Below are positions 1 through 55,447 of a stretch of DNA of 55,447 bases, in pieces (position 1 is the first letter of the stretch; each line of letters begins with the position of its first letter). This stretch comes from Chthoniobacterales bacterium (GTDB lineage: Bacteria; Verrucomicrobiota; Verrucomicrobiia; Chthoniobacterales; UBA10450): assembly GCA_013815325.1 (NCBI GenBank), contig JACDGM010000009.1, forward strand, positions 1-55,447, in the 5' to 3' direction. The notes under the pieces are model-generated. The model was not told the DNA's origin. It did no database searches and was given only the letters and a program-made list of their open reading frames with translations. The position numbers were made by a program, and so were the translations under genes.

Positions 1-84
1 GCGTCTCATCTCTTCTTCGTCGGCCTGGTCATCGCACTCTTCGCGCGGCGTTATTCCAGTCCGCGAGCCGAGCGGAAGAGTTAG
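1..84 (+). CDS. C-terminal end of an unknown membrane protein (partial)
   Basis: An open frame enters from the left edge and ends at TAG (82-84). The visible 27 residues hold one hydrophobic segment (HLFFVGLVIALFARR) and a short basic tail, as at the end of an inner-membrane protein. It is convergent with tolB, whose stop begins 17 bases further on. The family cannot be recognised from this fragment. Confidence 0.45.
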   Translation, partial: ASHLFFVGLVIALFARRYSSPRAERKS

Positions 85-100
85 CGGCGAAGCTGCTGTC

Positions 101-1261
101 CTAACGAGACCAGCTCGGCTCGGTGATTTTCCCCAGCCCGTCGAGCACTTTGGTCTTCCGGCTGCTCACGGTGTCGATCATGTAAAGCGTGCCGCCTTCA
201 GTAAAAATCAGGTGCCGCGAATCAGGTCCCCACGCCGGATCTTCGCCTGTGCCGACGGTGCGTTTGCCGCCGTTCGCGAGGTCGAGCACGACGATCTGAA
301 AGTCGCCGCCGGAACGGACGTTGAACGCCACTTTCTTCCCATCCGGCGACCAGCTCGGTTCCGTGCAGTAGCCGTAGCCGGTGGCGATCTGCCGTCCTTC
401 GCCGCCGCCTGACGAGATCCGGTAAAGTTGCGGTCCGCCCGTGCCGTCGAACGAGTAGATGATTTGATCACCGTCCGGCGACCAGGTCGGGCCGGATTCG
501 ACGCCGCGCGAATGGGTCAAGCGGCGCGCTCCGCCGCCACCCGCGCCCACCGTGTAAAGCTCCGGGTTGCCATCTTTGCTTATCGTTAGGGCAAGCCGCC
601 CGCCGTCGGGCGAAAAGGCCGCGCCGCTGTTCGTCCCCGGGAAGTTTACGATCCGGTTGCGCGCGCCACTCGCGAGATCGATCACGTAAACATCGGCGTA
701 ACCGCTCTGGTAACCGGTGTAGGCGATGCGCCCGCCGCCTGGGCTGAGCGAGGGATGCACGCTGATCGTGTTGTCGTGCGTTAGTTGACGGACGTGGCTG
801 CCATCGTAATCGGCGACATAAACTTCTTTCTTGCTGCTGCGGGTGGCGATGAAGGCGATTTTGCTCCCGGCGAGTCCCTTGTTCCCGGTGAGCGTTTCGA
901 TGATGTCATTTGCGAACTGATGCGCGCTGGCGCTCGCGCCGCCGTTGTACGTCTTCGAAAGGACCGTGCCGCCGCCGTGATCGACGACCTGCCCTTGCAG
1001 ACCGCCGCCCTCGGTCGTCCCCTTGATGATGTAGGAAGCATCGGCGCTCCCGAGATTGAAGAGGCCGGAAAGAGTTAGGTCTTTTCGCACAATCCCTGTG
1101 GCAGTGGCGCCGTCGCTCCCACCCAGCCCGGCGACGTTCACGTTGATCCGATCGCCTTTGCTCACCGTGATCGTGGGCACCTCTTCCGCAATGACAATTG
1201 CCCTCGTTAGGCAAAACAGCAGCGCGGCGCCGCCAATATTTGAAATTAGTCTTCTCCTCAT
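101..1261 (-). CDS. tolB: TolB, Tol-Pal system periplasmic beta-propeller protein
   Basis: Periplasmic partner of the Tol-Pal envelope complex, which keeps the outer membrane attached and constricting during division. The 386 residues start with a signal peptide (basic RRR, then a hydrophobic core to about residue 25), continue with the TolB N-terminal domain, and from about residue 130 show repeated PD40/WD40-like blades with the recurring pattern SPDG..IAY and ..LT. The length is close to the usual 400-430. The ATG overlaps the stop of the upstream tolA-like gene by four bases (ATGA at 1258-1261), so translation is probably coupled. The TAG stop (101-103) lies inside a copy of the CCTAACGA motif. 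The end of the operon carries no pal gene. Identity is firm from fold and context. Confidence 0.93.
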   Translation of the reverse strand: MRRRLISNIGGAALLFCLTRAIVIAEEVPTITVSKGDRINVNVAGLGGSDGATATGIVRKDLTLSGLFNLGSADASYIIKGTTEGGGLQGQVVDHGGGTVLSKTYNGGASASAHQFANDIIETLTGNKGLAGSKIAFIATRSSKKEVYVADYDGSHVRQLTHDNTISVHPSLSPGGGRIAYTGYQSGYADVYVIDLASGARNRIVNFPGTNSGAAFSPDGGRLALTISKDGNPELYTVGAGGGGARRLTHSRGVESGPTWSPDGDQIIYSFDGTGGPQLYRISSGGGEGRQIATGYGYCTEPSWSPDGKKVAFNVRSGGDFQIVVLDLANGGKRTVGTGEDPAWGPDSRHLIFTEGGTLYMIDTVSSRKTKVLDGLGKITEPSWSR

Positions 1262-2193
1262 TGGCCGGAACTTAATTCGAAGTTGATATTCACGTCATAA
1301 TAATTGTCGCCCAACCCGGAAGGCAACGCGTCGACCTGCTTGACGCGCGCGGCGGCCGCCGTCACTGAGTCGTCCACGACCGGATTGCCGGAGGATTTCG
1401 CGATCGCATACTCGGAAATACGGCCGTCTTTCTGGATACGAATGCGCAGCAGAACGGAAAGTTTGGCGCTGTGCAGGACCGAAGTCGGCTGCACCCATTC
1501 GCTGTAAAAGCGGTCGTGCAACATGCCGCCGTACCAACCGAACTCCGAGGCGCCGCCTGCGCCTTCGCCATGACCGCCGGAACCGCTTTTGCCTTTGCTT
1601 TCGCCGTCGCCCTTGCCTGCGGCGATCGCTTTTTTAGCCGGCGTCTCCGTTGCTGACTCCTCGTCGCTATCACCCTCCGTCTCTTTATTCAGTGCGGCTT
1701 TTACGATCGCTTTTTTCTTCGCAGTCTCCTTGTCGGCCTCTTCGTCCGGCGTCGGCTTGGGCTTGTGTTTCGGCGTCGCTTTTTTCTTCGGCGTCGCCGA
1801 AGACTTGGGCTTCGGAGTCTGCTTCGGCGTCGGACGCGGGGTTGGCTTCGGAGTCCGCTTTGGAGTGGGTGTCGGAGTTTCGGTCGGAGGCGGCGTGGCC
1901 GATGGAGTCGCGGACGGAAGCTCGATCTCGCTTTTCGCGCTCGGAAGAGCTTCCGGCGTTGCTTCCTCCGTCGGTTCGTTAGGCGTTTGCGCGGGTGTTT
2001 CCGCCGGAGCTACCGTCGGAGCCGCGGTCGCGGCTGCGGACGATTCGCTGCCGCCGGCCCCGCCTTCCATCCAGACGATCTCTTTCGGCGCGCGCTTCGG
2101 CGCACGACTCCACCAGAGCAGCCCGAGCAGGACGACGAGATGGACCAGCCCAACGATCGTGACGTTGCGCCAGAAACGCGCGTCCCGCGTCAT
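1258..2193 (-). CDS. tolA: TolA/TonB-type energy transducer
   Basis: Links the TolQ-TolR proton-driven motor in the inner membrane to periplasmic partners. The 311-residue protein has a short cytoplasmic N-terminus, one transmembrane helix at about residues 10-27, a long Pro/Thr/Lys-rich spacer with repeated TPKPTP-type units (about 95-150), a charged Glu/Lys and Gly-rich stretch, and a C-terminal TonB/TolA domain from about residue 225 (LRIRIQKDGRISEYAI). The domain order matches TolA; the C-terminal fold is closer to the TonB pattern, so either name is defensible. Position between tolR and tolB favours the Tol role. It begins only three bases after the tolR stop. Confidence 0.85.
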   Translation of the reverse strand: MTRDARFWRNVTIVGLVHLVVLLGLLWWSRAPKRAPKEIVWMEGGAGGSESSAAATAAPTVAPAETPAQTPNEPTEEATPEALPSAKSEIELPSATPSATPPPTETPTPTPKRTPKPTPRPTPKQTPKPKSSATPKKKATPKHKPKPTPDEEADKETAKKKAIVKAALNKETEGDSDEESATETPAKKAIAAGKGDGESKGKSGSGGHGEGAGGASEFGWYGGMLHDRFYSEWVQPTSVLHSAKLSVLLRIRIQKDGRISEYAIAKSSGNPVVDDSVTAAAARVKQVDALPSGLGDNYYDVNINFELSSGQ

Positions 2194-2196
2194 GCG

Positions 2197-2613
2197 CTAC
2201 GGCGTCTCTTCCTTCGTCGCGATGCCGACCTTGGTGATCTCGGCGCGTTGCAGCGCGTCCATCAGACCAACGAGTTTCTGCACCGGCAAATCGCGGTCCG
2301 GCCGGATGACGACGGCGACGTTAGGGTCGGCTTGTTTGAGCTCGGCCAGGCGCACTTGGAGCGCCGCGGGCTCGACCACTTCCTCGTTTAGCCTAACGAG
2401 TTCGTTGCGATCCATCGAGAGCGTTTGCACGGCCGCCGGATTGAGCGGCGCGTTCGTCGTGCCGCTCGAGGGGATGATGAGCGTCTTGCTGTTCTCGAGG
2501 AGGGGGGTCGTGATCATAAAAATGATCAGGAGAACGAAAGCAAGATCGAGCAGCGGAGTGATGTTGATCTCCGAGAGAGTGGAGAGGGAGGTGCGGCTGG
2601 AATAACGGCGCAT
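2197..2613 (-). CDS. tolR: TolR/ExbD biopolymer transport protein
   Basis: Stator-associated component of the Tol motor. The 138 residues have a short cytoplasmic N-terminus, a single transmembrane helix at about 20-40 with the conserved membrane Asp (TPLLDLAFVLLIIFMITTP), and a periplasmic ExbD-type domain. Length is typical. The A of its ATG (2611-2613) is also the last base of a CCTAACGA motif on the minus strand, so motif and start codon overlap. It is separated from tolQ by a 187-base gap filled by a palindromic repeat, whereas the downstream genes are tightly packed. Confidence 0.92.
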   Translation of the reverse strand: MRRYSSRTSLSTLSEINITPLLDLAFVLLIIFMITTPLLENSKTLIIPSSGTTNAPLNPAAVQTLSMDRNELVRLNEEVVEPAALQVRLAELKQADPNVAVVIRPDRDLPVQKLVGLMDALQRAEITKVGIATKEETP

Positions 2614-2628
2614 CGTTAGGCAGGGATC

Positions 2629-2780
2629 GTCATCCCGAGCGGAGCGAGCCGTAACGCAGGCCGCAAAGCGGCCGAGGCCGGGCTTTCAAACCTCGCAGGC
2701 GTTGCTCGACGCTCCATTTGTGACCGCGTGGAGAGACGCTTGCGAGGTCCTTCGCCGCGCTGCGCCGGCTCAGGATGACA
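2629..2780. repeat. GTCATCC-type palindromic element between tolQ and tolR
   Basis: The element begins GTCATCCCGAGCGGAGCG and ends GCTCAGGATGACAA, so its ends are inverted copies; the interior has further GC-rich inverted segments. Two relatives lie inside uvrA (8461-8548 and 11106-11197). The type resembles REP-like repeats in many bacteria. The 62-codon frame through it (2616-2804) is a translation of the repeat, not a gene. It could form an mRNA hairpin that adjusts tolQ versus tolR levels; that is an inference. Confidence 0.85.
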
Positions 2781-2800
2781 ACGTTTGGTGGCTCGCTTTT

Positions 2801-3565
2801 TCATCGACGGAAATCCGAAACCCGTGACCCGTGCTCAACATATTTGTGCTCGAACTCGGAGGCGAGTTCGGCGGCGAAATTGTCCATCTCCACGATCATC
2901 CCGCGGATGCTGGTGACGAGGAAATTGTAGCCAAACATCGCCGGGATGGCGACGCAGAGCGCGGTCACGGTCGTGATGAGCGCGCCGGAAACGCCCGGCG
3001 CCATCGCGGCCAGATTCGCGCTGCCGGCTTCCGCCACGCCCGTGAACGTATCCATCACGCCCCAGACCGTGCCTAACAATCCCAAAAAGGGCGCGCCGCT
3101 CACCGCGGTCGCGAGCAGGATCATCTGCGACTCGAGCTGGAGCGCGGTCTCGCCCACCGCCCGCTCCATCGCGGCGCTGACCGCGTGCATTTGCGCCGGC
3201 CTGATTTTATCCGCAATCTCAAGCCGGGCGCGGAAGGTTTCGTCCAATTCCGCCGAGCCGAGGAGGTGAAAGGTCAGCTCTTCGCAGCCCGCACGATAGA
3301 CATTGAAGACTGGCGAACCGGGAAAGCGCACGCTCGACTCAAACAGGCGCAGCGGCTGCCGATTCTGTCGAAAGGCCGCGAGAAAGCGCGCGGTTTGTTT
3401 CCGCGCGAATTGAATCACGCGCATTTTTGTGACCATTACCGACCAACTGAAAATCGAGCCGATGCAGAGAAAACCGAGGACGACTTTGCCCGCAACGGTC
3501 GCGTGCGTGAAAGAAAATACGAGCCCGCCGGCCGCCAAAAATCCCGGGGATAGCATCTCCATCAT
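2801..3565 (-). CDS. tolQ: TolQ/ExbB/MotA-family proton channel
   Basis: Inner-membrane channel that uses the proton gradient to drive TolA. The 254-residue protein has three hydrophobic helices (about 10-45, 145-170 and 195-220). The family signature is in the second half: APFLGLLGTVWGVMDTF followed by PGVSGALITTVTALCVAIPA, which form the proton path. Two adjacent methionines open the frame, either of which may be used. First gene of the leftward tolQ-R-A-B set. Confidence 0.92.
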   Translation of the reverse strand: MMEMLSPGFLAAGGLVFSFTHATVAGKVVLGFLCIGSIFSWSVMVTKMRVIQFARKQTARFLAAFRQNRQPLRLFESSVRFPGSPVFNVYRAGCEELTFHLLGSAELDETFRARLEIADKIRPAQMHAVSAAMERAVGETALQLESQMILLATAVSGAPFLGLLGTVWGVMDTFTGVAEAGSANLAAMAPGVSGALITTVTALCVAIPAMFGYNFLVTSIRGMIVEMDNFAAELASEFEHKYVEHGSRVSDFRR

Positions 3566-3622
3566 CCTTCCTTAGTCATAGCGGAACTGAGGCGAAACAA
3601 AAGCCGCCAGATTAGCCACGCC

Positions 3623-4570
3623 TCACTTCTGACGGAAGATCGGGGCCGTCTGTTCAGCGCGAATTTTCCCGACGATGATGAAGGCGAGCCCAATCGCGAT
3701 GAGGAAAAAAGAGAAGAACTGACCTCGGGTGAAGCCGGCAATAAGCGACGCGTCCGGTTCGCGAAAGTATTCCAACACGATCCGAAAGATCGCGTAGCAG
3801 ACGAAAAACAAGCCGGTCAGGACGCCGTTAGGCTGGCGCGTGCGTGTGCGCACGAGCCAGAGAATGATGAAGAGAAGAACCCCCTCGAGGAGGGCCTCGT
3901 AAATTTGCGACGGATGCCGCGGCCTCAGGATTGGGCGGAGCGCTTCGCGCAGCAATGGACGTCTTTGCAGGCTGGCAATAACCGCATCTGGACTCGTTAG
4001 GCCGGGATCGATCTGTTGCGCCACCATCATGGCGCGATCGGCTTTCGCGACATTGTCAGGCTCGAGCAATTCCTTCGGGAAGAGCATCGCCCACGGAACG
4101 GTCGTGACGCGGCCGTAAAGCTCGCCGTTGATGAAATTCGCGCAGCGCCCGAAGAAGAGCCCGACCGGCGCCACGACGACAAGATTGTCGCCCAAATTCG
4201 TCCAGGAAATTTTGTGCCGCCACGAATACCAAAAGGTGAACGCGATCAGCCCAAACATGCCGCCGTGACTCGACATTCCGCCCTCCCAAACGGCGAAAAC
4301 CGAGAGCGGCTCACGGAGCATTTCAGGTCGATAAAAAAAAACGTAGCCGAGGCGGCCGCCGAGCATCACGCCAAAGAGCGCACCCCAGGTGATGAAGTCG
4401 CCCACCTCTTCCACGCGCAACTGCGTGTAGCCGCGTTCCGCGAGAATGCGCAACAGCCACAACCCGCCGGCGAACGCCATGACGTAGGCCAGCCCATACC
4501 AGCGCGGGCCGTAGTCGCCCCAGATGTGAAAGATGAATGGGTCGAAATCGTCGAGGTAGTAGGCGAGCAT
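3623..4570 (-). CDS. lgt: Prolipoprotein diacylglyceryl transferase (copy 1)
   Basis: Transfers diacylglycerol from phosphatidylglycerol to the lipobox cysteine of prolipoproteins in the inner membrane. The 315 residues carry about seven transmembrane segments. The Lgt signature GRCANFINGELYGR is at 141-154, His102 lies in SSHGGM, and RHPSQIYEALLEG is present further on, all as in functional enzymes. A segment of about 45 residues after the signature (DNVAKADRAMMVAQ onwards) is longer than in Escherichia coli. A second complete copy lies at 32664-33590. It is followed on the same strand by tolQ after a 57-base gap. Confidence 0.95.
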   Translation of the reverse strand: MLAYYLDDFDPFIFHIWGDYGPRWYGLAYVMAFAGGLWLLRILAERGYTQLRVEEVGDFITWGALFGVMLGGRLGYVFFYRPEMLREPLSVFAVWEGGMSSHGGMFGLIAFTFWYSWRHKISWTNLGDNLVVVAPVGLFFGRCANFINGELYGRVTTVPWAMLFPKELLEPDNVAKADRAMMVAQQIDPGLTSPDAVIASLQRRPLLREALRPILRPRHPSQIYEALLEGVLLFIILWLVRTRTRQPNGVLTGLFFVCYAIFRIVLEYFREPDASLIAGFTRGQFFSFFLIAIGLAFIIVGKIRAEQTAPIFRQK

Positions 4571-4806
4571 GAGCGCGCGAGTGTGCTGGAGATCGGGGCG
4601 GCCGGCAAATGTAGGCGCTTCGCTCTGCGAAACCGCGGGATCTGTCTCCTGAGCTACAGCGCGGTGGTGGCGTCAGCAGCACAATGCCAATTGCGGCTCG
4701 CCTTTTTTCGGTGCCGCTCGAACGCTTTTTTTGCCGTCGGCTGGATGGATCGCGGGGCGAAATTCGATCTATTGGCCGGACCAGTTGATTGCGGACCGCG
4801 CTTTCC

Positions 4807-5383
4807 CTAACGGTGGCCGGGACCATGTTCATTACCGCCCATGTTTCCTTGACTACCTCGCTCCTGCATCTCCCGAAAGGCGTCCGCGCTGATGGCGACG
4901 ACGTTCGGTGCTCGAAGGGATTGTTCCTCGACCCAACGTCCACCGAGATTGCTGCCCATCTCGCCCCTAACGAAGAAATAGCGCTTGCCGTTGATGACTT
5001 TGACGTTGTCGCGACTAAGTGCGCGTGTGCTCTCGACTTGCCCGGTCATCTTGATCGGGTTTTTGACATCCATCCTGCCGGCGACACCGCCGGCCGCGAA
5101 TCTCTCTCCGGCCACGGCATTGGAGATGAGCGGCTTCTGCCAGCGAAGAGGATGAGCATATATTGGTCGCCCTTTACCGCCGCACTTTTCGAGCTGAACT
5201 GCACCACATATTGGCCCGGCCGAAGCTCCGCGGTCGCGAAGTTCCGTTGGCATTCGTCGCCCCTTTGAAGGCGAGCTTCGAGTTCGCATCGGACACGGTT
5301 ACATTCATCAAAGGAATCCCGTAGGCGGCGGCGGTGAAAAGTAGGATCAATGTGAACAGAACGTTACGGACCATGGTTTTCAT
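4807..5383 (-). pseudogene. Secreted protein gene broken by two single-base frameshifts
   Basis: Reading leftwards from ATG at 5383, the first frame gives a good signal peptide (VRNVLFTLILLFTAAAYG) and a beta-rich start (VTVSDANSKLAFKGATNANG). The coherent sequence then jumps one frame (NFATAELRPGQYVVQFSSKS, then AAVKGDQYMLIL), and jumps again into a third frame (QKPLISNAVAGERFAAGGVA to the TAG at 4807-4809). Adding one base at a GG-AA junction near 5252 and one near 5149 would restore about 190 continuous residues. The parts fit a small periplasmic protein with a carboxypeptidase-regulatory-like start; the family is not recognised. Either a recent pseudogene or assembly indels at short homopolymers. 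Confidence 0.6.
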
Positions 5384-5642
5384 GCGGCGATGTGCCGAAT
5401 CGCGAAGAAGGTGACAATCGTTAACTTTGAAGTTTCGCCGGTGCCTCGAGCCGTTCATTTGCGTTTACCGCGGGCCGCGCCACTCCTGTTCTGTAACGGC
5501 GCGCTTGAAACGAAAGCTGAGCCGCGGAAGCGCCAGTTTGGTGGAATTCGAGGAAAGGCTCAGCCGCCCCCGGCTCGTTAGGCACAGCGGTGAATTGCGG
5601 AATCGCGATTGGCTGGAAATACCGCTTCACGGAGCGAAAAGT

Positions 5643-8600
5643 CTACAGCGTTTTCGATGCACTGCGGCTTTGCGCGAGCACTTCACGCAAAAACGGCGCG
5701 GTACGGCTGAGCCGGTTTTTCGCCACCTCTTCTGGCGTGCCCACCGCGACGATCTCTCCACCTAACGAACCTGCTTCCGGCCCGACGTCGACCACATAGT
5801 CGGCTTCCGCGATCACGCTCAGGTTGTGCTCGATCACGATCACGGTGTTGCCGTCATCGACGAGGCGATGGATGACGTTGAGGAGCAATTCCACGTCGGC
5901 CATGTGCAATCCGATGGTCGGTTCCTCCAGGAGATAGAGCGTCGACTTCGGCGTCCGCATTTTGCGCAACCGCTCGTTTTGGGCGCGTCCGAGGCCGCGC
6001 GTAAGTTTGGTCGCGAGCTTGAGCCGCTGCGCTTCACCGCCGCTCAAGGTCGGGCTCGGCTGACCGAGTTTCAGGTAACCGAGCCCGGTCTCGACTAACA
6101 ATGAAAGCGGCCGCGCGATTTTTTGGTTTGCGGCAAAAAATGCCGCAGCCTGCCCGATCGTCATATTCATGACGTCGCCGATGCTGCGCTCGTGGTAGAG
6201 CACCTCGAGGGTCTGCGGATTGTAGCGTTTCCCGGCGCAATCCTCGCACGGCACGTAGCTGCTCGGGAGGAAGCTCATCTCGAGCTTGAGCACGCCCTGT
6301 CCACTGCAGGTTTCGCAGCGCCCGCCTTCGGTGTTGAAGGAAAAACGACTCGCGGTGTAGCCGCGCACGCGCGCGACCGGCAACTGCGCGAAGAGGCTCC
6401 GGATTTCGTCGAAGACCTTGATGTAAGTCGCGGGCGTCGAGCGCGAGGTTTTGCCGATGGGCGATTGATCGACTTCGTAGATGGCCTCGAGGAACTCGGC
6501 GCCAGAGATCCCTGCCCGGGTAGCGCATGCGTCCCGCGTGCTGGTTGACGCATCTCGCGGCGACGAATTTTTCCTTGCACTCGACGCACTGAGGGAAGTT
6601 CGCGACGGTACCGTAACGGATGCGAAGTAAGGGCCGGGCTTTCCAACACCGTCGCCAGCACGCGAGCCGCGTGCGCTACCCAGGCTCTGCTGCACCGCCG
6701 GGAGCAAGACCGAACGCATCAGTGTCGATTTTCCCGAGCCGGAAATGCCGGTGATGACGGTGAGCCGGCCAATGGGAAAGCGAACGTCGACGTGCTTCAA
6801 ATTATGGGCGTGCGCGTCACGGATTTCCAACCAGTGCTCCACCTCGCCTAACGAACGCCTGACTTTGCGCACTGGATGACAGAGCGGCGTGCGCAGACAA
6901 CGCCCGGTCTGCGACGCGGAGACCTCTTTGATGTCGCGGAGCGTGCCTGCCGCCACTACTTCGCCGCCGTGCACCCCCGCGCCGGGCCCGAGATCGATGA
7001 TGTGGTCGGCGCGGCGCATCGTCTCCTCGTCGTGCTCGACGATGACGAGCGAGTTCCCCTTTTCGCGCAGAGCGGTGAGCGTCTCAAGGAGCCGCACGTT
7101 GTCGCGCGCATGCAGTCCGATGGTCGGTTCATCCAGGACGTAAAGCACGCCACGCAGATTCGAGCCGAGCTGCGCGGCGAGCCGGATGCGTTGCGATTCG
7201 CCTCCGCTCAAAGTTTTTGCAGAACGCCCGAGCGCGAGATAACCGAGCCCGACGTTTTCCATGAACCGAAGACGCTGTTCGATCTCCGGCACGAGGTCGG
7301 CCGCGATCACTTTCTGGGTGCCGCGGAAGCGCAGTTTACCAACCAGAGTGAGCGCTTCGCCGGCTGAACGCGCGGCGAAGTCGTCAATCGTTTTCCCCTG
7401 CAGCCGCACGTGACGCGCGACCGGATTCAAGCGCGCGCCGTGGCATTCCGTGCAGGGAATTGCTTCGCCTTCATCGACCGATTCAAATTGCCGCTCCGCG
7501 TTGAGCTCGTTTTCGAGCATCGAGTCGCCAGTCTCCTCCTCGTTCTGCTGGAGTTTATCGTTCCAGATTTCGCCAAAACCGGCGCACCCTTCGCACCAGC
7601 CGTGCGGCGAGTTAAAGGAAAACAAACGCGGATCGAGCTCTTCAAAGGCGCGGCCGCAACCCGGGCAACTCATCTCCGTGCTCATGACGGTGAGGCGATT
7701 TTTCGCGTCGAGCAGATGGGCCGTGCCACGGCCGATCTGGAGGGCGCGCTGCACGAGATTGCGTGCCTTGAGAATGCGCTTCGCATCGATCGCACCGACC
7801 ACCGCGTCGATCGTGTGTTCCTTGAATCGTTCCAGTTTGCGAAAGCGTGTGATCGGGATCAGCTCGCGATCAACGTAGAGCGTATCAAACCCCTGGCGCT
7901 CGGCCCAGCGTGCGACATCGGTGTGAAAACCTTTGCGCGCTTTCACGAGCGGCGCGAGCACCTTGAGCGGGCCGCGACGCGCGGCCGTTTCCAACTGCCT
8001 AACGATCTCGGCAACGCTCTGCTTTTCCACCGGCAGATCGCAGTCGGGACAAAATTGGGTTCCTGCTTTCGCGAAGAGGAGCCGGAGAAAATGGTAAACC
8101 TCCGTAACCGTGGCGACGGTCGATTTCCCGCCGCCGCGCGTGACGCGCTGTTCGATCGCAACCGTCGGCGGGAGCCCCTCGATCAGGTCGACGTCGGGCT
8201 TCTCGAGTTGTTCGACGAATTGCCGCGCATAGGGCGACATGCTGTCGAGAAAGCGGCGCTGGCCTTCGGCGAAGAGGAGATCAAACGCGATCGTGGATTT
8301 ACCTGAGCCGCTCAGGCCGGTGATGACGACCATTTTGTCGCGCGGGATCGTTAGGGAGATATTTTTGAGGTTGTGCTCGCGCGCGCCGTGAATCCGTATG
8401 GCGCGAGAGGTTGCGCCGTAGCGGGGTGGCGTCTCCGCGGCTATCGCAAGCTCGGAAAAATTGTCATCCCGAGCGGATGCGAGGGACCTCCCGGACCAGT
8501 TTGAGCCGCTGCGAGGTCCCTCGCCCTCTTCGCGGCTCGGGATGACAAGCGTTTTTGAGGCGCGCCCAGGATTGAGGACGCCGTCCAGATATTTCGCCGT

Positions 8601-11600
8601 GTGTGAAGCGGCGAGCTTTGCAACTTCTTCGGGTATGCCCGCGGCGACGAGTTGCCCGCCATCCTCACCGCCTTCCGGACCGAGATCGATGATCCAATCG
8701 GCGCATTTCATCACTTCCAGGTTGTGCTCGATGACGACGATCGAGTTGCCCGCTTCAACCAGACGTTGAAATAGCCTAACGAGCAGCGCGACGTCATCGA
8801 AGTGCAGTCCAGTGGTCGGTTCGTCGAAAATGAAGAGATCGCCGCGGCGGGTCTCCGAATCCCCGCCGTCAGCTAAATGCCTAACGAGCTTGAGTCGCTG
8901 CGATTCGCCGCCGGAGAGCGTGTTCAAGGGCTGCCCGAGGCGCACATAACCGAGCCCGACTTCCTCCAGAATGGCGAGCGGTTGCGCGAGTTTTGCGAAC
9001 TCACCGAGCGCGGTGAAGAACTTCACCGCGGCGCTGACCGTCAGCTCGAGAAGGTCGTGAATGGAGCGCCCTTCCAATTTGACCTTGAGCACGTGCGGTT
9101 GAAAGCGCCGGCCTTCGCATTCCGCGCAGCGGACGTAAAGGTCGCTCAAGAACTGCATCTCGATTTTCTCGAAACCGGTCCCGCCGCAGCGCTCGCAGCG
9201 GCCGCTTCCGGAGTTGAAGGAAAACGCGCTCGCGGTCAGGCCTTGGGCCATCGCTTCCGGCAGCCCGGCGAAAAGCTCGCGCACCCGGTCATAAACTCCG
9301 AGGTAAAGAATTGGCGTCGAGCGGGGCGTGCGCGAGAGGGGCGATTGGTCGACCATCACGATCTGGCCGACGCGATGCGCGCCCGTCACGCTTTTGCAGG
9401 CGCCCGCTTCGCTGCCCTGTTCGCCCCGCGCCCGAAGCAGATTGCGGTAGAGGACGTCGTGGATCAGCGTCGATTTTCCGGAACCGGAAACGCCGGTGAC
9501 GCAGGTGAAAACGCCTAACGGAATGTCGACATCGAGGTTCTTCAGGTTGTGCTCGGTTGCGCCTTTAATCTTGATCGCTTGGGAAAAGGCGCGGCGGATT
9601 GGGGGAATCGGGATGCGCTTGCGCCCGGTGAGGTAGTCGGCCGTCAGGCTCCCGGTAGCGCATGCGTCCCGCGGGCTGGTCGACGCGTCTCGCGGAGATG
9701 AACTTTTTCGAGCAGGCGACGCGCTGAGGAAAGTTCGCGACGGTAAAACACCGTTGCCAGCACCCGAGACGGGTGCGCCACCCAGCATTTCTTCGAGCGT
9801 GCCTTGAAAGATCAACTCGCCGCCGGTCTCGCCGCGACCGGGGCCGATATCGAGGATGTGATCGGCGGCGCGGATGATCGCTTCTTCGTGTTCGACGACG
9901 AGAAGGGTGTTGCCCTTGTCGCGCAGGTCGTACATCACCCTAACGAGCCGGCCGACGTCGCGCGGATGGAGCCCGACGCTCGGTTCGTCCATGATGAAGA
10001 GGGTGTTGACGAGTGACGCGCCGAGGCAGGTCGTGAGATTGACGCGCTGCACTTCGCCGCCGCTCAAGGTGCGGGTGGAGCGCTCGAGCGTGAGATAGCC
10101 CACGCCAACTTCGCAAAGGTAATTCAACCGCGCGACGATCTCGCCGCGCAACATCTCCGCGGCGGAGTCGTTAGGCGGGAGGGCCAGGCTGGTTAAAAAA
10201 CTGCGTGCCTGGGCGATCGGGAGTGCCGCAAATTCCGGCAAGGTAAAGGCAATCCCGTCCTGCCGAACGAGCCGGTAATTCAGGGTCTCGGCCTGGAAAC
10301 GTCCGCCCTGGCAGCTCGGACAGGTGGTGTAGGCGCGGTAGCGGCTGAGGAGCACGCGCACGTGCATTTTGTAGGTCTTGCTCTCGAGCCACTTGAAAAA
10401 TCCGCGGACGCCGTACCAGCGATCGTTCTCGTAATCCTCCTCGCTGAATTCCCCCGCGCCCTTCTCGCCGTTGATTACGAAATCCTGGTCGTGTTTGGGC
10501 AGTTCCTCGAAGGGTAGATGGACGTCGATCTCCTCCCGGGCGCAGGCGCGCAGGAGATCTTTTTGCGATTCGCCCATCTCTTCGCCGCGGAAAACGCGGA
10601 CGGCGCCTTGCGCGATGGAGAGGGCGCGATCGGGAATGGCGCGCGCGTAATCGACCGCAATTGTGCGACCAAAGCCGCGGCAGGCGGGACAGGCGCCTAA
10701 CGGATTGTTAAAGCTGAAAAGTCCGGGAGTGGGCGGGCGGATATCGAGGTCGCAATGGGCGCAGTGCCAGCCGGTGGAATACGGATGTTGAGAGTTGAGA
10801 GTTGAGAGTTGAGAGCCGGTTTCTGGCAGTGGGACGACGTTGATCTGGTCCTTGCCGAAGCGGAGCGCGGTCTCGATCGATTCGACGAGACGCGGGCGGC
10901 TTTCTTGCGAGATCGTTAGGCGATCCTGGATCACCTGAACGCGCCCGCCGAGCCGAAGGTTTTCGCTCCCGGCATCGGCCCTAACGATTTGGCTGTTGAG
11001 CCAGACGCGGAGGTAGCCTTGCTGCTGGAGGAAGGCGAAGAATTCGGCCGCCTCGGTTTTTGGCGGGACAGCGACCCAGAAGGTGATGAGGACGGTTTGC
11101 CCCTGCTTGTCATCCTGAGCGGAGCGAAGGACCTCACGAGCATCTGTTGCGGGTTTGCTCAAAAGGGAGGTCCCTCGCATTCGCTGGGGATGACAAGCAT
11201 GAGATGAAAACTTCGTGATAATCTCATCGGCGATCGACTTCGCCGTTTCGGGCCGGATCTCACGGCCGCAGCTTGGGCAAAAAGCGTGCGCCACCCGCGG
11301 CATGAGGAGCTTCAGGTAGTCATTGATTTCCGTCATCGTCCCGACGGTTGAGCGCGAGCTTTTCACCGGGTTCGATTGCTCGATCGCGATCGCCGGCGGG
11401 ATGCCGCGGATCTCCTCGACGCGCGGTTTGTCCATGCGGTCGAGAAATTGGCGCGTGTAAGGGCTGAACGTCTCGACGTAGCGGCGCTGGCCTTCCGCGT
11501 AAATCGTGTCGAAGGCGAGGGACGATTTACCGCTCCCACTCGGACCGGTAATGACGGTTAATTTGCCGAGCGGCAGGTCGAGATCGAAGCCCTTGAGGTT

Positions 11601-11717
11601 GTTCTGGCGCGCTCCGCGAACCTCAATGCAACCCGCATGAGCGGGCGCGGTGAGACAAGGCTTTTTGCCGTTGGTGGAAACCACCGACGACAATCGTTCT
11701 GGCGATTGAAAGCGCAA
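5643..11717 (-). CDS. uvrA: Double-length UvrA excinuclease ABC subunit A with repeats in frame
   Basis: Damage-recognition ATPase of nucleotide excision repair. At 2024 codons it is two UvrA units in one chain, as known in Chlamydiae. There are four ABC ATPase halves, each with a Walker A (GPSGSGKSS near residue 58, then [18 protein letters not shown] and GISGSGKST) and four LSGGE signatures. Walker B reads [27 protein letters not shown] and, in the last, LEEPTIGLH (Asp replaced by Glu). Zinc-finger CxxC pairs are present in both units. Four palindromic repeats and one heptamer array are translated within it (about residues 174-204, 302-311, 645-688, 1057-1085 and 1679-1733). The annotated start is TTG with no clear ribosome site; homology begins near residue 31, so the true start may be later. 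Confidence 0.93.
6518..6681. repeat. GGTAGCGCATGCG-type palindromic element inside uvrA
   Basis: The two 27-base ends (6518-6544 and 6655-6681) are inverted copies with about three mismatches. The interior (6612-6650) matches part of the sequence at 18820-18860 and resembles 2649-2690. It is translated in uvrA as a Ser/Arg/Asp-rich stretch ([19 protein letters not shown]) between Walker A of the fourth ATPase half and the conserved [20 protein letters not shown] segment. A related copy is at 9654-9783. Confidence 0.85.
8461..8548. repeat. GTCATCC-type palindromic element inside uvrA
   Basis: Ends TTGTCATCCCGAGC and GCTCGGGATGACAA form a perfect 14-base inverted repeat; inner arms GAGGGACCTC and GAGGTCCCTC form a second one. 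It encodes the odd segment [20 protein letters not shown] in the linker between the first and second UvrA units. Confidence 0.9.
9654..9783. repeat. Second GGTAGCGCATGCG-type element inside uvrA
   Basis: Begins GGTAGCGCATGCGTCCCGCG and ends with an inverted counterpart (CGAGACGGGTGCGCCACC). It shares with 6518-6681 the inner block GAGGAAAGTTCGCGACGGTA (here) or a near copy. It encodes a low-complexity Ser/Arg/Pro stretch at about uvrA residues 645-688, between the first LSGGE half-site and the second ATP-binding half. Confidence 0.85.
10787..10814. repeat. Four perfect GTTGAGA heptamers inside uvrA
   Basis: Four head-to-tail copies of GTTGAGA. On the coding strand these read TCTCAAC and give SQLSTLNSQ in the protein, just before the zinc-finger segment [11 protein letters not shown]. 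The same heptamer in the same exact copy number recurs in the yajC-secD gap (19317-19344), inverted there relative to two single copies. Confidence 0.9.
11106..11197. repeat. GTCATCC-type palindromic element near the uvrA N-terminus
   Basis: Ends CTTGTCATCC and GGATGACAAG are perfectly inverted; inner arms are GGACCTC and GAGGTCC. It is translated as a basic, Ser-rich loop ([20 protein letters not shown]) at about uvrA residues 174-204, straight after ADEIITKF in the first unit. Confidence 0.9.
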
Positions 11718-11745
11718 ATTTTGCGGCGGTCGGAGGAAAAATCTA

Positions 11746-11815
11746 TCTGGAAACCAGGAGACCAGGAGAGGTAATCGCTATTGCTAAGCTTTCTCCTGGT
11801 TTCCTGGCTTCCAGA
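11746..11815. repeat. Long hairpin between uvrA and the exosortase gene
   Basis: Two 24-base arms (11746-11769 and 11792-11815) are inverted copies with two mismatches, around a 22-base loop. Each arm is itself built from CCAGGAG/CTCCTGG units, reminiscent of the GTTGAGA arrays. The exosortase stop codon (11817-11819) directly follows the right arm, so on the minus strand the hairpin sits just after that gene and before the uvrA start. There is no T-tract; it may act as a transcript-end stabiliser. Confidence 0.8.
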
Positions 11816-11816
11816 T

Positions 11817-13388
11817 TCATCCTTTGTGAACGATCTTTTCCAGCTCCTGCGTCAGTGTAGCGCGCGCCTCGCCGTCGTTTTCGTGCCCCCAAACTGCGAG
11901 TTCGAACATGCGCGCGCCGAGCTCACGTTTGCCTTGCCGGGCGGCGTGCAGACGTCCGCGCGCCGTCCAATCTTCCGCCGCCGCTGCGGCATCGTCGACA
12001 TAAGAGGAGCGGCCGTCCCAGTAGCAGTAGAAAATGTGCAGCGGCCGCCCATGCTCGTCGAACCGGTAGGAACGGATCGGGAGTTTGACGCCGTTGATCG
12101 TGACGAGATGGATGCCGCTTTCCTGCACCATCGTTAGGCCGCTGGCCGGCAGGCAAATGTCGGGCCGGTGATTTTTGACGAAGAGCGCGGCGGTGCGACC
12201 GGGCAGCCAGTGGAAGGCATACATCATGCAACGGCGGTCGTCGGCGGAACGCCAGGTGGCAGCGCCGCCTTCGTTGTAGCGCAGGAGTTCTTGTGCGGCG
12301 GCTGGAATCGGCTGGCTTTGATAACCGGTTTCGTTTGTTGGCCAGGTGACGGTCCAGGGGTTGGAAGTTTCCGTGGCGCGCGGCGCGTACCAGAAAGCGA
12401 CGGCGATTTCCGTTAGGCAAAGCCAGACGACAAGGACGAGCGGCCAGCCGATGCCGCGGAAGCGAAATGGCGCGACGGCAGCCAGCCGCGCCGGCGGCAA
12501 TGCAGGCTGCAGCCAGAGACTCATCGCCCAGAGCGCAAAAAGACAGATGAACAAAATCGTAAAACCGGCGGGATCGTGCCAGCGATGGATCGCCTCGATT
12601 CCAGAATTAGCCGCCACCTCGCAAAGAAGAAAGGTGCGCCCGATGTTGCAGACGAAGGCGAGCGCTGCGCCAGCGACGATGAGCAGGAGGCGCCGCCGCA
12701 GCGGCATGCGATAAAACTCACCAAGGAACAGCGCGATCATGAACGTCGCCTGGAGCGAGCGCACGCCGGTGCAGGCGTCGTCGATCCCGACCTGGCCGGT
12801 GCTCAGCTCGATGACGTTGCCATGCTGGAGAGCGAGGGTCCCGATGAAGTTGAGAATGCCGATCGTGATCGCGGCGTCGGCCCGCATCAGATTCTGCACG
12901 ACGACTTGCTCGAGCTGCACCGGCCACGGTACTGCGACGAGGAAGAACAAAACCGGGAAGCAAAAGTGCCGCAGGGTGGACGCGCCACCGGCGAGGTGAA
13001 GTGCGCCTAACGAGATCGCCACGACCGCCAGCGCCATCATCCAATCGAGCAGCCGCCAATCGGGATTGGCGACCGCGACGAGGCGCGCGGGCAAGAGGAG
13101 CGCGCCGGCGACGAGCGTGAGCGGGATCGTTAGGCCAGCAAATCGCGGACGCGTGGGAGCGGGCCGGCGCGACCAGCATTGATAAAAAAGAAAGGCCGCG
13201 AGGAATGGCACGGTCCACCCGTAAGCGTATTGCGGGTTGAGCGACCACTCGCTCCCGAGCTGGTGGATGATTTCCAGCCAGAGAAACAAGAACGCCAGGA
13301 GGGCGAGAGCGAGCGGCCAGGAGAACGACCAGGCCGCGGCGGGCGCGCGTGCCTCGAGCGCCCGGGCTTCCGCGGTGGAATGGGACAT
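11817..13388 (-). CDS. Exosortase with C-terminal EpsI-like domain
   Basis: Membrane cysteine protease/transpeptidase of the exosortase family, which processes proteins bearing a C-terminal PEP-CTERM-like sorting tail and is usually tied to exopolysaccharide production. The 523 residues have about eight transmembrane helices in the first 310. The catalytic set is visible: Cys206 in DDACTGVRSLQA, Arg251 in NIGRTFLL and His271 in WHDPAGF. From about residue 330 a periplasmic EpsI-type domain follows with the expected HRPDICLPASG motif. It diverges from the TPR gene at 13454, sharing a 65-base promoter gap. No clear PEP-CTERM substrate is encoded nearby. Exact exosortase subtype cannot be told from sequence alone. 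Confidence 0.9.
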   Translation of the reverse strand: MSHSTAEARALEARAPAAAWSFSWPLALALLAFLFLWLEIIHQLGSEWSLNPQYAYGWTVPFLAAFLFYQCWSRRPAPTRPRFAGLTIPLTLVAGALLLPARLVAVANPDWRLLDWMMALAVVAISLGALHLAGGASTLRHFCFPVLFFLVAVPWPVQLEQVVVQNLMRADAAITIGILNFIGTLALQHGNVIELSTGQVGIDDACTGVRSLQATFMIALFLGEFYRMPLRRRLLLIVAGAALAFVCNIGRTFLLCEVAANSGIEAIHRWHDPAGFTILFICLFALWAMSLWLQPALPPARLAAVAPFRFRGIGWPLVLVVWLCLTEIAVAFWYAPRATETSNPWTVTWPTNETGYQSQPIPAAAQELLRYNEGGAATWRSADDRRCMMYAFHWLPGRTAALFVKNHRPDICLPASGLTMVQESGIHLVTINGVKLPIRSYRFDEHGRPLHIFYCYWDGRSSYVDDAAAAAEDWTARGRLHAARQGKRELGARMFELAVWGHENDGEARATLTQELEKIVHKG

Positions 13389-13453
13389 GCTATTTTCCTA
13401 GCAGCTTGTGCGCCTCGACGCCACCGCGGCGGCGGCCACGAGGAAACCAGAAG

Positions 13454-15202
13454 ATGCCGCGCCCGTCTGACCTACGAATGGAGAGTTCTCTCCACAAGAC
13501 CGAGCGCGTCTACATCAGATTATCGTTAGGCATTCTCCTCGCGCTCTGCCTGCTCATCGCGCTCAGCTGGGGCGGGCGTCGTTTTTATGTGCGCTGGCAG
13601 GAGCGGAAGTTGATGCGTCAGGCCCATGTCGCGTTCGACAAAACGGATTTCCGCTGGGCGGGGATGGCCGCGCAACGGGCTTACAATCTGGATAATTCGA
13701 GCGTCGACGCCTGCCGCACGCTGGCCGATATCGCGGAGAAACAAGGCAACGCGCAGACGATTGAATGGCGCCGCCGCGCACTCGGAATCGATCCCGGTTC
13801 CATCGCCGATCGACTCGCGCTGGCCCAGACCGCGCTGCGATTTTCGCAACCAGCGATTGCCGCCGAGGCCCTCGCGGCTATCCCGGCGGCGGAGCGGAAA
13901 AGCGCCGGCTACGAGGCCGCGGCGGCGCGCCTCGCCCTAACGAAAAGCGATCTCGCCGCGGCCGGCGAGCATCTGCGCGAGGCCGCCGCGCTTGCGCCTA
14001 ACGATCCACAGCCCGCGCTGGAGCTGGCCGAATTTCAACTCCGCTCCGCCGATCGGGCCGAGCGCGCAGTGGGTCGGGAAACCGCCACCCGGTTAAAGAA
14101 CAATCCGAAGGCCCGTCTCGACGCGCTCCATATCCTTCTCGACGCCGCCCTCCGCGGGCGCGACGACTCCGCGAGCGTCGCGCTGGCGAGGGAACTCGAC
14201 GCGCTGCCTGACGCGCTGCTGGCCGATCGCTTGCTTGCCCTCGGCGTTCTGCGCCGATATCACGACCCCGCCTTCACCGCCGAGCTCACACGTCTCGAAG
14301 CGGACTCCGCGGGCTCCGCTGAGCGCGCCGTGCGTTTGATTAGTTGGATGAACAGCCACGGTCTCGCCCTGCTCGCGATCGATTGGAGCAAGCAGCTTCC
14401 GGCGGAAATGCTCGGGAGTGTTTCTTTACGTTTCGCCTTGGCTGATGCGTACGTTCAGTTGCGCGACTGGAGCGCGCTCACCGCCATGCTGAAGCGCGGT
14501 TCCTGGGATGGCGTCGAATCACTCCGGCTGGCCCTGCAAGCGAAGGTCGCCCACGAGACGGGCGACGATGATGGTTTCGAAAAAACCTGGGCGGAGGCCG
14601 TCGCGAAAGCCGGCAACGACGGTGAGCGGCTCGACGTTTTGCAGAAGCTTGCCTTCCAATGGCGTTGGCCGGAGAAGGCCGTCGCGGTGCTTTGGCTGCT
14701 CGCTGATAATCCGAAAACGCAGCGTGACGCGCTACAATCGCTCTATAAATATTACGCAGCAGAGCGCGACACCGCTGGACTCTATCGGGCCCTCACCCGC
14801 CTTGTGGAAGTGCTGCCTAACGATCCATTGGTAAAGAATAATTACGCGCAGATTTCCCTGCTCCTGCACGCCGAGCCGGCGCGCGCCCGTGCCCTCGCCC
14901 GCGACGTGCATCAGGCGCAACCGAAGAACGCCGCGTTCGCCTCCACCTATGCCTTCGGGCTTTATCAAAATGGCGATCTCCAGGGCGCACTGAAAGTCAT
15001 GAGCAGCCTCACGCCCGAGCAACTTAAAGATCCGTCAGTCGCGGCTTACTACGGAGTGATTCTGGCCGCGACGGGTCATCGGCCGGAAGCGGCGAAATTT
15101 CTCGACGCGTCGGCCCGCGCCAGGCTCCTGCCCGAGGAGGAAAAGCTGATCAGCCAGGCGCGCAACGCCCTGGCGCGAGAGAAACGCGACGGCGGGACGT
15201 GA
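13454..15202 (+). CDS. Membrane-anchored TPR-repeat protein
   Basis: Predicted 582-residue protein with one N-terminal transmembrane helix (about residues 23-40, LGILLALCLLIALSWGG) and a long helical periplasmic part made of tetratricopeptide-like repeats rich in Ala, Leu and Arg. I chose ATG at 13454 because GAGGAAA lies seven bases before it; an upstream in-frame ATG would overlap the exosortase start in antisense. A further in-frame ATG is at 13478. The divergent pairing with an exosortase suggests a part in surface polymer or sorted-protein assembly, as TPR proteins have in PEP-CTERM/EPS loci; that is inferred. Three CCTAACGA motifs in the body encode Leu-Thr and Pro-Asn-Asp, and a fourth spans codons 24-26 as Leu-Gly. 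Confidence 0.8.
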   Translation: MPRPSDLRMESSLHKTERVYIRLSLGILLALCLLIALSWGGRRFYVRWQERKLMRQAHVAFDKTDFRWAGMAAQRAYNLDNSSVDACRTLADIAEKQGNAQTIEWRRRALGIDPGSIADRLALAQTALRFSQPAIAAEALAAIPAAERKSAGYEAAAARLALTKSDLAAAGEHLREAAALAPNDPQPALELAEFQLRSADRAERAVGRETATRLKNNPKARLDALHILLDAALRGRDDSASVALARELDALPDALLADRLLALGVLRRYHDPAFTAELTRLEADSAGSAERAVRLISWMNSHGLALLAIDWSKQLPAEMLGSVSLRFALADAYVQLRDWSALTAMLKRGSWDGVESLRLALQAKVAHETGDDDGFEKTWAEAVAKAGNDGERLDVLQKLAFQWRWPEKAVAVLWLLADNPKTQRDALQSLYKYYAAERDTAGLYRALTRLVEVLPNDPLVKNNYAQISLLLHAEPARARALARDVHQAQPKNAAFASTYAFGLYQNGDLQGALKVMSSLTPEQLKDPSVAAYYGVILAATGHRPEAAKFLDASARARLLPEEEKLISQARNALAREKRDGGT

Positions 15203-15230
15203 TCTCTTGGACGCGATTTGCCTAACGAGT

Positions 15231-15395
15231 CTATGTCTCAGCGGACGTTTGCGGGCCAGCGGGACCGCGTAAACTCGTGGCTCGCCAAGCGAGTTCGCCC
15301 AATCCGTCTTCGAACGAGATGACCGTCGCCCCTTCCGGAATATAGCGGTCGCACGCCTCTCTTGGATCTGTGAAAGAGAAGCTGACCTTGTTCAT
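15231..15395 (-). pseudogene. Possible C-terminal relic antisense to the msrA start
   Basis: A 54-codon frame on the minus strand reads like real protein (RYIPEGATVISFEDGLGELA onwards) and ends at TAG (15231-15233). It overlaps the msrA start by 26 bases, and its N-terminal part appears lost. It may be the tail of a gene truncated by rearrangement. It could also be chance; the family is not recognised. Confidence 0.25.
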
Positions 15396-15975
15396 CTGCA
15401 TTGTTCTCGCTGCGGCCGGCGGCGCGTTGGCTCAGACCGCCCCTGCGAGCGAGGAGAAAGCGGTTTTTGCCGGGGGATGTTTCTGGTGCATGCAACCGCC
15501 GTTCGACCACGCCGCCGGCGTCATCTCCACCATCGTCGGATTCGCTGGTGGCACGGAAGCCAATCCCACCTACGAGCGAGTCGCCGCGGGTGAGACGAGT
15601 CATCGCGAGGCGATCGAGGTCACCTTTGATCCGTCGAAAACCAGTTACGCGAAACTGCTAGAAGTCTTCTGGCGCAACATCAATCCGATTCAGCGCGACG
15701 GGCAGTTTCTTGACGTGGGCGAGCAATATACGAGCGCGATTTTTTTCAACAGCGAAGAACAAAGGAAGGCGGCCGAAGGATCCAAGGGAGCGCTGGCGAG
15801 CTCAGGCAAGTTCCAAAAGCCGATCGCGACCGTAATTCTCCCAGCCGGCAAGTTCTGGCCGGCCGAGGAGTATCACCAGAAGTATTACCTCAAGAACCGG
15901 ATGGCCTATGGGATGTATCACTTTACCTCCGGGCGGGCGTCGTTTCAGCGGCGGTTCTGGGGAGCTGGGAAATAG
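15370..15975 (+). CDS. msrA: Peptide methionine sulfoxide reductase MsrA, exported
   Basis: Reduces the S epimer of methionine sulfoxide in proteins. The 201-residue protein has a signal peptide (residues 1-21, ending ALAQ), so this copy acts in the periplasm. The active-site motif GCFWC is at 36-40 with catalytic Cys37, and the conserved EEYHQKYY is near residue 178. The length beyond the signal peptide is typical. It follows the TPR gene by 167 bases on the same strand and may have its own promoter. Confidence 0.95.
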   Translation: MKEKLTLFICIVLAAAGGALAQTAPASEEKAVFAGGCFWCMQPPFDHAAGVISTIVGFAGGTEANPTYERVAAGETSHREAIEVTFDPSKTSYAKLLEVFWRNINPIQRDGQFLDVGEQYTSAIFFNSEEQRKAAEGSKGALASSGKFQKPIATVILPAGKFWPAEEYHQKYYLKNRMAYGMYHFTSGRASFQRRFWGAGK

Positions 15976-16288
15976 CAGCTTCCGAGTTCTACTCGCATGG
16001 TTGCCGAGTCATGCAAACGGCTCTCCTAAGCCAGCCCTCGCTCGTTAGGCGAATGGACTTGGAATAACGATTCCTGGATGAAGAACGATCGAGAACATGG
16101 AGTGAAAACTTAAGCAGGCGGCTCTGAAGAAGAGTCGGCAAGCGTTAGGCTAAACTATACTTTCACTTGCACATTCTGAAGGCGGAAGAATTTAAGTTAA
16201 GTGAAAGTGTTAGTGCACAATGGGACGGATCGTGCGCGCCACGTCGTTCTCTTGTGACAGCGAACCGTGTTGACGCAGTCGCGGCGCA
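15976..16288. other. Intergenic stretch with one motif copy and a short inverted repeat
   Basis: No gene is supported between msrA and the convergent GH15 gene. It has one exact TCGTTAGGC (16042) and one near copy (GCGTTAGGC, 16142). The AT-richer part holds CTTTCACTT (16159) and AAGTGAAAG (16198) as an inverted pair about 30 bases apart, which may belong to the transcript end of either neighbour. Confidence 0.5.
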
Positions 16289-18643
16289 TCATGCCCCGCC
16301 CACCGCAACGCGATGGAGCTCGCCATTCTTTTGCGCTTCGCCAGCCAAGGTGAATTCGATCTCCGTCCCAGGCGGCAATTCGGCGGCGGGTAAGTCGGCG
16401 AACCAAAGTCCGAACGCAGTCTCAGTGGCAGTCACCTCCGCCGCACCGGCGCCGGCCGCACTCCAGCGAATCCTCGCCGAGGCGGGCGTGATGACGCGCA
16501 GCGTGCGCCCAGCCGCGATGCGGCTCACTTGATGAGCCGGCGTCCACATTTCGCAGGTGCAGCTGTTTTGCCTAACAACATAACGCTCGTGCGCCAGCCC
16601 AACCCGGTCGAGCGGCGAGCCTTCGGCGCTACTGCGAACCAAGGCAATGTATTCGGCGTGCGCCCAGCAGAGCGGCATGGCGGAACCGGTGGGCGCGCCC
16701 GGTTGGAAATCGCCTAAAGCTTCGTCCCACCAGACCTGCTCGGGAAGCATCCCGCCGGCGTTGGCAAACTTCTCGAGCGCTTCGATGAAAGGCAATGGAT
16801 CGCGCCCAGCGGCCAGCTCATAATGGCCGCGCTCGCCCGTGAGCAACGGCCAGCAGCCGCCTACGCCTATGCCGTCGAAAGCGGCTCCATCCGCTTTCTG
16901 CCCGTAGCCGTCGTGATTGTAACGCCGCCAACAAGGGCCTTGGGGCAAATCGTGTTTTAGAACCGCGTCGATCACGGCGAGCGAATCGACCACCAGCGGG
17001 TCGTGCGGATCGCGCAGCCCGAGCCTAACGAGTGAAAGAAAATCGCCGCCGACAATGTTGCGCGCGGGATGTTCTCCACCACCGTTCGCCACCCGCAACA
17101 TGGCCGTATCCGGCTCGGCCATGGCGCGTGGGTCGTCCGCATCCGCCGGCGTGATGCGGAGATAATGGCGAGGTTTTTCTGGGAGAAGCTCGCCGCGCGT
17201 CGTCACTGTCCATTCCTCGATCTTGGATGAAATCCAATCCGCATAGGCGAGCACGAATTCGGCGGACGTGTTGTCGTCGCGGGCGCGGGCAAACTCCGCC
17301 ACGCAAACCAGTGCGGCCACGATCGCGGCCAGAGTGCCCGGCGAATATCCGGCCGCCTCCTCCCAGCGGTCCTGTTTTGTGACCGGGCCGTGCGCGATGA
17401 GATAACTGGCCGCCCGCGAGACGAGCGCCCACGGATCGAAACGCCCCAGCGCATCGCTCTCGCGCAAACGCCAGGCGAGCAGAATGGGCGCCGCCACTTC
17501 ATCGAGCTGGGACCCCTTCCAGTGGGCGGTGCCATCGATCCAACTGTTCTGCGGCACATCGCCGTCTTCCTTCTGAATGGTGGCGAGCCAGATGAGCGCG
17601 CGGCGCGCCGTCTCCATCTGGCCGCTGGCAAGAAGGCCAAGGGCGCTTTGCGCCAGATCACGCGGCCAGACAAGATGATAGCCGCCGATCTCATCGTCGC
17701 CTTTGGTTTCTCCCCACGGAATGCTGGCCGAGGCGACGAGCGCGCCGGTAAAAGTTTTATCCTCGTGCGCGAGAAGCACGCAACGGCTGAGCCGGAAGAG
17801 GCTGCCGCCGTCGCCGGTCTGTTCCGCCAGATCCACCTTGGTGGCGGAGCGCTGCCATTGCTCGACGTAGTTCTCTCGCTTTTGCGCGAAGGGCGTAGCG
17901 AGGGATTGCAATAACTTAGCGGTTGAACTTTGCTCGCTCAGACCGAAGCCAACCCCGAGGGTGAACTCTAGCCCGCGCGCCAAATCGATCTCGGCCATCA
18001 TCGCCACGTTGCCGTTGAGCGCCTCGCGAAACTCCCAGTCCATTTTTAGATTCTGCAAATCCTGCCACCCGTCGCTCGCTCCCACGTAACCCACCGAGCG
18101 GCGAGAAAACTCCGGCATCGCGCCCATGACGAGATGAATGCCATTGCGCCAGGCGCGCACCAAAGAGCGGCCGCCGATCTCGCAGACCGCGGCCGAATTT
18201 TGGTAGCCGCCGCGCTTGAGGTGTGGCGCGAGCAGGGCAAAGATGCGCAATTTTTTGCGTGAATCGGGATCGGCGATTTCGATCCGCGTCTGGATGAGGA
18301 GAACGGACGAATGCGGATCGGCGATGACTTCTTTGTGGATGCAGTAACGGCCCGAGCGGTCGCGATTTTTCAGCCGGTACAGAAGCGCGCCTTTTTCCGG
18401 GTAGTTAATTTCGTGCTCCAGATCGCGCCGTTCTTCGTGGAAAAAAGTTTCACCGTCGGTGATGAGAAACTGGAGGTCCCGCGTGTTGGGTTGATCGATG
18501 TGCGGATAGTAGACTTCGTTGATGATGCCGTGGGAAAGCGTGAACCAGAGCCGGCAACTCGTGTGATAAGAGGTGCCGATGCCTTCCTTCGAGCTGCGCG
18601 TCCAGCGCGGTTCCGCGCCGGGCGCGCCAAAAGCGTCGCTCAC
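16289..18643 (-). CDS. GH15 glucoamylase-like glycoside hydrolase
   Basis: Predicted exo-acting alpha-glucosidase (glucan 1,4-alpha-glucosidase family), inverting, with a beta-rich N-terminal domain (about residues 1-260) and an (alpha/alpha)6 barrel. Family-like segments are visible: YHLVWPRDLAQSALGLL, DVPQNSWIDGTAHWKGSQLD, and WEEAAGYSPGT, which should carry a catalytic Glu. I place the start at GTG 18643 because GGAGG lies six bases before it and the protein then opens SDAFGAPGAEPRW; an upstream ATG at 18751 would add 36 Arg-rich residues unlike the family. No signal peptide, so probably cytoplasmic; glycogen or trehalose-type glucans are possible substrates. It stands alone, convergent with msrA and divergent from yajC. 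Confidence 0.85.
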   Translation of the reverse strand: MSDAFGAPGAEPRWTRSSKEGIGTSYHTSCRLWFTLSHGIINEVYYPHIDQPNTRDLQFLITDGETFFHEERRDLEHEINYPEKGALLYRLKNRDRSGRYCIHKEVIADPHSSVLLIQTRIEIADPDSRKKLRIFALLAPHLKRGGYQNSAAVCEIGGRSLVRAWRNGIHLVMGAMPEFSRRSVGYVGASDGWQDLQNLKMDWEFREALNGNVAMMAEIDLARGLEFTLGVGFGLSEQSSTAKLLQSLATPFAQKRENYVEQWQRSATKVDLAEQTGDGGSLFRLSRCVLLAHEDKTFTGALVASASIPWGETKGDDEIGGYHLVWPRDLAQSALGLLASGQMETARRALIWLATIQKEDGDVPQNSWIDGTAHWKGSQLDEVAAPILLAWRLRESDALGRFDPWALVSRAASYLIAHGPVTKQDRWEEAAGYSPGTLAAIVAALVCVAEFARARDDNTSAEFVLAYADWISSKIEEWTVTTRGELLPEKPRHYLRITPADADDPRAMAEPDTAMLRVANGGGEHPARNIVGGDFLSLVRLGLRDPHDPLVVDSLAVIDAVLKHDLPQGPCWRRYNHDGYGQKADGAAFDGIGVGGCWPLLTGERGHYELAAGRDPLPFIEALEKFANAGGMLPEQVWWDEALGDFQPGAPTGSAMPLCWAHAEYIALVRSSAEGSPLDRVGLAHERYVVRQNSCTCEMWTPAHQVSRIAAGRTLRVITPASARIRWSAAGAGAAEVTATETAFGLWFADLPAAELPPGTEIEFTLAGEAQKNGELHRVAVGGA

Positions 18644-18940
18644 TGCGCGCCTCCGCGACAAGCAGCCTCTTCCGCCGCGGGCTCTCGAACAACTCCGCCA
18701 GTCGCGCGCGGACGGTTTTTTCGCTCGTAAAATGAAATCGTCATATCGCACCTTAGAGGCACCCGGCCCGCATGTATTCCGCGCGCGCGCCTAACGACTG
18801 ATGTCGCATTTCGCAGAGCGCCGTAAGGGATGCGAAGCAACGGTCGGGCTTTCCAACGTCTACAGTCTTGCATTCCGCGCGCATTCGTGCTCAGTGAATT
18901 CCGCTCCGGCGACCTCCCTGCCGCGCTTACCGTTCATCCC

Positions 18941-19261
18941 ATGTTACTGACCTTTCTCGCGCAGGCCGCCCCGGCCGCTCCCGCCGGTTCCGGCATCATT
19001 GGGCTGCTCCCGATCGTCTTCATTTTTGTCATTGGCTATTACGTCATGATCCGTCCGCAGATGCGTCGCTCGAAAGAGCAGGCGCGCGTCGTCTCCGCGC
19101 TCAAGACCGGCGACGATGTCATCACCGCTTCGGGCATTCACGGCCGCATCACGAACGTGAAAGAAACCACCGTGATGGTGAAAGTGGCCGACAACGTGAA
19201 ACTGGAAATGGAGAAGTCGGCGATCACGAATGTGCTCAAGCTAGTTGAGAGTGAGAAATGA
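18941..19261 (+). CDS. yajC: YajC, Sec translocon accessory subunit
   Basis: Small inner-membrane partner of SecDF. With the ATG at 18941 the protein has 106 residues, one transmembrane helix (about 18-38, GLLPIVFIFVIGYYVMIRPQ) and the YajC domain (QMRRSKEQARVVSALKTGDD onwards, then GIHGRI). An upstream in-frame ATG at 18830 would add 37 residues derived partly from a dispersed repeat and is unlikely. secDF follows after 91 bases that are occupied by a heptamer hairpin. Confidence 0.93.
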   Translation: MLLTFLAQAAPAAPAGSGIIGLLPIVFIFVIGYYVMIRPQMRRSKEQARVVSALKTGDDVITASGIHGRITNVKETTVMVKVADNVKLEMEKSAITNVLKLVESEK

Positions 19262-19344
19262 GAGTTGAGAGAAAAACGAATCCCCCGACAGGTTTCTCGC
19301 GCTCTCTCGATCCGTCTCTCAACTCTCAACTCTCAACTCTCAAC
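19244..19344. repeat. GTTGAGA/TCTCAAC heptamer hairpin between yajC and secDF
   Basis: Two copies of GTTGAGA (19244-19250, 19264-19270) are followed after about 46 bases by four perfect head-to-tail TCTCAAC heptamers (19317-19344). The halves are complementary and could form a long stem with the yajC stop codon inside its left arm, eight bases before the secDF start. The same four-copy array is inside uvrA (10787-10814). Confidence 0.85.
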
Positions 19345-19352
19345 CTTCCCCA

Positions 19353-21695
19353 ATGACTCCCGCACTCACCTTCTTCATCGGGCTCGTCCTTCTCATCCTT
19401 TTCGGGTGGTATTTCGCGACCGATTTCGGGCCGCGCAAACGTCTCCTCGCGACGGTGCTCATGCTCCTGCTCGTCGCCTTCAGCATCGTCACGATCTGGC
19501 CGCCGAGTAAGAAGATTCAGCTCGGCCTCGACATCAAAGGCGGCACTTCCTTCCTCATTCGCCTCGTCGCGGGCGACCGGCCAATCACGAAAAATAATCT
19601 GGATCAGGCGGTCGAAGTCATCCGTAAACGAGTCGATTACTTTGGCGCCGGCGAACCAGTAATCAGCCCCGTCGGGACCGATCGCATTCTGGTGCAGATC
19701 CCCGGACTCGATCCGGCGAAAATAATCGAGGCGCGTCAGCAGCTTTCCCGCGTCGCGAAACTTGAGTTCCGTCTCGTTTATCCAGACAACGGCGAGCGGT
19801 TGCGCGCGATCGATGCCGGCACCGAAGTAATCCCGCCGGAATATCGGATCGAGAAATATACAATCCAACAAGAGGAAGGGAAAAAACCGATTGAAGAGCG
19901 CCTCCTGGTGAAGAAAAAGGCCGATCTCGGGGGCGACCGCGTGACCGAATCGAACGCCTATTATGGGCCCGACGGCTGGACGGTGCAGCTGAAGTTCGAC
20001 AGCGCCGGCGCCAAAATTTTCGGCCAGATCACGGAGGCCAATGTCGGTCACCGTTTCGCGATCGTGCTCGACAACGTAATCCAATCCGCGCCCAGTATTC
20101 GCACCGCGATCTACGGCGGCGACGCAATCATCACCGGGCACTTCAACGAGCAGGAGGCGCGCGGCCTGGCCAGCGTGCTGGAGAATCCGCTGCAAACGCC
20201 GGTGAGCATGGAGGAGCAGCGCAGCGTCTCGCCGACGCTGGGGCAGGATTCGATTCGTAGCAGCATCATGGCGGGTCTGCTCGGGCTCGCGATCACGCTC
20301 CTGCTCGTTCTCGTGTACTACAAATTCGCCGGGCTCATCGCGAACCTCGCCCTCATCGTCAACATCATCCTGCTCATGGGCGCGCTCACGATGTTCAATT
20401 TCGTGCTCACGCTGCCAGGTATCGCCGGTATCATCCTCACGATTGGTCTTGCGGTCGATGCGAGCGTGCTCATCTACGAACGCCTGCGCGAAGAGCTGGC
20501 GCTCGGCAAGTCGCTGAAGGTTGCGGTGCAGACCGCTTATGAAAAGGCCTTTTCTTCCATTCTCGACGCCAACGTCACGACCTTGATCACCGCCGCGATC
20601 CTCTTCTGGAAAGCCAGCGGGCCGGTTAAAGGATTCGCGATTTCGCTCTCGTTAGGCATTCTCGCTTCCCTCTTCACCGCGCTCATCGTGGGCCGGAATT
20701 TGTTCAGCTGGTTTGTCGATACCGGCCGCGTGAAACGCATCTCGATGCTCCATCTCATCTCGTCGCACAACTTCAACTTCCTCGGCAAAGGTTTTCTCGC
20801 CGTGATGTGTTCGCTCGCGCTCCTCATCGTGGGTGCCACCTCCTTCGTCATCCGCGGCGATCGCAATTTCGGGGTCGATTTCAAGGGCGGCGATCTGCTT
20901 TCGCTGAGTGCGGCGAAAACCGTGCAGATCGCGCAAATCCGCGACGCACTCAAGCCGATTCACCTCGATAATGAGCCGATCCAGCAATCGGCTCAAGGCG
21001 ATCGCAACTTCATCACGCTGCGCCTGCCGCTCAACACCAGCGAACAGGTGGAACGCACGATCCGGGAGCACATCCCCAGCGGACAATTTAAAGTCGAGCG
21101 GGAAGAACGCGTCGGCTCGCTCGTCGGCGGCGAACTGGCGAGGAATTCCCTTTGGGCGCTCGGCCTCGGCATATTCGGAATTCTGATCTACGTCACCTTC
21201 CGGTTTGAGCTCTCCTTCGCGGTCGGCGCTATCGTTGCCTTGCTCCACGACGTGCTCATTACCGTCGGCGTTTTCTCGCTCCTCGGGCGCGAGCTCACGC
21301 TCCCTCTCGTCGGCGCCATTCTCACGATCGCCGGTTATTCCATCAACGACACCATCGTAGTTTACGATCGAATCCGCGAAGGTCTCGCCAGCGGCCAACG
21401 CGGCACGATCGAACAGATCATGAACGCGAGCATCAACCAGACGCTCAGCCGCACCATTCTCACAAGCACGGTGACGTTGATCCCGATTCTGTGTCTCTTC
21501 TTCTTGGGCGGCGCGGTCCTGCGCGACTTCTCCCTCGCGATCATCATCGGCGTGGTCGTCGGCACTTACTCCTCGATCTTCATCGCCTCGCCGATCGTGC
21601 TCTGGTGGACGCGCGCGCGCGGCGGCAGCGCGAGCAGCCTGCGCCGCGAAGTGACGCAGAAGAGCACCGTCACTACGCCGACGACCGCTACGTAA
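19353..21695 (+). CDS. secDF: Fused SecD-SecF protein export subunit
   Basis: Proton-driven subunit that pulls exported proteins through SecYEG from the periplasmic side. At 780 residues it fuses SecD (about 1-465: first helix, then LGLDIKGGTSFLIRL, the P1 domain, and five helices with GLAVDASVLIYERLREEL) to SecF (about 475-780: NFGVDFKGGDLLSL, then GYSINDTIVVYDRIREG). All key SecD/SecF motifs are present. Fusion is common outside the Proteobacteria. ATG at 19353. Probably cotranscribed with yajC. Confidence 0.96.
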   Translation: MTPALTFFIGLVLLILFGWYFATDFGPRKRLLATVLMLLLVAFSIVTIWPPSKKIQLGLDIKGGTSFLIRLVAGDRPITKNNLDQAVEVIRKRVDYFGAGEPVISPVGTDRILVQIPGLDPAKIIEARQQLSRVAKLEFRLVYPDNGERLRAIDAGTEVIPPEYRIEKYTIQQEEGKKPIEERLLVKKKADLGGDRVTESNAYYGPDGWTVQLKFDSAGAKIFGQITEANVGHRFAIVLDNVIQSAPSIRTAIYGGDAIITGHFNEQEARGLASVLENPLQTPVSMEEQRSVSPTLGQDSIRSSIMAGLLGLAITLLLVLVYYKFAGLIANLALIVNIILLMGALTMFNFVLTLPGIAGIILTIGLAVDASVLIYERLREELALGKSLKVAVQTAYEKAFSSILDANVTTLITAAILFWKASGPVKGFAISLSLGILASLFTALIVGRNLFSWFVDTGRVKRISMLHLISSHNFNFLGKGFLAVMCSLALLIVGATSFVIRGDRNFGVDFKGGDLLSLSAAKTVQIAQIRDALKPIHLDNEPIQQSAQGDRNFITLRLPLNTSEQVERTIREHIPSGQFKVEREERVGSLVGGELARNSLWALGLGIFGILIYVTFRFELSFAVGAIVALLHDVLITVGVFSLLGRELTLPLVGAILTIAGYSINDTIVVYDRIREGLASGQRGTIEQIMNASINQTLSRTILTSTVTLIPILCLFFLGGAVLRDFSLAIIIGVVVGTYSSIFIASPIVLWWTRARGGSASSLRREVTQKSTVTTPTTAT

Positions 21696-21696
21696 T

Positions 21697-21713
21697 CGAG
21701 GCAGATTGCCTCG
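21697..21713 (+). terminator. Weak hairpin after secDF
   Basis: CGAGGCA and TGCCTCG flank a three-base loop directly after the secDF stop, followed only by a short ATTTA. It could be an intrinsic terminator of low strength or an mRNA end. Confidence 0.35.
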
Positions 21714-21869
21714 CGATTTAGATGAGTGGTGCGGAGTATCCGAGGGGAGACCTCGCTCGTCTGCCTAACAAACCCAGAGTTGACGCTCAAGCGACGGAGC
21801 CTTAGGATCGCACGCCAGTCAGCTGGAAGAGATTTCAAATTTAGAAGGATTCAAGGAGAACCAATTGCC

Positions 21870-22067
21870 ATGCCAGAAGTGATCGTTCGTAAAGGTGAGC
21901 CGGTGGACCGGGCCTTGAAACGGCTGAAGAACAAGCTGGACGCGGAAGGGATTTTGGAAGAGGTGCGCCGCCTGCGCGCGTTCGAAACGCCTAACCAAAA
22001 GACCCGGCGCAAGGCGAAAGCCAACGCGAAACGCGGCCGCGCCAAGTTTCGTTTCAATCCCTCGTAA
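21870..22067 (+). CDS. rpsU: Ribosomal protein bS21
   Basis: Small-subunit protein that helps initiation on the 30S platform. The 65 residues match bS21: PEVIVRKGEPVDRALKRLK at the N-terminus, then an Arg/Lys-rich helix (RRLRAFETPNQKTRRKAKAN) and a basic tail. ATG at 21870 is supported by AAGGAGAA nine bases upstream. ETPN is encoded by GCCTAACC, one base from the window-wide motif. Transcribed alone, convergent with the SUMF1-domain gene. Confidence 0.95.
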   Translation: MPEVIVRKGEPVDRALKRLKNKLDAEGILEEVRRLRAFETPNQKTRRKAKANAKRGRAKFRFNPS

Positions 22068-22127
22068 GAGACCGTGATTCGTGAATTGTGAATCCAACAC
22101 GATATAACAATTCACATTCCAAGCTCC

Positions 22128-23726
22128 CTACTCGCACTCGCAAACGACACGGAAGCCGAGATCGTTGCACGAATAATTCGGCACATTTGAGCCGCGGGTC
22201 GTCGCCCGCAGGCTGTTGAAGCGCGACTTCCAGCTCCCTCCGCGATAGACGCGCTTCGCTCCGGATTTCGCGGCGCGCGGATTGGTCTTCGGCGTTCCTC
22301 GATACGGCTCCAGGAAATCGCTGCACCATTCCCAGACGTTTCCCGCCATGTCTTCGATGCCGAACGGACTTGCGCCCACGGGAAACGACCCGACCGGCGA
22401 GCTTTCCGGGAAGCCGTCGTCAATCTCCCGATCGCTCCAGGCGAAGACCGTATTGCGATCGGCGAAATTGGCGAGATCGCCCCGCCCTTCCTGGCCACCC
22501 CAAGGGTATTTGCGGCCGTCAGTTCCTCGCGCCGCATACTCCCATTCTGCTTCAGTCGGCAGCCGATAACGCCGGCGCTCGCGCGAGCTGAGCCATTGGC
22601 AAAACTTCACGGCCTCGGCGCTGCTTACATAAATCACCGGATGCCGATCGCCGACGCCGGGCGCGCGTTTGCGCGCATGGCTTGGATCGAACATCTCGTA
22701 TTGCGCGTTCGTGATCGGATGACGCGAGAGGTAAAAACGCGTGAGCGTCACCGGGGAGACCGGGTATTCGTTAGGCGCGGCGTCGGGCGCGTCGCTCCCC
22801 ATTTGGAAAACGCCGGAAGGCACGAAAAGCATTTCGACGCCGATGGTGCTGTTGAATCGCTGAAAACGGGCGCGCTCATTGACCACGTCGATCGGCGGCG
22901 CGGCCGCGGCAGCGACTCCCGGAGCGGAAACAGCTGCGGCAACTTTCGGCGGAACTTTCGCCGCCGACTTGGGCGGAGGAGGCGGAGGTGCGCTCAGGCT
23001 GTCGATTTCTTCGAGGTAAAGATCGACCAGATCTTCGGCGTCGCCCGATTCGAGCCCGAGATTCTCCGCGACGTTAATGAAGGCATCGCGCTGCTCATCG
23101 GTCAGGCCATCGCTGTCAAGGCCGCTGAGCCGGAGCACGCGCAGGAAATCCTCTTTCGGATCGAGTTTGCGCGCGCCGTTTTTGGCCACTGCTGCTTCGT
23201 CCGGAGTTGGCGGGACGATGCGCACGGCGCCGATTGCGACGAGTTCGCCTTCGATCAACTCGCGCATTCGCTCTTCGCTCAAAGCGTTGTCGCGGCCGAA
23301 TTGAAGCAATGTTTCCTCCTCGTGTGGAAGGAGAGTTTTATCGTTTAGGGCAAAGGCGAGATATTTCTGAAACTCGGCGACGGTCCGCTCCTCGGCTTGG
23401 GCGGCGAGTTCGTCATCCATTTTCTGGCGGCGTTCCGGATCGAGCAATTCCGCCCGCGCTTCGGTCAGGAAACGTGACGATTCATCCAGGCCCGAACGCA
23501 ATAACTGCGCGAGTGGATTGCTCGGCTGGTTCTTCAGCGGCAGCTTTTTCTGCCACCAAAGAAGCAGCTCCCGGAAACGCTCTTCGATCAGCTCGTTGCT
23601 CGGATGGGTCTGCGGATCGAGACAGAGCCGCTCGTAAAGATCAGGCGAATTATAGCGGCTCCAGCCGTCCCATTTACGCGGATCATCCGGCAATGGAATC
23701 GGAAAATTCATCCCTGGCTGGAGCAT
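22128..23726 (-). CDS. J-like/SUMF1-fold protein of the Hsp70 operon
   Basis: 532 residues in three parts. Residues about 20-115 resemble a J domain in outline (DLYERLCLDPQTHPSNELIE, later LLDPERRQKMDDEL) but have WWQKKL where the Hsp70-stimulating HPD should be. About 120-260 is an acidic helical region (LLQFGRDNALSEERMREL and an EF-hand-like DSDGLTDEQRDAF). After a Pro/Ala linker, about 300-532 is a formylglycine-generating-enzyme (SUMF1) fold with LPTEAEWEYAARG and DMAGNVWEWCSDF. The two catalytic cysteines of true FGE are missing: the site reads GGSWKSRFNSLRATTR. It begins one base after the dnaK-like stop, so it is probably a binding or scaffold partner of that Hsp70 rather than a sulfatase modifier. 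Confidence 0.82.
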   Translation of the reverse strand: MLQPGMNFPIPLPDDPRKWDGWSRYNSPDLYERLCLDPQTHPSNELIEERFRELLLWWQKKLPLKNQPSNPLAQLLRSGLDESSRFLTEARAELLDPERRQKMDDELAAQAEERTVAEFQKYLAFALNDKTLLPHEEETLLQFGRDNALSEERMRELIEGELVAIGAVRIVPPTPDEAAVAKNGARKLDPKEDFLRVLRLSGLDSDGLTDEQRDAFINVAENLGLESGDAEDLVDLYLEEIDSLSAPPPPPPKSAAKVPPKVAAAVSAPGVAAAAAPPIDVVNERARFQRFNSTIGVEMLFVPSGVFQMGSDAPDAAPNEYPVSPVTLTRFYLSRHPITNAQYEMFDPSHARKRAPGVGDRHPVIYVSSAEAVKFCQWLSSRERRRYRLPTEAEWEYAARGTDGRKYPWGGQEGRGDLANFADRNTVFAWSDREIDDGFPESSPVGSFPVGASPFGIEDMAGNVWEWCSDFLEPYRGTPKTNPRAAKSGAKRVYRGGSWKSRFNSLRATTRGSNVPNYSCNDLGFRVVCECE

Positions 23727-23727
23727 T

Positions 23728-25290
23728 TTACGCGATGATCAACGCCCCCAGCGCCCTGGTCGCGAGATCGAGCTCACCTTCGGTAAGACCGGTCTTGCGC
23801 TCGATCGAGACCGTGGCGCAATTCCCGCAAGCTTGCACCGCGACCTCGAGCACCTGGTTGGCATTGTATTCGTAGGTCAGCTCAACCGGCGAACCTTTCG
23901 GCAGGAAGGGCGGCAACTCCACGTCGCAAATGCCGAGCGGTGTGCATTCGCCCGGAAGGGAGCTCTCGCCTTCGACGATCCGCACAATCGCGCGCTGCAT
24001 GTTAGCCGTCGCGGTGCCGAAGGAATTCTTCGCCGTCGCTGGCATCGCGCTCATTTTGCGGATCATCGGGAAGACGTATTCCTCGAGCTGGGTTTCATCC
24101 CAGAGCACGACGCCGAGCGTGTGCGAGGTGATGTTGCGCACCTGGATCAGGCCGCCATCGCGCGAGGAAAATTGCTGACGCGTTTCCGCGGGGAGCGTTT
24201 TCTCGCCGGAAATTTCTTCCTCGTGCAGGAGCGAGAGGACCGCCTGAATGGCTGCTCCGACCGCTACGGCCTCGTCCGGATTCACGTCCTCGGCCAAGGG
24301 CACGGCCGAGAGCTCGGCGATCATGGCGCGCACCATCGGCATCCGCGTCATGCCGCCAACGAGCAGAATCTTGTCCACATCGCTCCACTGCATCTTCGCC
24401 TCGCGCATCACGATGTCGCAGATCGCTCTGCATTTTTGGATGAGGTGGCGCGTCATCTTTTCAAAATCTTCCAGCGTCAGCTCGAGCTTGATGCTCTTGC
24501 CATTGTGATTGTGCACGATGGTCGTGCGCGGACGGCTGGAGAGTTGGATTTTCGCGGCTAGCGCGCGGCTTTGCAGGTCCTGGTAACTTTGCAGATCGAG
24601 CAGTGGATTTTCTCCGTGCTGTCGATCGAATTCTTCCGCCACCCAGTTGACGATGACGTCGTCCCAATCCTTGCCCCCGAGCCGGTGGTCGCCGTTCGTC
24701 GCGACCATTTCGAGACGATGCGACTCGATCCGCATCAAGGTAACGTCGAACGTGCCGCCGCCGAGATCGAAGACGAAAACCGTCTGATCCTCATCGAGCT
24801 TATCGAGCCCGTAAGCGAGCGCGGCCGACGTCGGTTCGTTGATGATCTGAAGGACATTCAAACCGGCGAGCCGTCCCGCGGTGATTGTCGCGGTTCGCTC
24901 CGAATCGTTGAAATACGCCGGGACTGTGATGACCGCGTCGGTCACGGGCGTCTTGAGATATTTCTCCGCGTCCGCCTTGAGCTTCTTCAGGATGAGCGCG
25001 GAAAGTTCCTCGGCCGAATAATTCTTGTTCTCGAAAGTGCGATGAAATTGCTCCTTCGACTTGCCCATCTCGCGCTTCACGAAATCGACGATCTTTTCCG
25101 GCTCGGCCACCGTGTTGTTTTTTGCCACCGTGCCGACGATCGCGTTGGTCCCATCGAAGAGAAGGACCGACGGAGTAATCCGTTCGCTCTCGGCGTTGGG
25201 AATGATTTGCGGTTTACCGTAGGCGTCGATGTGGGCAACGGCCGAAAAGGTCGTGCCGAGATCGATCCCGACTGCTTTGCGATTGCTCAT
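23728..25290 (-). CDS. Lidless Hsp70 (DnaK-like) chaperone
   Basis: Hsp70 ATPase of 520 residues, against about 610-640 for DnaK. The nucleotide-binding domain is complete: GIDLGTTFSAVA at the start, VFDLGGGTFDVTLMR near 200, and LVGGMTRMPMVRAMI near 330. A short beta substrate-binding domain follows (TSHTLGVVLWDE to about 500), but the helical lid and acidic tail are absent. A paralogue, not the housekeeping dnaK. It lies between a GrpE-like gene (157 bases upstream) and the J-like/SUMF1 protein (one base downstream), so a dedicated three-gene chaperone machine is likely. Substrates are unknown. Confidence 0.9.
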   Translation of the reverse strand: MSNRKAVGIDLGTTFSAVAHIDAYGKPQIIPNAESERITPSVLLFDGTNAIVGTVAKNNTVAEPEKIVDFVKREMGKSKEQFHRTFENKNYSAEELSALILKKLKADAEKYLKTPVTDAVITVPAYFNDSERTATITAGRLAGLNVLQIINEPTSAALAYGLDKLDEDQTVFVFDLGGGTFDVTLMRIESHRLEMVATNGDHRLGGKDWDDVIVNWVAEEFDRQHGENPLLDLQSYQDLQSRALAAKIQLSSRPRTTIVHNHNGKSIKLELTLEDFEKMTRHLIQKCRAICDIVMREAKMQWSDVDKILLVGGMTRMPMVRAMIAELSAVPLAEDVNPDEAVAVGAAIQAVLSLLHEEEISGEKTLPAETRQQFSSRDGGLIQVRNITSHTLGVVLWDETQLEEYVFPMIRKMSAMPATAKNSFGTATANMQRAIVRIVEGESSLPGECTPLGICDVELPPFLPKGSPVELTYEYNANQVLEVAVQACGNCATVSIERKTGLTEGELDLATRALGALIIA

Positions 25291-25398
25291 GATTTTTAGA
25301 GGAAAATACTGTGTCTCCGAACGTGACTGGCCCCTCTCTGAGTGCAGATTTCATGCCCGCCCCGGAATCAATCACGCAATGGTTTTTGCGCTATGCGC

Positions 25399-25440
25399 TG
25401 TAGCGCGGATCTCTGGACCCGCCTCGAGCCTTCGCGCCCC
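25399..25440. repeat. Partial TGTAGCGCGG-type element
   Basis: TGTAGCGCGGATCTCTGGAC (25400 onward) is close to one arm of the perfect palindrome at 43023-43084. The opposite arm is degraded. It sits in the gap between the grpE-like and dnaK-like genes. Confidence 0.5.
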
Positions 25441-25446
25441 GAGTAG

Positions 25447-26106
25447 CTAGCTCAATCGCCTAACGACGACCTCTTCCGGCCGCAGCACTTTGTCGCGCCA
25501 GACGAAGCCCCGCTTCGACCGCGTAGCGATGCGGCCATCTTCCTCGGTCGATTCCGTCTTCTCCACGCCGACGACGCGGTGAAGCGTGCGATCCACTATT
25601 TCCCTCGGCTCGATCTCCGTCACCTCGAGACGGTGCAGAATCTCGACGAGAAAATGTAGCGTGTTCTCGAGATTATCGCGCAGCTGGGCACTCGCAGCGG
25701 CGCCATTTTCCTCGTACGCCGCCGTGACTTGCGCCGCTATCCGGCTCAAGTCGTCGAACAAGACGAGCAGATCGCGAATGAAAGGTTTCTGGAGCGAATC
25801 GCGGACGAAATTGTCGCGATAACTGATCAACTCCTCGTGCAGCGAATCGAACAACTTTTGATTCACTGTTTCGCTATCCCGAATTGCCGCGAGCTGCTGT
25901 TCGAGTCTCTGCAATTGCAGCCCTTCGAACTTTCGCACCATTGATTCTTCCAGCGCTTCCATCCGCTGACTGAGCGAGTGGATGCCGCTGATCAAAACCG
26001 AAATGCCCGAAGCGAGACGCGACTCGTCTCTCCCCGACGAAGCCTGCGCGCTCAGCTCATGCATGGCCGCTGCAAAATCCGTTCCGCTCTCCGTCGCCTC
26101 CGTCAT
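25447..26106 (-). CDS. GrpE-like nucleotide exchange factor
   Basis: 219 residues with a long coiled coil (about 45-100, LSQRMEALEESMVRKFEGLQ onwards), a helical middle (YRDNFVRDSLQKPFIRDLLV) and the GrpE-type C-terminal beta domain (RGFVWRDKVLRPEEVVV). GrpE proteins release ADP from Hsp70 as a dimer. This divergent copy probably serves the lidless Hsp70 encoded next. It starts seven bases after cobA/hemD, so it may be read from the haem operon promoter. The last codons contain a CCTAACGA motif that gives Val-Arg-Arg. Confidence 0.8.
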   Translation of the reverse strand: MTEATESGTDFAAAMHELSAQASSGRDESRLASGISVLISGIHSLSQRMEALEESMVRKFEGLQLQRLEQQLAAIRDSETVNQKLFDSLHEELISYRDNFVRDSLQKPFIRDLLVLFDDLSRIAAQVTAAYEENGAAASAQLRDNLENTLHFLVEILHRLEVTEIEPREIVDRTLHRVVGVEKTESTEEDGRIATRSKRGFVWRDKVLRPEEVVVRRLS

Positions 26107-26112
26107 GCGTAA

Positions 26113-27636
26113 TCAGTGCTTGCTGAAAAAACGCCCGATCGCTTCGACCAATCCGGGCACATCATAATGCCGCGCCTCGACCGCAATCGTCAGGCCGCGA
26201 TTCCGCGCGGTTTGCGAAGTGATCGGCCCGATGCTCGCCACCTGCATTCCCTGCGGCCAGGGAAGACCGAGCGCGAGGAAATTTTCCACCGTCGAAGAGC
26301 TGGTAAAAGTGATCATATCGGCGCCCTCTTTCGCCAACCGCGCACGCGCTTCCGTCCGGTCGTTCGTCTCGGCGACGGTCCGATAGGCAGAGGCAACGTC
26401 CACAATGGCGCCCAAGGTTCCGAGTTCCCTGGGAAGCAGGTCCCGCGCCTCTTCCGTTCGCGCGATCAGGATGCGCAAGTTCTCGATGTCGCCTTCTTTC
26501 TTGAACTCGCGCACGACCGCCTCGGCCACAAATTCGGCCGGCTGCAGATCGACCTTCAGGTGAAAATCGCGCACGCGTTGCGCCGTCGCCGACCCGATGG
26601 CCGCGATCCGCGCCGCGCCGAGATCGCGCGCGTCGTCGTAGAGTTTGTAAAACATTTCGAAGAAAGCGCTAACGCCGTTCGGGCTCGTGAAAACAATCCA
26701 GTCATAGCCGTGCGCGTCCTGCACCAGCTCCGCAAAAGCGCGCAGATCGCTCGGCGGTTCGATCCGGATGGTCGGCAGCTCGATCACCTCGGCGCCCAGA
26801 TCGCGCAGCCGGTCGCTCAAGGCGCCGGCTTGTTTGCGCGTCCGCGTCACAACGATGCGTTTGCCGGAAAGCGGAAGCTGGGCGCGCCAGTCCAGCTCTT
26901 TGCCTAACGATACCACCTCGCCAAACACTGCCACAGCTGGCGGCTCGAAATTTTCTTCGGCGACCCGTTGCGCGATGTTTTGCAGCGTGCCGCGAATGAC
27001 CTTCTGGCGTCCGGTCGTTCCCCAGCGCACAAGCGCCACCGGCAAATCTTCCCGCACCCCGTTCTCGCGCATCTGCTGCGCGATCGCTTCCATCCGCTCG
27101 ACGCCCATGAGCATGACCTGGGTACCGCCAAGTTTTGCGAGCGCCGGAAAATCGATCGAGCTCTCTGTCTTTTCCGGATCCTCGTGGCCGGTGAAAAAAG
27201 TAACGTGCGAAGTGATGGCGCGATGCGTCACCGGGATCCCTGCATAAGCCGGCGCCGCGATCGCCGAGGTGACGCCCGGCACGACTTCAAATGCGAGCTT
27301 CGCTTCCGCCAGCGCGAGAGCTTCCTCGCCGCCGCGGCCAAACAAAAACGGGTCGCCGCCTTTTAGCCTAACGACCTCCAAACCCTCGCCTGTTTTCGCA
27401 ACGAGGAGCGCGTTGATTTCGTCCTGCGTGAGCGTGTGCGCGCCGGCTTTTTTCCCGGCGTAAATGATCTCCGCTTGCTCGGGCGCCCACGCGAGCATCT
27501 CCGGATTGCAGAGGTAGTCATAGACGAGCACGTCGGCCCGCTCGATCAGTTGTCGCGCCCGCAACGTCACCAGCCCGAGATCGCCCGGACCGGCCCCGAC
27601 CAGGTAACACCGTCCATTCGTCTTTTTATCCGCCAT
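26113..27636 (-). CDS. cobA-hemD: Fused uroporphyrinogen-III methyltransferase / uroporphyrinogen-III synthase
   Basis: Bifunctional tetrapyrrole enzyme of 507 residues. Residues 1 to about 245 are the SAM-dependent CobA/SUMT domain (LVGAGPGDLGLVTLRA, VVRLKGGDPFLFGRGGEEA, PVTHRAITSHVTFFTGHE) that makes precorrin-2. Residues about 255-507 are HemD (KRIVVTRTRKQAG, DWIVFTSPNGVSAFFE, ITFTSSSTVENFLALG), which closes hydroxymethylbilane to uroporphyrinogen III. The fusion is known in Gram-positive and PVC bacteria and places both branch reactions on one chain. The ATG overlaps the hemC end by 11 bases. Confidence 0.95.
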   Translation of the reverse strand: MADKKTNGRCYLVGAGPGDLGLVTLRARQLIERADVLVYDYLCNPEMLAWAPEQAEIIYAGKKAGAHTLTQDEINALLVAKTGEGLEVVRLKGGDPFLFGRGGEEALALAEAKLAFEVVPGVTSAIAAPAYAGIPVTHRAITSHVTFFTGHEDPEKTESSIDFPALAKLGGTQVMLMGVERMEAIAQQMRENGVREDLPVALVRWGTTGRQKVIRGTLQNIAQRVAEENFEPPAVAVFGEVVSLGKELDWRAQLPLSGKRIVVTRTRKQAGALSDRLRDLGAEVIELPTIRIEPPSDLRAFAELVQDAHGYDWIVFTSPNGVSAFFEMFYKLYDDARDLGAARIAAIGSATAQRVRDFHLKVDLQPAEFVAEAVVREFKKEGDIENLRILIARTEEARDLLPRELGTLGAIVDVASAYRTVAETNDRTEARARLAKEGADMITFTSSSTVENFLALGLPWPQGMQVASIGPITSQTARNRGLTIAVEARHYDVPGLVEAIGRFFSKH

Positions 27637-28531
27637 AAATTTGCCGCATTAGCGCGGCCGCGACCGCTTCGGGATCAGCGCTCGCGCCAGTCGCCCTTCC
27701 GACTTTCGGCGGGGTCGCCGCGGTTTCAAAAATTTGCGCACGGAGCTGGAGGCTCGCTCTATCCAATGTCGCCTGCACGCCAACTGGCGAATCGCAATCT
27801 CCATCGAGCAGTCTTAAAAATTCCCGCTCCGCCCGCAGTGCGATCAGCGTTGCCCGATCATTAATCGCGTCCAGCAGTTGTTGCGCGCGCGCATCATCGC
27901 GCCGGATTTGCAGCGCAATAACGCCCTGCCCTCCCGCCGGCACGAAATCTACCTGCGAGAGAATCTCCATCGGCACCTCCAGCCCTAGTCGCTCCAACCC
28001 GGCGCGGGCGAGGATAATTCCGCTCCACGTTTCGTTCTCCTGCAGCTTGCGCAAACGCGTCGGCACATTTCCCCGCAGATCTGCGATGCGCAGATCGGGC
28101 CGTTTCCATCGAAGCTGGTGCTGCCGCCTGATGCTGCCGGTGCCGATCGTCGCACCTGCCGGCGCCGTCGTTAGGCCGCCGCCTGATTTCGTGATCAGCA
28201 CATCCTCCGTGTGCGCTCGCGGGAGGGTCGCCCGCACTTCCAGCTCCTCGAGCCGCGCGCTCGGCAAATCCTTCGCGCTGTGCACCGCGACGTCTATCCG
28301 CCTAACGAGCAGCTCTTTCTCGATGTCGCGCGTGAACATTCCTTTCCGTCCCGCTCTGCGATCGGTCACGGGCGTGCCTTTGCTGCTTTCGTCCCCGCTC
28401 GTGCGAATGATCTCGAGCGCCACTTCGAGTGCGGGCCAGGCGCGCCGCAGCGCCCTCTCCACGAGCCGCGCCTGCGCCAAGGCCAGTTCGCTCCCGCGAG
28501 AGCCCAGAACGATCCGATCCGGCGAGGCCAC
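27626..28531 (-). CDS. hemC: Hydroxymethylbilane synthase
   Basis: Polymerises four porphobilinogens into hydroxymethylbilane. The 301 residues carry the porphobilinogen deaminase pattern: LGSRGSELALAQA at the N-terminus, VAVHSAKDLP near 81, GTGSIRRQHQL near 130, and Cys246 in LLDGDCDSPVGV, which binds the dipyrromethane cofactor. The start is GTG (28529-28531), immediately after the hemA TGA, so translation is coupled. Confidence 0.96.
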   Translation of the reverse strand: MASPDRIVLGSRGSELALAQARLVERALRRAWPALEVALEIIRTSGDESSKGTPVTDRRAGRKGMFTRDIEKELLVRRIDVAVHSAKDLPSARLEELEVRATLPRAHTEDVLITKSGGGLTTAPAGATIGTGSIRRQHQLRWKRPDLRIADLRGNVPTRLRKLQENETWSGIILARAGLERLGLEVPMEILSQVDFVPAGGQGVIALQIRRDDARAQQLLDAINDRATLIALRAEREFLRLLDGDCDSPVGVQATLDRASLQLRAQIFETAATPPKVGRATGASADPEAVAAALMRQIYGG

Positions 28532-29581
28532 TCAGGATTCCGAAGGGCGCAGTTCCAACGCGGACTGCATCACCCGCGCCCGCGGCGAGGTAAACCAACC
28601 GCTGAACTCGTCCACATGCCCGGCAATGATTTCTTCCCCGGCCGAGATCTGCTGCCGGCGCTGCGCGAGCGACTGCTGCGCGATCGATTGCAGCGAATCG
28701 ATGTCGTAAAGATAAACCCCTTCCATCTCGTTGACGTCGGGCGCGACGTCGCGCGGCACCGCGATGTCGATGATGAAAAGCGGCCGATCGAGGCGATCGT
28801 GCAGGAGCGGCGAGAGCTTTTCGCGGGTGAGAAGCGGCGTGGGAGAGGCCGTCGAGGAAATTAAAATATCGACCTCGCGGCACTGCGACTCCCAGTTCTC
28901 CATCGCCACCGGTCGCCCTCCGACGAGCGTCGCGAGCGCTTCCGCGCGTTCGAGCGAACGATTGCTCACGCGCAGATCGCGCACCCCACGTTTGAACAGC
29001 GCTCGCGCCGTCCGCTCACTCGCTTCGCCCGCGCCGAGCAGGAGCACTTTGCGGGTTTCGAAGTTCCCGAAAATTTGTTCGGCCAAATCGACCGCTACCG
29101 ATCCGACCGAGACGGCACCGCGCGTGATCTCCGTCCGCGTGCGCACTTGTTTTGCGACCCGGAAGGCCCGCTGAAAAAGCCGGTGCAAGTAGGGCCCTGC
29201 CGCTCCCGATTCGCGCGCTGCGGCATAGGCTTTCTTGGCCTGGCCAAGGATTTCCGTTTCACCGATCACCATCGAATCCAATCCGGACGCCACCCGGAAA
29301 AGATGTTGCACGCACTGCTGCGCTTCGTGGCGATAGAACGCCTCCACTTCCTCGCCTAACGAGTCTCCGGCGGTCAGAAGACAATGCGCGATGCGCTCGG
29401 TCGGGACCGCTTCCGCCGCCGCCGCGTAAACCTCAACGCGATTGCAGGTCGTGAGTAGGAGCGCCTCGGAGCAGCCGGCTTCGGCGCGCAACGTGCGATC
29501 GATTTCCGCATGACCGGCAAAGCGTTCTCGCGTCTCCACCTTTGCAGTGTGATGGCTGATTCCGACGCAGAAAAGGTGCAT
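28532..29581 (-). CDS. hemA: Glutamyl-tRNA reductase
   Basis: First committed enzyme of five-carbon haem synthesis; reduces glutamyl-tRNA to glutamate-1-semialdehyde with NADPH. Starting at ATG 29581 it has 349 residues, slightly short of the usual 400-430. The catalytic Cys46 sits in TTCNRVEVY, with SGLDSMVIGETEILGQ and the NADPH-binding LLLGAGEASERTARAL following. The start overlaps the TGA of the upstream hemX by one base (TGATG). An open frame extends further upstream, but that part is antisense-like hemX sequence. Confidence 0.96.
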   Translation of the reverse strand: MHLFCVGISHHTAKVETRERFAGHAEIDRTLRAEAGCSEALLLTTCNRVEVYAAAAEAVPTERIAHCLLTAGDSLGEEVEAFYRHEAQQCVQHLFRVASGLDSMVIGETEILGQAKKAYAAARESGAAGPYLHRLFQRAFRVAKQVRTRTEITRGAVSVGSVAVDLAEQIFGNFETRKVLLLGAGEASERTARALFKRGVRDLRVSNRSLERAEALATLVGGRPVAMENWESQCREVDILISSTASPTPLLTREKLSPLLHDRLDRPLFIIDIAVPRDVAPDVNEMEGVYLYDIDSLQSIAQQSLAQRRQQISAGEEIIAGHVDEFSGWFTSPRARVMQSALELRPSES

Positions 29582-30372
29582 CACATGGAGGGAGTTTGGG
29601 AGAGAAACGTGATCCCCCAAAGAAGCGTGAGCGCCGCGCTGAAGGCCACCACGCAGAGCGCCGCGATGCGCCGCGGCGCGGTCGTGCCGAGATGCCGCGC
29701 GAGCAGGATGGCGGCGTAGAAAATCCACACGCCTAACGACCAGGCAACCTTGCCGTAAGGCAGCGGCTGGCCGGTGAAAAAGCCGGCTGCGATTCCAAGT
29801 GTGAGCAAGCCAAACCCGAGCCAGAGCAGCCGCGTGATCGCCGCAAAGAGATCGGTCAGCGGCGGGAAGTGATAAAACATTGAATTTAACTCGCGCTGTT
29901 TGAGCTGCCGCTCCTGCACGAGATACATCAGCCCCGCCACGCAGGCGAGCGCGAAGGCCCCGTAAGCGATGAGCGAGACCGAGGCGTGGAGTTCCAGCCA
30001 CGGCGTCGGTGAATGCTTCAGCGAATGCCGCAGATCGATCGGCGCGAGGAGCGCGAAAATTTGCAAACCAAAAACCAGCGGGGCCGTGAACGCTCCCATC
30101 AACGAAAGCCGATAAGCAGGCCCGATGAGCAGATAAATCAACGAGACCGACCAGGCGAGAAAGATGAACACCTCGAAAAGATTGGTCAGCGGACAACGCC
30201 CGAGGGCATGGCCGCGCACGCTCAGGAAAGCCGTTTGAAAAACAAAGCCGAGCGCGATCGCGAAGAAATTAAAACCCGCCGGACGATAAGCGCCGCCCCT
30301 GATCGCCACGGCGGTGCGCACGATCGCGAGGAAGAAACAAAACGTGGAGACGATCAAGAGCTCGCGATCCAT
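29581..30372 (-). CDS. hemX: HemX/CcsA-family membrane protein
   Basis: 263-residue protein with eight transmembrane helices of the cytochrome c assembly (CcsA/YpjD/HemX) family. Conserved features are the WLELHASVSLIAYGAFALAC helix with His and the long PLPYGKVAWSLGVWIFYAAI region. Such proteins sit beside hemA in Bacillus and other groups, where HemX influences glutamyl-tRNA reductase level. First gene of the leftward hemX-hemA-hemC-cobA/hemD set. Whether it handles haem or regulates HemA cannot be told from sequence. Confidence 0.85.
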   Translation of the reverse strand: MDRELLIVSTFCFFLAIVRTAVAIRGGAYRPAGFNFFAIALGFVFQTAFLSVRGHALGRCPLTNLFEVFIFLAWSVSLIYLLIGPAYRLSLMGAFTAPLVFGLQIFALLAPIDLRHSLKHSPTPWLELHASVSLIAYGAFALACVAGLMYLVQERQLKQRELNSMFYHFPPLTDLFAAITRLLWLGFGLLTLGIAAGFFTGQPLPYGKVAWSLGVWIFYAAILLARHLGTTAPRRIAALCVVAFSAALTLLWGITFLSQTPSM

Positions 30373-30499
30373 GGGCGGACGAGTCTAAAAGAGCGCGGCC
30401 TCCTTGACAATCGGCGTTCGGAACGCAACGAAAAGAGATTTTCGGAGACCTTAACCTCGTCACTCCGGTGGTGGTCGCGGAATCAGTCGTCAGGCGGCT

Positions 30500-30660
30500 G
30501 TGCTTGTCGCGTCCGCTGTCCTCAGCGGATGCCTGGCGCCGGTGCGCTGAGGAGAGTGCACGCTACGACGCTTTCGTTAGGCCAGGCGACCGTCTTATAA
30601 TGTCCGCTGTCTCAGCAGATCGCCGGCGCGTCGCTGCGCCAGCGCGCGGGGTTGTCGACG
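30500..30660. repeat. Imperfect GC-rich repeat pair upstream of the haem operon
   Basis: Two related blocks, GTCCGCTGTCCTCAGCGGAT (30510 region) and TGTCCGCTGTCTCAGCAGAT (30600 region), each followed by a GCCTGGCGC or GCCGGCGCG segment, fill the gap between hemX and the next gene. Each is partly self-complementary. One CCTAACGA motif (30574) lies between them. No gene is visible in 30373-30669. Confidence 0.4.
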
Positions 30661-30669
30661 CGATCATCT

Positions 30670-31086
30670 TCACGGGGTCGCCGTTGTTGGCGGGACTAGC
30701 AAGCTTCGTGGTAACACGAAAGTCTGGCGCGCCAGGGTCGATTGCAGCACCGCGAGCTCGTAATATTCCTGGAGCAACTCTTTTTGGAATAGATCGGGAT
30801 TGCGCGACGCGAAGTCGTTCCAATCTGCATATCGGCCGCTCAGCCGCCGCTCGGCGATCACCGCGAGAAAAGCCGCCGTGATCGTCTCATGATAGATCTC
30901 GGGCCGGCCCGCTTTCGCGGCCAGCCGGCGCAACCCTCGCGCGAGATGCAGGAGCGCTTCCGGAAAAGGATGGCGTTCGAGCAGCTCGTAGCCGACGCGG
31001 GCATGCTCGCGATGCGGAAACTGTCGCGGGTCGACCCGGCCCTCCTCGAAAGCGGCCAGCAGGGCGGTTGGATTATTCGTTGTCAC
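30670..31086 (-). CDS. Conserved hypothetical helical protein
   Basis: 138 residues, mainly helical, no membrane segment. Visible patterns are FEEGRVDPRQFPHREHARVG, LHLARGLRRLAAKAG and EIYHETITAAFLAVIAER; His and Glu recur in a way seen in an uncharacterised bacterial family (F.H..H.R... and YHET.T). It overlaps the end of the small gene at 31073-31348 by 14 bases, so the two are cotranscribed. I do not assign a function. Confidence 0.7.
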   Translation of the reverse strand: MTTNNPTALLAAFEEGRVDPRQFPHREHARVGYELLERHPFPEALLHLARGLRRLAAKAGRPEIYHETITAAFLAVIAERRLSGRYADWNDFASRNPDLFQKELLQEYYELAVLQSTLARQTFVLPRSLLVPPTTATP

Positions 31087-31348
31087 GATTCTCCTCCACC
31101 AGGCGATGACTGTCCCGCGCGTTCAGATCAAGGCCGTAAATCGCGCGCAAGCGCTTGACGTGCCCGAGGGTTTTCGGAGTGAAAGCAGCCTTCCCTTCCA
31201 AGGCGTGCAAGGTAATTCCTTCGAGTAAATCGCCTAACGAAAGATCGAGATACTCCGCCAGCGCCTTGAGCACTTTGACCAATGTTTTTTCCATCCGCGC
31301 GCCGACCTGGACGCGCTCCACTTTTTTGGGAGCGGTTGATTGCTTCAT
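31073..31348 (-). CDS. Small putative ribbon-helix-helix-like protein
   Basis: 91 residues, basic N-terminus, then VERVQVGARMEKTLVKVLKA and EYLDLSLGDLLEGITLHALE, which fits a beta-strand followed by two helices as in ribbon-helix-helix DNA binders. The C-terminal part (TLGHVKRLRAIYGLDLNARD) is helical. A perfect inverted repeat (31360-31375) lies 12 bases before its ATG, in the right place for an autoregulatory operator. The next gene overlaps it by 14 bases. A two-gene, self-regulated cassette is likely; a toxin-antitoxin role is only a possibility. Confidence 0.65.
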   Translation of the reverse strand: MKQSTAPKKVERVQVGARMEKTLVKVLKALAEYLDLSLGDLLEGITLHALEGKAAFTPKTLGHVKRLRAIYGLDLNARDSHRLVEENRDNE

Positions 31349-31359
31349 TTAATATTATT

Positions 31360-31375
31360 ACATTGGTAACAATGT
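31360..31375 (-). promoter_or_regulatory. Perfect palindrome, probable operator of the small RHH-like gene
   Basis: ACATTG-GTAA-CAATGT, an exact six-base inverted repeat in an AT-rich stretch that stands out from the GC-rich surroundings. On the minus strand it overlaps a plausible promoter (GTGACA about 15-18 bases before TAATAT/TATTAA) and ends 12 bases before the start codon. Autoregulation is inferred. Confidence 0.55.
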
Positions 31376-31392
31376 CACACAAGCGATACCGC

Positions 31393-31421
31393 CGGCGTCT
31401 CGCCCTGGAGGGGCGACGCCG
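31393..31421. repeat. GGCGTCTCG hairpin
   Basis: CGGCGTCTCGCCC pairs with GGGGCGACGCCG around a short loop, between the end of the 100-residue gene and the operator of the RHH-like gene. No T-tract follows. A similar GGCGTCTC/GAGACGCC hairpin is at 36343-36368. Confidence 0.5.
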
Positions 31422-31452
31422 CGGTTCATGCTCTGCCGCGGCAGTCTCGGCG

Positions 31453-31755
31453 CTAGCCGCGCTTCATCGCGCGCGACCAGAGGAGGAAAAGCACGCCGAG
31501 TGCGCCGAGGATGGCCGTGGCGATAAGCCAGTTGCCAGTCTCCGGAATGTGCAAGTAGCGGGTGTCGCGCCGCACGCCCTCCGCCCAGCCAAGCAGAAGA
31601 CAGAGCACGGCCACCGCGAAAAAGATGATGCTGATGGCGACTGCGGAATCGCGCCGCTTGCCGGCCGCGCTTGGGTCAGAAGGAGTCATGCCCGAGAATT
31701 CGGATGCCGGGGCGACTTCAGCCGCATCGCTCTGCGCGACGGCGCGGCGGTGCAT
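31453..31755 (-). CDS. Small membrane protein with IPETG-like tail
   Basis: 100 residues with two hydrophobic helices (about 42-60 and 75-93) and a basic C-terminus (LLWSRAMKRG). The second helix is preceded by HIPETGNW, which resembles a sortase or exosortase recognition tail (motif, hydrophobic span, positive end). There is no clear signal peptide; the first helix could be a signal anchor. The ATG overlaps the stop of the upstream sensor fragment (TGATG). It could equally be an ordinary two-helix membrane protein. Function unknown. Confidence 0.6.
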   Translation of the reverse strand: MHRRAVAQSDAAEVAPASEFSGMTPSDPSAAGKRRDSAVAISIIFFAVAVLCLLLGWAEGVRRDTRYLHIPETGNWLIATAILGALGVLFLLWSRAMKRG

Positions 31756-32313
31756 CAGAACGAGGCATCGTTAGGCGCAGTCAAGCCGTAGTGGATTTTA
31801 GCGCATTCCGGGCAAACGCCGTGGGTAAACTCGGCCTGCGAACGTTCGACGATATAAGTCTCCAGCCGCGTCCAATGTTTCTCCTCGTCAAGGATGCGCT
31901 TGCAGTGCGCGCAGATCGGGATGAGCCCTTCGAGCTGTTTCACTCGGCGCGCCAGCTGGGCGTTTTGCTGGGCCACGCGCGAGACCAACACGGCCAGGCC
32001 CACCAGGACGACGCCGCGAATGAGACCGTTCACGAGATCCGCTGCCATGGGAAAACTCGACTCCCGGATGAAGCCCGAGCCAGCGGGCGGCAGTGAGAAC
32101 GACGGCGATAAAGACCGCCTCGCGCCGGGCGCAATTCCAGGCCGCGAGCATGACCGGAAGGATAAAGAGGACGGGGAAAAGCAATTCCGGTCCGCAAAGA
32201 TAATCCGCCACCAGGATGACCGCTGAGAGGACGAACCAGAGCCAGCGACAGCTCCACGGCGGCCGTTGAAAAAAGGTCGAGACAGATTCCGCGCCTGGGG
32301 TTGCGCCGCTCAT
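31755..32313 (-). pseudogene. Membrane sensor-like protein split by one frameshift
   Basis: From ATG 32313 one frame gives transmembrane helices (LWFVLSAVILVADYLCGPEL, then FPVLFILPVMLAAWNCARRE) and stays coherent to LHPGVEF. The continuation is in another frame from about 32050: MAADLVNGLIRGVVLVGLAV, a coiled coil (AQQNAQLARRVKQLEG) and a Cys-rich module (IPICAHCKRILDEEKHW ... HGVCPEC) often found at the C-terminus of bacterial sensor proteins. Removing one T from the TTTTCCC run near 32053 would join them into about 185 residues. The second part has its own ATG (32048), so it might still be made alone, or a +1 frameshift could occur. Confidence 0.65.
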
Positions 32314-32663
32314 TTTGGATTCGGGCCGATCGTATTGTAGCAACGGCCGGGGCGACAAGCGCAATTCTGCGGCCGGGAACAAAGACACGAAAGGGTCACG
32401 TAAATTGGGCGAGGATGCCGGCCTCGGGAGTGCTCATCTATTTTCCCACCGCAGCGCGTCCTCTATGATGGCCCGCTGGTTGTCGGTTGCTTATACAAGT
32501 CGTCGGGTTCGTCTGCGTCGGCCTCGTGGTGGGCCTTCTTTTGCGCAACTAGCGGCCGGCGAATTAGCGCGTTTTTCAGAATACGCGAAGCCGGACGCTC
32601 GATCCTGGACATGCGGAAGGCCTGTCTGCCTCGGTTTAACCAGGACGGTTCACTAGCGGTTCG

Positions 32664-33590
32664 TTAGGCCGCTTCGTAGCGCCTGGTTTTCAGTGCGTAG
32701 GCGACGAAACAAATCCCGCCGGCGATCAGCATGACCGAGAGCGTCTGCCCGCGGGTGAAGGAACCGGTCAGCGGCGCGTCCGGTTCGCGAAAGTTTTCCA
32801 CAACGATCCTGACGAACGCGTAGAGCAAGAGGAAAAGTCCGGCGAGCATTCCGCGCGGCTGCCGTGTGCGCACGCGTAAGATCCAAAGGCAAGTGAAAAG
32901 GAACGCGCCTTCGAGAAGCGCCTCGTAGATTTGCGATGGATGTCGCGGCGTCAAGGTCCGGCGGAGGACACCTTGCAGGGTGACGTCGCTCCGCGCCTGC
33001 ACGATCAATGCGTCGAGATTTTCGATGGCCAACTGCACAACCCGGGCCGCCGCCAGAGTGCGCTCGCCGAGCGCAGGAAGATCGAGCGCTTCTTTTGGAA
33101 ATTGCATGGCCCACGGCACCGTCGCCGCCCGGCCGTAGAGTTCCCCGTTGATGAAGTTCGCGCAGCGCCCAAGAAACAATCCAACCGGCGCGACGACCGC
33201 GATGTTATCCGCCAGGCTGAGCCACGAGATGCCCTGCTGCCGCGCATAAAAAAACGTGACGAGGGTGAGACCAATCATTCCGCCGTGACTCGACATCCCG
33301 CCGTCCCAGACCCGGAAAATAAAAAGCGGATCGACCAGCGTTTGCTGCGGCCGATAGAACAAAACATAGCCCAACCTCCCGCCGGCGATCACGCCTAACG
33401 AGGCAAGCGCAATGAAGTCCGCAACCTTCGCGGCCGGGAGCGCGCAATAGCGCTGCTGCGCGAGCCAGCGGAGGAGGAGAAAACCGCAGAAGAAAGCCAG
33501 GAGATAAGAAAATCCATACCAGCGAATCCCGAAGCTTGGCCCGAACTTGAGGAGGAAGGGGCTGAAATTATCCAGATAATAAGCGATCAA
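32664..33590 (-). CDS. lgt2: Prolipoprotein diacylglyceryl transferase (copy 2)
   Basis: 308 residues, same architecture as the enzyme at 3623-4570, with identical GRCANFINGELYGR at 141-154, His102 in SSHGGM, and RHPSQIYEALLEG. Both copies appear catalytically complete but differ throughout, so this is an old paralogue and not a recent duplication. The TAA stop is inside a GCCTAACGA motif (A-A-stop). It diverges from the serine hydrolase gene with a 46-base gap. A division of labour by growth condition or substrate set is possible. Confidence 0.94.
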   Translation of the reverse strand: MIAYYLDNFSPFLLKFGPSFGIRWYGFSYLLAFFCGFLLLRWLAQQRYCALPAAKVADFIALASLGVIAGGRLGYVLFYRPQQTLVDPLFIFRVWDGGMSSHGGMIGLTLVTFFYARQQGISWLSLADNIAVVAPVGLFLGRCANFINGELYGRAATVPWAMQFPKEALDLPALGERTLAAARVVQLAIENLDALIVQARSDVTLQGVLRRTLTPRHPSQIYEALLEGAFLFTCLWILRVRTRQPRGMLAGLFLLLYAFVRIVVENFREPDAPLTGSFTRGQTLSVMLIAGGICFVAYALKTRRYEAA

Positions 33591-33636
33591 GACGGGCAGC
33601 GTAGATGAGGCAGCAAGCGATGCGGAGAAGAAAAAA

Positions 33637-34650
33637 TTGCCGGTGAAATTCCTATTGCTTTTCGGATGTCTCTTCTTCGCCGCTCCGCCGGCGCACGCGG
33701 CCGGCCTCGACCCAGCGGCGGTCCGGAAGGCAGCGAAATATTCCGCGGCTCATCATGGGCTCTCCTTCCTCGCCATCGAAAAAGGGAAGACGCTGCTCGA
33801 GCAGTATCCGGACGGGGCCGACGAGAAGACTGCATCGAAAATCTACAGCGGAACCAAAGCCTTCTGGAATCTCGCCGCGCTCGCCGCCGCGGAAGATGGC
33901 ATCCTCGGCCTCGACGACCGCGTTGCCGAGACGATCGCTTCGTGGCGCAGCAACCCGCGCAAGTCGCGCGTGACAATCCGGCAACTGCTCGATTTTTCCT
34001 GCGGCCTGCCTCCAGGTTTTTCCCTACAGCAGAATGATTTTGGTGATCGCGACGAGGCCGCGCTACGCCTGCCGATTGTCGCCGAACCGGGCAAAGCGTT
34101 CATCTACGGTCCGAGCGCGCTCCAGGTTTTCCATCAGATTCTAAAGGAAAAGCTGCACCGGGAATCGCCAACCCGTTATCTGGAGCGGCGCGTTCTCCGC
34201 CGGCTCGGGCTTGGGCCGCAGCGTTACCTCAATGATCGCGCGAGCAATCCTCTGCTCGCCGCCGGTTTCACGCTGACCGCCCGGCAGTGGGCGAAAATGG
34301 GAGAGCTGGTTCTCGCCCGCGGCAAGTCGATCGTTAGGCCGGAAACACTCGCGCAATCCTGGCGCGGCTCTCCAGCGAACCGCGCCTTCTCGTTAGGCTG
34401 GTGGAACAACCGGGCCGCACCCGGCGGACGCGAGTTCGATTTCGAAGCCATGCTGCAGTTGAAATGGTCGCGCCAGGAGTGGGCCGACGCCTGCCTCTGC
34501 CGCGAGGCGCCGAGCGATTTGGTGGCCTGCATCGGCTCCGGTTATCAGCGCCTTTACGTGATTCCGTCGCTCGATCTCGTCGTCGTGAGGCAGGGCGCGG
34601 GCGGGCCTTTCTCCGATGCGAACTTTTTGCGACTGCTGCTCGGGAAATAG
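33637..34650 (+). CDS. Exported serine hydrolase (class C beta-lactamase/PBP-like)
   Basis: 337 residues with signal peptide (KFLLLFGCLFFAAPPAHA). The catalytic SxxK is SGTK at 71-74 (IYSGTKAFWNLA), and TIRQLLDFSCGLPPGF and YGPSALQVFHQIL follow as in the beta-lactamase/transpeptidase-like clan. The usual KTG box is not obvious; VACIGSGYQRLYVIPSLDLV occupies that region. A peptidase or esterase acting in the periplasm is likely. The start appears to be TTG (33637) with GGAGAAG seven bases before it. A motif copy lies five bases after the stop. Confidence 0.82.
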   Translation: MPVKFLLLFGCLFFAAPPAHAAGLDPAAVRKAAKYSAAHHGLSFLAIEKGKTLLEQYPDGADEKTASKIYSGTKAFWNLAALAAAEDGILGLDDRVAETIASWRSNPRKSRVTIRQLLDFSCGLPPGFSLQQNDFGDRDEAALRLPIVAEPGKAFIYGPSALQVFHQILKEKLHRESPTRYLERRVLRRLGLGPQRYLNDRASNPLLAAGFTLTARQWAKMGELVLARGKSIVRPETLAQSWRGSPANRAFSLGWWNNRAAPGGREFDFEAMLQLKWSRQEWADACLCREAPSDLVACIGSGYQRLYVIPSLDLVVVRQGAGGPFSDANFLRLLLGK

Positions 34651-34663
34651 GTAGTCGTTAGGC

Positions 34664-34712
34664 AGCGCGCTTCGCTTGCAGGCGCTTCGCTCGGTGAAGC
34701 GCGGTCTACAGC
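34664..34712. repeat. GC-rich palindromic stretch between two convergent genes
   Basis: GCGCGCTTCGCTTGCAGGCG is repeated and inverted here (GCTTCGCTCGGTGAAGCGCG, then TCTACAGC). Similar pieces (GTAGGCGCTTCGCTCTGCG and CTGAGCTACAGC) occur upstream of lgt at 4610-4665. It overlaps the end of the permease gene. It may serve as a shared transcript end. Confidence 0.4.
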
Positions 34713-36028
34713 GCTCGACTTTTCGGCGAAGCGAAGTAGATGACGAGTCCAAGCGCCGCCGTCGCGAGTCCCCACAACGACGGCTCGCGCGTCGAAGGAG
34801 CAGCGAGCAAGTGCCAGAGCATCCAGACGCTGATCGCCAGGAAAATTAGCGGAGTCAGCGGATATCCCCACGTCCGATAGGGGCGCGGCAGATCGGGCCG
34901 CCGCCAGCGAAGCACGAAAACGCCGAGTACCGTGAGAGCCGAAAAAAGCGTGAGGCTGAACTGCACGTAGTTCACGACCTTCTGAAAGGTTGTGATCAAG
35001 ATGAGCAGATTCACGATCGCGAACTGCAGGAGCGTCGCGCGGATCGGAATGCCACGCTCATCTCGCCGGGCCAGCCACGATAGCGCGCGCAGATCTTCGC
35101 CCATCGCCACCGTCACTCGCGGGCCGATCCACATCATCGCGCTGACCGTGGAGATCAACCCGAGCGCGATGAATATCGCCATCAATTTCCCGCCGGGGCT
35201 CCCGAATATATGCACGCCCGCGATCAATCCGACCTGCTGTTTCCCGATCATGTCGGAGACCGGCGTCGTGCGCAGGAAGACCGCGTTGATGCCGAGATAA
35301 AGCGCCATGACAAGGAGCGTGCCCAAGCCTAACGAGAGCGGAATGGTCCGCGCTGGATTGCGCACTTCGCCCACGATATAGGTCGAGGCATTCCAACCTG
35401 AGTAGGCATACATCACCCAGTAAAGGCTGATCGCGAAGGGCGTGCTCACGAGCAAAGCGCGATCGCCTGCGACCGGCGCGAACGCGATCGGCTGCGTCTC
35501 GCGCGCGTAGAATCCGGCCGCGATGATCAGCAGTATGAGCGTGATCTTCAGAAGCGTGGAGCTGTTTTGAAATCCTGCTCCCAGGCGCAAATCCCACAGC
35601 AAAGCGAGCGTCGCAATCCAGACCACTGCGAGCGAAAGAAAGAGCGGGTTCAATCCCGGAACGACGCTCGCGACGTAAACGCCAAACGGGATCGCCGCGA
35701 TCGCGACGGGCGCGGCAAATCCAACCGTCGCGGAGATCCAACCCGCCACGAACCCAACCGCCGGGTGATAAATTTCGCGCAGGAAATGATACTCACCCCC
35801 TGAGCGAGGTAGCGCCGCCCCCAACTCCGCGTACGAAAGCGCCCCACAGAGCGCGCAGACTCCGCCGATCGCCCAGAGCGCCATGATCGCAAAGCCCGAG
35901 GGCAAATCGCCCACTTGAAACCCGAGGCTGGTAAAGATGCCGGTGCCGACCATGTTGGCGACGACGAGGCAGGTCGCGGTCAGGAGCGAAATGCTTCTCC
36001 TACCTTGGGAAGATGAGCCGGTTGTCAC
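34706..36028 (-). CDS. APC-family amino acid permease
   Basis: 440 residues, twelve predicted transmembrane helices. The N-terminal substrate-site segment VANMVGTGIFTSLGFQVGDL, with the GxG kink, and SYAELGAALPRSGGEYHFLR are typical of the amino acid-polyamine-organocation superfamily (LAT/AGT branch). YAYSGWNASTYIVGEVRNP fits helix 6 and its loop. Substrate cannot be inferred. Transcribed alone; a motif copy stands upstream at 36155. Confidence 0.9.
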   Translation of the reverse strand: MTTGSSSQGRRSISLLTATCLVVANMVGTGIFTSLGFQVGDLPSGFAIMALWAIGGVCALCGALSYAELGAALPRSGGEYHFLREIYHPAVGFVAGWISATVGFAAPVAIAAIPFGVYVASVVPGLNPLFLSLAVVWIATLALLWDLRLGAGFQNSSTLLKITLILLIIAAGFYARETQPIAFAPVAGDRALLVSTPFAISLYWVMYAYSGWNASTYIVGEVRNPARTIPLSLGLGTLLVMALYLGINAVFLRTTPVSDMIGKQQVGLIAGVHIFGSPGGKLMAIFIALGLISTVSAMMWIGPRVTVAMGEDLRALSWLARRDERGIPIRATLLQFAIVNLLILITTFQKVVNYVQFSLTLFSALTVLGVFVLRWRRPDLPRPYRTWGYPLTPLIFLAISVWMLWHLLAAPSTREPSLWGLATAALGLVIYFASPKSRAL

Positions 36029-36168
36029 CGGCGCTCACTTACTGGCTTCGCAGCTGGGATTCAAACGCGAACGATCTGTCGGCAATGCCCCCGCACCCGA
36101 CCACCGCATCGGCCGCGAGGAAACAAGGCACGAGCAGGGCATGAGCGATCAACGTCGTTAGGCGAATC

Positions 36169-36474
36169 TTACCTCAAGGGGACGGAAAAAACGGAAAAGA
36201 GTTCTTCGAGATCCCGTTCCAGCATTGCGCCGCCCGCGGAGCCGTCGCCTGTCAGCGCACTTTCCAAGAGCGGAAATCGCGCGATCGCTTCCTGCTCGTG
36301 GGTGTTCTGGCGAGCCGCCGCTTGTGCCTGCCAGCCAAGGAGCGGCGTCTCTGTTGCGGAGACGCCGCCTTGAACTTCGGCAATCCGATTTACGGCAATG
36401 GGCTTCGGATCGTGGAGAACGACGAGTTGATCGCTCTCGCTGGAGACGCCGGGCTTTGCGACTGAACGGAGCTG
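36169..36474 (-). pseudogene. Open C-terminal relic next to the HAF-repeat gene
   Basis: A minus-strand frame from just after a TGA (near 36477) to TAA (36169-36171) reads like real protein: LRSVAKPGVSSESDQLVVLH, later QNTHEQEAIARFPLLESALT and MLERDLEELFSVFSVPLR. It has no start codon before the late Met and overlaps the last 85 bases of the HAF-repeat gene in another frame. It includes a GGCGTCTC/GAGACGCC hairpin (36343-36368). Either the tail of a truncated gene or the original end of the HAF gene after a frameshift. The rest of the gap (36029-36168) shows only one motif copy. Confidence 0.4.
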
Positions 36475-37379
36475 GCCTCAGAGCGGAATGTGACCCGGGC
36501 GACAATCCCGTGGCCAATGCCGTCAGCGCCTTGATAGCGGCCGCAGATGATTCCTGCCTGATTGATTCCGTTCAACGAAGTAAGCGTGGCGCCCGGGAAA
36601 TCGTAGCCTACGAAGTTGTTACGATCAGTGAAGAAGAGACCATGAGTGATTCCCGAACTATCCGCATATCTGCCGACTTTCGCGCCGCGGTCGTTATTCC
36701 CAAAGAGAAGCGTTTGGGTAGCTCCGGGAGGATCGATCGGAAAGATGAGGGTGCCGTCGCGTTTCCGGATAAATCCGTGGCTGACTACTGCACTGTCGAA
36801 GTAAAAGCCCGCGCTGTTCTGGGCATCGTTGATCGAAGAAACATCAGTCTCGAGCGCTCCGGGAATGCTGAACGTGGTGAGGACACCGTCGATGCTGAGG
36901 TAGCCGTGATCAGTTACGCCGTCATCAGTATTACCGACAAAATCGCCGCCGTTATTTATCCCAAATACTAGGGTATTCACGGCCCCTGGAACATCGAACT
37001 CAGTAAATGTGTCTCCCGAGAGAAAATAGCCGTGGAACGCGCCATCGCTTCCGATGTAAAATCCGACGATCGTTCCGTTGTTATTAATGCCTCGCGCCTG
37101 GGTGTTATTTCCGGCGTCGTTAGGCTCGACAATCGGCGCGCTGAAACTGCCGTCGCGATAGCGGACAAAGCCGCGGATTACCCCGCTCGAGTCGATAAAT
37201 TGGCCGGCGATATCGCCCTGATCGTTTATCTTCGACGGTTGGGTTGAATTTCCTTCACCCGGATAATCAAAGGTCGTGAGAAGTTCGATTGTGATTGGGG
37301 GCGACTGTGCGGATGTCTCCAGAAACGGGAGCATCGCGAAAACTGACAGAATACAGATGAATAGGTTTCTTGTTTTCAT
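36390..37379 (-). CDS. Secreted HAF-repeat protein
   Basis: 329 residues from ATG 37379 (an upstream ATG at 37415 would place 12 residues before the signal peptide). Signal peptide NLFICILSVFAMLPFLETSA is followed by about seven repeats of roughly 40 residues with the pattern GINDQG.I.G.F.D..G..HGF and a FD.PGA step, known as the extracellular HAF repeat; a beta-propeller-like fold is likely. The last 30 residues are Ser-rich and unlike the repeats, so the natural C-terminus may be altered. Base composition is more AT-rich than that of neighbours. Function unknown. Confidence 0.8.
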   Translation of the reverse strand: MKTRNLFICILSVFAMLPFLETSAQSPPITIELLTTFDYPGEGNSTQPSKINDQGDIAGQFIDSSGVIRGFVRYRDGSFSAPIVEPNDAGNNTQARGINNNGTIVGFYIGSDGAFHGYFLSGDTFTEFDVPGAVNTLVFGINNGGDFVGNTDDGVTDHGYLSIDGVLTTFSIPGALETDVSSINDAQNSAGFYFDSAVVSHGFIRKRDGTLIFPIDPPGATQTLLFGNNDRGAKVGRYADSSGITHGLFFTDRNNFVGYDFPGATLTSLNGINQAGIICGRYQGADGIGHGIVARVTFRSEASSVQSQSPASPARAINSSFSTIRSPLP

Positions 37380-37642
37380 GATGTCTAAGTAAGTCACCTT
37401 GCATTTCCAGGGCAAGGGTGTTGCGGTGAACCAGCTGAATCCTGCGATAAACCGCCGGAAATCTGCGATGGCGCCCCTTCACGAATGACGCAAAAGGGAG
37501 TAAACTTCGCGCGTGATTGGATCTTTGAACCACTTGGAAGCCGCGGTAAAAAGGTTCAGGAGGCGCTCGGGGCGGATGAGGAGGCGCCGGTAGAGGCACA
37601 AAATATGGCGGGATTAAGATTGACGCCGCCCCTTCGTGAATT

Positions 37643-38719
37643 TTGAAACCCGCTCTAGAACAATTTTGGCTTTTGCAGATAGGAGGCTGGAGTGTGTACG
37701 CCGCAGGCGTCCTTATTGGGCTTCTCCCCCATTTTCAGCACCGAGAGGTCGTTTACGATCTAACAATCCTGTCGGGCATGTTCACCGCGAGCTTGATCCT
37801 TCGCCTGGTCTGCCGCAGATCTTTTCAAAAGGGCACGCCTTGGCCGAGAGCGATGCTCCTAGCTGTCCTCGCTTCGACCGTTTGCGCCGTGCCGTGCGCC
37901 GCCGTGGCCGTGTGGGCCGCTTACAGCGTGCAACGCGAATCGTTGAGTTGGCCCATGCTGCTGGTGTGGGCGTGGTGTAGCGTCATCTATGCCGCACTCG
38001 TGCTGACCTCCTGGAGCGGGTTGTATTTGGGCATAAAGCACTATCAACTTTTCAGATCAGAGCAAGCTCGCGCGCAGCAGGCGGAAGAGCTTGCGCGCAG
38101 CGCGAAGTTGCAGGCGCTACGCTTCCAGCTTCAACCTCATTTTCTTTTTAACACTCTTAATGCCATCTCCACCTTGATTCTGGAAGGCAGCTCGACCGAA
38201 GCGAGTCTCATGGTCGGGCAACTCGGCAACTTTTTGCGCGGAACCTTGAGTGAATCAAGCGCGACGGAAATTCCGCTCAGTGAGGAAGTTTCAAATGCAC
38301 GGGAATATTTAACCATCGAACAAGCGCGACTTGGGGATCGGCTCAAAGTAGAATTCTTGATCGCGCCCGAGGTTGCGTGCGCGGTGGTCCCACCGCTCCT
38401 TTTGCAACCATTAGTTGAGAATGCCATTTACCACGGCATTGCGCCGCGCTTGGACGGCGGAAAGCTGACTATCGAGGCGGAACGTGACGGGGCGCGTCTT
38501 TGTCTGCGAGTCCGCGATAATGGCGCAGGTGTCCGAACTAACCGGCGCGGAGTTGGCCTTGGCAACACCGCCGAGCGACTTCGAGTTCTTTACGGAAACG
38601 ATCAGCGCCTCGCCGTCCGCTGGCCAAACGGAGGGGGATGCCTGGTTGAAATCGACCTCCCCTACTCGACGAGTCCAGAGGTTCCATCTCACATAGGACA
38701 ACCTGCATGCGTATCGTGA
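37643..38719 (+). CDS. LytS-type sensor histidine kinase
   Basis: 358 residues. The first about 135 hold four transmembrane helices, then a short coiled coil, then the His_kinase domain with the phospho-acceptor His166 in LQPHFLFNTLNAIS, followed by the ATP-binding LVENAIYHGI, RDNGAG and GVGLGNTAERL boxes. The start seems to be TTG (37643). It overlaps the response regulator by 13 bases. No CCTAACGA motif occurs in it, and it is less GC-biased than its surroundings. The signal sensed is unknown. Confidence 0.92.
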   Translation: MKPALEQFWLLQIGGWSVYAAGVLIGLLPHFQHREVVYDLTILSGMFTASLILRLVCRRSFQKGTPWPRAMLLAVLASTVCAVPCAAVAVWAAYSVQRESLSWPMLLVWAWCSVIYAALVLTSWSGLYLGIKHYQLFRSEQARAQQAEELARSAKLQALRFQLQPHFLFNTLNAISTLILEGSSTEASLMVGQLGNFLRGTLSESSATEIPLSEEVSNAREYLTIEQARLGDRLKVEFLIAPEVACAVVPPLLLQPLVENAIYHGIAPRLDGGKLTIEAERDGARLCLRVRDNGAGVRTNRRGVGLGNTAERLRVLYGNDQRLAVRWPNGGGCLVEIDLPYSTSPEVPSHIGQPACVS

Positions 38720-39465
38720 TCGTAGATGATGAGCCGCTGGCGCGACGCGGCGTCCGCATTCGACTTAACGCAACTCGCAATATCGATATTGTTGCGGAAT
38801 GCGCTTCCGGCGGTGAGGCCGTGAAATCGATCCAGAATCTCGCGCCCGACCTCGTGTTTCTCGATATCCAAATGCCTGACTTGAATGGCTTCGATGTCTT
38901 GCGCCGCCTGCCATCGCAGAGGTTGCCTCTTGTTGTGTTTCTAACTGCCTACGATGAATATGCCCTGGCCGCTTTTGAGGCGCACGCGCTTGATTATCTG
39001 CTTAAGCCGATTGACAACGCTCGTTTTGAACGCGCGCTCAAACGCGCTAGAATGTTAATCGCCTCGCACGACTTGGCAGAAGTCAACCAACGGGTTAGCG
39101 CACTGTTAGATTCACTTAAGCAAGAGAAAGCTCGCCCTCAATACAGAACGCACCTAACGGTCAAGACTGGCAGGCGACTTACAGTGGTGCCCCTATCGGA
39201 AATCGACTGGTTCGGCGCCGACGGTGATTACGTAACATTGCACGTGAGCAACAAGGAATACCTGGTACGGCAGACGATTAGTTCCCTTGAACGCGAGCTT
39301 GATCCAGAACACTTTCTCCGCATCCACCGCTCGACGATCGTTCCGACCGCGCAAATTGCAGAACTAACAACGCTTGATAGCAAGGGATTCCTTATCCGGC
39401 TGCGCAATGGCAGCGAACTAAAAACAAGCCGCGGTTTCCGTTCGCGTCTAGGGAAATGGTTGTAG
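38707..39465 (+). CDS. LytTR response regulator
   Basis: 252 residues. Receiver domain with the phosphorylated Asp53 (VFLDIQMPDLNG), an acidic pair at 7-8 and Lys in YLLKPID. The C-terminal LytTR DNA-binding domain starts near residue 145 (LTVKTGRRLTVVPLSEIDWF, later HFLRIHRSTIV). Such regulators bind paired direct repeats and often control surface or secreted functions. Partner of the kinase encoded just upstream. No target operon is evident in the window. Confidence 0.93.
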   Translation: MRIVIVDDEPLARRGVRIRLNATRNIDIVAECASGGEAVKSIQNLAPDLVFLDIQMPDLNGFDVLRRLPSQRLPLVVFLTAYDEYALAAFEAHALDYLLKPIDNARFERALKRARMLIASHDLAEVNQRVSALLDSLKQEKARPQYRTHLTVKTGRRLTVVPLSEIDWFGADGDYVTLHVSNKEYLVRQTISSLERELDPEHFLRIHRSTIVPTAQIAELTTLDSKGFLIRLRNGSELKTSRGFRSRLGKWL

Positions 39466-39555
39466 GCAGCGAATGCACTTTGTGGATGGGATTGGCTCAG
39501 CTCGGCGCAAGCCTGATCCGTTTCGATTATGGGGTAGCTCCAGACATCGTTGCGG

Positions 39556-39915
39556 CTAACGGTGGCTCAACGCTTTGCAGATAGTCTCGACATCCGTCAT
39601 TACCGCGTCACCCGCGAAGCGGAGACTTTCGAGGGAACGCTGGGCTGCTTGTTCGTCGCCGTAGCCGCAGGCGTCTTCCACCAGCATGTAGCCGCGAACG
39701 ACGCCGTGACGCACTGTCGGTTCGATGCCGATGTCAAGTGCGACTCCGACGATGTAATTGGTTTCGCTTTTGTCTGCATCGGGATTCTTGATCAAGGTTA
39801 ACTGACCCCGCTCGTTATGGTCGAGGGTGGTGACGTTGCCACGGGGATCGGTCACGGTATCGAGGTGGTCGTCAATGTCGTAGTGGTATTTGGTCGGTGG
39901 AGCGAGCGAAGCATT
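39556..39915 (-). pseudogene. Chimeric relic: RHS-repeat piece joined to an isochorismatase-like tail
   Basis: One uninterrupted minus-strand frame contains two unrelated pieces. The upstream half has YD/RHS-repeat sequence (KYHYDIDDHLDTVTDPRGNV, ERGQLTLIKNPDAD). At about 39770 it passes without a stop into the C-terminal part of an isochorismatase-family cysteine hydrolase (IVGVALDIGIEPTVRHGVVR, YMLVEDACGYGDEQAAQRSL, then AVMTDVETICKAL). Neither half is complete, and the RHS side is cut at the sulfotransferase start. Probably a deletion scar joining two former genes. Confidence 0.7.
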
Positions 39916-39916
39916 C

Positions 39917-40741
39917 GTGAACATACTGGTTTTTGGACAAGGCAAGAGCGGGACGACGGTCCTTTCCAAAGCGATCCAGCACTCGCTCCCCGACGCCAGG
40001 TATCTAATGGAGCCGAAGTCGGAGGAGGCAATCTCGAGCCCCGGCGCGCGTGACCAGGTTGTGAAGATCCTTCACGGCCAGTGGAAGGCGAACCTGCCCG
40101 GCCTAACGAGAATCCTGCGCAACGAATCGACCGCACGCTTTGATCGGATTGTGAAAATCATCCGCGACCCACGCGATCAAGCGATCAGCTCCTTCCTTTA
40201 CAATTTCTACGGCATGGCGGCAAACGGGAATGCTTCGGACGAGCAGTTGCAAGAGATGATCGAGCTGGTGCGCGCGAAGGAGCAAAGCCCGCAGGCGATT
40301 TCCTTCGCCACCCTTTGCGCGGAGGTGAATCGCATTATGCGCTGGAAAGGGTATTCAAGCCGCTGGCTGCTGACCGAGAGCGGCCTTGTCGCGAACCGCG
40401 ACTACTGGAATTACCTCATTTCATTCCAAGAGTGCGGGTATCTGCTGAAGTATGAGACTTTCATGCAAGGAGAACTCATGGGCCTAGAATCCTACCTACA
40501 CGTGCAGTTGTCGCCCAAGCGGGACGTGGGCGAATTCACGCGCACCAGGCGATCCGCTTCGTGGGGAAATTGGCGGGAGTTTTTTACCCCGGAGGACGTG
40601 GAGCTACTCCGGCCCTTGAGCGAGGATTTGCTGAATGAAATGGGCTATCCCGATTGGCGACTCCAGCCGGTTAATCGCCTCAATCCTGAGCACTTTTCCG
40701 AGTATCTGATGAAGCTGCTAGGGGAAGCTCGGCGTCGTTAG
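39917..40741 (+). CDS. Sulfotransferase-like protein
   Basis: About 274 residues from GTG at 39917, giving NILVFGQGKSGTTVLSKAIQ at the very N-terminus, where the GKSGTT loop binds the 5'-phosphosulfate of PAPS. The 3'-phosphate site fits IIRDPRDQAISSFLYNFYG. The acceptor may be a sugar, lipid or protein. An upstream ATG (39890) would add nine residues derived from the adjacent RHS relic, so it is less likely. The TAG stop (40739-40741) is inside a TCGTTAGGC motif. Standalone gene next to a rearrangement scar. Confidence 0.82.
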   Translation: MNILVFGQGKSGTTVLSKAIQHSLPDARYLMEPKSEEAISSPGARDQVVKILHGQWKANLPGLTRILRNESTARFDRIVKIIRDPRDQAISSFLYNFYGMAANGNASDEQLQEMIELVRAKEQSPQAISFATLCAEVNRIMRWKGYSSRWLLTESGLVANRDYWNYLISFQECGYLLKYETFMQGELMGLESYLHVQLSPKRDVGEFTRTRRSASWGNWREFFTPEDVELLRPLSEDLLNEMGYPDWRLQPVNRLNPEHFSEYLMKLLGEARRR

Positions 40742-40783
40742 GCGAGCCGCAACATCACTGCCGCGCGCGGAAGAGTTTAGAAA

Positions 40784-41596
40784 CTACGGCACATCCATCG
40801 CCTCCGAATTCGACGATCGCCCGAACAGGAAAAAAAAGCAGGCGAGAACAAGAGAAGCCGCGAATACTCCCGCGGCGTAAAGCGCCCATTGAGCGCCAGC
40901 GTCCATGCGAAACAGGCCCCAGGCGTGCGGCAGCGGAAACAGGTTGGCATCCCAAAGCAGGAGCCCGGCGACGAGGCAAATGTTCCAGGCGCTCGCGAAC
41001 GAGAAGAATGCCGTCCAGCACAAGGCGGGCGCGATTGTCGGCCAAAGTATTAAGTAATATTTCTGCCAAGCTGTGCAGCCGTCGATCGTCGCCGCTTCTT
41101 CCACCGCAGGAGAAATGGCGTCGTAGCGGCGTTTCAACTGCCAACTGCTAAATGGCAGCGCGGTCAGCAAAAAAATCACGCCAACCCAAAGACAGGATTT
41201 GGCTTGCCCGAGTTTCCAAAGCAGAAACGCGAGCGGCGCGAGCAGAATCAGCGCCGGAACAATTTGCGGAAGAGGAGAGCGATAGAGAGCGTCACTGCAC
41301 GGCCGCAGGCGCAAGCGCGAGAAAAAATAGCCAAGCACGGAAGCGAGCGCGATGCCGGCGATGGCGACAGCGAACGCAGTTAGAGCCGTCCGCGCGCACC
41401 ACTGCCAGGTCGCGGCATCGAACAGAGTGGCACTCGTTAGGCTAGGTAGCGCCGGCGGGATTGCTCTGGGTTTCGAATGGAAGGCCCAGAGCGCCGCCTC
41501 GCCAATCGGAAAAAGCGCAAAGAGAGCGAAGACCAAAAACGCGAGATAACTGAGCGCCATGCGAACGTCAGGCGCGAGCGAGCGGCGCGGCCTCAA
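40784..41596 (-). CDS. ABC transporter permease, MalG-like (orphan)
   Basis: 270 residues with six transmembrane helices. The EAA loop that contacts the ATPase is EEAATIDGCTAWQKYYLILW, as in sugar-type (CUT1) permeases of the MalG class. No MalF-like partner, binding protein or ATPase is encoded in the window. The annotated start is TTG overlapping the nfeD stop by four bases; an internal ATG at 41560 (MALSYLAFLVF) is a reasonable alternative. Coupling to nfeD is unexpected and gives no clue to the substrate. Confidence 0.8.
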   Translation of the reverse strand: MRPRRSLAPDVRMALSYLAFLVFALFALFPIGEAALWAFHSKPRAIPPALPSLTSATLFDAATWQWCARTALTAFAVAIAGIALASVLGYFFSRLRLRPCSDALYRSPLPQIVPALILLAPLAFLLWKLGQAKSCLWVGVIFLLTALPFSSWQLKRRYDAISPAVEEAATIDGCTAWQKYYLILWPTIAPALCWTAFFSFASAWNICLVAGLLLWDANLFPLPHAWGLFRMDAGAQWALYAAGVFAASLVLACFFFLFGRSSNSEAMDVP

Positions 41597-42993
41597 GCGA
41601 CGATGCCTTTCACGACCACGCGCATCCCGTCCGTCGCGACGACCGCGACCGGCATTTCCGGGGCGATGAATTCCCCCTCGGTCACCACATCCACGACGCG
41701 ATCATCAAATTGCGCTTTGCCGCTCGGGCGCAGTATCGTGAGGGAGCGGCCGCGCGCCCCGGAGGCGATCGGGACGGCCGGGAGAAACGCGCGCGGCAAG
41801 CCGGCTAACGACGGCCCGGGCGGATTCGTGGTCGAGAGAATAATGCGGCGATAAATGCTCGTCCGAGGGAGGAACTTCGCAAGCAGCGCGATGGCGACCG
41901 CGGCCATGAGTAGGGTGAGGAAAAGATTGAGCACCGGAATCCTCAGCATCGCGCCGCTCGGGAAACCTTGCCCCGGGTAACGATCGATCATTGCCCAGAG
42001 CAGCGAAGCGAGCATGAGAAGCACGCCGACGACGCCGAAGACAATGGTCGAATGCGCAAAGAATAAAACTTCGACGAGAACAAAAATGACGCCGAGGACG
42101 AAGAGGGCGACCGCTTCCCACCCGGCCAAACCGGCGAAGTAATGGCCAAGGAAAAAGAGAGCGAAACAGATCGCAGAAAGAATCCCGGCGAGACCGAACC
42201 CAGGAATTTTAAACTCGAGATACGCGCCGATGATTCCGCCTAACAAGAGCAGCGGAGCGAGGGTAGTGAGCCAGAAAGCGAGTTGCTCGAAACCGCTCGG
42301 GGCGAATTGCACAACCTCGCCCTTAAGACCTGCTTTCTGGGTTAGGTCGACAAGCGACTCGGCGACGCCGTCGGCGAGCAGCGGCTTGCCGTTGATTTTT
42401 TCAGTCGCTTCCTGCGCATTGAGAGTGAGGAGCGTTCCTTTCGGATGGACGACGCGATCGCCGACTTTCACTTCCTTCTCCTTGTTCATGAAGGCCTCCC
42501 CGATGTCGGGGTTGTGGCCGTTGCGCAAGGCGGTGCCGCGGATAAGCGCGGACCAGTACGAAATGGTTTTCTCCTTTTGCGTCGGCGGAAGGTCTTCGCC
42601 CGAGGAAAGGATCGGCGCCGCCGCGCCAATCGCGCTCACCGGCGCCATGTAAATGTGACGGGTCGCAAGGGCGATAAGCGCGCCGGCCGAACCGGCGTTG
42701 GAGTTGATGTAGGCGTAGGTCGGGATCGTGGCGTGATTCAGAATGCCCGTGATCTCTTCGGCGGAATCGAGCCGGCCGCCGTAAGTGTCCATGTCGAAAA
42801 CGATCGCGGTCGCGCCGGCGTTCTCGGCGGTTTTCTCCGCGCGCCGGAGGAAGACTGCGAGGGAAGGCGAAACCTCGCCATGGAGCGGGACGAGGACGAC
42901 ATTGCCGCGACCGATGGCCTGGCGCGCCTCGGCCGCGCCTAGCGAGAAGAAGGCGGCAAGAAAAATGGTGAAAAGGCGGAGAAGGATTGGCAT
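41593..42993 (-). CDS. Long-form NfeD protein with ClpP-class serine protease domain
   Basis: 466 residues. After a signal peptide or anchor (LLRLFTIFLAAFFSLGAAEA), a ClpP/SppA-like protease domain spans about 30-220, with FDMDTYGGRLD and the nucleophile Ser102 in NSNAGSAGALIAL. Four to five transmembrane helices (about 235-370) and a C-terminal OB-fold domain (about 400-466) complete the long NfeD pattern. Such proteins cleave stomatin-like membrane partners and are linked to membrane quality control. No stomatin gene is adjacent here; the downstream overlapping gene is a permease. Confidence 0.9.
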   Translation of the reverse strand: MPILLRLFTIFLAAFFSLGAAEARQAIGRGNVVLVPLHGEVSPSLAVFLRRAEKTAENAGATAIVFDMDTYGGRLDSAEEITGILNHATIPTYAYINSNAGSAGALIALATRHIYMAPVSAIGAAAPILSSGEDLPPTQKEKTISYWSALIRGTALRNGHNPDIGEAFMNKEKEVKVGDRVVHPKGTLLTLNAQEATEKINGKPLLADGVAESLVDLTQKAGLKGEVVQFAPSGFEQLAFWLTTLAPLLLLGGIIGAYLEFKIPGFGLAGILSAICFALFFLGHYFAGLAGWEAVALFVLGVIFVLVEVLFFAHSTIVFGVVGVLLMLASLLWAMIDRYPGQGFPSGAMLRIPVLNLFLTLLMAAVAIALLAKFLPRTSIYRRIILSTTNPPGPSLAGLPRAFLPAVPIASGARGRSLTILRPSGKAQFDDRVVDVVTEGEFIAPEMPVAVVATDGMRVVVKGIVA

Positions 42994-43022
42994 CTGGTCT
43001 GGAGTTGGAAAAATTCTCGCAA

Positions 43023-43084
43023 TGTAGCGCGGGTCTCTGACCTGCGAGGTTCACCGGCGTCGCGGCTCAGAGACCCGCGCTGCA
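43023..43084. repeat. TGTAGCGCGGGTCTCTGA palindrome upstream of dnaG
   Basis: TGTAGCGCGGGTCTCTGA (43023-43040) is matched by its inverted copy with one mismatch ending at 43084; the loop is GC-rich. It fills the gap between the divergent nfeD and dnaG genes. A degraded relative is at 25399-25440. Confidence 0.8.
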
Positions 43085-43152
43085 TGACTTGGCTTGGCCG
43101 CTGCGTTAATCTGCCATCGCTCCGGTTTCATCACGAGAAAAAAGAGCGCTTC

Positions 43153-44958
43153 ATGGGCACAATCCCCAATCACACGATCGAGCAGGTGGCCGCCGCGAAC
43201 GACATCGTGGACGTGATCGGCTCCTATTTTCCGCTGAAGAGCGCCGGCGCGAATTTTCGCGCGCTCTGCCCGTTTCACCAGGAGAAGACGCCGTCGTTTC
43301 ACGTCAACCCGGCGCGGCAATCGTTTCACTGCTTCGGCTGCGGAGTGGGCGGAAGCGTTTTCCGATTCGTGATGGATTACGAGCATGTCGATTTCCCGGC
43401 GGCGGTGAAGCGGCTCGCGACGCGCGCCGGCATTCCTGTGATCGAGGAACGAGGCGGCAACACCGCGGACGATCGTCAGCATGAAGCGCGACAAACGCTG
43501 CTAAAGTTGCACGCGGAAGCGGCGGAATGGTTTCAAGAAAATCTCTTGAAACGCGAGTTCGCGGCGCCCGCTCGCGAGTATCTGAAAAGGCGCGAGATCA
43601 CCACGGCGATCGCGAAGTCGTGGCAGCTCGGCTTCGCTCCGGAAAGCTGGGACGCCTGCTTGAAATGGGCGCTCGATCGCGGCTACAAGCGCAATACCCT
43701 TTTGCAGAGCGGCCTCGTGAAACTGCGCGATGAGGAGCGACCCGAGAGCGAGGTTTACGATCGGTTTCGCGACCGGCTCATGTTCCCGATCTGCAACGAC
43801 GTCGGCGAAGTGATCGCGTTTAGCGGACGCATTTTGAAGAGCGAGGCGGAGAGCGCGAAATACTTGAACTCGCCGGAGACGCCGCTCTTTCGCAAAGGCA
43901 GCATCCTCTTCGGCCTGCACAAAACGAAGCGCGGATTGATCGAAGCCGAGTGCGCGATCGTCTGTGAAGGGCAGCTTGATTTGATCACTCTCTTCGAGGC
44001 CGGCCTAACGAACGTCGTGGCGCCGCAAGGGACGGCGTTTACAGAAGGGCAGGCGCGTATTCTCAAACGCTACGTGAACGAGGTCGTCCTCTGTTTCGAC
44101 GCCGATGCCGCGGGCGAAAAAGCAGCGGAGCGCTCGCTCGAGCCGCTCCTCCAGCACGATCTCGTGGTGCGCGTTGCGGAGATGCCACCGGGTGAAGATC
44201 CCGATTCGTTAGTGCGAAAGGATGGCGCGGAAAAGTTCAGCGCCCGCATCGGCGCGGCCCGGGATTTTTTCGATTTCTGGATCGATCGCGCCGCCTCGTC
44301 CGCCGATCTCAGCAATTTGAACGCGAAGATGCAACTGGCGCGGCAACTGGCCGAGACGGTCGCGCGCGTGCACGATCCACTCATGCGCAACGAAGTAATC
44401 AGCAAGGTGACGGCTCGTCTCGGCGTGGCGCCGGCGGATTTCGCCAACCTGCTCCCGAGGAGGCAGCGCGCGCGCGCGCCTAACGAGCCGCCGCGCACGA
44501 TCGCGCCCGCTCCTCGGCACGAGATCGCGCTGCTTTGTCTGCTCGCTTTGCGCGACGCCGAAGCGCGCGATTTTCTCGTTGCGCAAGCGTGGCGCGACAT
44601 CCTGCAGGAAACTCCGGGGACGGAGATGCTGGGGAAAATTCTCGAAAGCGAACTGCGTCCGGACGACCCGGCCTCGCTCAACCTCTTTATGTCGTCGCTC
44701 CCGCCCGAAGACGAATCGTTAGTCTCGGGCTGGCTTTTGCAAAAAAAGCCGGGAAACGCCGCGGCGGTGGCGCGCCAATGGTGGCAGGGACTGCGCCAGC
44801 CGGCTTTGCGGCGTCGTCTTCAGGCCGCGGAGAGCCGGTTAAAACTTCCGCAAATCAGCGCGGGCGAAGTGGTCACGCTCCAGAAACAAGTGGTTGACCT
44901 TCGAGGGCAGCTCGACGATTTTTCACGGTTTTCGCCGAACCGCCAGCTCGATTCCTAA
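43153..44958 (+). CDS. dnaG: DNA primase
   Basis: Synthesises RNA primers at the replication fork. From ATG 43153 the protein has 601 residues. The N-terminal zinc finger has Cys39, His42, Cys60 and Cys63 (CPFHQEK, HCFGCG). The TOPRIM core follows with VCEGQLDLITLFEAG and CFDADAAGEKAA. The C-terminal helicase-binding region (about 430-601) is helical. An upstream in-frame ATG (43084) would add 23 residues from the palindrome region and is unlikely. Followed by rpoD, as in the classical macromolecular synthesis operon. Confidence 0.96.
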   Translation: MGTIPNHTIEQVAAANDIVDVIGSYFPLKSAGANFRALCPFHQEKTPSFHVNPARQSFHCFGCGVGGSVFRFVMDYEHVDFPAAVKRLATRAGIPVIEERGGNTADDRQHEARQTLLKLHAEAAEWFQENLLKREFAAPAREYLKRREITTAIAKSWQLGFAPESWDACLKWALDRGYKRNTLLQSGLVKLRDEERPESEVYDRFRDRLMFPICNDVGEVIAFSGRILKSEAESAKYLNSPETPLFRKGSILFGLHKTKRGLIEAECAIVCEGQLDLITLFEAGLTNVVAPQGTAFTEGQARILKRYVNEVVLCFDADAAGEKAAERSLEPLLQHDLVVRVAEMPPGEDPDSLVRKDGAEKFSARIGAARDFFDFWIDRAASSADLSNLNAKMQLARQLAETVARVHDPLMRNEVISKVTARLGVAPADFANLLPRRQRARAPNEPPRTIAPAPRHEIALLCLLALRDAEARDFLVAQAWRDILQETPGTEMLGKILESELRPDDPASLNLFMSSLPPEDESLVSGWLLQKKPGNAAAVARQWWQGLRQPALRRRLQAAESRLKLPQISAGEVVTLQKQVVDLRGQLDDFSRFSPNRQLDS

Positions 44959-45015
44959 TGGTCCTCCACGGAATGGCACCTGCTAGTTTCCTCCTTTAGA
45001 TTAACTCATTTCGAT

Positions 45016-46944
45016 TTGGCAAAAAAACCCACAGCACACGTCCGCGCGAGAAAGCCCTCGAAAGTCGCCGCGGTCGCGTCCAAGAAGCCAGGGCGTCCGT
45101 CGGGTTCAACCAAGAACTCGGCCGGCCTCGCAAAGGTGAAACGTCCTCGCGGCCGACCCCGGAAAAATTCTTTGCTAGCGCCGCCGGACGTGAAGCGCAG
45201 TCATGGCGCGCCCGCTTCGAAAAGCTCGCGCGGGCATTCTGACGGCAACCGCAAGCCGGCTCCTGCCATTTCTCACGAAAGTGCTGGCGAGAACGGCGCC
45301 GCCTCCATGAATGGCGCGAGCCAGACTCAGGCGCACGTTCGGGAGCTGATGACACTGGCGAAAGAGCAGGGCTATCTCACCTTCGATGACTTGAATGACG
45401 CGTTGCCCGCGGAGGTCACCGATCCCGAGGAGCTGGATCAGATTTTGATGCGGCTGCGCAAGCTGGAGATCAACATCATCGAGGCCTCCGAGGTTGACCG
45501 TTACAAAGATGGGAAAAAAGAGAGCGAGGAGGAAGAAGAAAAGCCCGAGCCCAAGCTCGACATCCTCGACGACCCAGTGCGGATGTACCTGAAACAGATG
45601 GGCCAGGTGCCGCTGCTCACTCGCGAGCAGGAGGTGGAAATTTCCAAACGCATCGAGGAAGCGGAGTCGATGGTGCAAACTCACATCAACCGTTTTGGTT
45701 TCGTCGCCCGCGCCCACCTCGATCTCGCGGCCAAACTGGTCCAAGGCGGCGAGCGTTTCGATCGGGTGATTCTCGATAAAAAAATTGAGAGCCGCGAGCG
45801 CTATTTGAAGGCGCTGCCGGGCCTTTGCCGAAAGGTGCAGAAAATGAGCGTCGAGCTCCAGGGGCAGTATGAAGAACTAACGCAGCGTGAGCGCCGCGAT
45901 CCGGAGCAGATGAAGAAGTTCGAAAAGGCCGTAGCCAGGCTGCAATCGCTGTACCCGCAGTTCTTTTTTAAGCAGCGCGTGACGGAGGAATTCGTTCACC
46001 TGGCGGATTTCCATTTCTCGCTGCTGCGGAGTGTGCAGGAGGAAATGAGAAATCGTTCCGCGACGCGCCGGAAAGATGCATTGCAAAAAAAGGTGCGTGC
46101 GCTGGAGACGACGCTCTGGCTTTCCATCACCGAATTCGGCGACCGCTACGCGGAATTGCGCAACTGGCTCCGCCAGGCGCTCCGCGCCAAAACAGAAATG
46201 GTCGAAGCCAATCTGCGGCTCGTCATCTCCATCGCGAAGAAATACACCAACCGCGGCCTCTCGTTTCTCGACCTCATCCAAGAGGGCAACATGGGCCTGA
46301 TGAAAGCGGTAGAGAAATTCGAGTACCGCCGCGGCTATAAATTTTCCACCTACGCAACCTGGTGGATCCGGCAGGCGATCACCCGCTCGATCGCCGACCA
46401 GGCCCGGACCATCCGCATTCCGGTGCACATGATCGAGACGATCAACAAACTCATGCGGGTGCAGAAGCAATTGCTCCAGGAATATGGACGCGAGCCGACG
46501 CCGGACGAGGTGGCCGAGGAAATTCTGCTGCCGGTCGACCGAGTGCGCGCCGTCCTGAAAATGGCGCAGCAACCCATCTCGCTGCAGGCTCCGGTCGGTG
46601 AGAGCGAGGAGACGAACTTCGGCGATTTCATCGAGGACAAATCAGCCGAGAACCCGAGCGACATGACGGCGATCGCACTTCTAAAGGAGAAAATCAGAGA
46701 CGTGCTTGAAACATTAACCGACCGCGAGCGTCAAGTTCTCGAACAGCGCTTCGGCTTGGTCGATGGCTACAGCCGCACGCTCGAAGAAGTGGGCCGTCAA
46801 TTTCGCGTGACCCGTGAGCGGATTCGCCAGATAGAGGCGAAAGCGCTGCGCAAAATGCGTCACCCGACGAGAATTCGGCAGCTTGAGGGATTCCTCGAAG
46901 CTGCCGATCTCCAGACGATCGCGAAACCGCTGCCCTCCGCCTAA
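45016..46944 (+). CDS. rpoD: Principal sigma factor RpoD (sigma-70)
   Basis: Housekeeping sigma factor of 642 residues. A Lys/Arg/Pro-rich N-terminal extension (about 1-95) precedes region 1.1 ([20 protein letters not shown]), region 1.2 ([20 protein letters not shown]), a non-conserved insert, regions 2.1-2.4 ([20 protein letters not shown], then [20 protein letters not shown]), region 3 and region 4.2 ([20 protein letters not shown]). The start appears to be TTG (45016). Its TAA stop lies in a CCTAACGA motif that also supplies the TAG stop of the convergent gene at 46941. Confidence 0.97.
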
Positions 46945-47219
46945 CGATGACGGAAGCCGCGGCGACCGTTACGTAGGACGACCACGGGTCGGCGGTAAAT
47001 GAAAGGCCGACGATAAACGATCGGCCCGCCGTATCCATACCCGTACGCGCCGTAGTAGGGATACCCGGCATAAGGATAACCGCAGTAACCGCCCACGGGA
47101 TAAGCGATCGGCAATCCAATCCCTATGCCGATCGATACGCGCGCCTCAGATTTTGGCGCGGCAACAAATGCAAATGCCCCGGCGACCGCTGCAATCAGAA
47201 GAAATTTTTTCCAGTTCAT
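46941..47219 (-). CDS. Small secreted Gly/Tyr-rich protein
   Basis: 92 residues: signal peptide ([20 protein letters not shown]), a short beta-like stretch, then repeated Gly-Tyr-Pro units ([20 protein letters not shown]) and an Arg-rich C-terminus ([21 protein letters not shown]). Similar low-complexity secreted peptides are common, but no function is known. The ribosome site is unusually strong (AAGGAGGTGA, complementary to the 16S end), so high expression is likely. The stop TAG overlaps the rpoD TAA by four bases in the convergent orientation. Confidence 0.75.
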
Positions 47220-47222
47220 ACC

Positions 47223-47232
47223 TCACCTCCTT
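47223..47232 (-). promoter_or_regulatory. Very strong ribosome binding site of the Gly/Tyr-rich gene
   Basis: On the minus strand the sequence is AAGGAGGTGA, with the AAGGAG core seven bases before the ATG. It is the longest anti-Shine-Dalgarno match I noticed in the window. Confidence 0.75.
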
Positions 47233-47272
47233 TCCAATTAAGAATGTCATTTCAGACGCGAGCGGGTGCAAA

Positions 47273-48313
47273 CTATTCACTGTCGTCTCGGCCCCATCGC
47301 GGGTAACCGCTGATGCAGAGATCGGATCCGATCCGCGAGCAGTCCATCCCGGTGAGGCGCGCGCCAAAGCGTGTGGCGGCGGCTCCTCTGCCGCCTGTCG
47401 CGGGAACCACCCCGCCCGTGAGAATGGGCGCGAGGTAAAACTGCACTTTATCCACGAGGTGCCCGTCGAACGCCTGCCCGAGCACGTCGCCTCCGCCTTC
47501 AATGAGAACGCTTGTGATTTCTCTCCGCCCGAGATCCGCCAAGACTGAGGCGAGCGTTTTGCCGCGATAAAACAAAGTCCGGGCCGCGAAGCAATCGGTG
47601 AAAAGGTGAGCGGCGCGCGGAAGATTGCCGGAACGGGACATGACAATTCTCCACGGCTGCCTGGCGCCGGCGACGCCCCGCGTAGTTAGGCGCGGGTTGT
47701 CCTGGCGCAGTGTTTCCGCGCCAATCAAAATCGCATCGACCTGCGCCCGCAGCATCCGGGCGTGCCGGCGCGAAGCCGCGCTCGTGAGCCAGCGGCTCTC
47801 GTTAGGCGATCTCGTTAGGCGGCCATCGAGGCTCATTCCGCATTTTGCGATGACGAACGGCCGGCCCGTCACGATCCATTTGTTAAAACTCTCATTCAGC
47901 CGGCTGCATTCTTCGGCGAAGACGCCACTCGTCACTTCTATGCCCGCGCTTTCCAGCTGGCGCACCGCCCGACCGGCGTGAGCCGGGTTCACATCTATCG
48001 CGCCGATGACAATCCGTTTGAGGCCAGAGTGCACAATGGCGTCTGTGCATGGCGGCGTGCGGCCGGTCGTTGAACAGGGCTCCAGAGTGACGTAAAGAGT
48101 CGCTGAGCGGAGGGAACGCCGTCCTGCAGCCGCGAGGCATTCAATCTCTGCGTGAGGCAACCCGCTTGCCCGGTGATAACCGGTGGCAATGATGCGTCCG
48201 CACTGCACGAGCGCAGCGCCGACGGCTGGATTCGGGCTCGCATTCCCGAGTCCTTTACGTGCCTCCAGGAGCGCGGCTCGCATGAATCTTTCATCAGATG
48301 TCTTCGTCATCAT
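47273..48313 (-). CDS. ribD: Bifunctional riboflavin biosynthesis deaminase/reductase RibD
   Basis: Deaminates and then reduces the pyrimidine intermediate of riboflavin synthesis. In 346 residues, the N-terminal cytidine-deaminase-like domain has His54-Ala-Glu56 and Cys80/Cys89 in EPCSTTGRTPPC, which bind zinc. The C-terminal reductase domain starts near residue 150 (RPFVIAKCGMSLDGR, later SVLIEGGGDVLGQAF). Two TCGTTAGGC motifs 13 bases apart (47799 and 47812) are in the middle of the gene. Not grouped with other rib genes here. Confidence 0.95.
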   Translation of the reverse strand: MMTKTSDERFMRAALLEARKGLGNASPNPAVGAALVQCGRIIATGYHRASGLPHAEIECLAAAGRRSLRSATLYVTLEPCSTTGRTPPCTDAIVHSGLKRIVIGAIDVNPAHAGRAVRQLESAGIEVTSGVFAEECSRLNESFNKWIVTGRPFVIAKCGMSLDGRLTRSPNESRWLTSAASRRHARMLRAQVDAILIGAETLRQDNPRLTTRGVAGARQPWRIVMSRSGNLPRAAHLFTDCFAARTLFYRGKTLASVLADLGRREITSVLIEGGGDVLGQAFDGHLVDKVQFYLAPILTGGVVPATGGRGAAATRFGARLTGMDCSRIGSDLCISGYPRWGRDDSE

Positions 48314-48592
48314 CGCAGATTAAACGGGAGTGGCGAGGCCTGCAACGAGTTGGTGACTCCCGCAAACTTTCCTTGGCCCAAATGTAACTTTCTGGCGCGC
48401 TTCCAATTCTACAGCTTGGATGTTCTCTGCGCCGAAATGGCACTCGCTTAGCGGACGGACGCACCCAGCACTTTCGTGCAAGCTCCTTAACACAAAGCGC
48501 TTGATGGTTTGGATAGTAAATCGAGCTAACGTGGCATTTAGATAGCTGTTGTATCGATCAAACCGCAACACCATTAAACCAAGAAAACAAAC

Positions 48593-49060
48593 ATGAGCAT
48601 AATACGTTATCAATCCCCTGAAATCACCGCCTGGCCCTCTTTCAACCGCTGGGCCAATTTAAGGGGCGAAATGAACAGCCTTTTCGAGCTGCCCGTCATG
48701 CCCGCTTCCGGTCGCCATACGCAGCTCTTCAACGGCTGGACTCCGCCCCTTGATGTCTATCAAAACGCCGACAACATCGTCGCCGTCGTCGAGTTGCCGG
48801 GCATGTGCAAGGAAGAGATCGAAATCTCTCTGCACGACGGCACGCTGACAATCGCGGGCCAGCGCATAATCGCATCTAACGAAGGCGAAAAAGCTGAACG
48901 CACCGAGCGATTCAGCGGCAAGTTCCGCCGCAGCATCACGTTGCCCACGCGCGTCGACGCCGGCAAGGTTACCGCCTCTTATAAAGATGGCATTCTTCTT
49001 GTGACTGTGCCGAAAGCGGAAGAAGCCAAGCCGAAAAAGATCGAAGTCAGCATCGAATAA
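48593..49060 (+). CDS. Small heat-shock protein, Hsp20 family (first copy)
   Basis: ATP-independent holdase. 155 residues: a Trp/Phe-containing N-terminal arm (TAWPSFNRWANLRGEMNSLF), the alpha-crystallin domain at about 50-145 (PPLDVYQNADNIVAVVELPG, GKVTASYKDGILLVTVPKAE) and a Lys-rich end. The 279-base gap upstream is relatively AT-rich, should hold the promoter, and shows no CIRCE element. The second Hsp20 gene follows after 24 bases. Confidence 0.93.
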   Translation: MSIIRYQSPEITAWPSFNRWANLRGEMNSLFELPVMPASGRHTQLFNGWTPPLDVYQNADNIVAVVELPGMCKEEIEISLHDGTLTIAGQRIIASNEGEKAERTERFSGKFRRSITLPTRVDAGKVTASYKDGILLVTVPKAEEAKPKKIEVSIE

Positions 49061-49084
49061 CACACAGCCAGAGGGGAAAATTAT

Positions 49085-49465
49085 ATGATTAACAATCAAA
49101 TGCGCGAAAACAACGGAGCGGCCACCGCGCGCCGCGAAAGCGAGAAATTCATCACGCCGATCGCGAGTGTAAAGGAGACTCCCGACGGCTACACGCTCGA
49201 GCTGGAGATGCCCGGCGTGAGCAAGGATGGTCTGGAAATCTCCGTCGAGAATAACGAACTCTCGATCATCGGCCGGAGAAATACATCGGCGCCCGAACGG
49301 ACGCTCGTTCACCGCGAATCCAGCTCGCATAATTATCGTCGCTCGTTCGAGATTGATCCGTCGATCGAGAGCGGGAAAATTGGCGCGCGGATGAGCCAGG
49401 GCGTCGTCACTCTTACGCTTCCCAAAGCCGAGGAAGTGAAGCCGCGCAAGATCACCGTGGGGTAA
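49085..49465 (+). CDS. Small heat-shock protein, Hsp20 family (second copy)
   Basis: 126 residues, with a shorter N-terminal arm than the first copy. The alpha-crystallin domain has VKETPDGYTLELEMPGVSKD and ends GARMSQGVVTLTLPKAEEVK. AGAGGGGAAA lies seven bases before the ATG. The two proteins differ clearly, so they may form mixed oligomers. An intrinsic terminator follows 25 bases after the stop. Confidence 0.93.
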   Translation: MINNQMRENNGAATARRESEKFITPIASVKETPDGYTLELEMPGVSKDGLEISVENNELSIIGRRNTSAPERTLVHRESSSHNYRRSFEIDPSIESGKIGARMSQGVVTLTLPKAEEVKPRKITVG

Positions 49466-49490
49466 ATTCAATTCGGCTACGCGATTGGAG

Positions 49491-49523
49491 AGCCGCAGGC
49501 CGTGAGGTCTGCGGCTTTTCTTT
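49491..49523 (+). terminator. Intrinsic terminator after the hsp20 pair
   Basis: GCCGCAGGCC-GTGA-GGTCTGCGGC forms a strong stem-loop followed by TTTTCTTT. It separates the hsp20 pair from recA. Confidence 0.85.
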
Positions 49524-49582
49524 GCGTGCGTCCGCTTTTGTGCTTGGCGGGGCGCATGGCGCAACGTACCTAGGGGCCACTT

Positions 49583-50620
49583 ATGGTCTCCAAAACTGAA
49601 GAGAAACCCACCGAAGATAAACTCATCACGGCCCGCAACAAAAACCTCGACCTCGCCATCCAACAGATCGCCAAAGATTACGGCGACGGGGCGATCATGC
49701 GCCTCGGGGACGATAAGATTGTTGATATCGACGTTATCCCGACCGGCAATATTTTGATCGACCGCGCGCTCGGTGTCGGCGGCGTGCCGCGGGGCCGCGT
49801 CGTCGAGGTTTTCGGTCCTGAATCCTCTGGCAAAACGACCCTCACCCTAACGATCATCGCCCAGGCGCAAAAACGTGGCGGCCTGGCGGCGTTCATCGAC
49901 GTCGAGCACGCGCTCGATCCGCAATACGCGCGCCGGCTGGGAGTGGATCTGGACGACCTGCTCGTCTCGCAACCGAGCTCGGGCGAGGAAGCCCTGCGCA
50001 TCTGCGAGACTCTCGTTAGGTCAAACGCGCTCGACGTTATCGTGCTCGATTCCGTCGCCGCACTCGTCACAAAGGCCGAGCTCGAAGGCGAGATTGGGGA
50101 CACCACGGTCGGCGCTCAGGCACGCCTGATGAGCGCCGCTTTGCGCAAACTCACCTCGCTCATTTCCAAAGCGCGAACCTGCTGCATTTTCACGAACCAA
50201 ATCCGAGAGAAGATCGGCGTCATGTTCGGAAATCCGGAAACGACTCCCGGCGGCCGCGCGCTCAAGTTTTACTCCAGCGTCCGCATCGACATCCGGCGCA
50301 TCGGCGCGATCAAGCAGACTGACGGCGTCGTCACAGGCAACCGCACGCGGGTGAAAGTCGTGAAGAACAAAGTCGCGCCGCCTTTCACCGAAGCCGAGTT
50401 CGACATTATGTACAACGAGGGTATTTCTTCGACCGGCGCGCTGCTCGATCTCGCGCTCGAAAAGCAGATCGTCGAGAAACGCGGGTCATGGTTGAGCTAC
50501 AAAGGTGCGCAACTGGCGCAAGGCCGCGACGCCGCGAAGGAAGTGCTGAAAAACGATCCCGCTCTCTACGAAGAAATCGAGATCGCGGTCAAAGCGAAGC
50601 TCGACGAAGACAAAAAGTAG
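49583..50620 (+). CDS. recA: RecA recombinase
   Basis: Forms filaments on single-stranded DNA, drives homologous strand exchange and activates the SOS response. 345 residues with Walker A GPESSGKT at 78-85, the Walker B region [11 protein letters not shown], the L1 and L2 loops ([30 protein letters not shown]) and a short C-terminal acidic end. Length is typical. Two CCTAACGA motifs in the gene force CTA-ACG (Leu-Thr) and GTT-AGG (Val-Arg) codons. No clear LexA box is visible upstream. Confidence 0.97.
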
Positions 50621-50707
50621 GCTGCCCGCGCGTCTTCTCCTTGCCCAGAGTTTGCACAGAGAACATCGCCGCGTCCTCTTCCGGGCGCAGCTTAGATTGG
50701 TCTGATC

Positions 50708-51310
50708 ATGGCATTTTCGCGGCGCTTTCTGCATCTCACCCTCCTCACGTTCACGGCCGTTGCGCCGTCGGCGGAGGCACGTCCGCGCAACGCACTCGAG
50801 CTCGCAAATTCCACGGAAGATCCCGCCCTTATCGCGCGCCTCGCCCACCTCGGCCCCATGGTGAACCCGGCCGAAGCGCGCCGTGTCGGCGCCATCGCCT
50901 ATACCACCGGAAACGAAATGGCGCGCGAGTGGCGCGTCGTCTCCTCCCCGATTATCCAGAATTTCCTAATCAATATCGGCGCGCGCAAAGCCGGCTACTG
51001 CTACCAATGGGCGACGGCCTTACTCTACCGGCTCGATGCCGCGAAGCTGAAGACGCTCGAGCTGCATTGGGGCGAATCCGACGTCGCTACCGACACTGAG
51101 CACAACCTCATAGTCGTCACCGCGCGCGGGCAGCCGTTCGCCGAGGGGATCATGCTCGATAACTGGCGGCATTCCGGTCACCTCCTTTGGGGGCCGCTCA
51201 ATGGCGACCCGAGCCATACCTGGAACGAAAATGCCGGTGAGCTGGCCGGCCGTCGCGCGCATCGGCGGGAACTTTCGGCCACGCTCGACCTTCCGCTCAT
51301 CGCCCCGTGA
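50708..51310 (+). CDS. Secreted protein with a possible Cys-His-Asp hydrolase core
   Basis: 200 residues with a signal peptide (FSRRFLHLTLLTFTAVAPSAEA). The mature part has GARKAGYCYQWATALL with Cys98, then TDTEHNLIVVTARGQPF with His132, then MLDNWRHSGHLLWGPLNGDP with Asp151. The order and surroundings (Cys at a helix start, His on a beta strand, Asp after) resemble papain-fold or transglutaminase-like enzymes. The family is not recognised, and catalysis is an inference. It lies between recA and alaS on the same strand. Confidence 0.7.
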   Translation: MAFSRRFLHLTLLTFTAVAPSAEARPRNALELANSTEDPALIARLAHLGPMVNPAEARRVGAIAYTTGNEMAREWRVVSSPIIQNFLINIGARKAGYCYQWATALLYRLDAAKLKTLELHWGESDVATDTEHNLIVVTARGQPFAEGIMLDNWRHSGHLLWGPLNGDPSHTWNENAGELAGRRAHRRELSATLDLPLIAP

Positions 51311-51372
51311 TTTCGCGCGCTGCAGCCGATGCGTGCCGCCGCTGATTCCGCGTTATACTCCCCGCTGCTACC

Positions 51373-54264
51373 ATGACCTCCACCGAAATTCGCCAGAGCT
51401 TCCTCGATTTTTTCCGGGAGAAACAGCACACCATCGTGCCCTCCTCCTCGCTCCTGCCCGACTCCCCCAACCTCCTTTTCACGAACGCGGGCATGAATCA
51501 ATTCGTGCCTATTTTTCTCGGGCAAGAGACCGCGCCCTACCGGCCGCCGCGCGCTGCCGACGCCCAGAAATGCATCCGCGCCGGGGGCAAGCACAACGAC
51601 CTCGACGAAGTAGGCCTCGACACCTACCACCACACCTTTTTCGAGATGCTCGGGAACTGGAGCTTCGGCGATTACTTCAAGAAAGAAGCAATCGAGTGGG
51701 CTTGGGAGTTGGTCGTTAGGCGTTGGGGCCTCCCGCCCGAGCGACTCTACGCCACCGTCTACCGCCCCGGGCCTAACGAACCGTCGCAATTCGACGAGGA
51801 AGCGCACGACCACTGGAAAGCGCTCTTCGAAAAAGCCGGGCTCGATCCCGCCATGCACGTCGTGAACGGGAGCAAAGCGGACAACTTCTGGATGATGGGC
51901 GACACGGGCCCCTGCGGCCCCTGCTCCGAGTTGCACGTCGATCTCACGCCCGCCGGCGACACCCGCGGTTCGTTGGTCAACGCCGGCGACGCGCGCTGCA
52001 TCGAAATCTGGAATCTGGTTTTCATCCAGTTCAACGCCAATCCCGATGGCACTTTCGTTCCCCTGCCCGCGCGGCACGTCGATACCGGCATGGGCTTCGA
52101 GCGTGTCACCGCGATCCTCCAGGGCACTAAAAACTTCACCGACTTCAGCGGGAAGATCTCGAACTACGAGACGGATATCTTCCGTCCGATCTTCGACGAG
52201 ATCGAAAAGCTGAGCGGCAAAACCTACGGCGGGACGCTGCCCGACGTGGCGCGAGCTTCTAGCTTGCGAGATTCTGAAACACCCAAGCTGGAAGCTCGCG
52301 CCACTCCAGAACAAATCGCGACCGACATCGCCTTCAGGGTTATCGCCGACCACATCCGCACCCTGAGCTTCGCCATCGCCGACGGCATCCAACCCGGCAA
52401 CACCGACCGCAACTACGTCCTCCGCCGCATCCTGCGCCGCGCCGTCCGCTACGGCCGTTCGCTCGGCTTCAAGGAGCCGTTTTTCTACAAGCTCGTCGCC
52501 GTCCTCGCTCGCACGGTGGGCGAGGTTTTCCCCGAAGTCCGCGCGAAGCAAAAGCACGTGGAGGAAGTGCTGAAGCGGGAGGAGGAGGCGTTTAATAGGA
52601 CGCTCGATGCGGGCATGGAAATCCTGTCCGGTTTCTTCTTCGACGCGGTAACGAAAAGCCTGCTCAGCGAAGATTGGAATCTACTTCAAATGATCGATGC
52701 TGTTGGACGGCACGAGCTCTCAGATGCCCGCGCCTCCGACCAAAATTGGCCAGCAGTGGTTGCTGTGGCGAAGGCGCGGAACCCGGATTGGACTCCCGCC
52801 TGCGTCCCGCCGATTTCCGGAAAAGACGCTTTTAAGCTCTACGACACCTACGGATTTCCACTTGATTTGACCGAACTGATAGCCCGCGAGCGTGGCTTGG
52901 CGGTAGACACTTCTGGCTTCGAAAAATACATGGAAGAGCAGCGCGCCCGCGCTCGCGCTGCACAAAAGACACAGGTCATCGCTCTTGCGGACACCGGCGT
53001 AATGAATTCCCCTTCAACCCATTTTATTGGATATGACTGGCTTTCTATCGGGCAGACGAAAGTTCTAGGAACCGACGGAAAATGGCTGATCACTGCTGAG
53101 TCGCCATTTTTCCCGGATATGGGTGGGCAGATTTGGGATACGGGCTGGGTGGTAGAAGGCGCGCGAATGTTCGAGGTCAAGAGCGTTCATAAGGTTGGTA
53201 ACGGTGTCTTTGTTCACTGGAGTGAAGAAGACTTTGATCTGAAGGCAGGCGACACGGTGCAAATGCGCGTCGATCCCGTCCGCCGTGCCGCGATTCAGAG
53301 GCACCACACCGTCACGCATCTGCTCCACTGGGCTCTGCACGAAGTCGTGAGCAAGGAAGCCACTCAAAAAGGCTCCTTCGTCGGCCCCGACAAGCTGACC
53401 TTCGACTTCAACAGTGCCGCGCTCACGCCCGCGCAGGTGCGCGACATCGAGCGACTCGTGAACGAACGCATTGTCGAAAACTCCGGCGTCTCCTGGACCG
53501 AAGTGCCCTACGCCGACGTGCGCGGCCGGGCCGACATCATGCAATTCTTCGGCGATAAATACGGCGAGACCGTACGCGTGGTCCAGATCGGCGGCGCGCC
53601 CACGCAGCTCGACGGCTACTCGATGGAACTCTGCGCCGGCACCCATACCCGCGACACCGGCGAGATCGGCCTTTTTCGCATCAATTCCGAAGCCGCCATT
53701 GCCGCCGGCGTCCGCCGCATCGAAGCCGTCGCCGGGCTCCACGCCTACGACCTCGCCACCGCTGATACCCAGCGCCTCCACGCACTTTCCACCACGCTCA
53801 ACACTCCCGTTTCCGACCTGGAAAAGCGCGTCGAAAGCCTGCTCGCGCAGCAAAAGGAAAGGGAGAAAGAATTCGAGTCCGTTTTAAAGCACCAGGCCCA
53901 CGATGTTGTGAAGAATGGATTAAAGGACGTCGATGAGGCGGCGTCTGTACCGAATTGGATCGCAAAGCTGCCACTTGACGATTACGGAGTGATACTCCTC
54001 CCGAACGTTCTCGACGCCCTCAAGGTCCGCCAGTTCCGTGGCGTCGCTGTGCTCGGAGGAGTAGCTAACGGTTCAGTGCAACTAGGAGCCTTCGTTTCGC
54101 CTGACTTCACGGCGAGATTCCAAGCGGGAAGACTCATCCAGCAGATCGCGCCGGTCGTCGGCGGCAAAGGCGGCGGCCGCCCTGACAACGCGCGCGGCGC
54201 CGGGAAGGATGCGACGAAGCTCGACGAGGCCCTCGCGAAAGCGCGCTCACTGTTGTTCGGTTAA
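51373..54264 (+). CDS. alaS: Alanyl-tRNA synthetase with an in-frame repeat
   Basis: 963 residues, longer than the usual 870-880. Class II catalytic domain first (EIRQSFLDFFREKQH, TYHHTFFEMLGNWSFGDYF), then the tRNA-recognition region, the editing domain with HxxxH (RHHTVTHLLHWALHE) and Cys-xxx-His (CAGTHTRDTGEIGLF), and the C-terminal C-Ala domain (GGKGGGRPDNARGAG). A palindromic repeat (52246-52304) encodes about 20 extra residues near 292-311. A further segment of about 60 residues precedes GKDAFKLYDTYGFPLDLTEL. The stretch 52650-53260 is visibly less GC-rich at third positions than the rest. Confidence 0.96.
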   Translation: MTSTEIRQSFLDFFREKQHTIVPSSSLLPDSPNLLFTNAGMNQFVPIFLGQETAPYRPPRAADAQKCIRAGGKHNDLDEVGLDTYHHTFFEMLGNWSFGDYFKKEAIEWAWELVVRRWGLPPERLYATVYRPGPNEPSQFDEEAHDHWKALFEKAGLDPAMHVVNGSKADNFWMMGDTGPCGPCSELHVDLTPAGDTRGSLVNAGDARCIEIWNLVFIQFNANPDGTFVPLPARHVDTGMGFERVTAILQGTKNFTDFSGKISNYETDIFRPIFDEIEKLSGKTYGGTLPDVARASSLRDSETPKLEARATPEQIATDIAFRVIADHIRTLSFAIADGIQPGNTDRNYVLRRILRRAVRYGRSLGFKEPFFYKLVAVLARTVGEVFPEVRAKQKHVEEVLKREEEAFNRTLDAGMEILSGFFFDAVTKSLLSEDWNLLQMIDAVGRHELSDARASDQNWPAVVAVAKARNPDWTPACVPPISGKDAFKLYDTYGFPLDLTELIARERGLAVDTSGFEKYMEEQRARARAAQKTQVIALADTGVMNSPSTHFIGYDWLSIGQTKVLGTDGKWLITAESPFFPDMGGQIWDTGWVVEGARMFEVKSVHKVGNGVFVHWSEEDFDLKAGDTVQMRVDPVRRAAIQRHHTVTHLLHWALHEVVSKEATQKGSFVGPDKLTFDFNSAALTPAQVRDIERLVNERIVENSGVSWTEVPYADVRGRADIMQFFGDKYGETVRVVQIGGAPTQLDGYSMELCAGTHTRDTGEIGLFRINSEAAIAAGVRRIEAVAGLHAYDLATADTQRLHALSTTLNTPVSDLEKRVESLLAQQKEREKEFESVLKHQAHDVVKNGLKDVDEAASVPNWIAKLPLDDYGVILLPNVLDALKVRQFRGVAVLGGVANGSVQLGAFVSPDFTARFQAGRLIQQIAPVVGGKGGGRPDNARGAGKDATKLDEALAKARSLLFG
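52246..52304. repeat. GTGGCGCGAGCTT palindrome inside alaS
   Basis: The arms GTGGCGCGAGCTTCTAGCTTG and its inverted copy at 52284-52304 differ at one position. It is translated as ARASSLRDSETPKLEARAT within AlaS. A sister copy is at 54300-54378, just after the same gene. Confidence 0.9.
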
Positions 54265-54299
54265 AGGGCGCCGGAGAAGCGCAAAGCGCCTGCCACCTC

Positions 54300-54378
54300 G
54301 TGGCGCGCGCTTCCAGCTTGCGCGGTCGGTCGGCAGAGACGGGGATTTTGAATCACGCAAGCTGGAAGCTCGCGCCAC
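54300..54378. repeat. GTGGCGCGCGCTT palindrome after alaS
   Basis: The arms 54300-54322 and 54356-54378 are inverted copies with one mismatch. It is the same family as the alaS internal element. It lies between the convergent alaS and yebC genes and may act as a bidirectional transcript end. Confidence 0.88.
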
Positions 54379-54390
54379 ACCACGGTTTCC

Positions 54391-55122
54391 TTACTTCAGA
54401 GCCGCCCAGACGCGGTGAACGTCGTCGTGGTCCTCGAGCGTCTGGAGAAATTCGCCGACCTGCTGGCGATCTTCGTCGCTCAGCTCGGGGTAACTTTTCG
54501 CGACGTAACCGAGCTCGCTCGTGACGATGGTCCAGCCGTTGCCGCCAAGCCATTGCGAGACCGCGTGGAGATCGGTCGGCCCGGTGATGAATTGCGCGCC
54601 GCTCGTGCCCTCGGGAATTTCCGGGTCGTCCGCGTGGGTGAGCAGTTTGAAATCCTGCGCGCCAGATTCAATCGCAGCGGCTTCCGCGTCCGTCGCAGGA
54701 TCCGCGTGGTGCGCTTCGACGAGGCCGACGTGATCGAAGAGGAACTTGTTGCTGCCGGGCGCGCCGAGCTGCCCGCGTTTGAAGAGAACGCGGATCTCGG
54801 GCGCGGTGCGGTTTTTGTTGTCGGTCTGCACCTCGACGATGACGGGCACTTTGTTCGGTGCGTAGCCTTCGAAAACCACATGCTCGAGCTCGAGCTTCTC
54901 GCCGCCAATGCCGGCGCCCTTTTTGATCGCGCGCTCGATCACGTCCCGCGAAACGCTGGCGCGGCGCGCTTTTTCCACGACGGCGAAGAGGCGGGCGTTC
55001 CCGGTCGGGTCCGCTCCGCCGAGCTTCGCTGCGACCATGATTTCCTTCACCAATTTGCCGGTGACCTGACCTTTTTTGAGGCCGGCGACTTCGCGTTTGG
55101 CGTGCAGCCATTGTCGACCCAT
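54391..55122 (-). CDS. yebC: YebC/PmpR-family protein
   Basis: 243 residues of the YebC (DUF28) family: GRQWLHAKREVAGLKKGQVT, then AKLGGADPTGNARLFAVVEK and RASVSRDVIERAIKKGAG at the N-terminus, with VVFEGYAPNKVPVIVEVQTD and the ferredoxin-like domains after it. Members are known as transcriptional regulators and, more recently, as factors that help ribosomes through difficult proline stretches. Length and motifs are typical. Convergent with alaS. Confidence 0.93.
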   Translation of the reverse strand: MGRQWLHAKREVAGLKKGQVTGKLVKEIMVAAKLGGADPTGNARLFAVVEKARRASVSRDVIERAIKKGAGIGGEKLELEHVVFEGYAPNKVPVIVEVQTDNKNRTAPEIRVLFKRGQLGAPGSNKFLFDHVGLVEAHHADPATDAEAAAIESGAQDFKLLTHADDPEIPEGTSGAQFITGPTDLHAVSQWLGGNGWTIVTSELGYVAKSYPELSDEDRQQVGEFLQTLEDHDDVHRVWAALK

Positions 55123-55172
55123 GTGCTCATTTAAATCGGGCAGCTCAGAGGTGGCAAGTCCGCCGCAAGCAG

Positions 55173-55233
55173 TGTAGGGAGGGCGCTCCGCCGGCCGATT
55201 TCGATCTGGGGCGGCCGGAGCGCCGGTCTTACA
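55173..55233. repeat. GC-rich palindrome near the right end
   Basis: TGTAGGGAGGGCGCTCCG is mirrored by CGGAGCGCCGGTCTTACA (about 55216-55233). This resembles the TGTAGCGCGG family at 43023 in design, but the sequence is different. It lies upstream of yebC. Confidence 0.65.
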
Positions 55234-55368
55234 CCCCTCTTTCGACTGTTGGCGCGTGGATCAAAGCAGCATGGAACTCGGGCCAGAAAAACCTTGTGCT
55301 TACACTTATCACCATCGGGCTCGAGAGGTGAAAGTGCAGGAACAAAGTTTGCCTAACGAAACGCTTCC

Positions 55369-55447
55369 TCAGGGCAGGAGCAAAGTAAGAAAAGCGGTCA
55401 CGCCGAAGGCGAGGGTCAAGAGGACCACGTAAATGGCGCTGCCGAGG
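55369..55447 (-). CDS. C-terminal end of an unknown membrane protein (partial)
   Basis: A minus-strand frame enters from the right edge and ends at TGA (55369-55371). The visible residues LGSAIYVVLLTLAFGVTAFL followed by TLLLP form one hydrophobic helix ending at the stop. Too short to identify. Confidence 0.4.
   Translation of the reverse strand, partial: LGSAIYVVLLTLAFGVTAFLTLLLP

What the first reader, a model, noticed from the sequence alone, without database searches (positions are those of the whole stretch)
100..55359. A dispersed 8-9 base DNA motif, (G)CCTAACGA, is about 45-fold over-represented
Seen: about 63 exact copies of CCTAACGA on either strand. Start positions include 100, 583, 1204, 1976, 2392, 2613, 3994, 4966, 5575, 5761, 6847, 7998, 8348, 8775, 8880, 9939, 10168, 10913, 10980, 12131, 13006, 13127, 13523, 13936, 13997, 14816, 15221, 16042, 17024, 18790, 20649, 22768, 25459, 26903, 27367, 28168, 28301, 29355, 29732, 30574, 31233, 31768, 32661, 33394, 34331, 34390, 34655, 35328, 36155, 37117, 40102, 40735, 41434, 44004, 44479, 46940, 47799, 47812, 49846, 50013, 51713, 51772, 55352. 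With roughly 62% GC (my estimate) one or two would be expected. About 53 are preceded by G. Copies occur in every kind of gene and in all usable reading frames, coding Pro-Asn-Glu/Asp, Leu-Thr, Val-Arg or Ser-Leu-Gly. They force the rare codons CTA, TTA and AGG in a GC-rich genome, so selection acts on DNA and not on protein. Known parallels are DNA uptake sequences (Neisseria, Pasteurellaceae), Chi and KOPS sites, and HIP1. Balanced orientation argues against strongly polar Chi- or KOPS-like signals. An uptake-sequence or a methylation or nucleoid-protein site is my leading inference. I know of no described role for this word.
Basis: partly seen in the sequence, partly recalled or inferred. 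Interest (0 to 1): 0.95.

Follow-up and report, generated by a model that had tools for sequence, protein, structure and literature searches.

The report
A third bacterial DNA-uptake password
An eight-letter DNA word occurs about 3,400 times, on both strands and inside genes as well as between them, in the genome of a Verrucomicrobiota bacterium, and more than a thousand times in each of four relatives of its genus; it is likely a "password" that would let these bacteria recognise and take up DNA of their own kind, an ability reported so far for only two bacterial families.

Summary
CCTAACGA occurs 63 times in the window (0.73 expected) and 3,430 times in the 4.15-Mb genome, against 162 for the reversed word. 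The five genomes of the genus carry 1,410-4,605 copies of GCCTAACGA; 130 genomes of other families of the order carry 0-30. The logo is YYNGCCTAACGA. Sites use all four stop-free coding frames and both strands, 26-fold above synonymous codon shuffles. They avoid each other below about 300 bp and show no strong strand polarity, unlike Chi and KOPS. The family has a second, unrelated dispersed word, TGTCGATCTT. It is near background in genera g1 and g2, yet one genome (G014) carries thousands of both. G014's sites for the first word are mostly not orthologous to the window's, so the word probably built up independently. Pilus ATPases, ComEC and DprA are present. Best explanation, inferred and untested: a DNA uptake sequence system with two dialects, independent of those in Neisseriaceae and Pasteurellaceae. 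The receptor is not identified. The main rival is a methylation-linked word of the HIP1 type.

The parts
100..107 (+). CCTAACGA
583..590 (-). CCTAACGA
1204..1211 (-). CCTAACGA
1976..1983 (-). CCTAACGA
2392..2399 (+). CCTAACGA
2613..2620 (-). CCTAACGA
3994..4001 (-). CCTAACGA
4966..4973 (+). CCTAACGA
5575..5582 (-). CCTAACGA
5761..5768 (+). CCTAACGA
6847..6854 (+). CCTAACGA
7998..8005 (+). CCTAACGA
8348..8355 (-). CCTAACGA
8775..8782 (+). CCTAACGA
8880..8887 (+). CCTAACGA
9939..9946 (+). CCTAACGA
10168..10175 (-). CCTAACGA
10913..10920 (-). CCTAACGA
10980..10987 (+). CCTAACGA
12131..12138 (-). CCTAACGA
13006..13013 (+). CCTAACGA
13127..13134 (-). CCTAACGA
13523..13530 (-). CCTAACGA
13936..13943 (+). 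CCTAACGA
13997..14004 (+). CCTAACGA
14816..14823 (+). CCTAACGA
15221..15228 (+). CCTAACGA
16042..16049 (-). CCTAACGA
17024..17031 (+). CCTAACGA
18790..18797 (+). CCTAACGA
20649..20656 (-). CCTAACGA
22768..22775 (-). CCTAACGA
25459..25466 (+). CCTAACGA
26903..26910 (+). CCTAACGA
27367..27374 (+). CCTAACGA
28168..28175 (-). CCTAACGA
28301..28308 (+). CCTAACGA
29355..29362 (+). CCTAACGA
29732..29739 (+). CCTAACGA
30574..30581 (-). CCTAACGA
31233..31240 (+). CCTAACGA
31768..31775 (-). CCTAACGA
32661..32668 (-). CCTAACGA
33394..33401 (+). CCTAACGA
34331..34338 (-). CCTAACGA
34390..34397 (-). CCTAACGA
34655..34662 (-). CCTAACGA
35328..35335 (+). CCTAACGA
36155..36162 (-). CCTAACGA
37117..37124 (-). 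CCTAACGA
40102..40109 (+). CCTAACGA
40735..40742 (-). CCTAACGA
41434..41441 (-). CCTAACGA
44004..44011 (+). CCTAACGA
44479..44486 (+). CCTAACGA
46940..46947 (+). CCTAACGA
47799..47806 (-). CCTAACGA
47812..47819 (-). CCTAACGA
49846..49853 (+). CCTAACGA
50013..50020 (-). CCTAACGA
51713..51720 (-). CCTAACGA
51772..51779 (+). CCTAACGA
55352..55359 (+). CCTAACGA

Best explanation
GCCTAACGA is repeated thousands of times across this genome and likely works as a DNA uptake sequence, a word by which a pilus-borne receptor would bind and pull in DNA from the bacterium's own kind. Shown: a non-palindromic word (YYNGCCTAACGA, strictest at the inner TAAC), about one per kb in the sampled pieces, on both strands, in coding and intergenic DNA alike, with a second unrelated word (TGTCGATCTT) in sister genera and both words in one genome. 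Inferred: a surface DNA receptor, probably a minor type IV pilin in the role that ComP has in Neisseria, prefers DNA carrying the word; retraction ATPases (PilT family, present) and a secretin bring it in; ComEC passes a single strand; DprA and RecA recombine it into the chromosome. Because fragments with the word are taken up and recombined more often, the word spreads by molecular drive into permissive positions. Two neighbouring sites on one fragment are redundant, which would explain why sites avoid each other. A change of receptor specificity would have produced the second dialect. The receptor gene is not identified, and uptake or competence of these bacteria has not been measured.
For: (1) Copy number and lineage: 3,430 CCTAACGA in 4.15 Mb. 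GCCTAACGA: 1,410-4,605 in 5 of 5 genomes of genus g1, 2,147 in g2, 1,802 in g11, 19-587 in the other 76 of 83 family genomes, 0-30 in the 130 order genomes outside the family. (2) Selection on DNA: 228 against 8.9 after synonymous shuffling, four usable frames equal. (3) No strand polarity over 22 pieces with five or more sites: chi2 18.8, p 0.655; genome totals are balanced in six of seven motif-rich genomes. (4) Short-range avoidance, pairs under 200 bp: G000 56 vs 91.8, G003 74 vs 89.2, G004 3 vs 9.7, G014 15 vs 25.2, and for the second word in G014 71 vs 102.0; two control words of moderate frequency show none, three others were too rare to judge. (5) Sites are conserved within the clade yet sit in permissive places: across five relatives 22 of 47 aligned site comparisons are exact, where 15-17% of background 8-mers are; in motif-poor G006 and G010, 14 of 16 have three or more mismatches (background 33-34%) and 0 of 16 are exact (background 12-13%). 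(6) Graded tolerance: one-off words enriched at outer positions 1, 2, 8 and 9, scarce at 4-7. (7) Second word TGTCGATCTT: 4,653 in G014, 996-1,509 in four g6 genomes, 19-29 in g1 and g2; densities of the two words anticorrelate over 80 genomes (rho -0.37; relatedness not corrected). (8) Build-up at other sites: an unrooted DnaG+RpoD tree splits G014, G006 and G010 from g1/g2 at 100/100; 1 of 8 window-region sites is exact in G014, yet G014's logo matches. (9) Machinery: ComEC in 28 of 30, PilT-family ATPases in 23 of 24, DprA in 22 of 24; the 0.9-Mb genome G043 lacks all three. PilB-, PilC- and secretin-family proteins in G000, and a ComEA-like HHH domain fused to a nuclease domain in G003 and G014. 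(10) Long motif-free stretches include a polysaccharide cluster, RHS genes and a phage-integrase element.
Against: No receptor identified. The competence and pilus genes occur across the whole order, so they do not track the motif. The ComEA domain model was found in 15 of 30 genomes, never over its cut-off, and not in G000 or G005. G000's ComEC is below the NCBIfam ComEC/Rec2 equivalog cut-off (158.5 against 190.05 bits) though over the domain models' cut-offs. Close sites are not arranged as inverted pairs, unlike the terminator-like pairs common for known uptake sequences; the second word's close pairs in G014 are instead in excess head-to-tail (49 of 71, p 0.002), which the model does not predict. 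The whole-genome count in G000 leans to one strand, 1,811 to 1,619 (p 0.001), unlike its relatives. The two words share no core, while known dialects within a family share one. Avoidance is weak in G003 below 100 bp (p 0.108) and absent for the second word below 50 bp. Most family members have few copies of word 1; the lowest (G145, about 7 per Mb) is no denser than the densest genome outside the family. Within genus g4 the two words correlate positively (rho 0.60, n 11). The island test was a look at a few of the longest gaps, not a statistic. The genomes are drafts, and the pieces used for site statistics were chosen by contig number or by gene search, not at random.
Confidence: 0.7

Rival explanations
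1. A HIP1-like word: an orphan DNA methyltransferase marks the word or its core, and a repair process tied to methylation creates and keeps it.
For: HIP words in cyanobacteria are frequent, are linked to orphan methyltransferases, and deviate mostly at their outer bases (PMC4390886, abstract), as here. PF01555 methyltransferases were found in 15 of 15 family genomes, and in the six loci read the same stand-alone one lies beside what I recognise as thiG, with no restriction gene seen in those few kb.
Against: HIPs are palindromic and this word is not. Motif-rich G005 and G014 each have one PF01555 gene, and it is related at 67-77% identity and in the same place to the one in motif-poor G006 and G016. 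All 8,000 scored database candidates match it at E 1e-20 or better. So no methyltransferase of this family is specific to motif-rich genomes. Such a drive predicts no mutual avoidance of sites (inference). Other methyltransferase families were not searched.
Confidence: 0.14
2. A binding site of a nucleoid or chromosome-organising protein, kept by selection for regular binding along the chromosome.
For: High density, both strands, spacing more even than random at short range.
Against: Thousands of sites in all usable coding frames at a cost to codon choice. Low counts in other genera of the family and near absence in other families of the order. Two unrelated words together in G014. Some long gaps at acquired-looking regions.
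Confidence: 0.08
3. A recombination or segregation signal of the Chi or KOPS kind.
For: Length and over-representation are Chi-like. The G000 total leans to one strand, 52.8% (p 0.001).
Against: No strand heterogeneity among pieces (chi2 18.8, df 22, p 0.655), and totals balanced in G001-G005 and G014 (49.1-51.2%). The piece test would miss a bias as small as 53 to 47.
Confidence: 0.03
4. Remnants of a mobile or integron-type recombination site; GCCTAAC equals the integron attC R-box consensus (recalled).
For: In another family (G038) GCCTAACGA is the outer box of what looks like a cassette array, with the partner box about 96 bp away (L282).
Against: No excess of inverted close pairs: 31 of 56 in G000, 29 of 74 in G003, 6 of 15 in G014. 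Sites lie inside conserved genes of the dnaG-rpoD-alaS region and several orthologous non-sites differ by single bases.
Confidence: 0.02

Closest known systems
DNA uptake sequence (DUS) of Neisseriaceae, receptor ComP
   Same: Short non-palindromic word in thousands of copies, dialects following lineages, graded single-base tolerance with a strict inner core, permissive sites that are themselves conserved, pili plus ComEC and DprA present.
   Different: Unrelated words in another phylum; the two words share no core; no excess of inverted pairs; receptor unknown; uptake not measured.
Uptake signal sequence (USS) of Pasteurellaceae, predicted receptor ComN/PpdA
   Same: A 9-base core, about one per kb in the sampled pieces, both strands, in genes.
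   Different: No AT-rich blocks within 40 bases downstream of word 1 beyond a slight rise in the first five, only a weak pyrimidine preference upstream; unrelated word.
HIP1 of cyanobacteria
   Same: Dispersed frequent word, deviations at the outer bases.
   Different: HIP1 is palindromic and tied to methyltransferases; no carrier-specific PF01555 enzyme here.
Chi and KOPS
   Same: Over-represented 8-mers (recalled).
   Different: Those are strand-polarised (recalled); this word is not, or at most very slightly.

Membership tests
DUS/USS uptake sequences | 9-12 base word in hundreds to thousands of copies, both strands, genome-wide | tested here: met
DUS/USS uptake sequences | Enrichment acts on DNA, in any coding frame | tested here: met
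   for both words in G014, (the second word uses its frames unevenly: 91, 87, 41, 35, 22, 3)
DUS/USS uptake sequences | Sites conserved among close relatives but in permissive positions | tested here: met
   one 18-kb region, 8-11 sites of the window per pair
DUS/USS uptake sequences | Scarce in recently acquired or diversifying regions | tested here: inconclusive
   six of the 14 longest gaps viewed, in five loci, ten proteins from three of those loci scanned; no statistic
DUS/USS uptake sequences | Natural-transformation machinery (T4P, ComEC, DprA) | tested here: met
   but also present in motif-poor genomes
DUS/USS uptake sequences | Dialects that follow lineages and share an inner core | tested here: inconclusive
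   lineage pattern met; shared core not met between the two words
DUS/USS uptake sequences | Frequent inverted pairs acting as terminators (common, not essential) | tested here: not met
DUS/USS uptake sequences | Word-specific receptor, a minor pilin such as ComP | tested here: inconclusive
   only a crude pilin scan of fetched pieces; no candidate named
DUS/USS uptake sequences | Preferential uptake of DNA with the word | not testable with these tools
   needs cells
HIP1-like words | Palindrome | tested here: not met
   sequence itself; logo
HIP1-like words | Methyltransferase present where the word is frequent | tested here: inconclusive
   PF01555 only: no carrier-specific gene; other families not searched
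Chi / KOPS | Strand polarity | tested here: not met
   slight lean in G000 alone
Integron attC | Paired inverted boxes about 50-150 bp apart (recalled) | tested here: not met
   contrast with L282

The most novel reading that the evidence does not exclude
A third, independently evolved DNA-uptake language, the first outside Proteobacteria, with two mutually unintelligible words in one bacterial family: a family of Verrucomicrobiota split into sexual dialect groups, and one bilingual species (G014) carrying 1,802 copies of GCCTAACGA and 4,653 of TGTCGATCTT, and so perhaps two receptors.
Probability: 0.5. Interest if true: 0.93.

Novelty: new variant of a known kind. Interest (0 to 1): 0.87.

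Why it matters
[quoted passage not shown] An independent case in another phylum would show that self-recognition in natural transformation evolves repeatedly. It would predict competence in a family that I saw here only as draft genomes, and give a ready trick for transforming them: put the word on the DNA. The two words, their separation in most genera and the bilingual genome make the origin and switching of uptake dialects directly testable.

Tried and rejected
Chi/KOPS: rejected on strand balance, with a slight lean left over in G000. attC: rejected for lack of paired boxes, although GCCTAAC equals the attC box as I recall it. Terminator pairs: no excess of inverted close pairs. Insertion of a mobile repeat: disfavoured because several orthologous non-sites differ by single bases. 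Carrier-specific PF01555 methyltransferase: none. A word common to the phylum: rejected; among 387 phylum genomes, 3 of which belong to this family, the highest outside it are three of genus g76 (61-133 copies) and G583 (59), then 29 in G444. Other dialects in motif-poor genera: the pieces of G006, G007 and G011 (137, 104 and 93 kb) show no third dispersed word of this strength; G006 shows REP-like repeats. An AlaRS tree was poorly resolved (20 of 45 inner branches open) and is used only to tie names to handles. Rfam had no hit in the window; promoters were not scanned. A pilin scan gave seven pilin-like frames, two in G003 and five in G014, none in G000's pieces, and none singled out. My first gene-calling script returned no genes and was replaced; only spacing and orientation are used.

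Full report
What is there. The window contains 63 exact copies of CCTAACGA at the coordinates given, 33 on the + and 30 on the - strand; shuffles give 0.73, and a second-order Markov model 0.82. 53 are preceded by G. The window is one whole contig of a 4.15-Mb draft genome (G000, 209 contigs, 94% complete) which holds 1,811 + 1,619 copies against 85 + 77 of the reversed word. In 452 kb of pieces of that genome, window included, there are 456 copies, 1.01 per kb. The logo over these is Y-Y-N-G(0.82)-CCTAACGA with a weak G at the next base. One-mismatch versions are common mainly at the outer positions: C or A at 1, A at 2, A at 8, G or T at 9. At the inner TAAC (positions 4-7) they are at or near the level of other families of the order, apart from 33 per Mb for G at position 5.

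Which organism. AlaRS homologs are Verrucomicrobiota. G003, in the same genus, is the named MAG 'Chthoniobacterales bacterium MGR_bin418': its contig C4 and the named record behind L025 have the same length of 19,741 bases, the two genomes give the same ComEA hit at the same place, and their AlaRS rows sit at zero distance. L020 (isolate AV26) and L014 (Spartobacteria bacterium palsa_1382) have AlaRS rows at zero distance from G031 and G016, in the same family. I believe the family is the one around Candidatus Udaeobacter; that is recalled and comes from no call.

Distribution. Of 213 genomes of the order, 83 belong to this family (f1). GCCTAACGA counts are 1,410-4,605 in genus g1 (5 genomes), 2,147 in G005 (g2), 1,802 in G014 (g11) and 19-587 in the other 76; in the 130 genomes of other families they are 0-30. 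The bottom of f1 (G145, about 7 per Mb) is not denser than the top outside f1. Across 387 genomes of the phylum nothing outside f1 comes near the high values; genus g76 (three genomes, 61-133) and G583 (59) are modestly raised.

It is the DNA that is selected. In 326 kb, 228 copies are counted in called genes where synonymous shuffling within genes gives 8.9. The four frames that avoid a stop are used equally (62, 57, 56, 53), and same and opposite strand equally (119, 109). Density is 0.95 per kb in called genes and 0.66 outside, and relative position in the gene is flat. My gene caller found 73% coding, so the outside class includes missed genes.

Polarity and mutual avoidance. Strand counts are homogeneous over the 22 pieces with five or more sites (chi2 18.8, p 0.655). 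Whole-genome totals, with arbitrary contig orientation, are balanced in G001-G005 and G014 (49.1-51.2% on one strand) but lean in G000 (52.8%, p 0.001), which I cannot explain; it is far from the polarity expected of Chi or KOPS. Holding local density fixed in 5-kb bins, pairs closer than 200 bp are fewer than expected in all five tests: G000 56 vs 91.8 (sd 7.1), G003 74 vs 89.2 (6.6), G004 3 vs 9.7 (2.6), G014 15 vs 25.2 (4.2), and the second word in G014 71 vs 102.0 (6.8). Below 100 bp G003 is not significant (p 0.108), and the second word shows no deficit below 50 bp. Of five control words two had enough pairs to judge and showed no deficit. Among pairs under 200 bp, inverted arrangements are 31 of 56 in G000, 29 of 74 in G003, 0 of 3 in G004 and 6 of 15 in G014; the second word in G014 has 22 of 71 inverted, a head-to-tail excess (p 0.002).

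A second word. G014 pieces revealed TGTCGATCTT. Genome-wide counts over 210 order genomes, 80 of them f1, are 4,653 in G014, 996-1,509 in four g6 genomes, 1,070 in g9, 715 in g12, 760 in g13, 147-1,016 in five g14 genomes, 74-755 in g5 (33 genomes) and 22-85 in g4, but 9-69 in g1, g2, g3, g7, g8 and g10, and 0-46 in the 130 genomes outside f1. In G014 it is present 364 times in 218 kb; 279 are counted in called genes against 24.4 after shuffling, with uneven use of frames, and it is placed independently of the first word. Over 80 f1 genomes the two densities anticorrelate (rho -0.37), also among 33 genomes of g5 (-0.51), but not in g7 (0.14, n 8) or g4 (0.60, n 11); relatedness is not corrected.

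Site history. In the 18-kb region around dnaG, rpoD and alaS, site comparisons from G000 to its five close relatives are exact in 22 of 47 (G003 7/9, G004 3/9, G001 4/11, G005 5/9, G002 3/9), where background 8-mers are exact in 15-17%; ten others are one base off. Against motif-poor G006 and G010, 0 of 16 are exact (background 12-13%) and 14 of 16 have three or more mismatches (background 33-34%); against G014, 1 of 8 is exact. Starting from G014, at most three sites align per relative and 0 or 1 is exact. An unrooted DnaG+RpoD tree of nine genomes splits G014, G006 and G010 from G000-G005 at 100/100. So the same word, with the same logo, seems to have accumulated at different places in two lineages. 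A shared reader explains this; shared ancestry of the sites does not. Sample sizes are small.

Machinery. ComEC is found in 28 of 30 genomes, PilT-family ATPases in 23 of 24 and DprA in 22 of 24. G000's ComEC has the DUF4131, Competence and lactamase-like domains, and PilB-, PilC- and secretin-family proteins are present. By NCBIfam the ComEC, PilB and secretin proteins fall below the curated equivalog cut-offs, and the secretin scores better as GspD than as PilQ. In G003 and G014 a ComEA-like helix-hairpin-helix domain is fused to a staphylococcal-nuclease domain. The ComEA model gave no hit in G000 (15 of 30 genomes with a match, none over the cut-off). These genes are order-wide, so they allow transformation but do not explain which genomes carry the word.

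Islands. I viewed six of the 14 longest motif-free stretches of the G000 pieces, in five loci. One holds polysaccharide, sulfotransferase and asparagine-synthase genes, one RHS genes, and one a phage integrase and a DUF5906 protein. The stretches in L084 and L097 hold genes that were not scanned. This fits acquired DNA but is not a statistic.

Rival: methylation. PF01555 methyltransferases occur in 15 of 15 family genomes. Six loci were read: in each a stand-alone one lies beside a gene that I recognise as thiG and another that looks like an HD-domain gene (neither was scanned). It is the only PF01555 match in motif-rich G005 and G014 and in motif-poor G006; G007, G008 and G011 also have one match each, not read. 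Identity among the six is 67-80%, and all 8,000 scored database candidates match at E 1e-20 or better, the 120 listed at 72-97% identity. It therefore cannot by itself set the dialect. Other methyltransferase families were not searched, so this rival stays open.

Literature. Seen: PMC12616744 abstract and introduction; PMC3630211, PMC2397512 and PMC12236230 passages; PMC1939737 and PMC4390886 abstracts and outlines; otherwise search listings only. A search for 'DNA uptake sequence' with 'Verrucomicrobia' gave one paper, on detecting gene transfer in metagenomes. GCCTAACGA occurs in 49 papers, of which the 20 listed have unrelated titles; CCTAACGA in 224, of which the 20 listed likewise. TGTCGATCTT was not searched for in papers. 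Within these searches of an open-licence library I found no description of the first word as a genomic signal. Passages of PMC2397512 report for Neisseria what is seen here in small: sites conserved yet in permissive places, absent from recently acquired genes. Passages of PMC3630211 report two dialects together in one genome, but differing by one base.

Verdict. The uptake reading explains lineage restriction, dialects, build-up at different sites, avoidance and lack of strong polarity together; no rival explains all of them. Uptake and receptor remain inferred.

Noticed in passing
window 52248-52305: A REP-like hairpin (arms GTGGCGCGAGCTTC.. / ..GAAGCTCGCGCCAC) lies inside the alaS open frame; similar stretches match elsewhere in relatives, some on both strands.
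   Followed up: partly
L023 and L016, whole loci: Palindromic TTGGCCAA (extended CTTGGCCAAG) is dispersed, 19 sites in 15.5 kb and 10 in 14.4 kb, in two other Verrucomicrobiota: a HIP1-like word.
   Followed up: partly
L054 1571-10468: A Verrucomicrobiales MAG carries CGTCAGCG 31 times in 11.5 kb on both strands (extended about CCGTCAGCGGC), another possible dispersed word.
   Followed up: partly
L282 7725-11710: What looks like an integron cassette array in G038 (other family), whose outer box is GCCTAACGA in several copies with a partner GTTAGGC about 96 bp away.
   Followed up: partly
L283 10585-12998: In G038, a genome poor in the word, a gene that I recognise as carB and its neighbour hold four copies of GCCTAAC(GA) in 2.4 kb; possibly DNA from a motif-rich donor.
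   Followed up: no
L197 9699-10583 and L198 10464-11483: ComEA-like helix-hairpin-helix domain fused to a staphylococcal-nuclease domain.
   Followed up: no
L284 1662-2471: Stand-alone N6/N4 DNA methyltransferase in a conserved place in the six family loci read, with thousands of relatives in public data.
   Followed up: partly
L123-L125, L264-L267 (G006) and G003 pieces: Repeats with words GTCATCCTGAG / TCATCCCGAG and AAGGACCTCA, REP-like by appearance.
   Followed up: no
genomes G397, G400, G409 (genus g76) and G583: Modestly raised GCCTAACGA counts (61-133 and 59) outside the family.
   Followed up: no
G014 pieces (L119-L122, L195, L198, L221-L225): Close pairs of TGTCGATCTT are head-to-tail in 49 of 71 cases, unexplained.
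   Followed up: no
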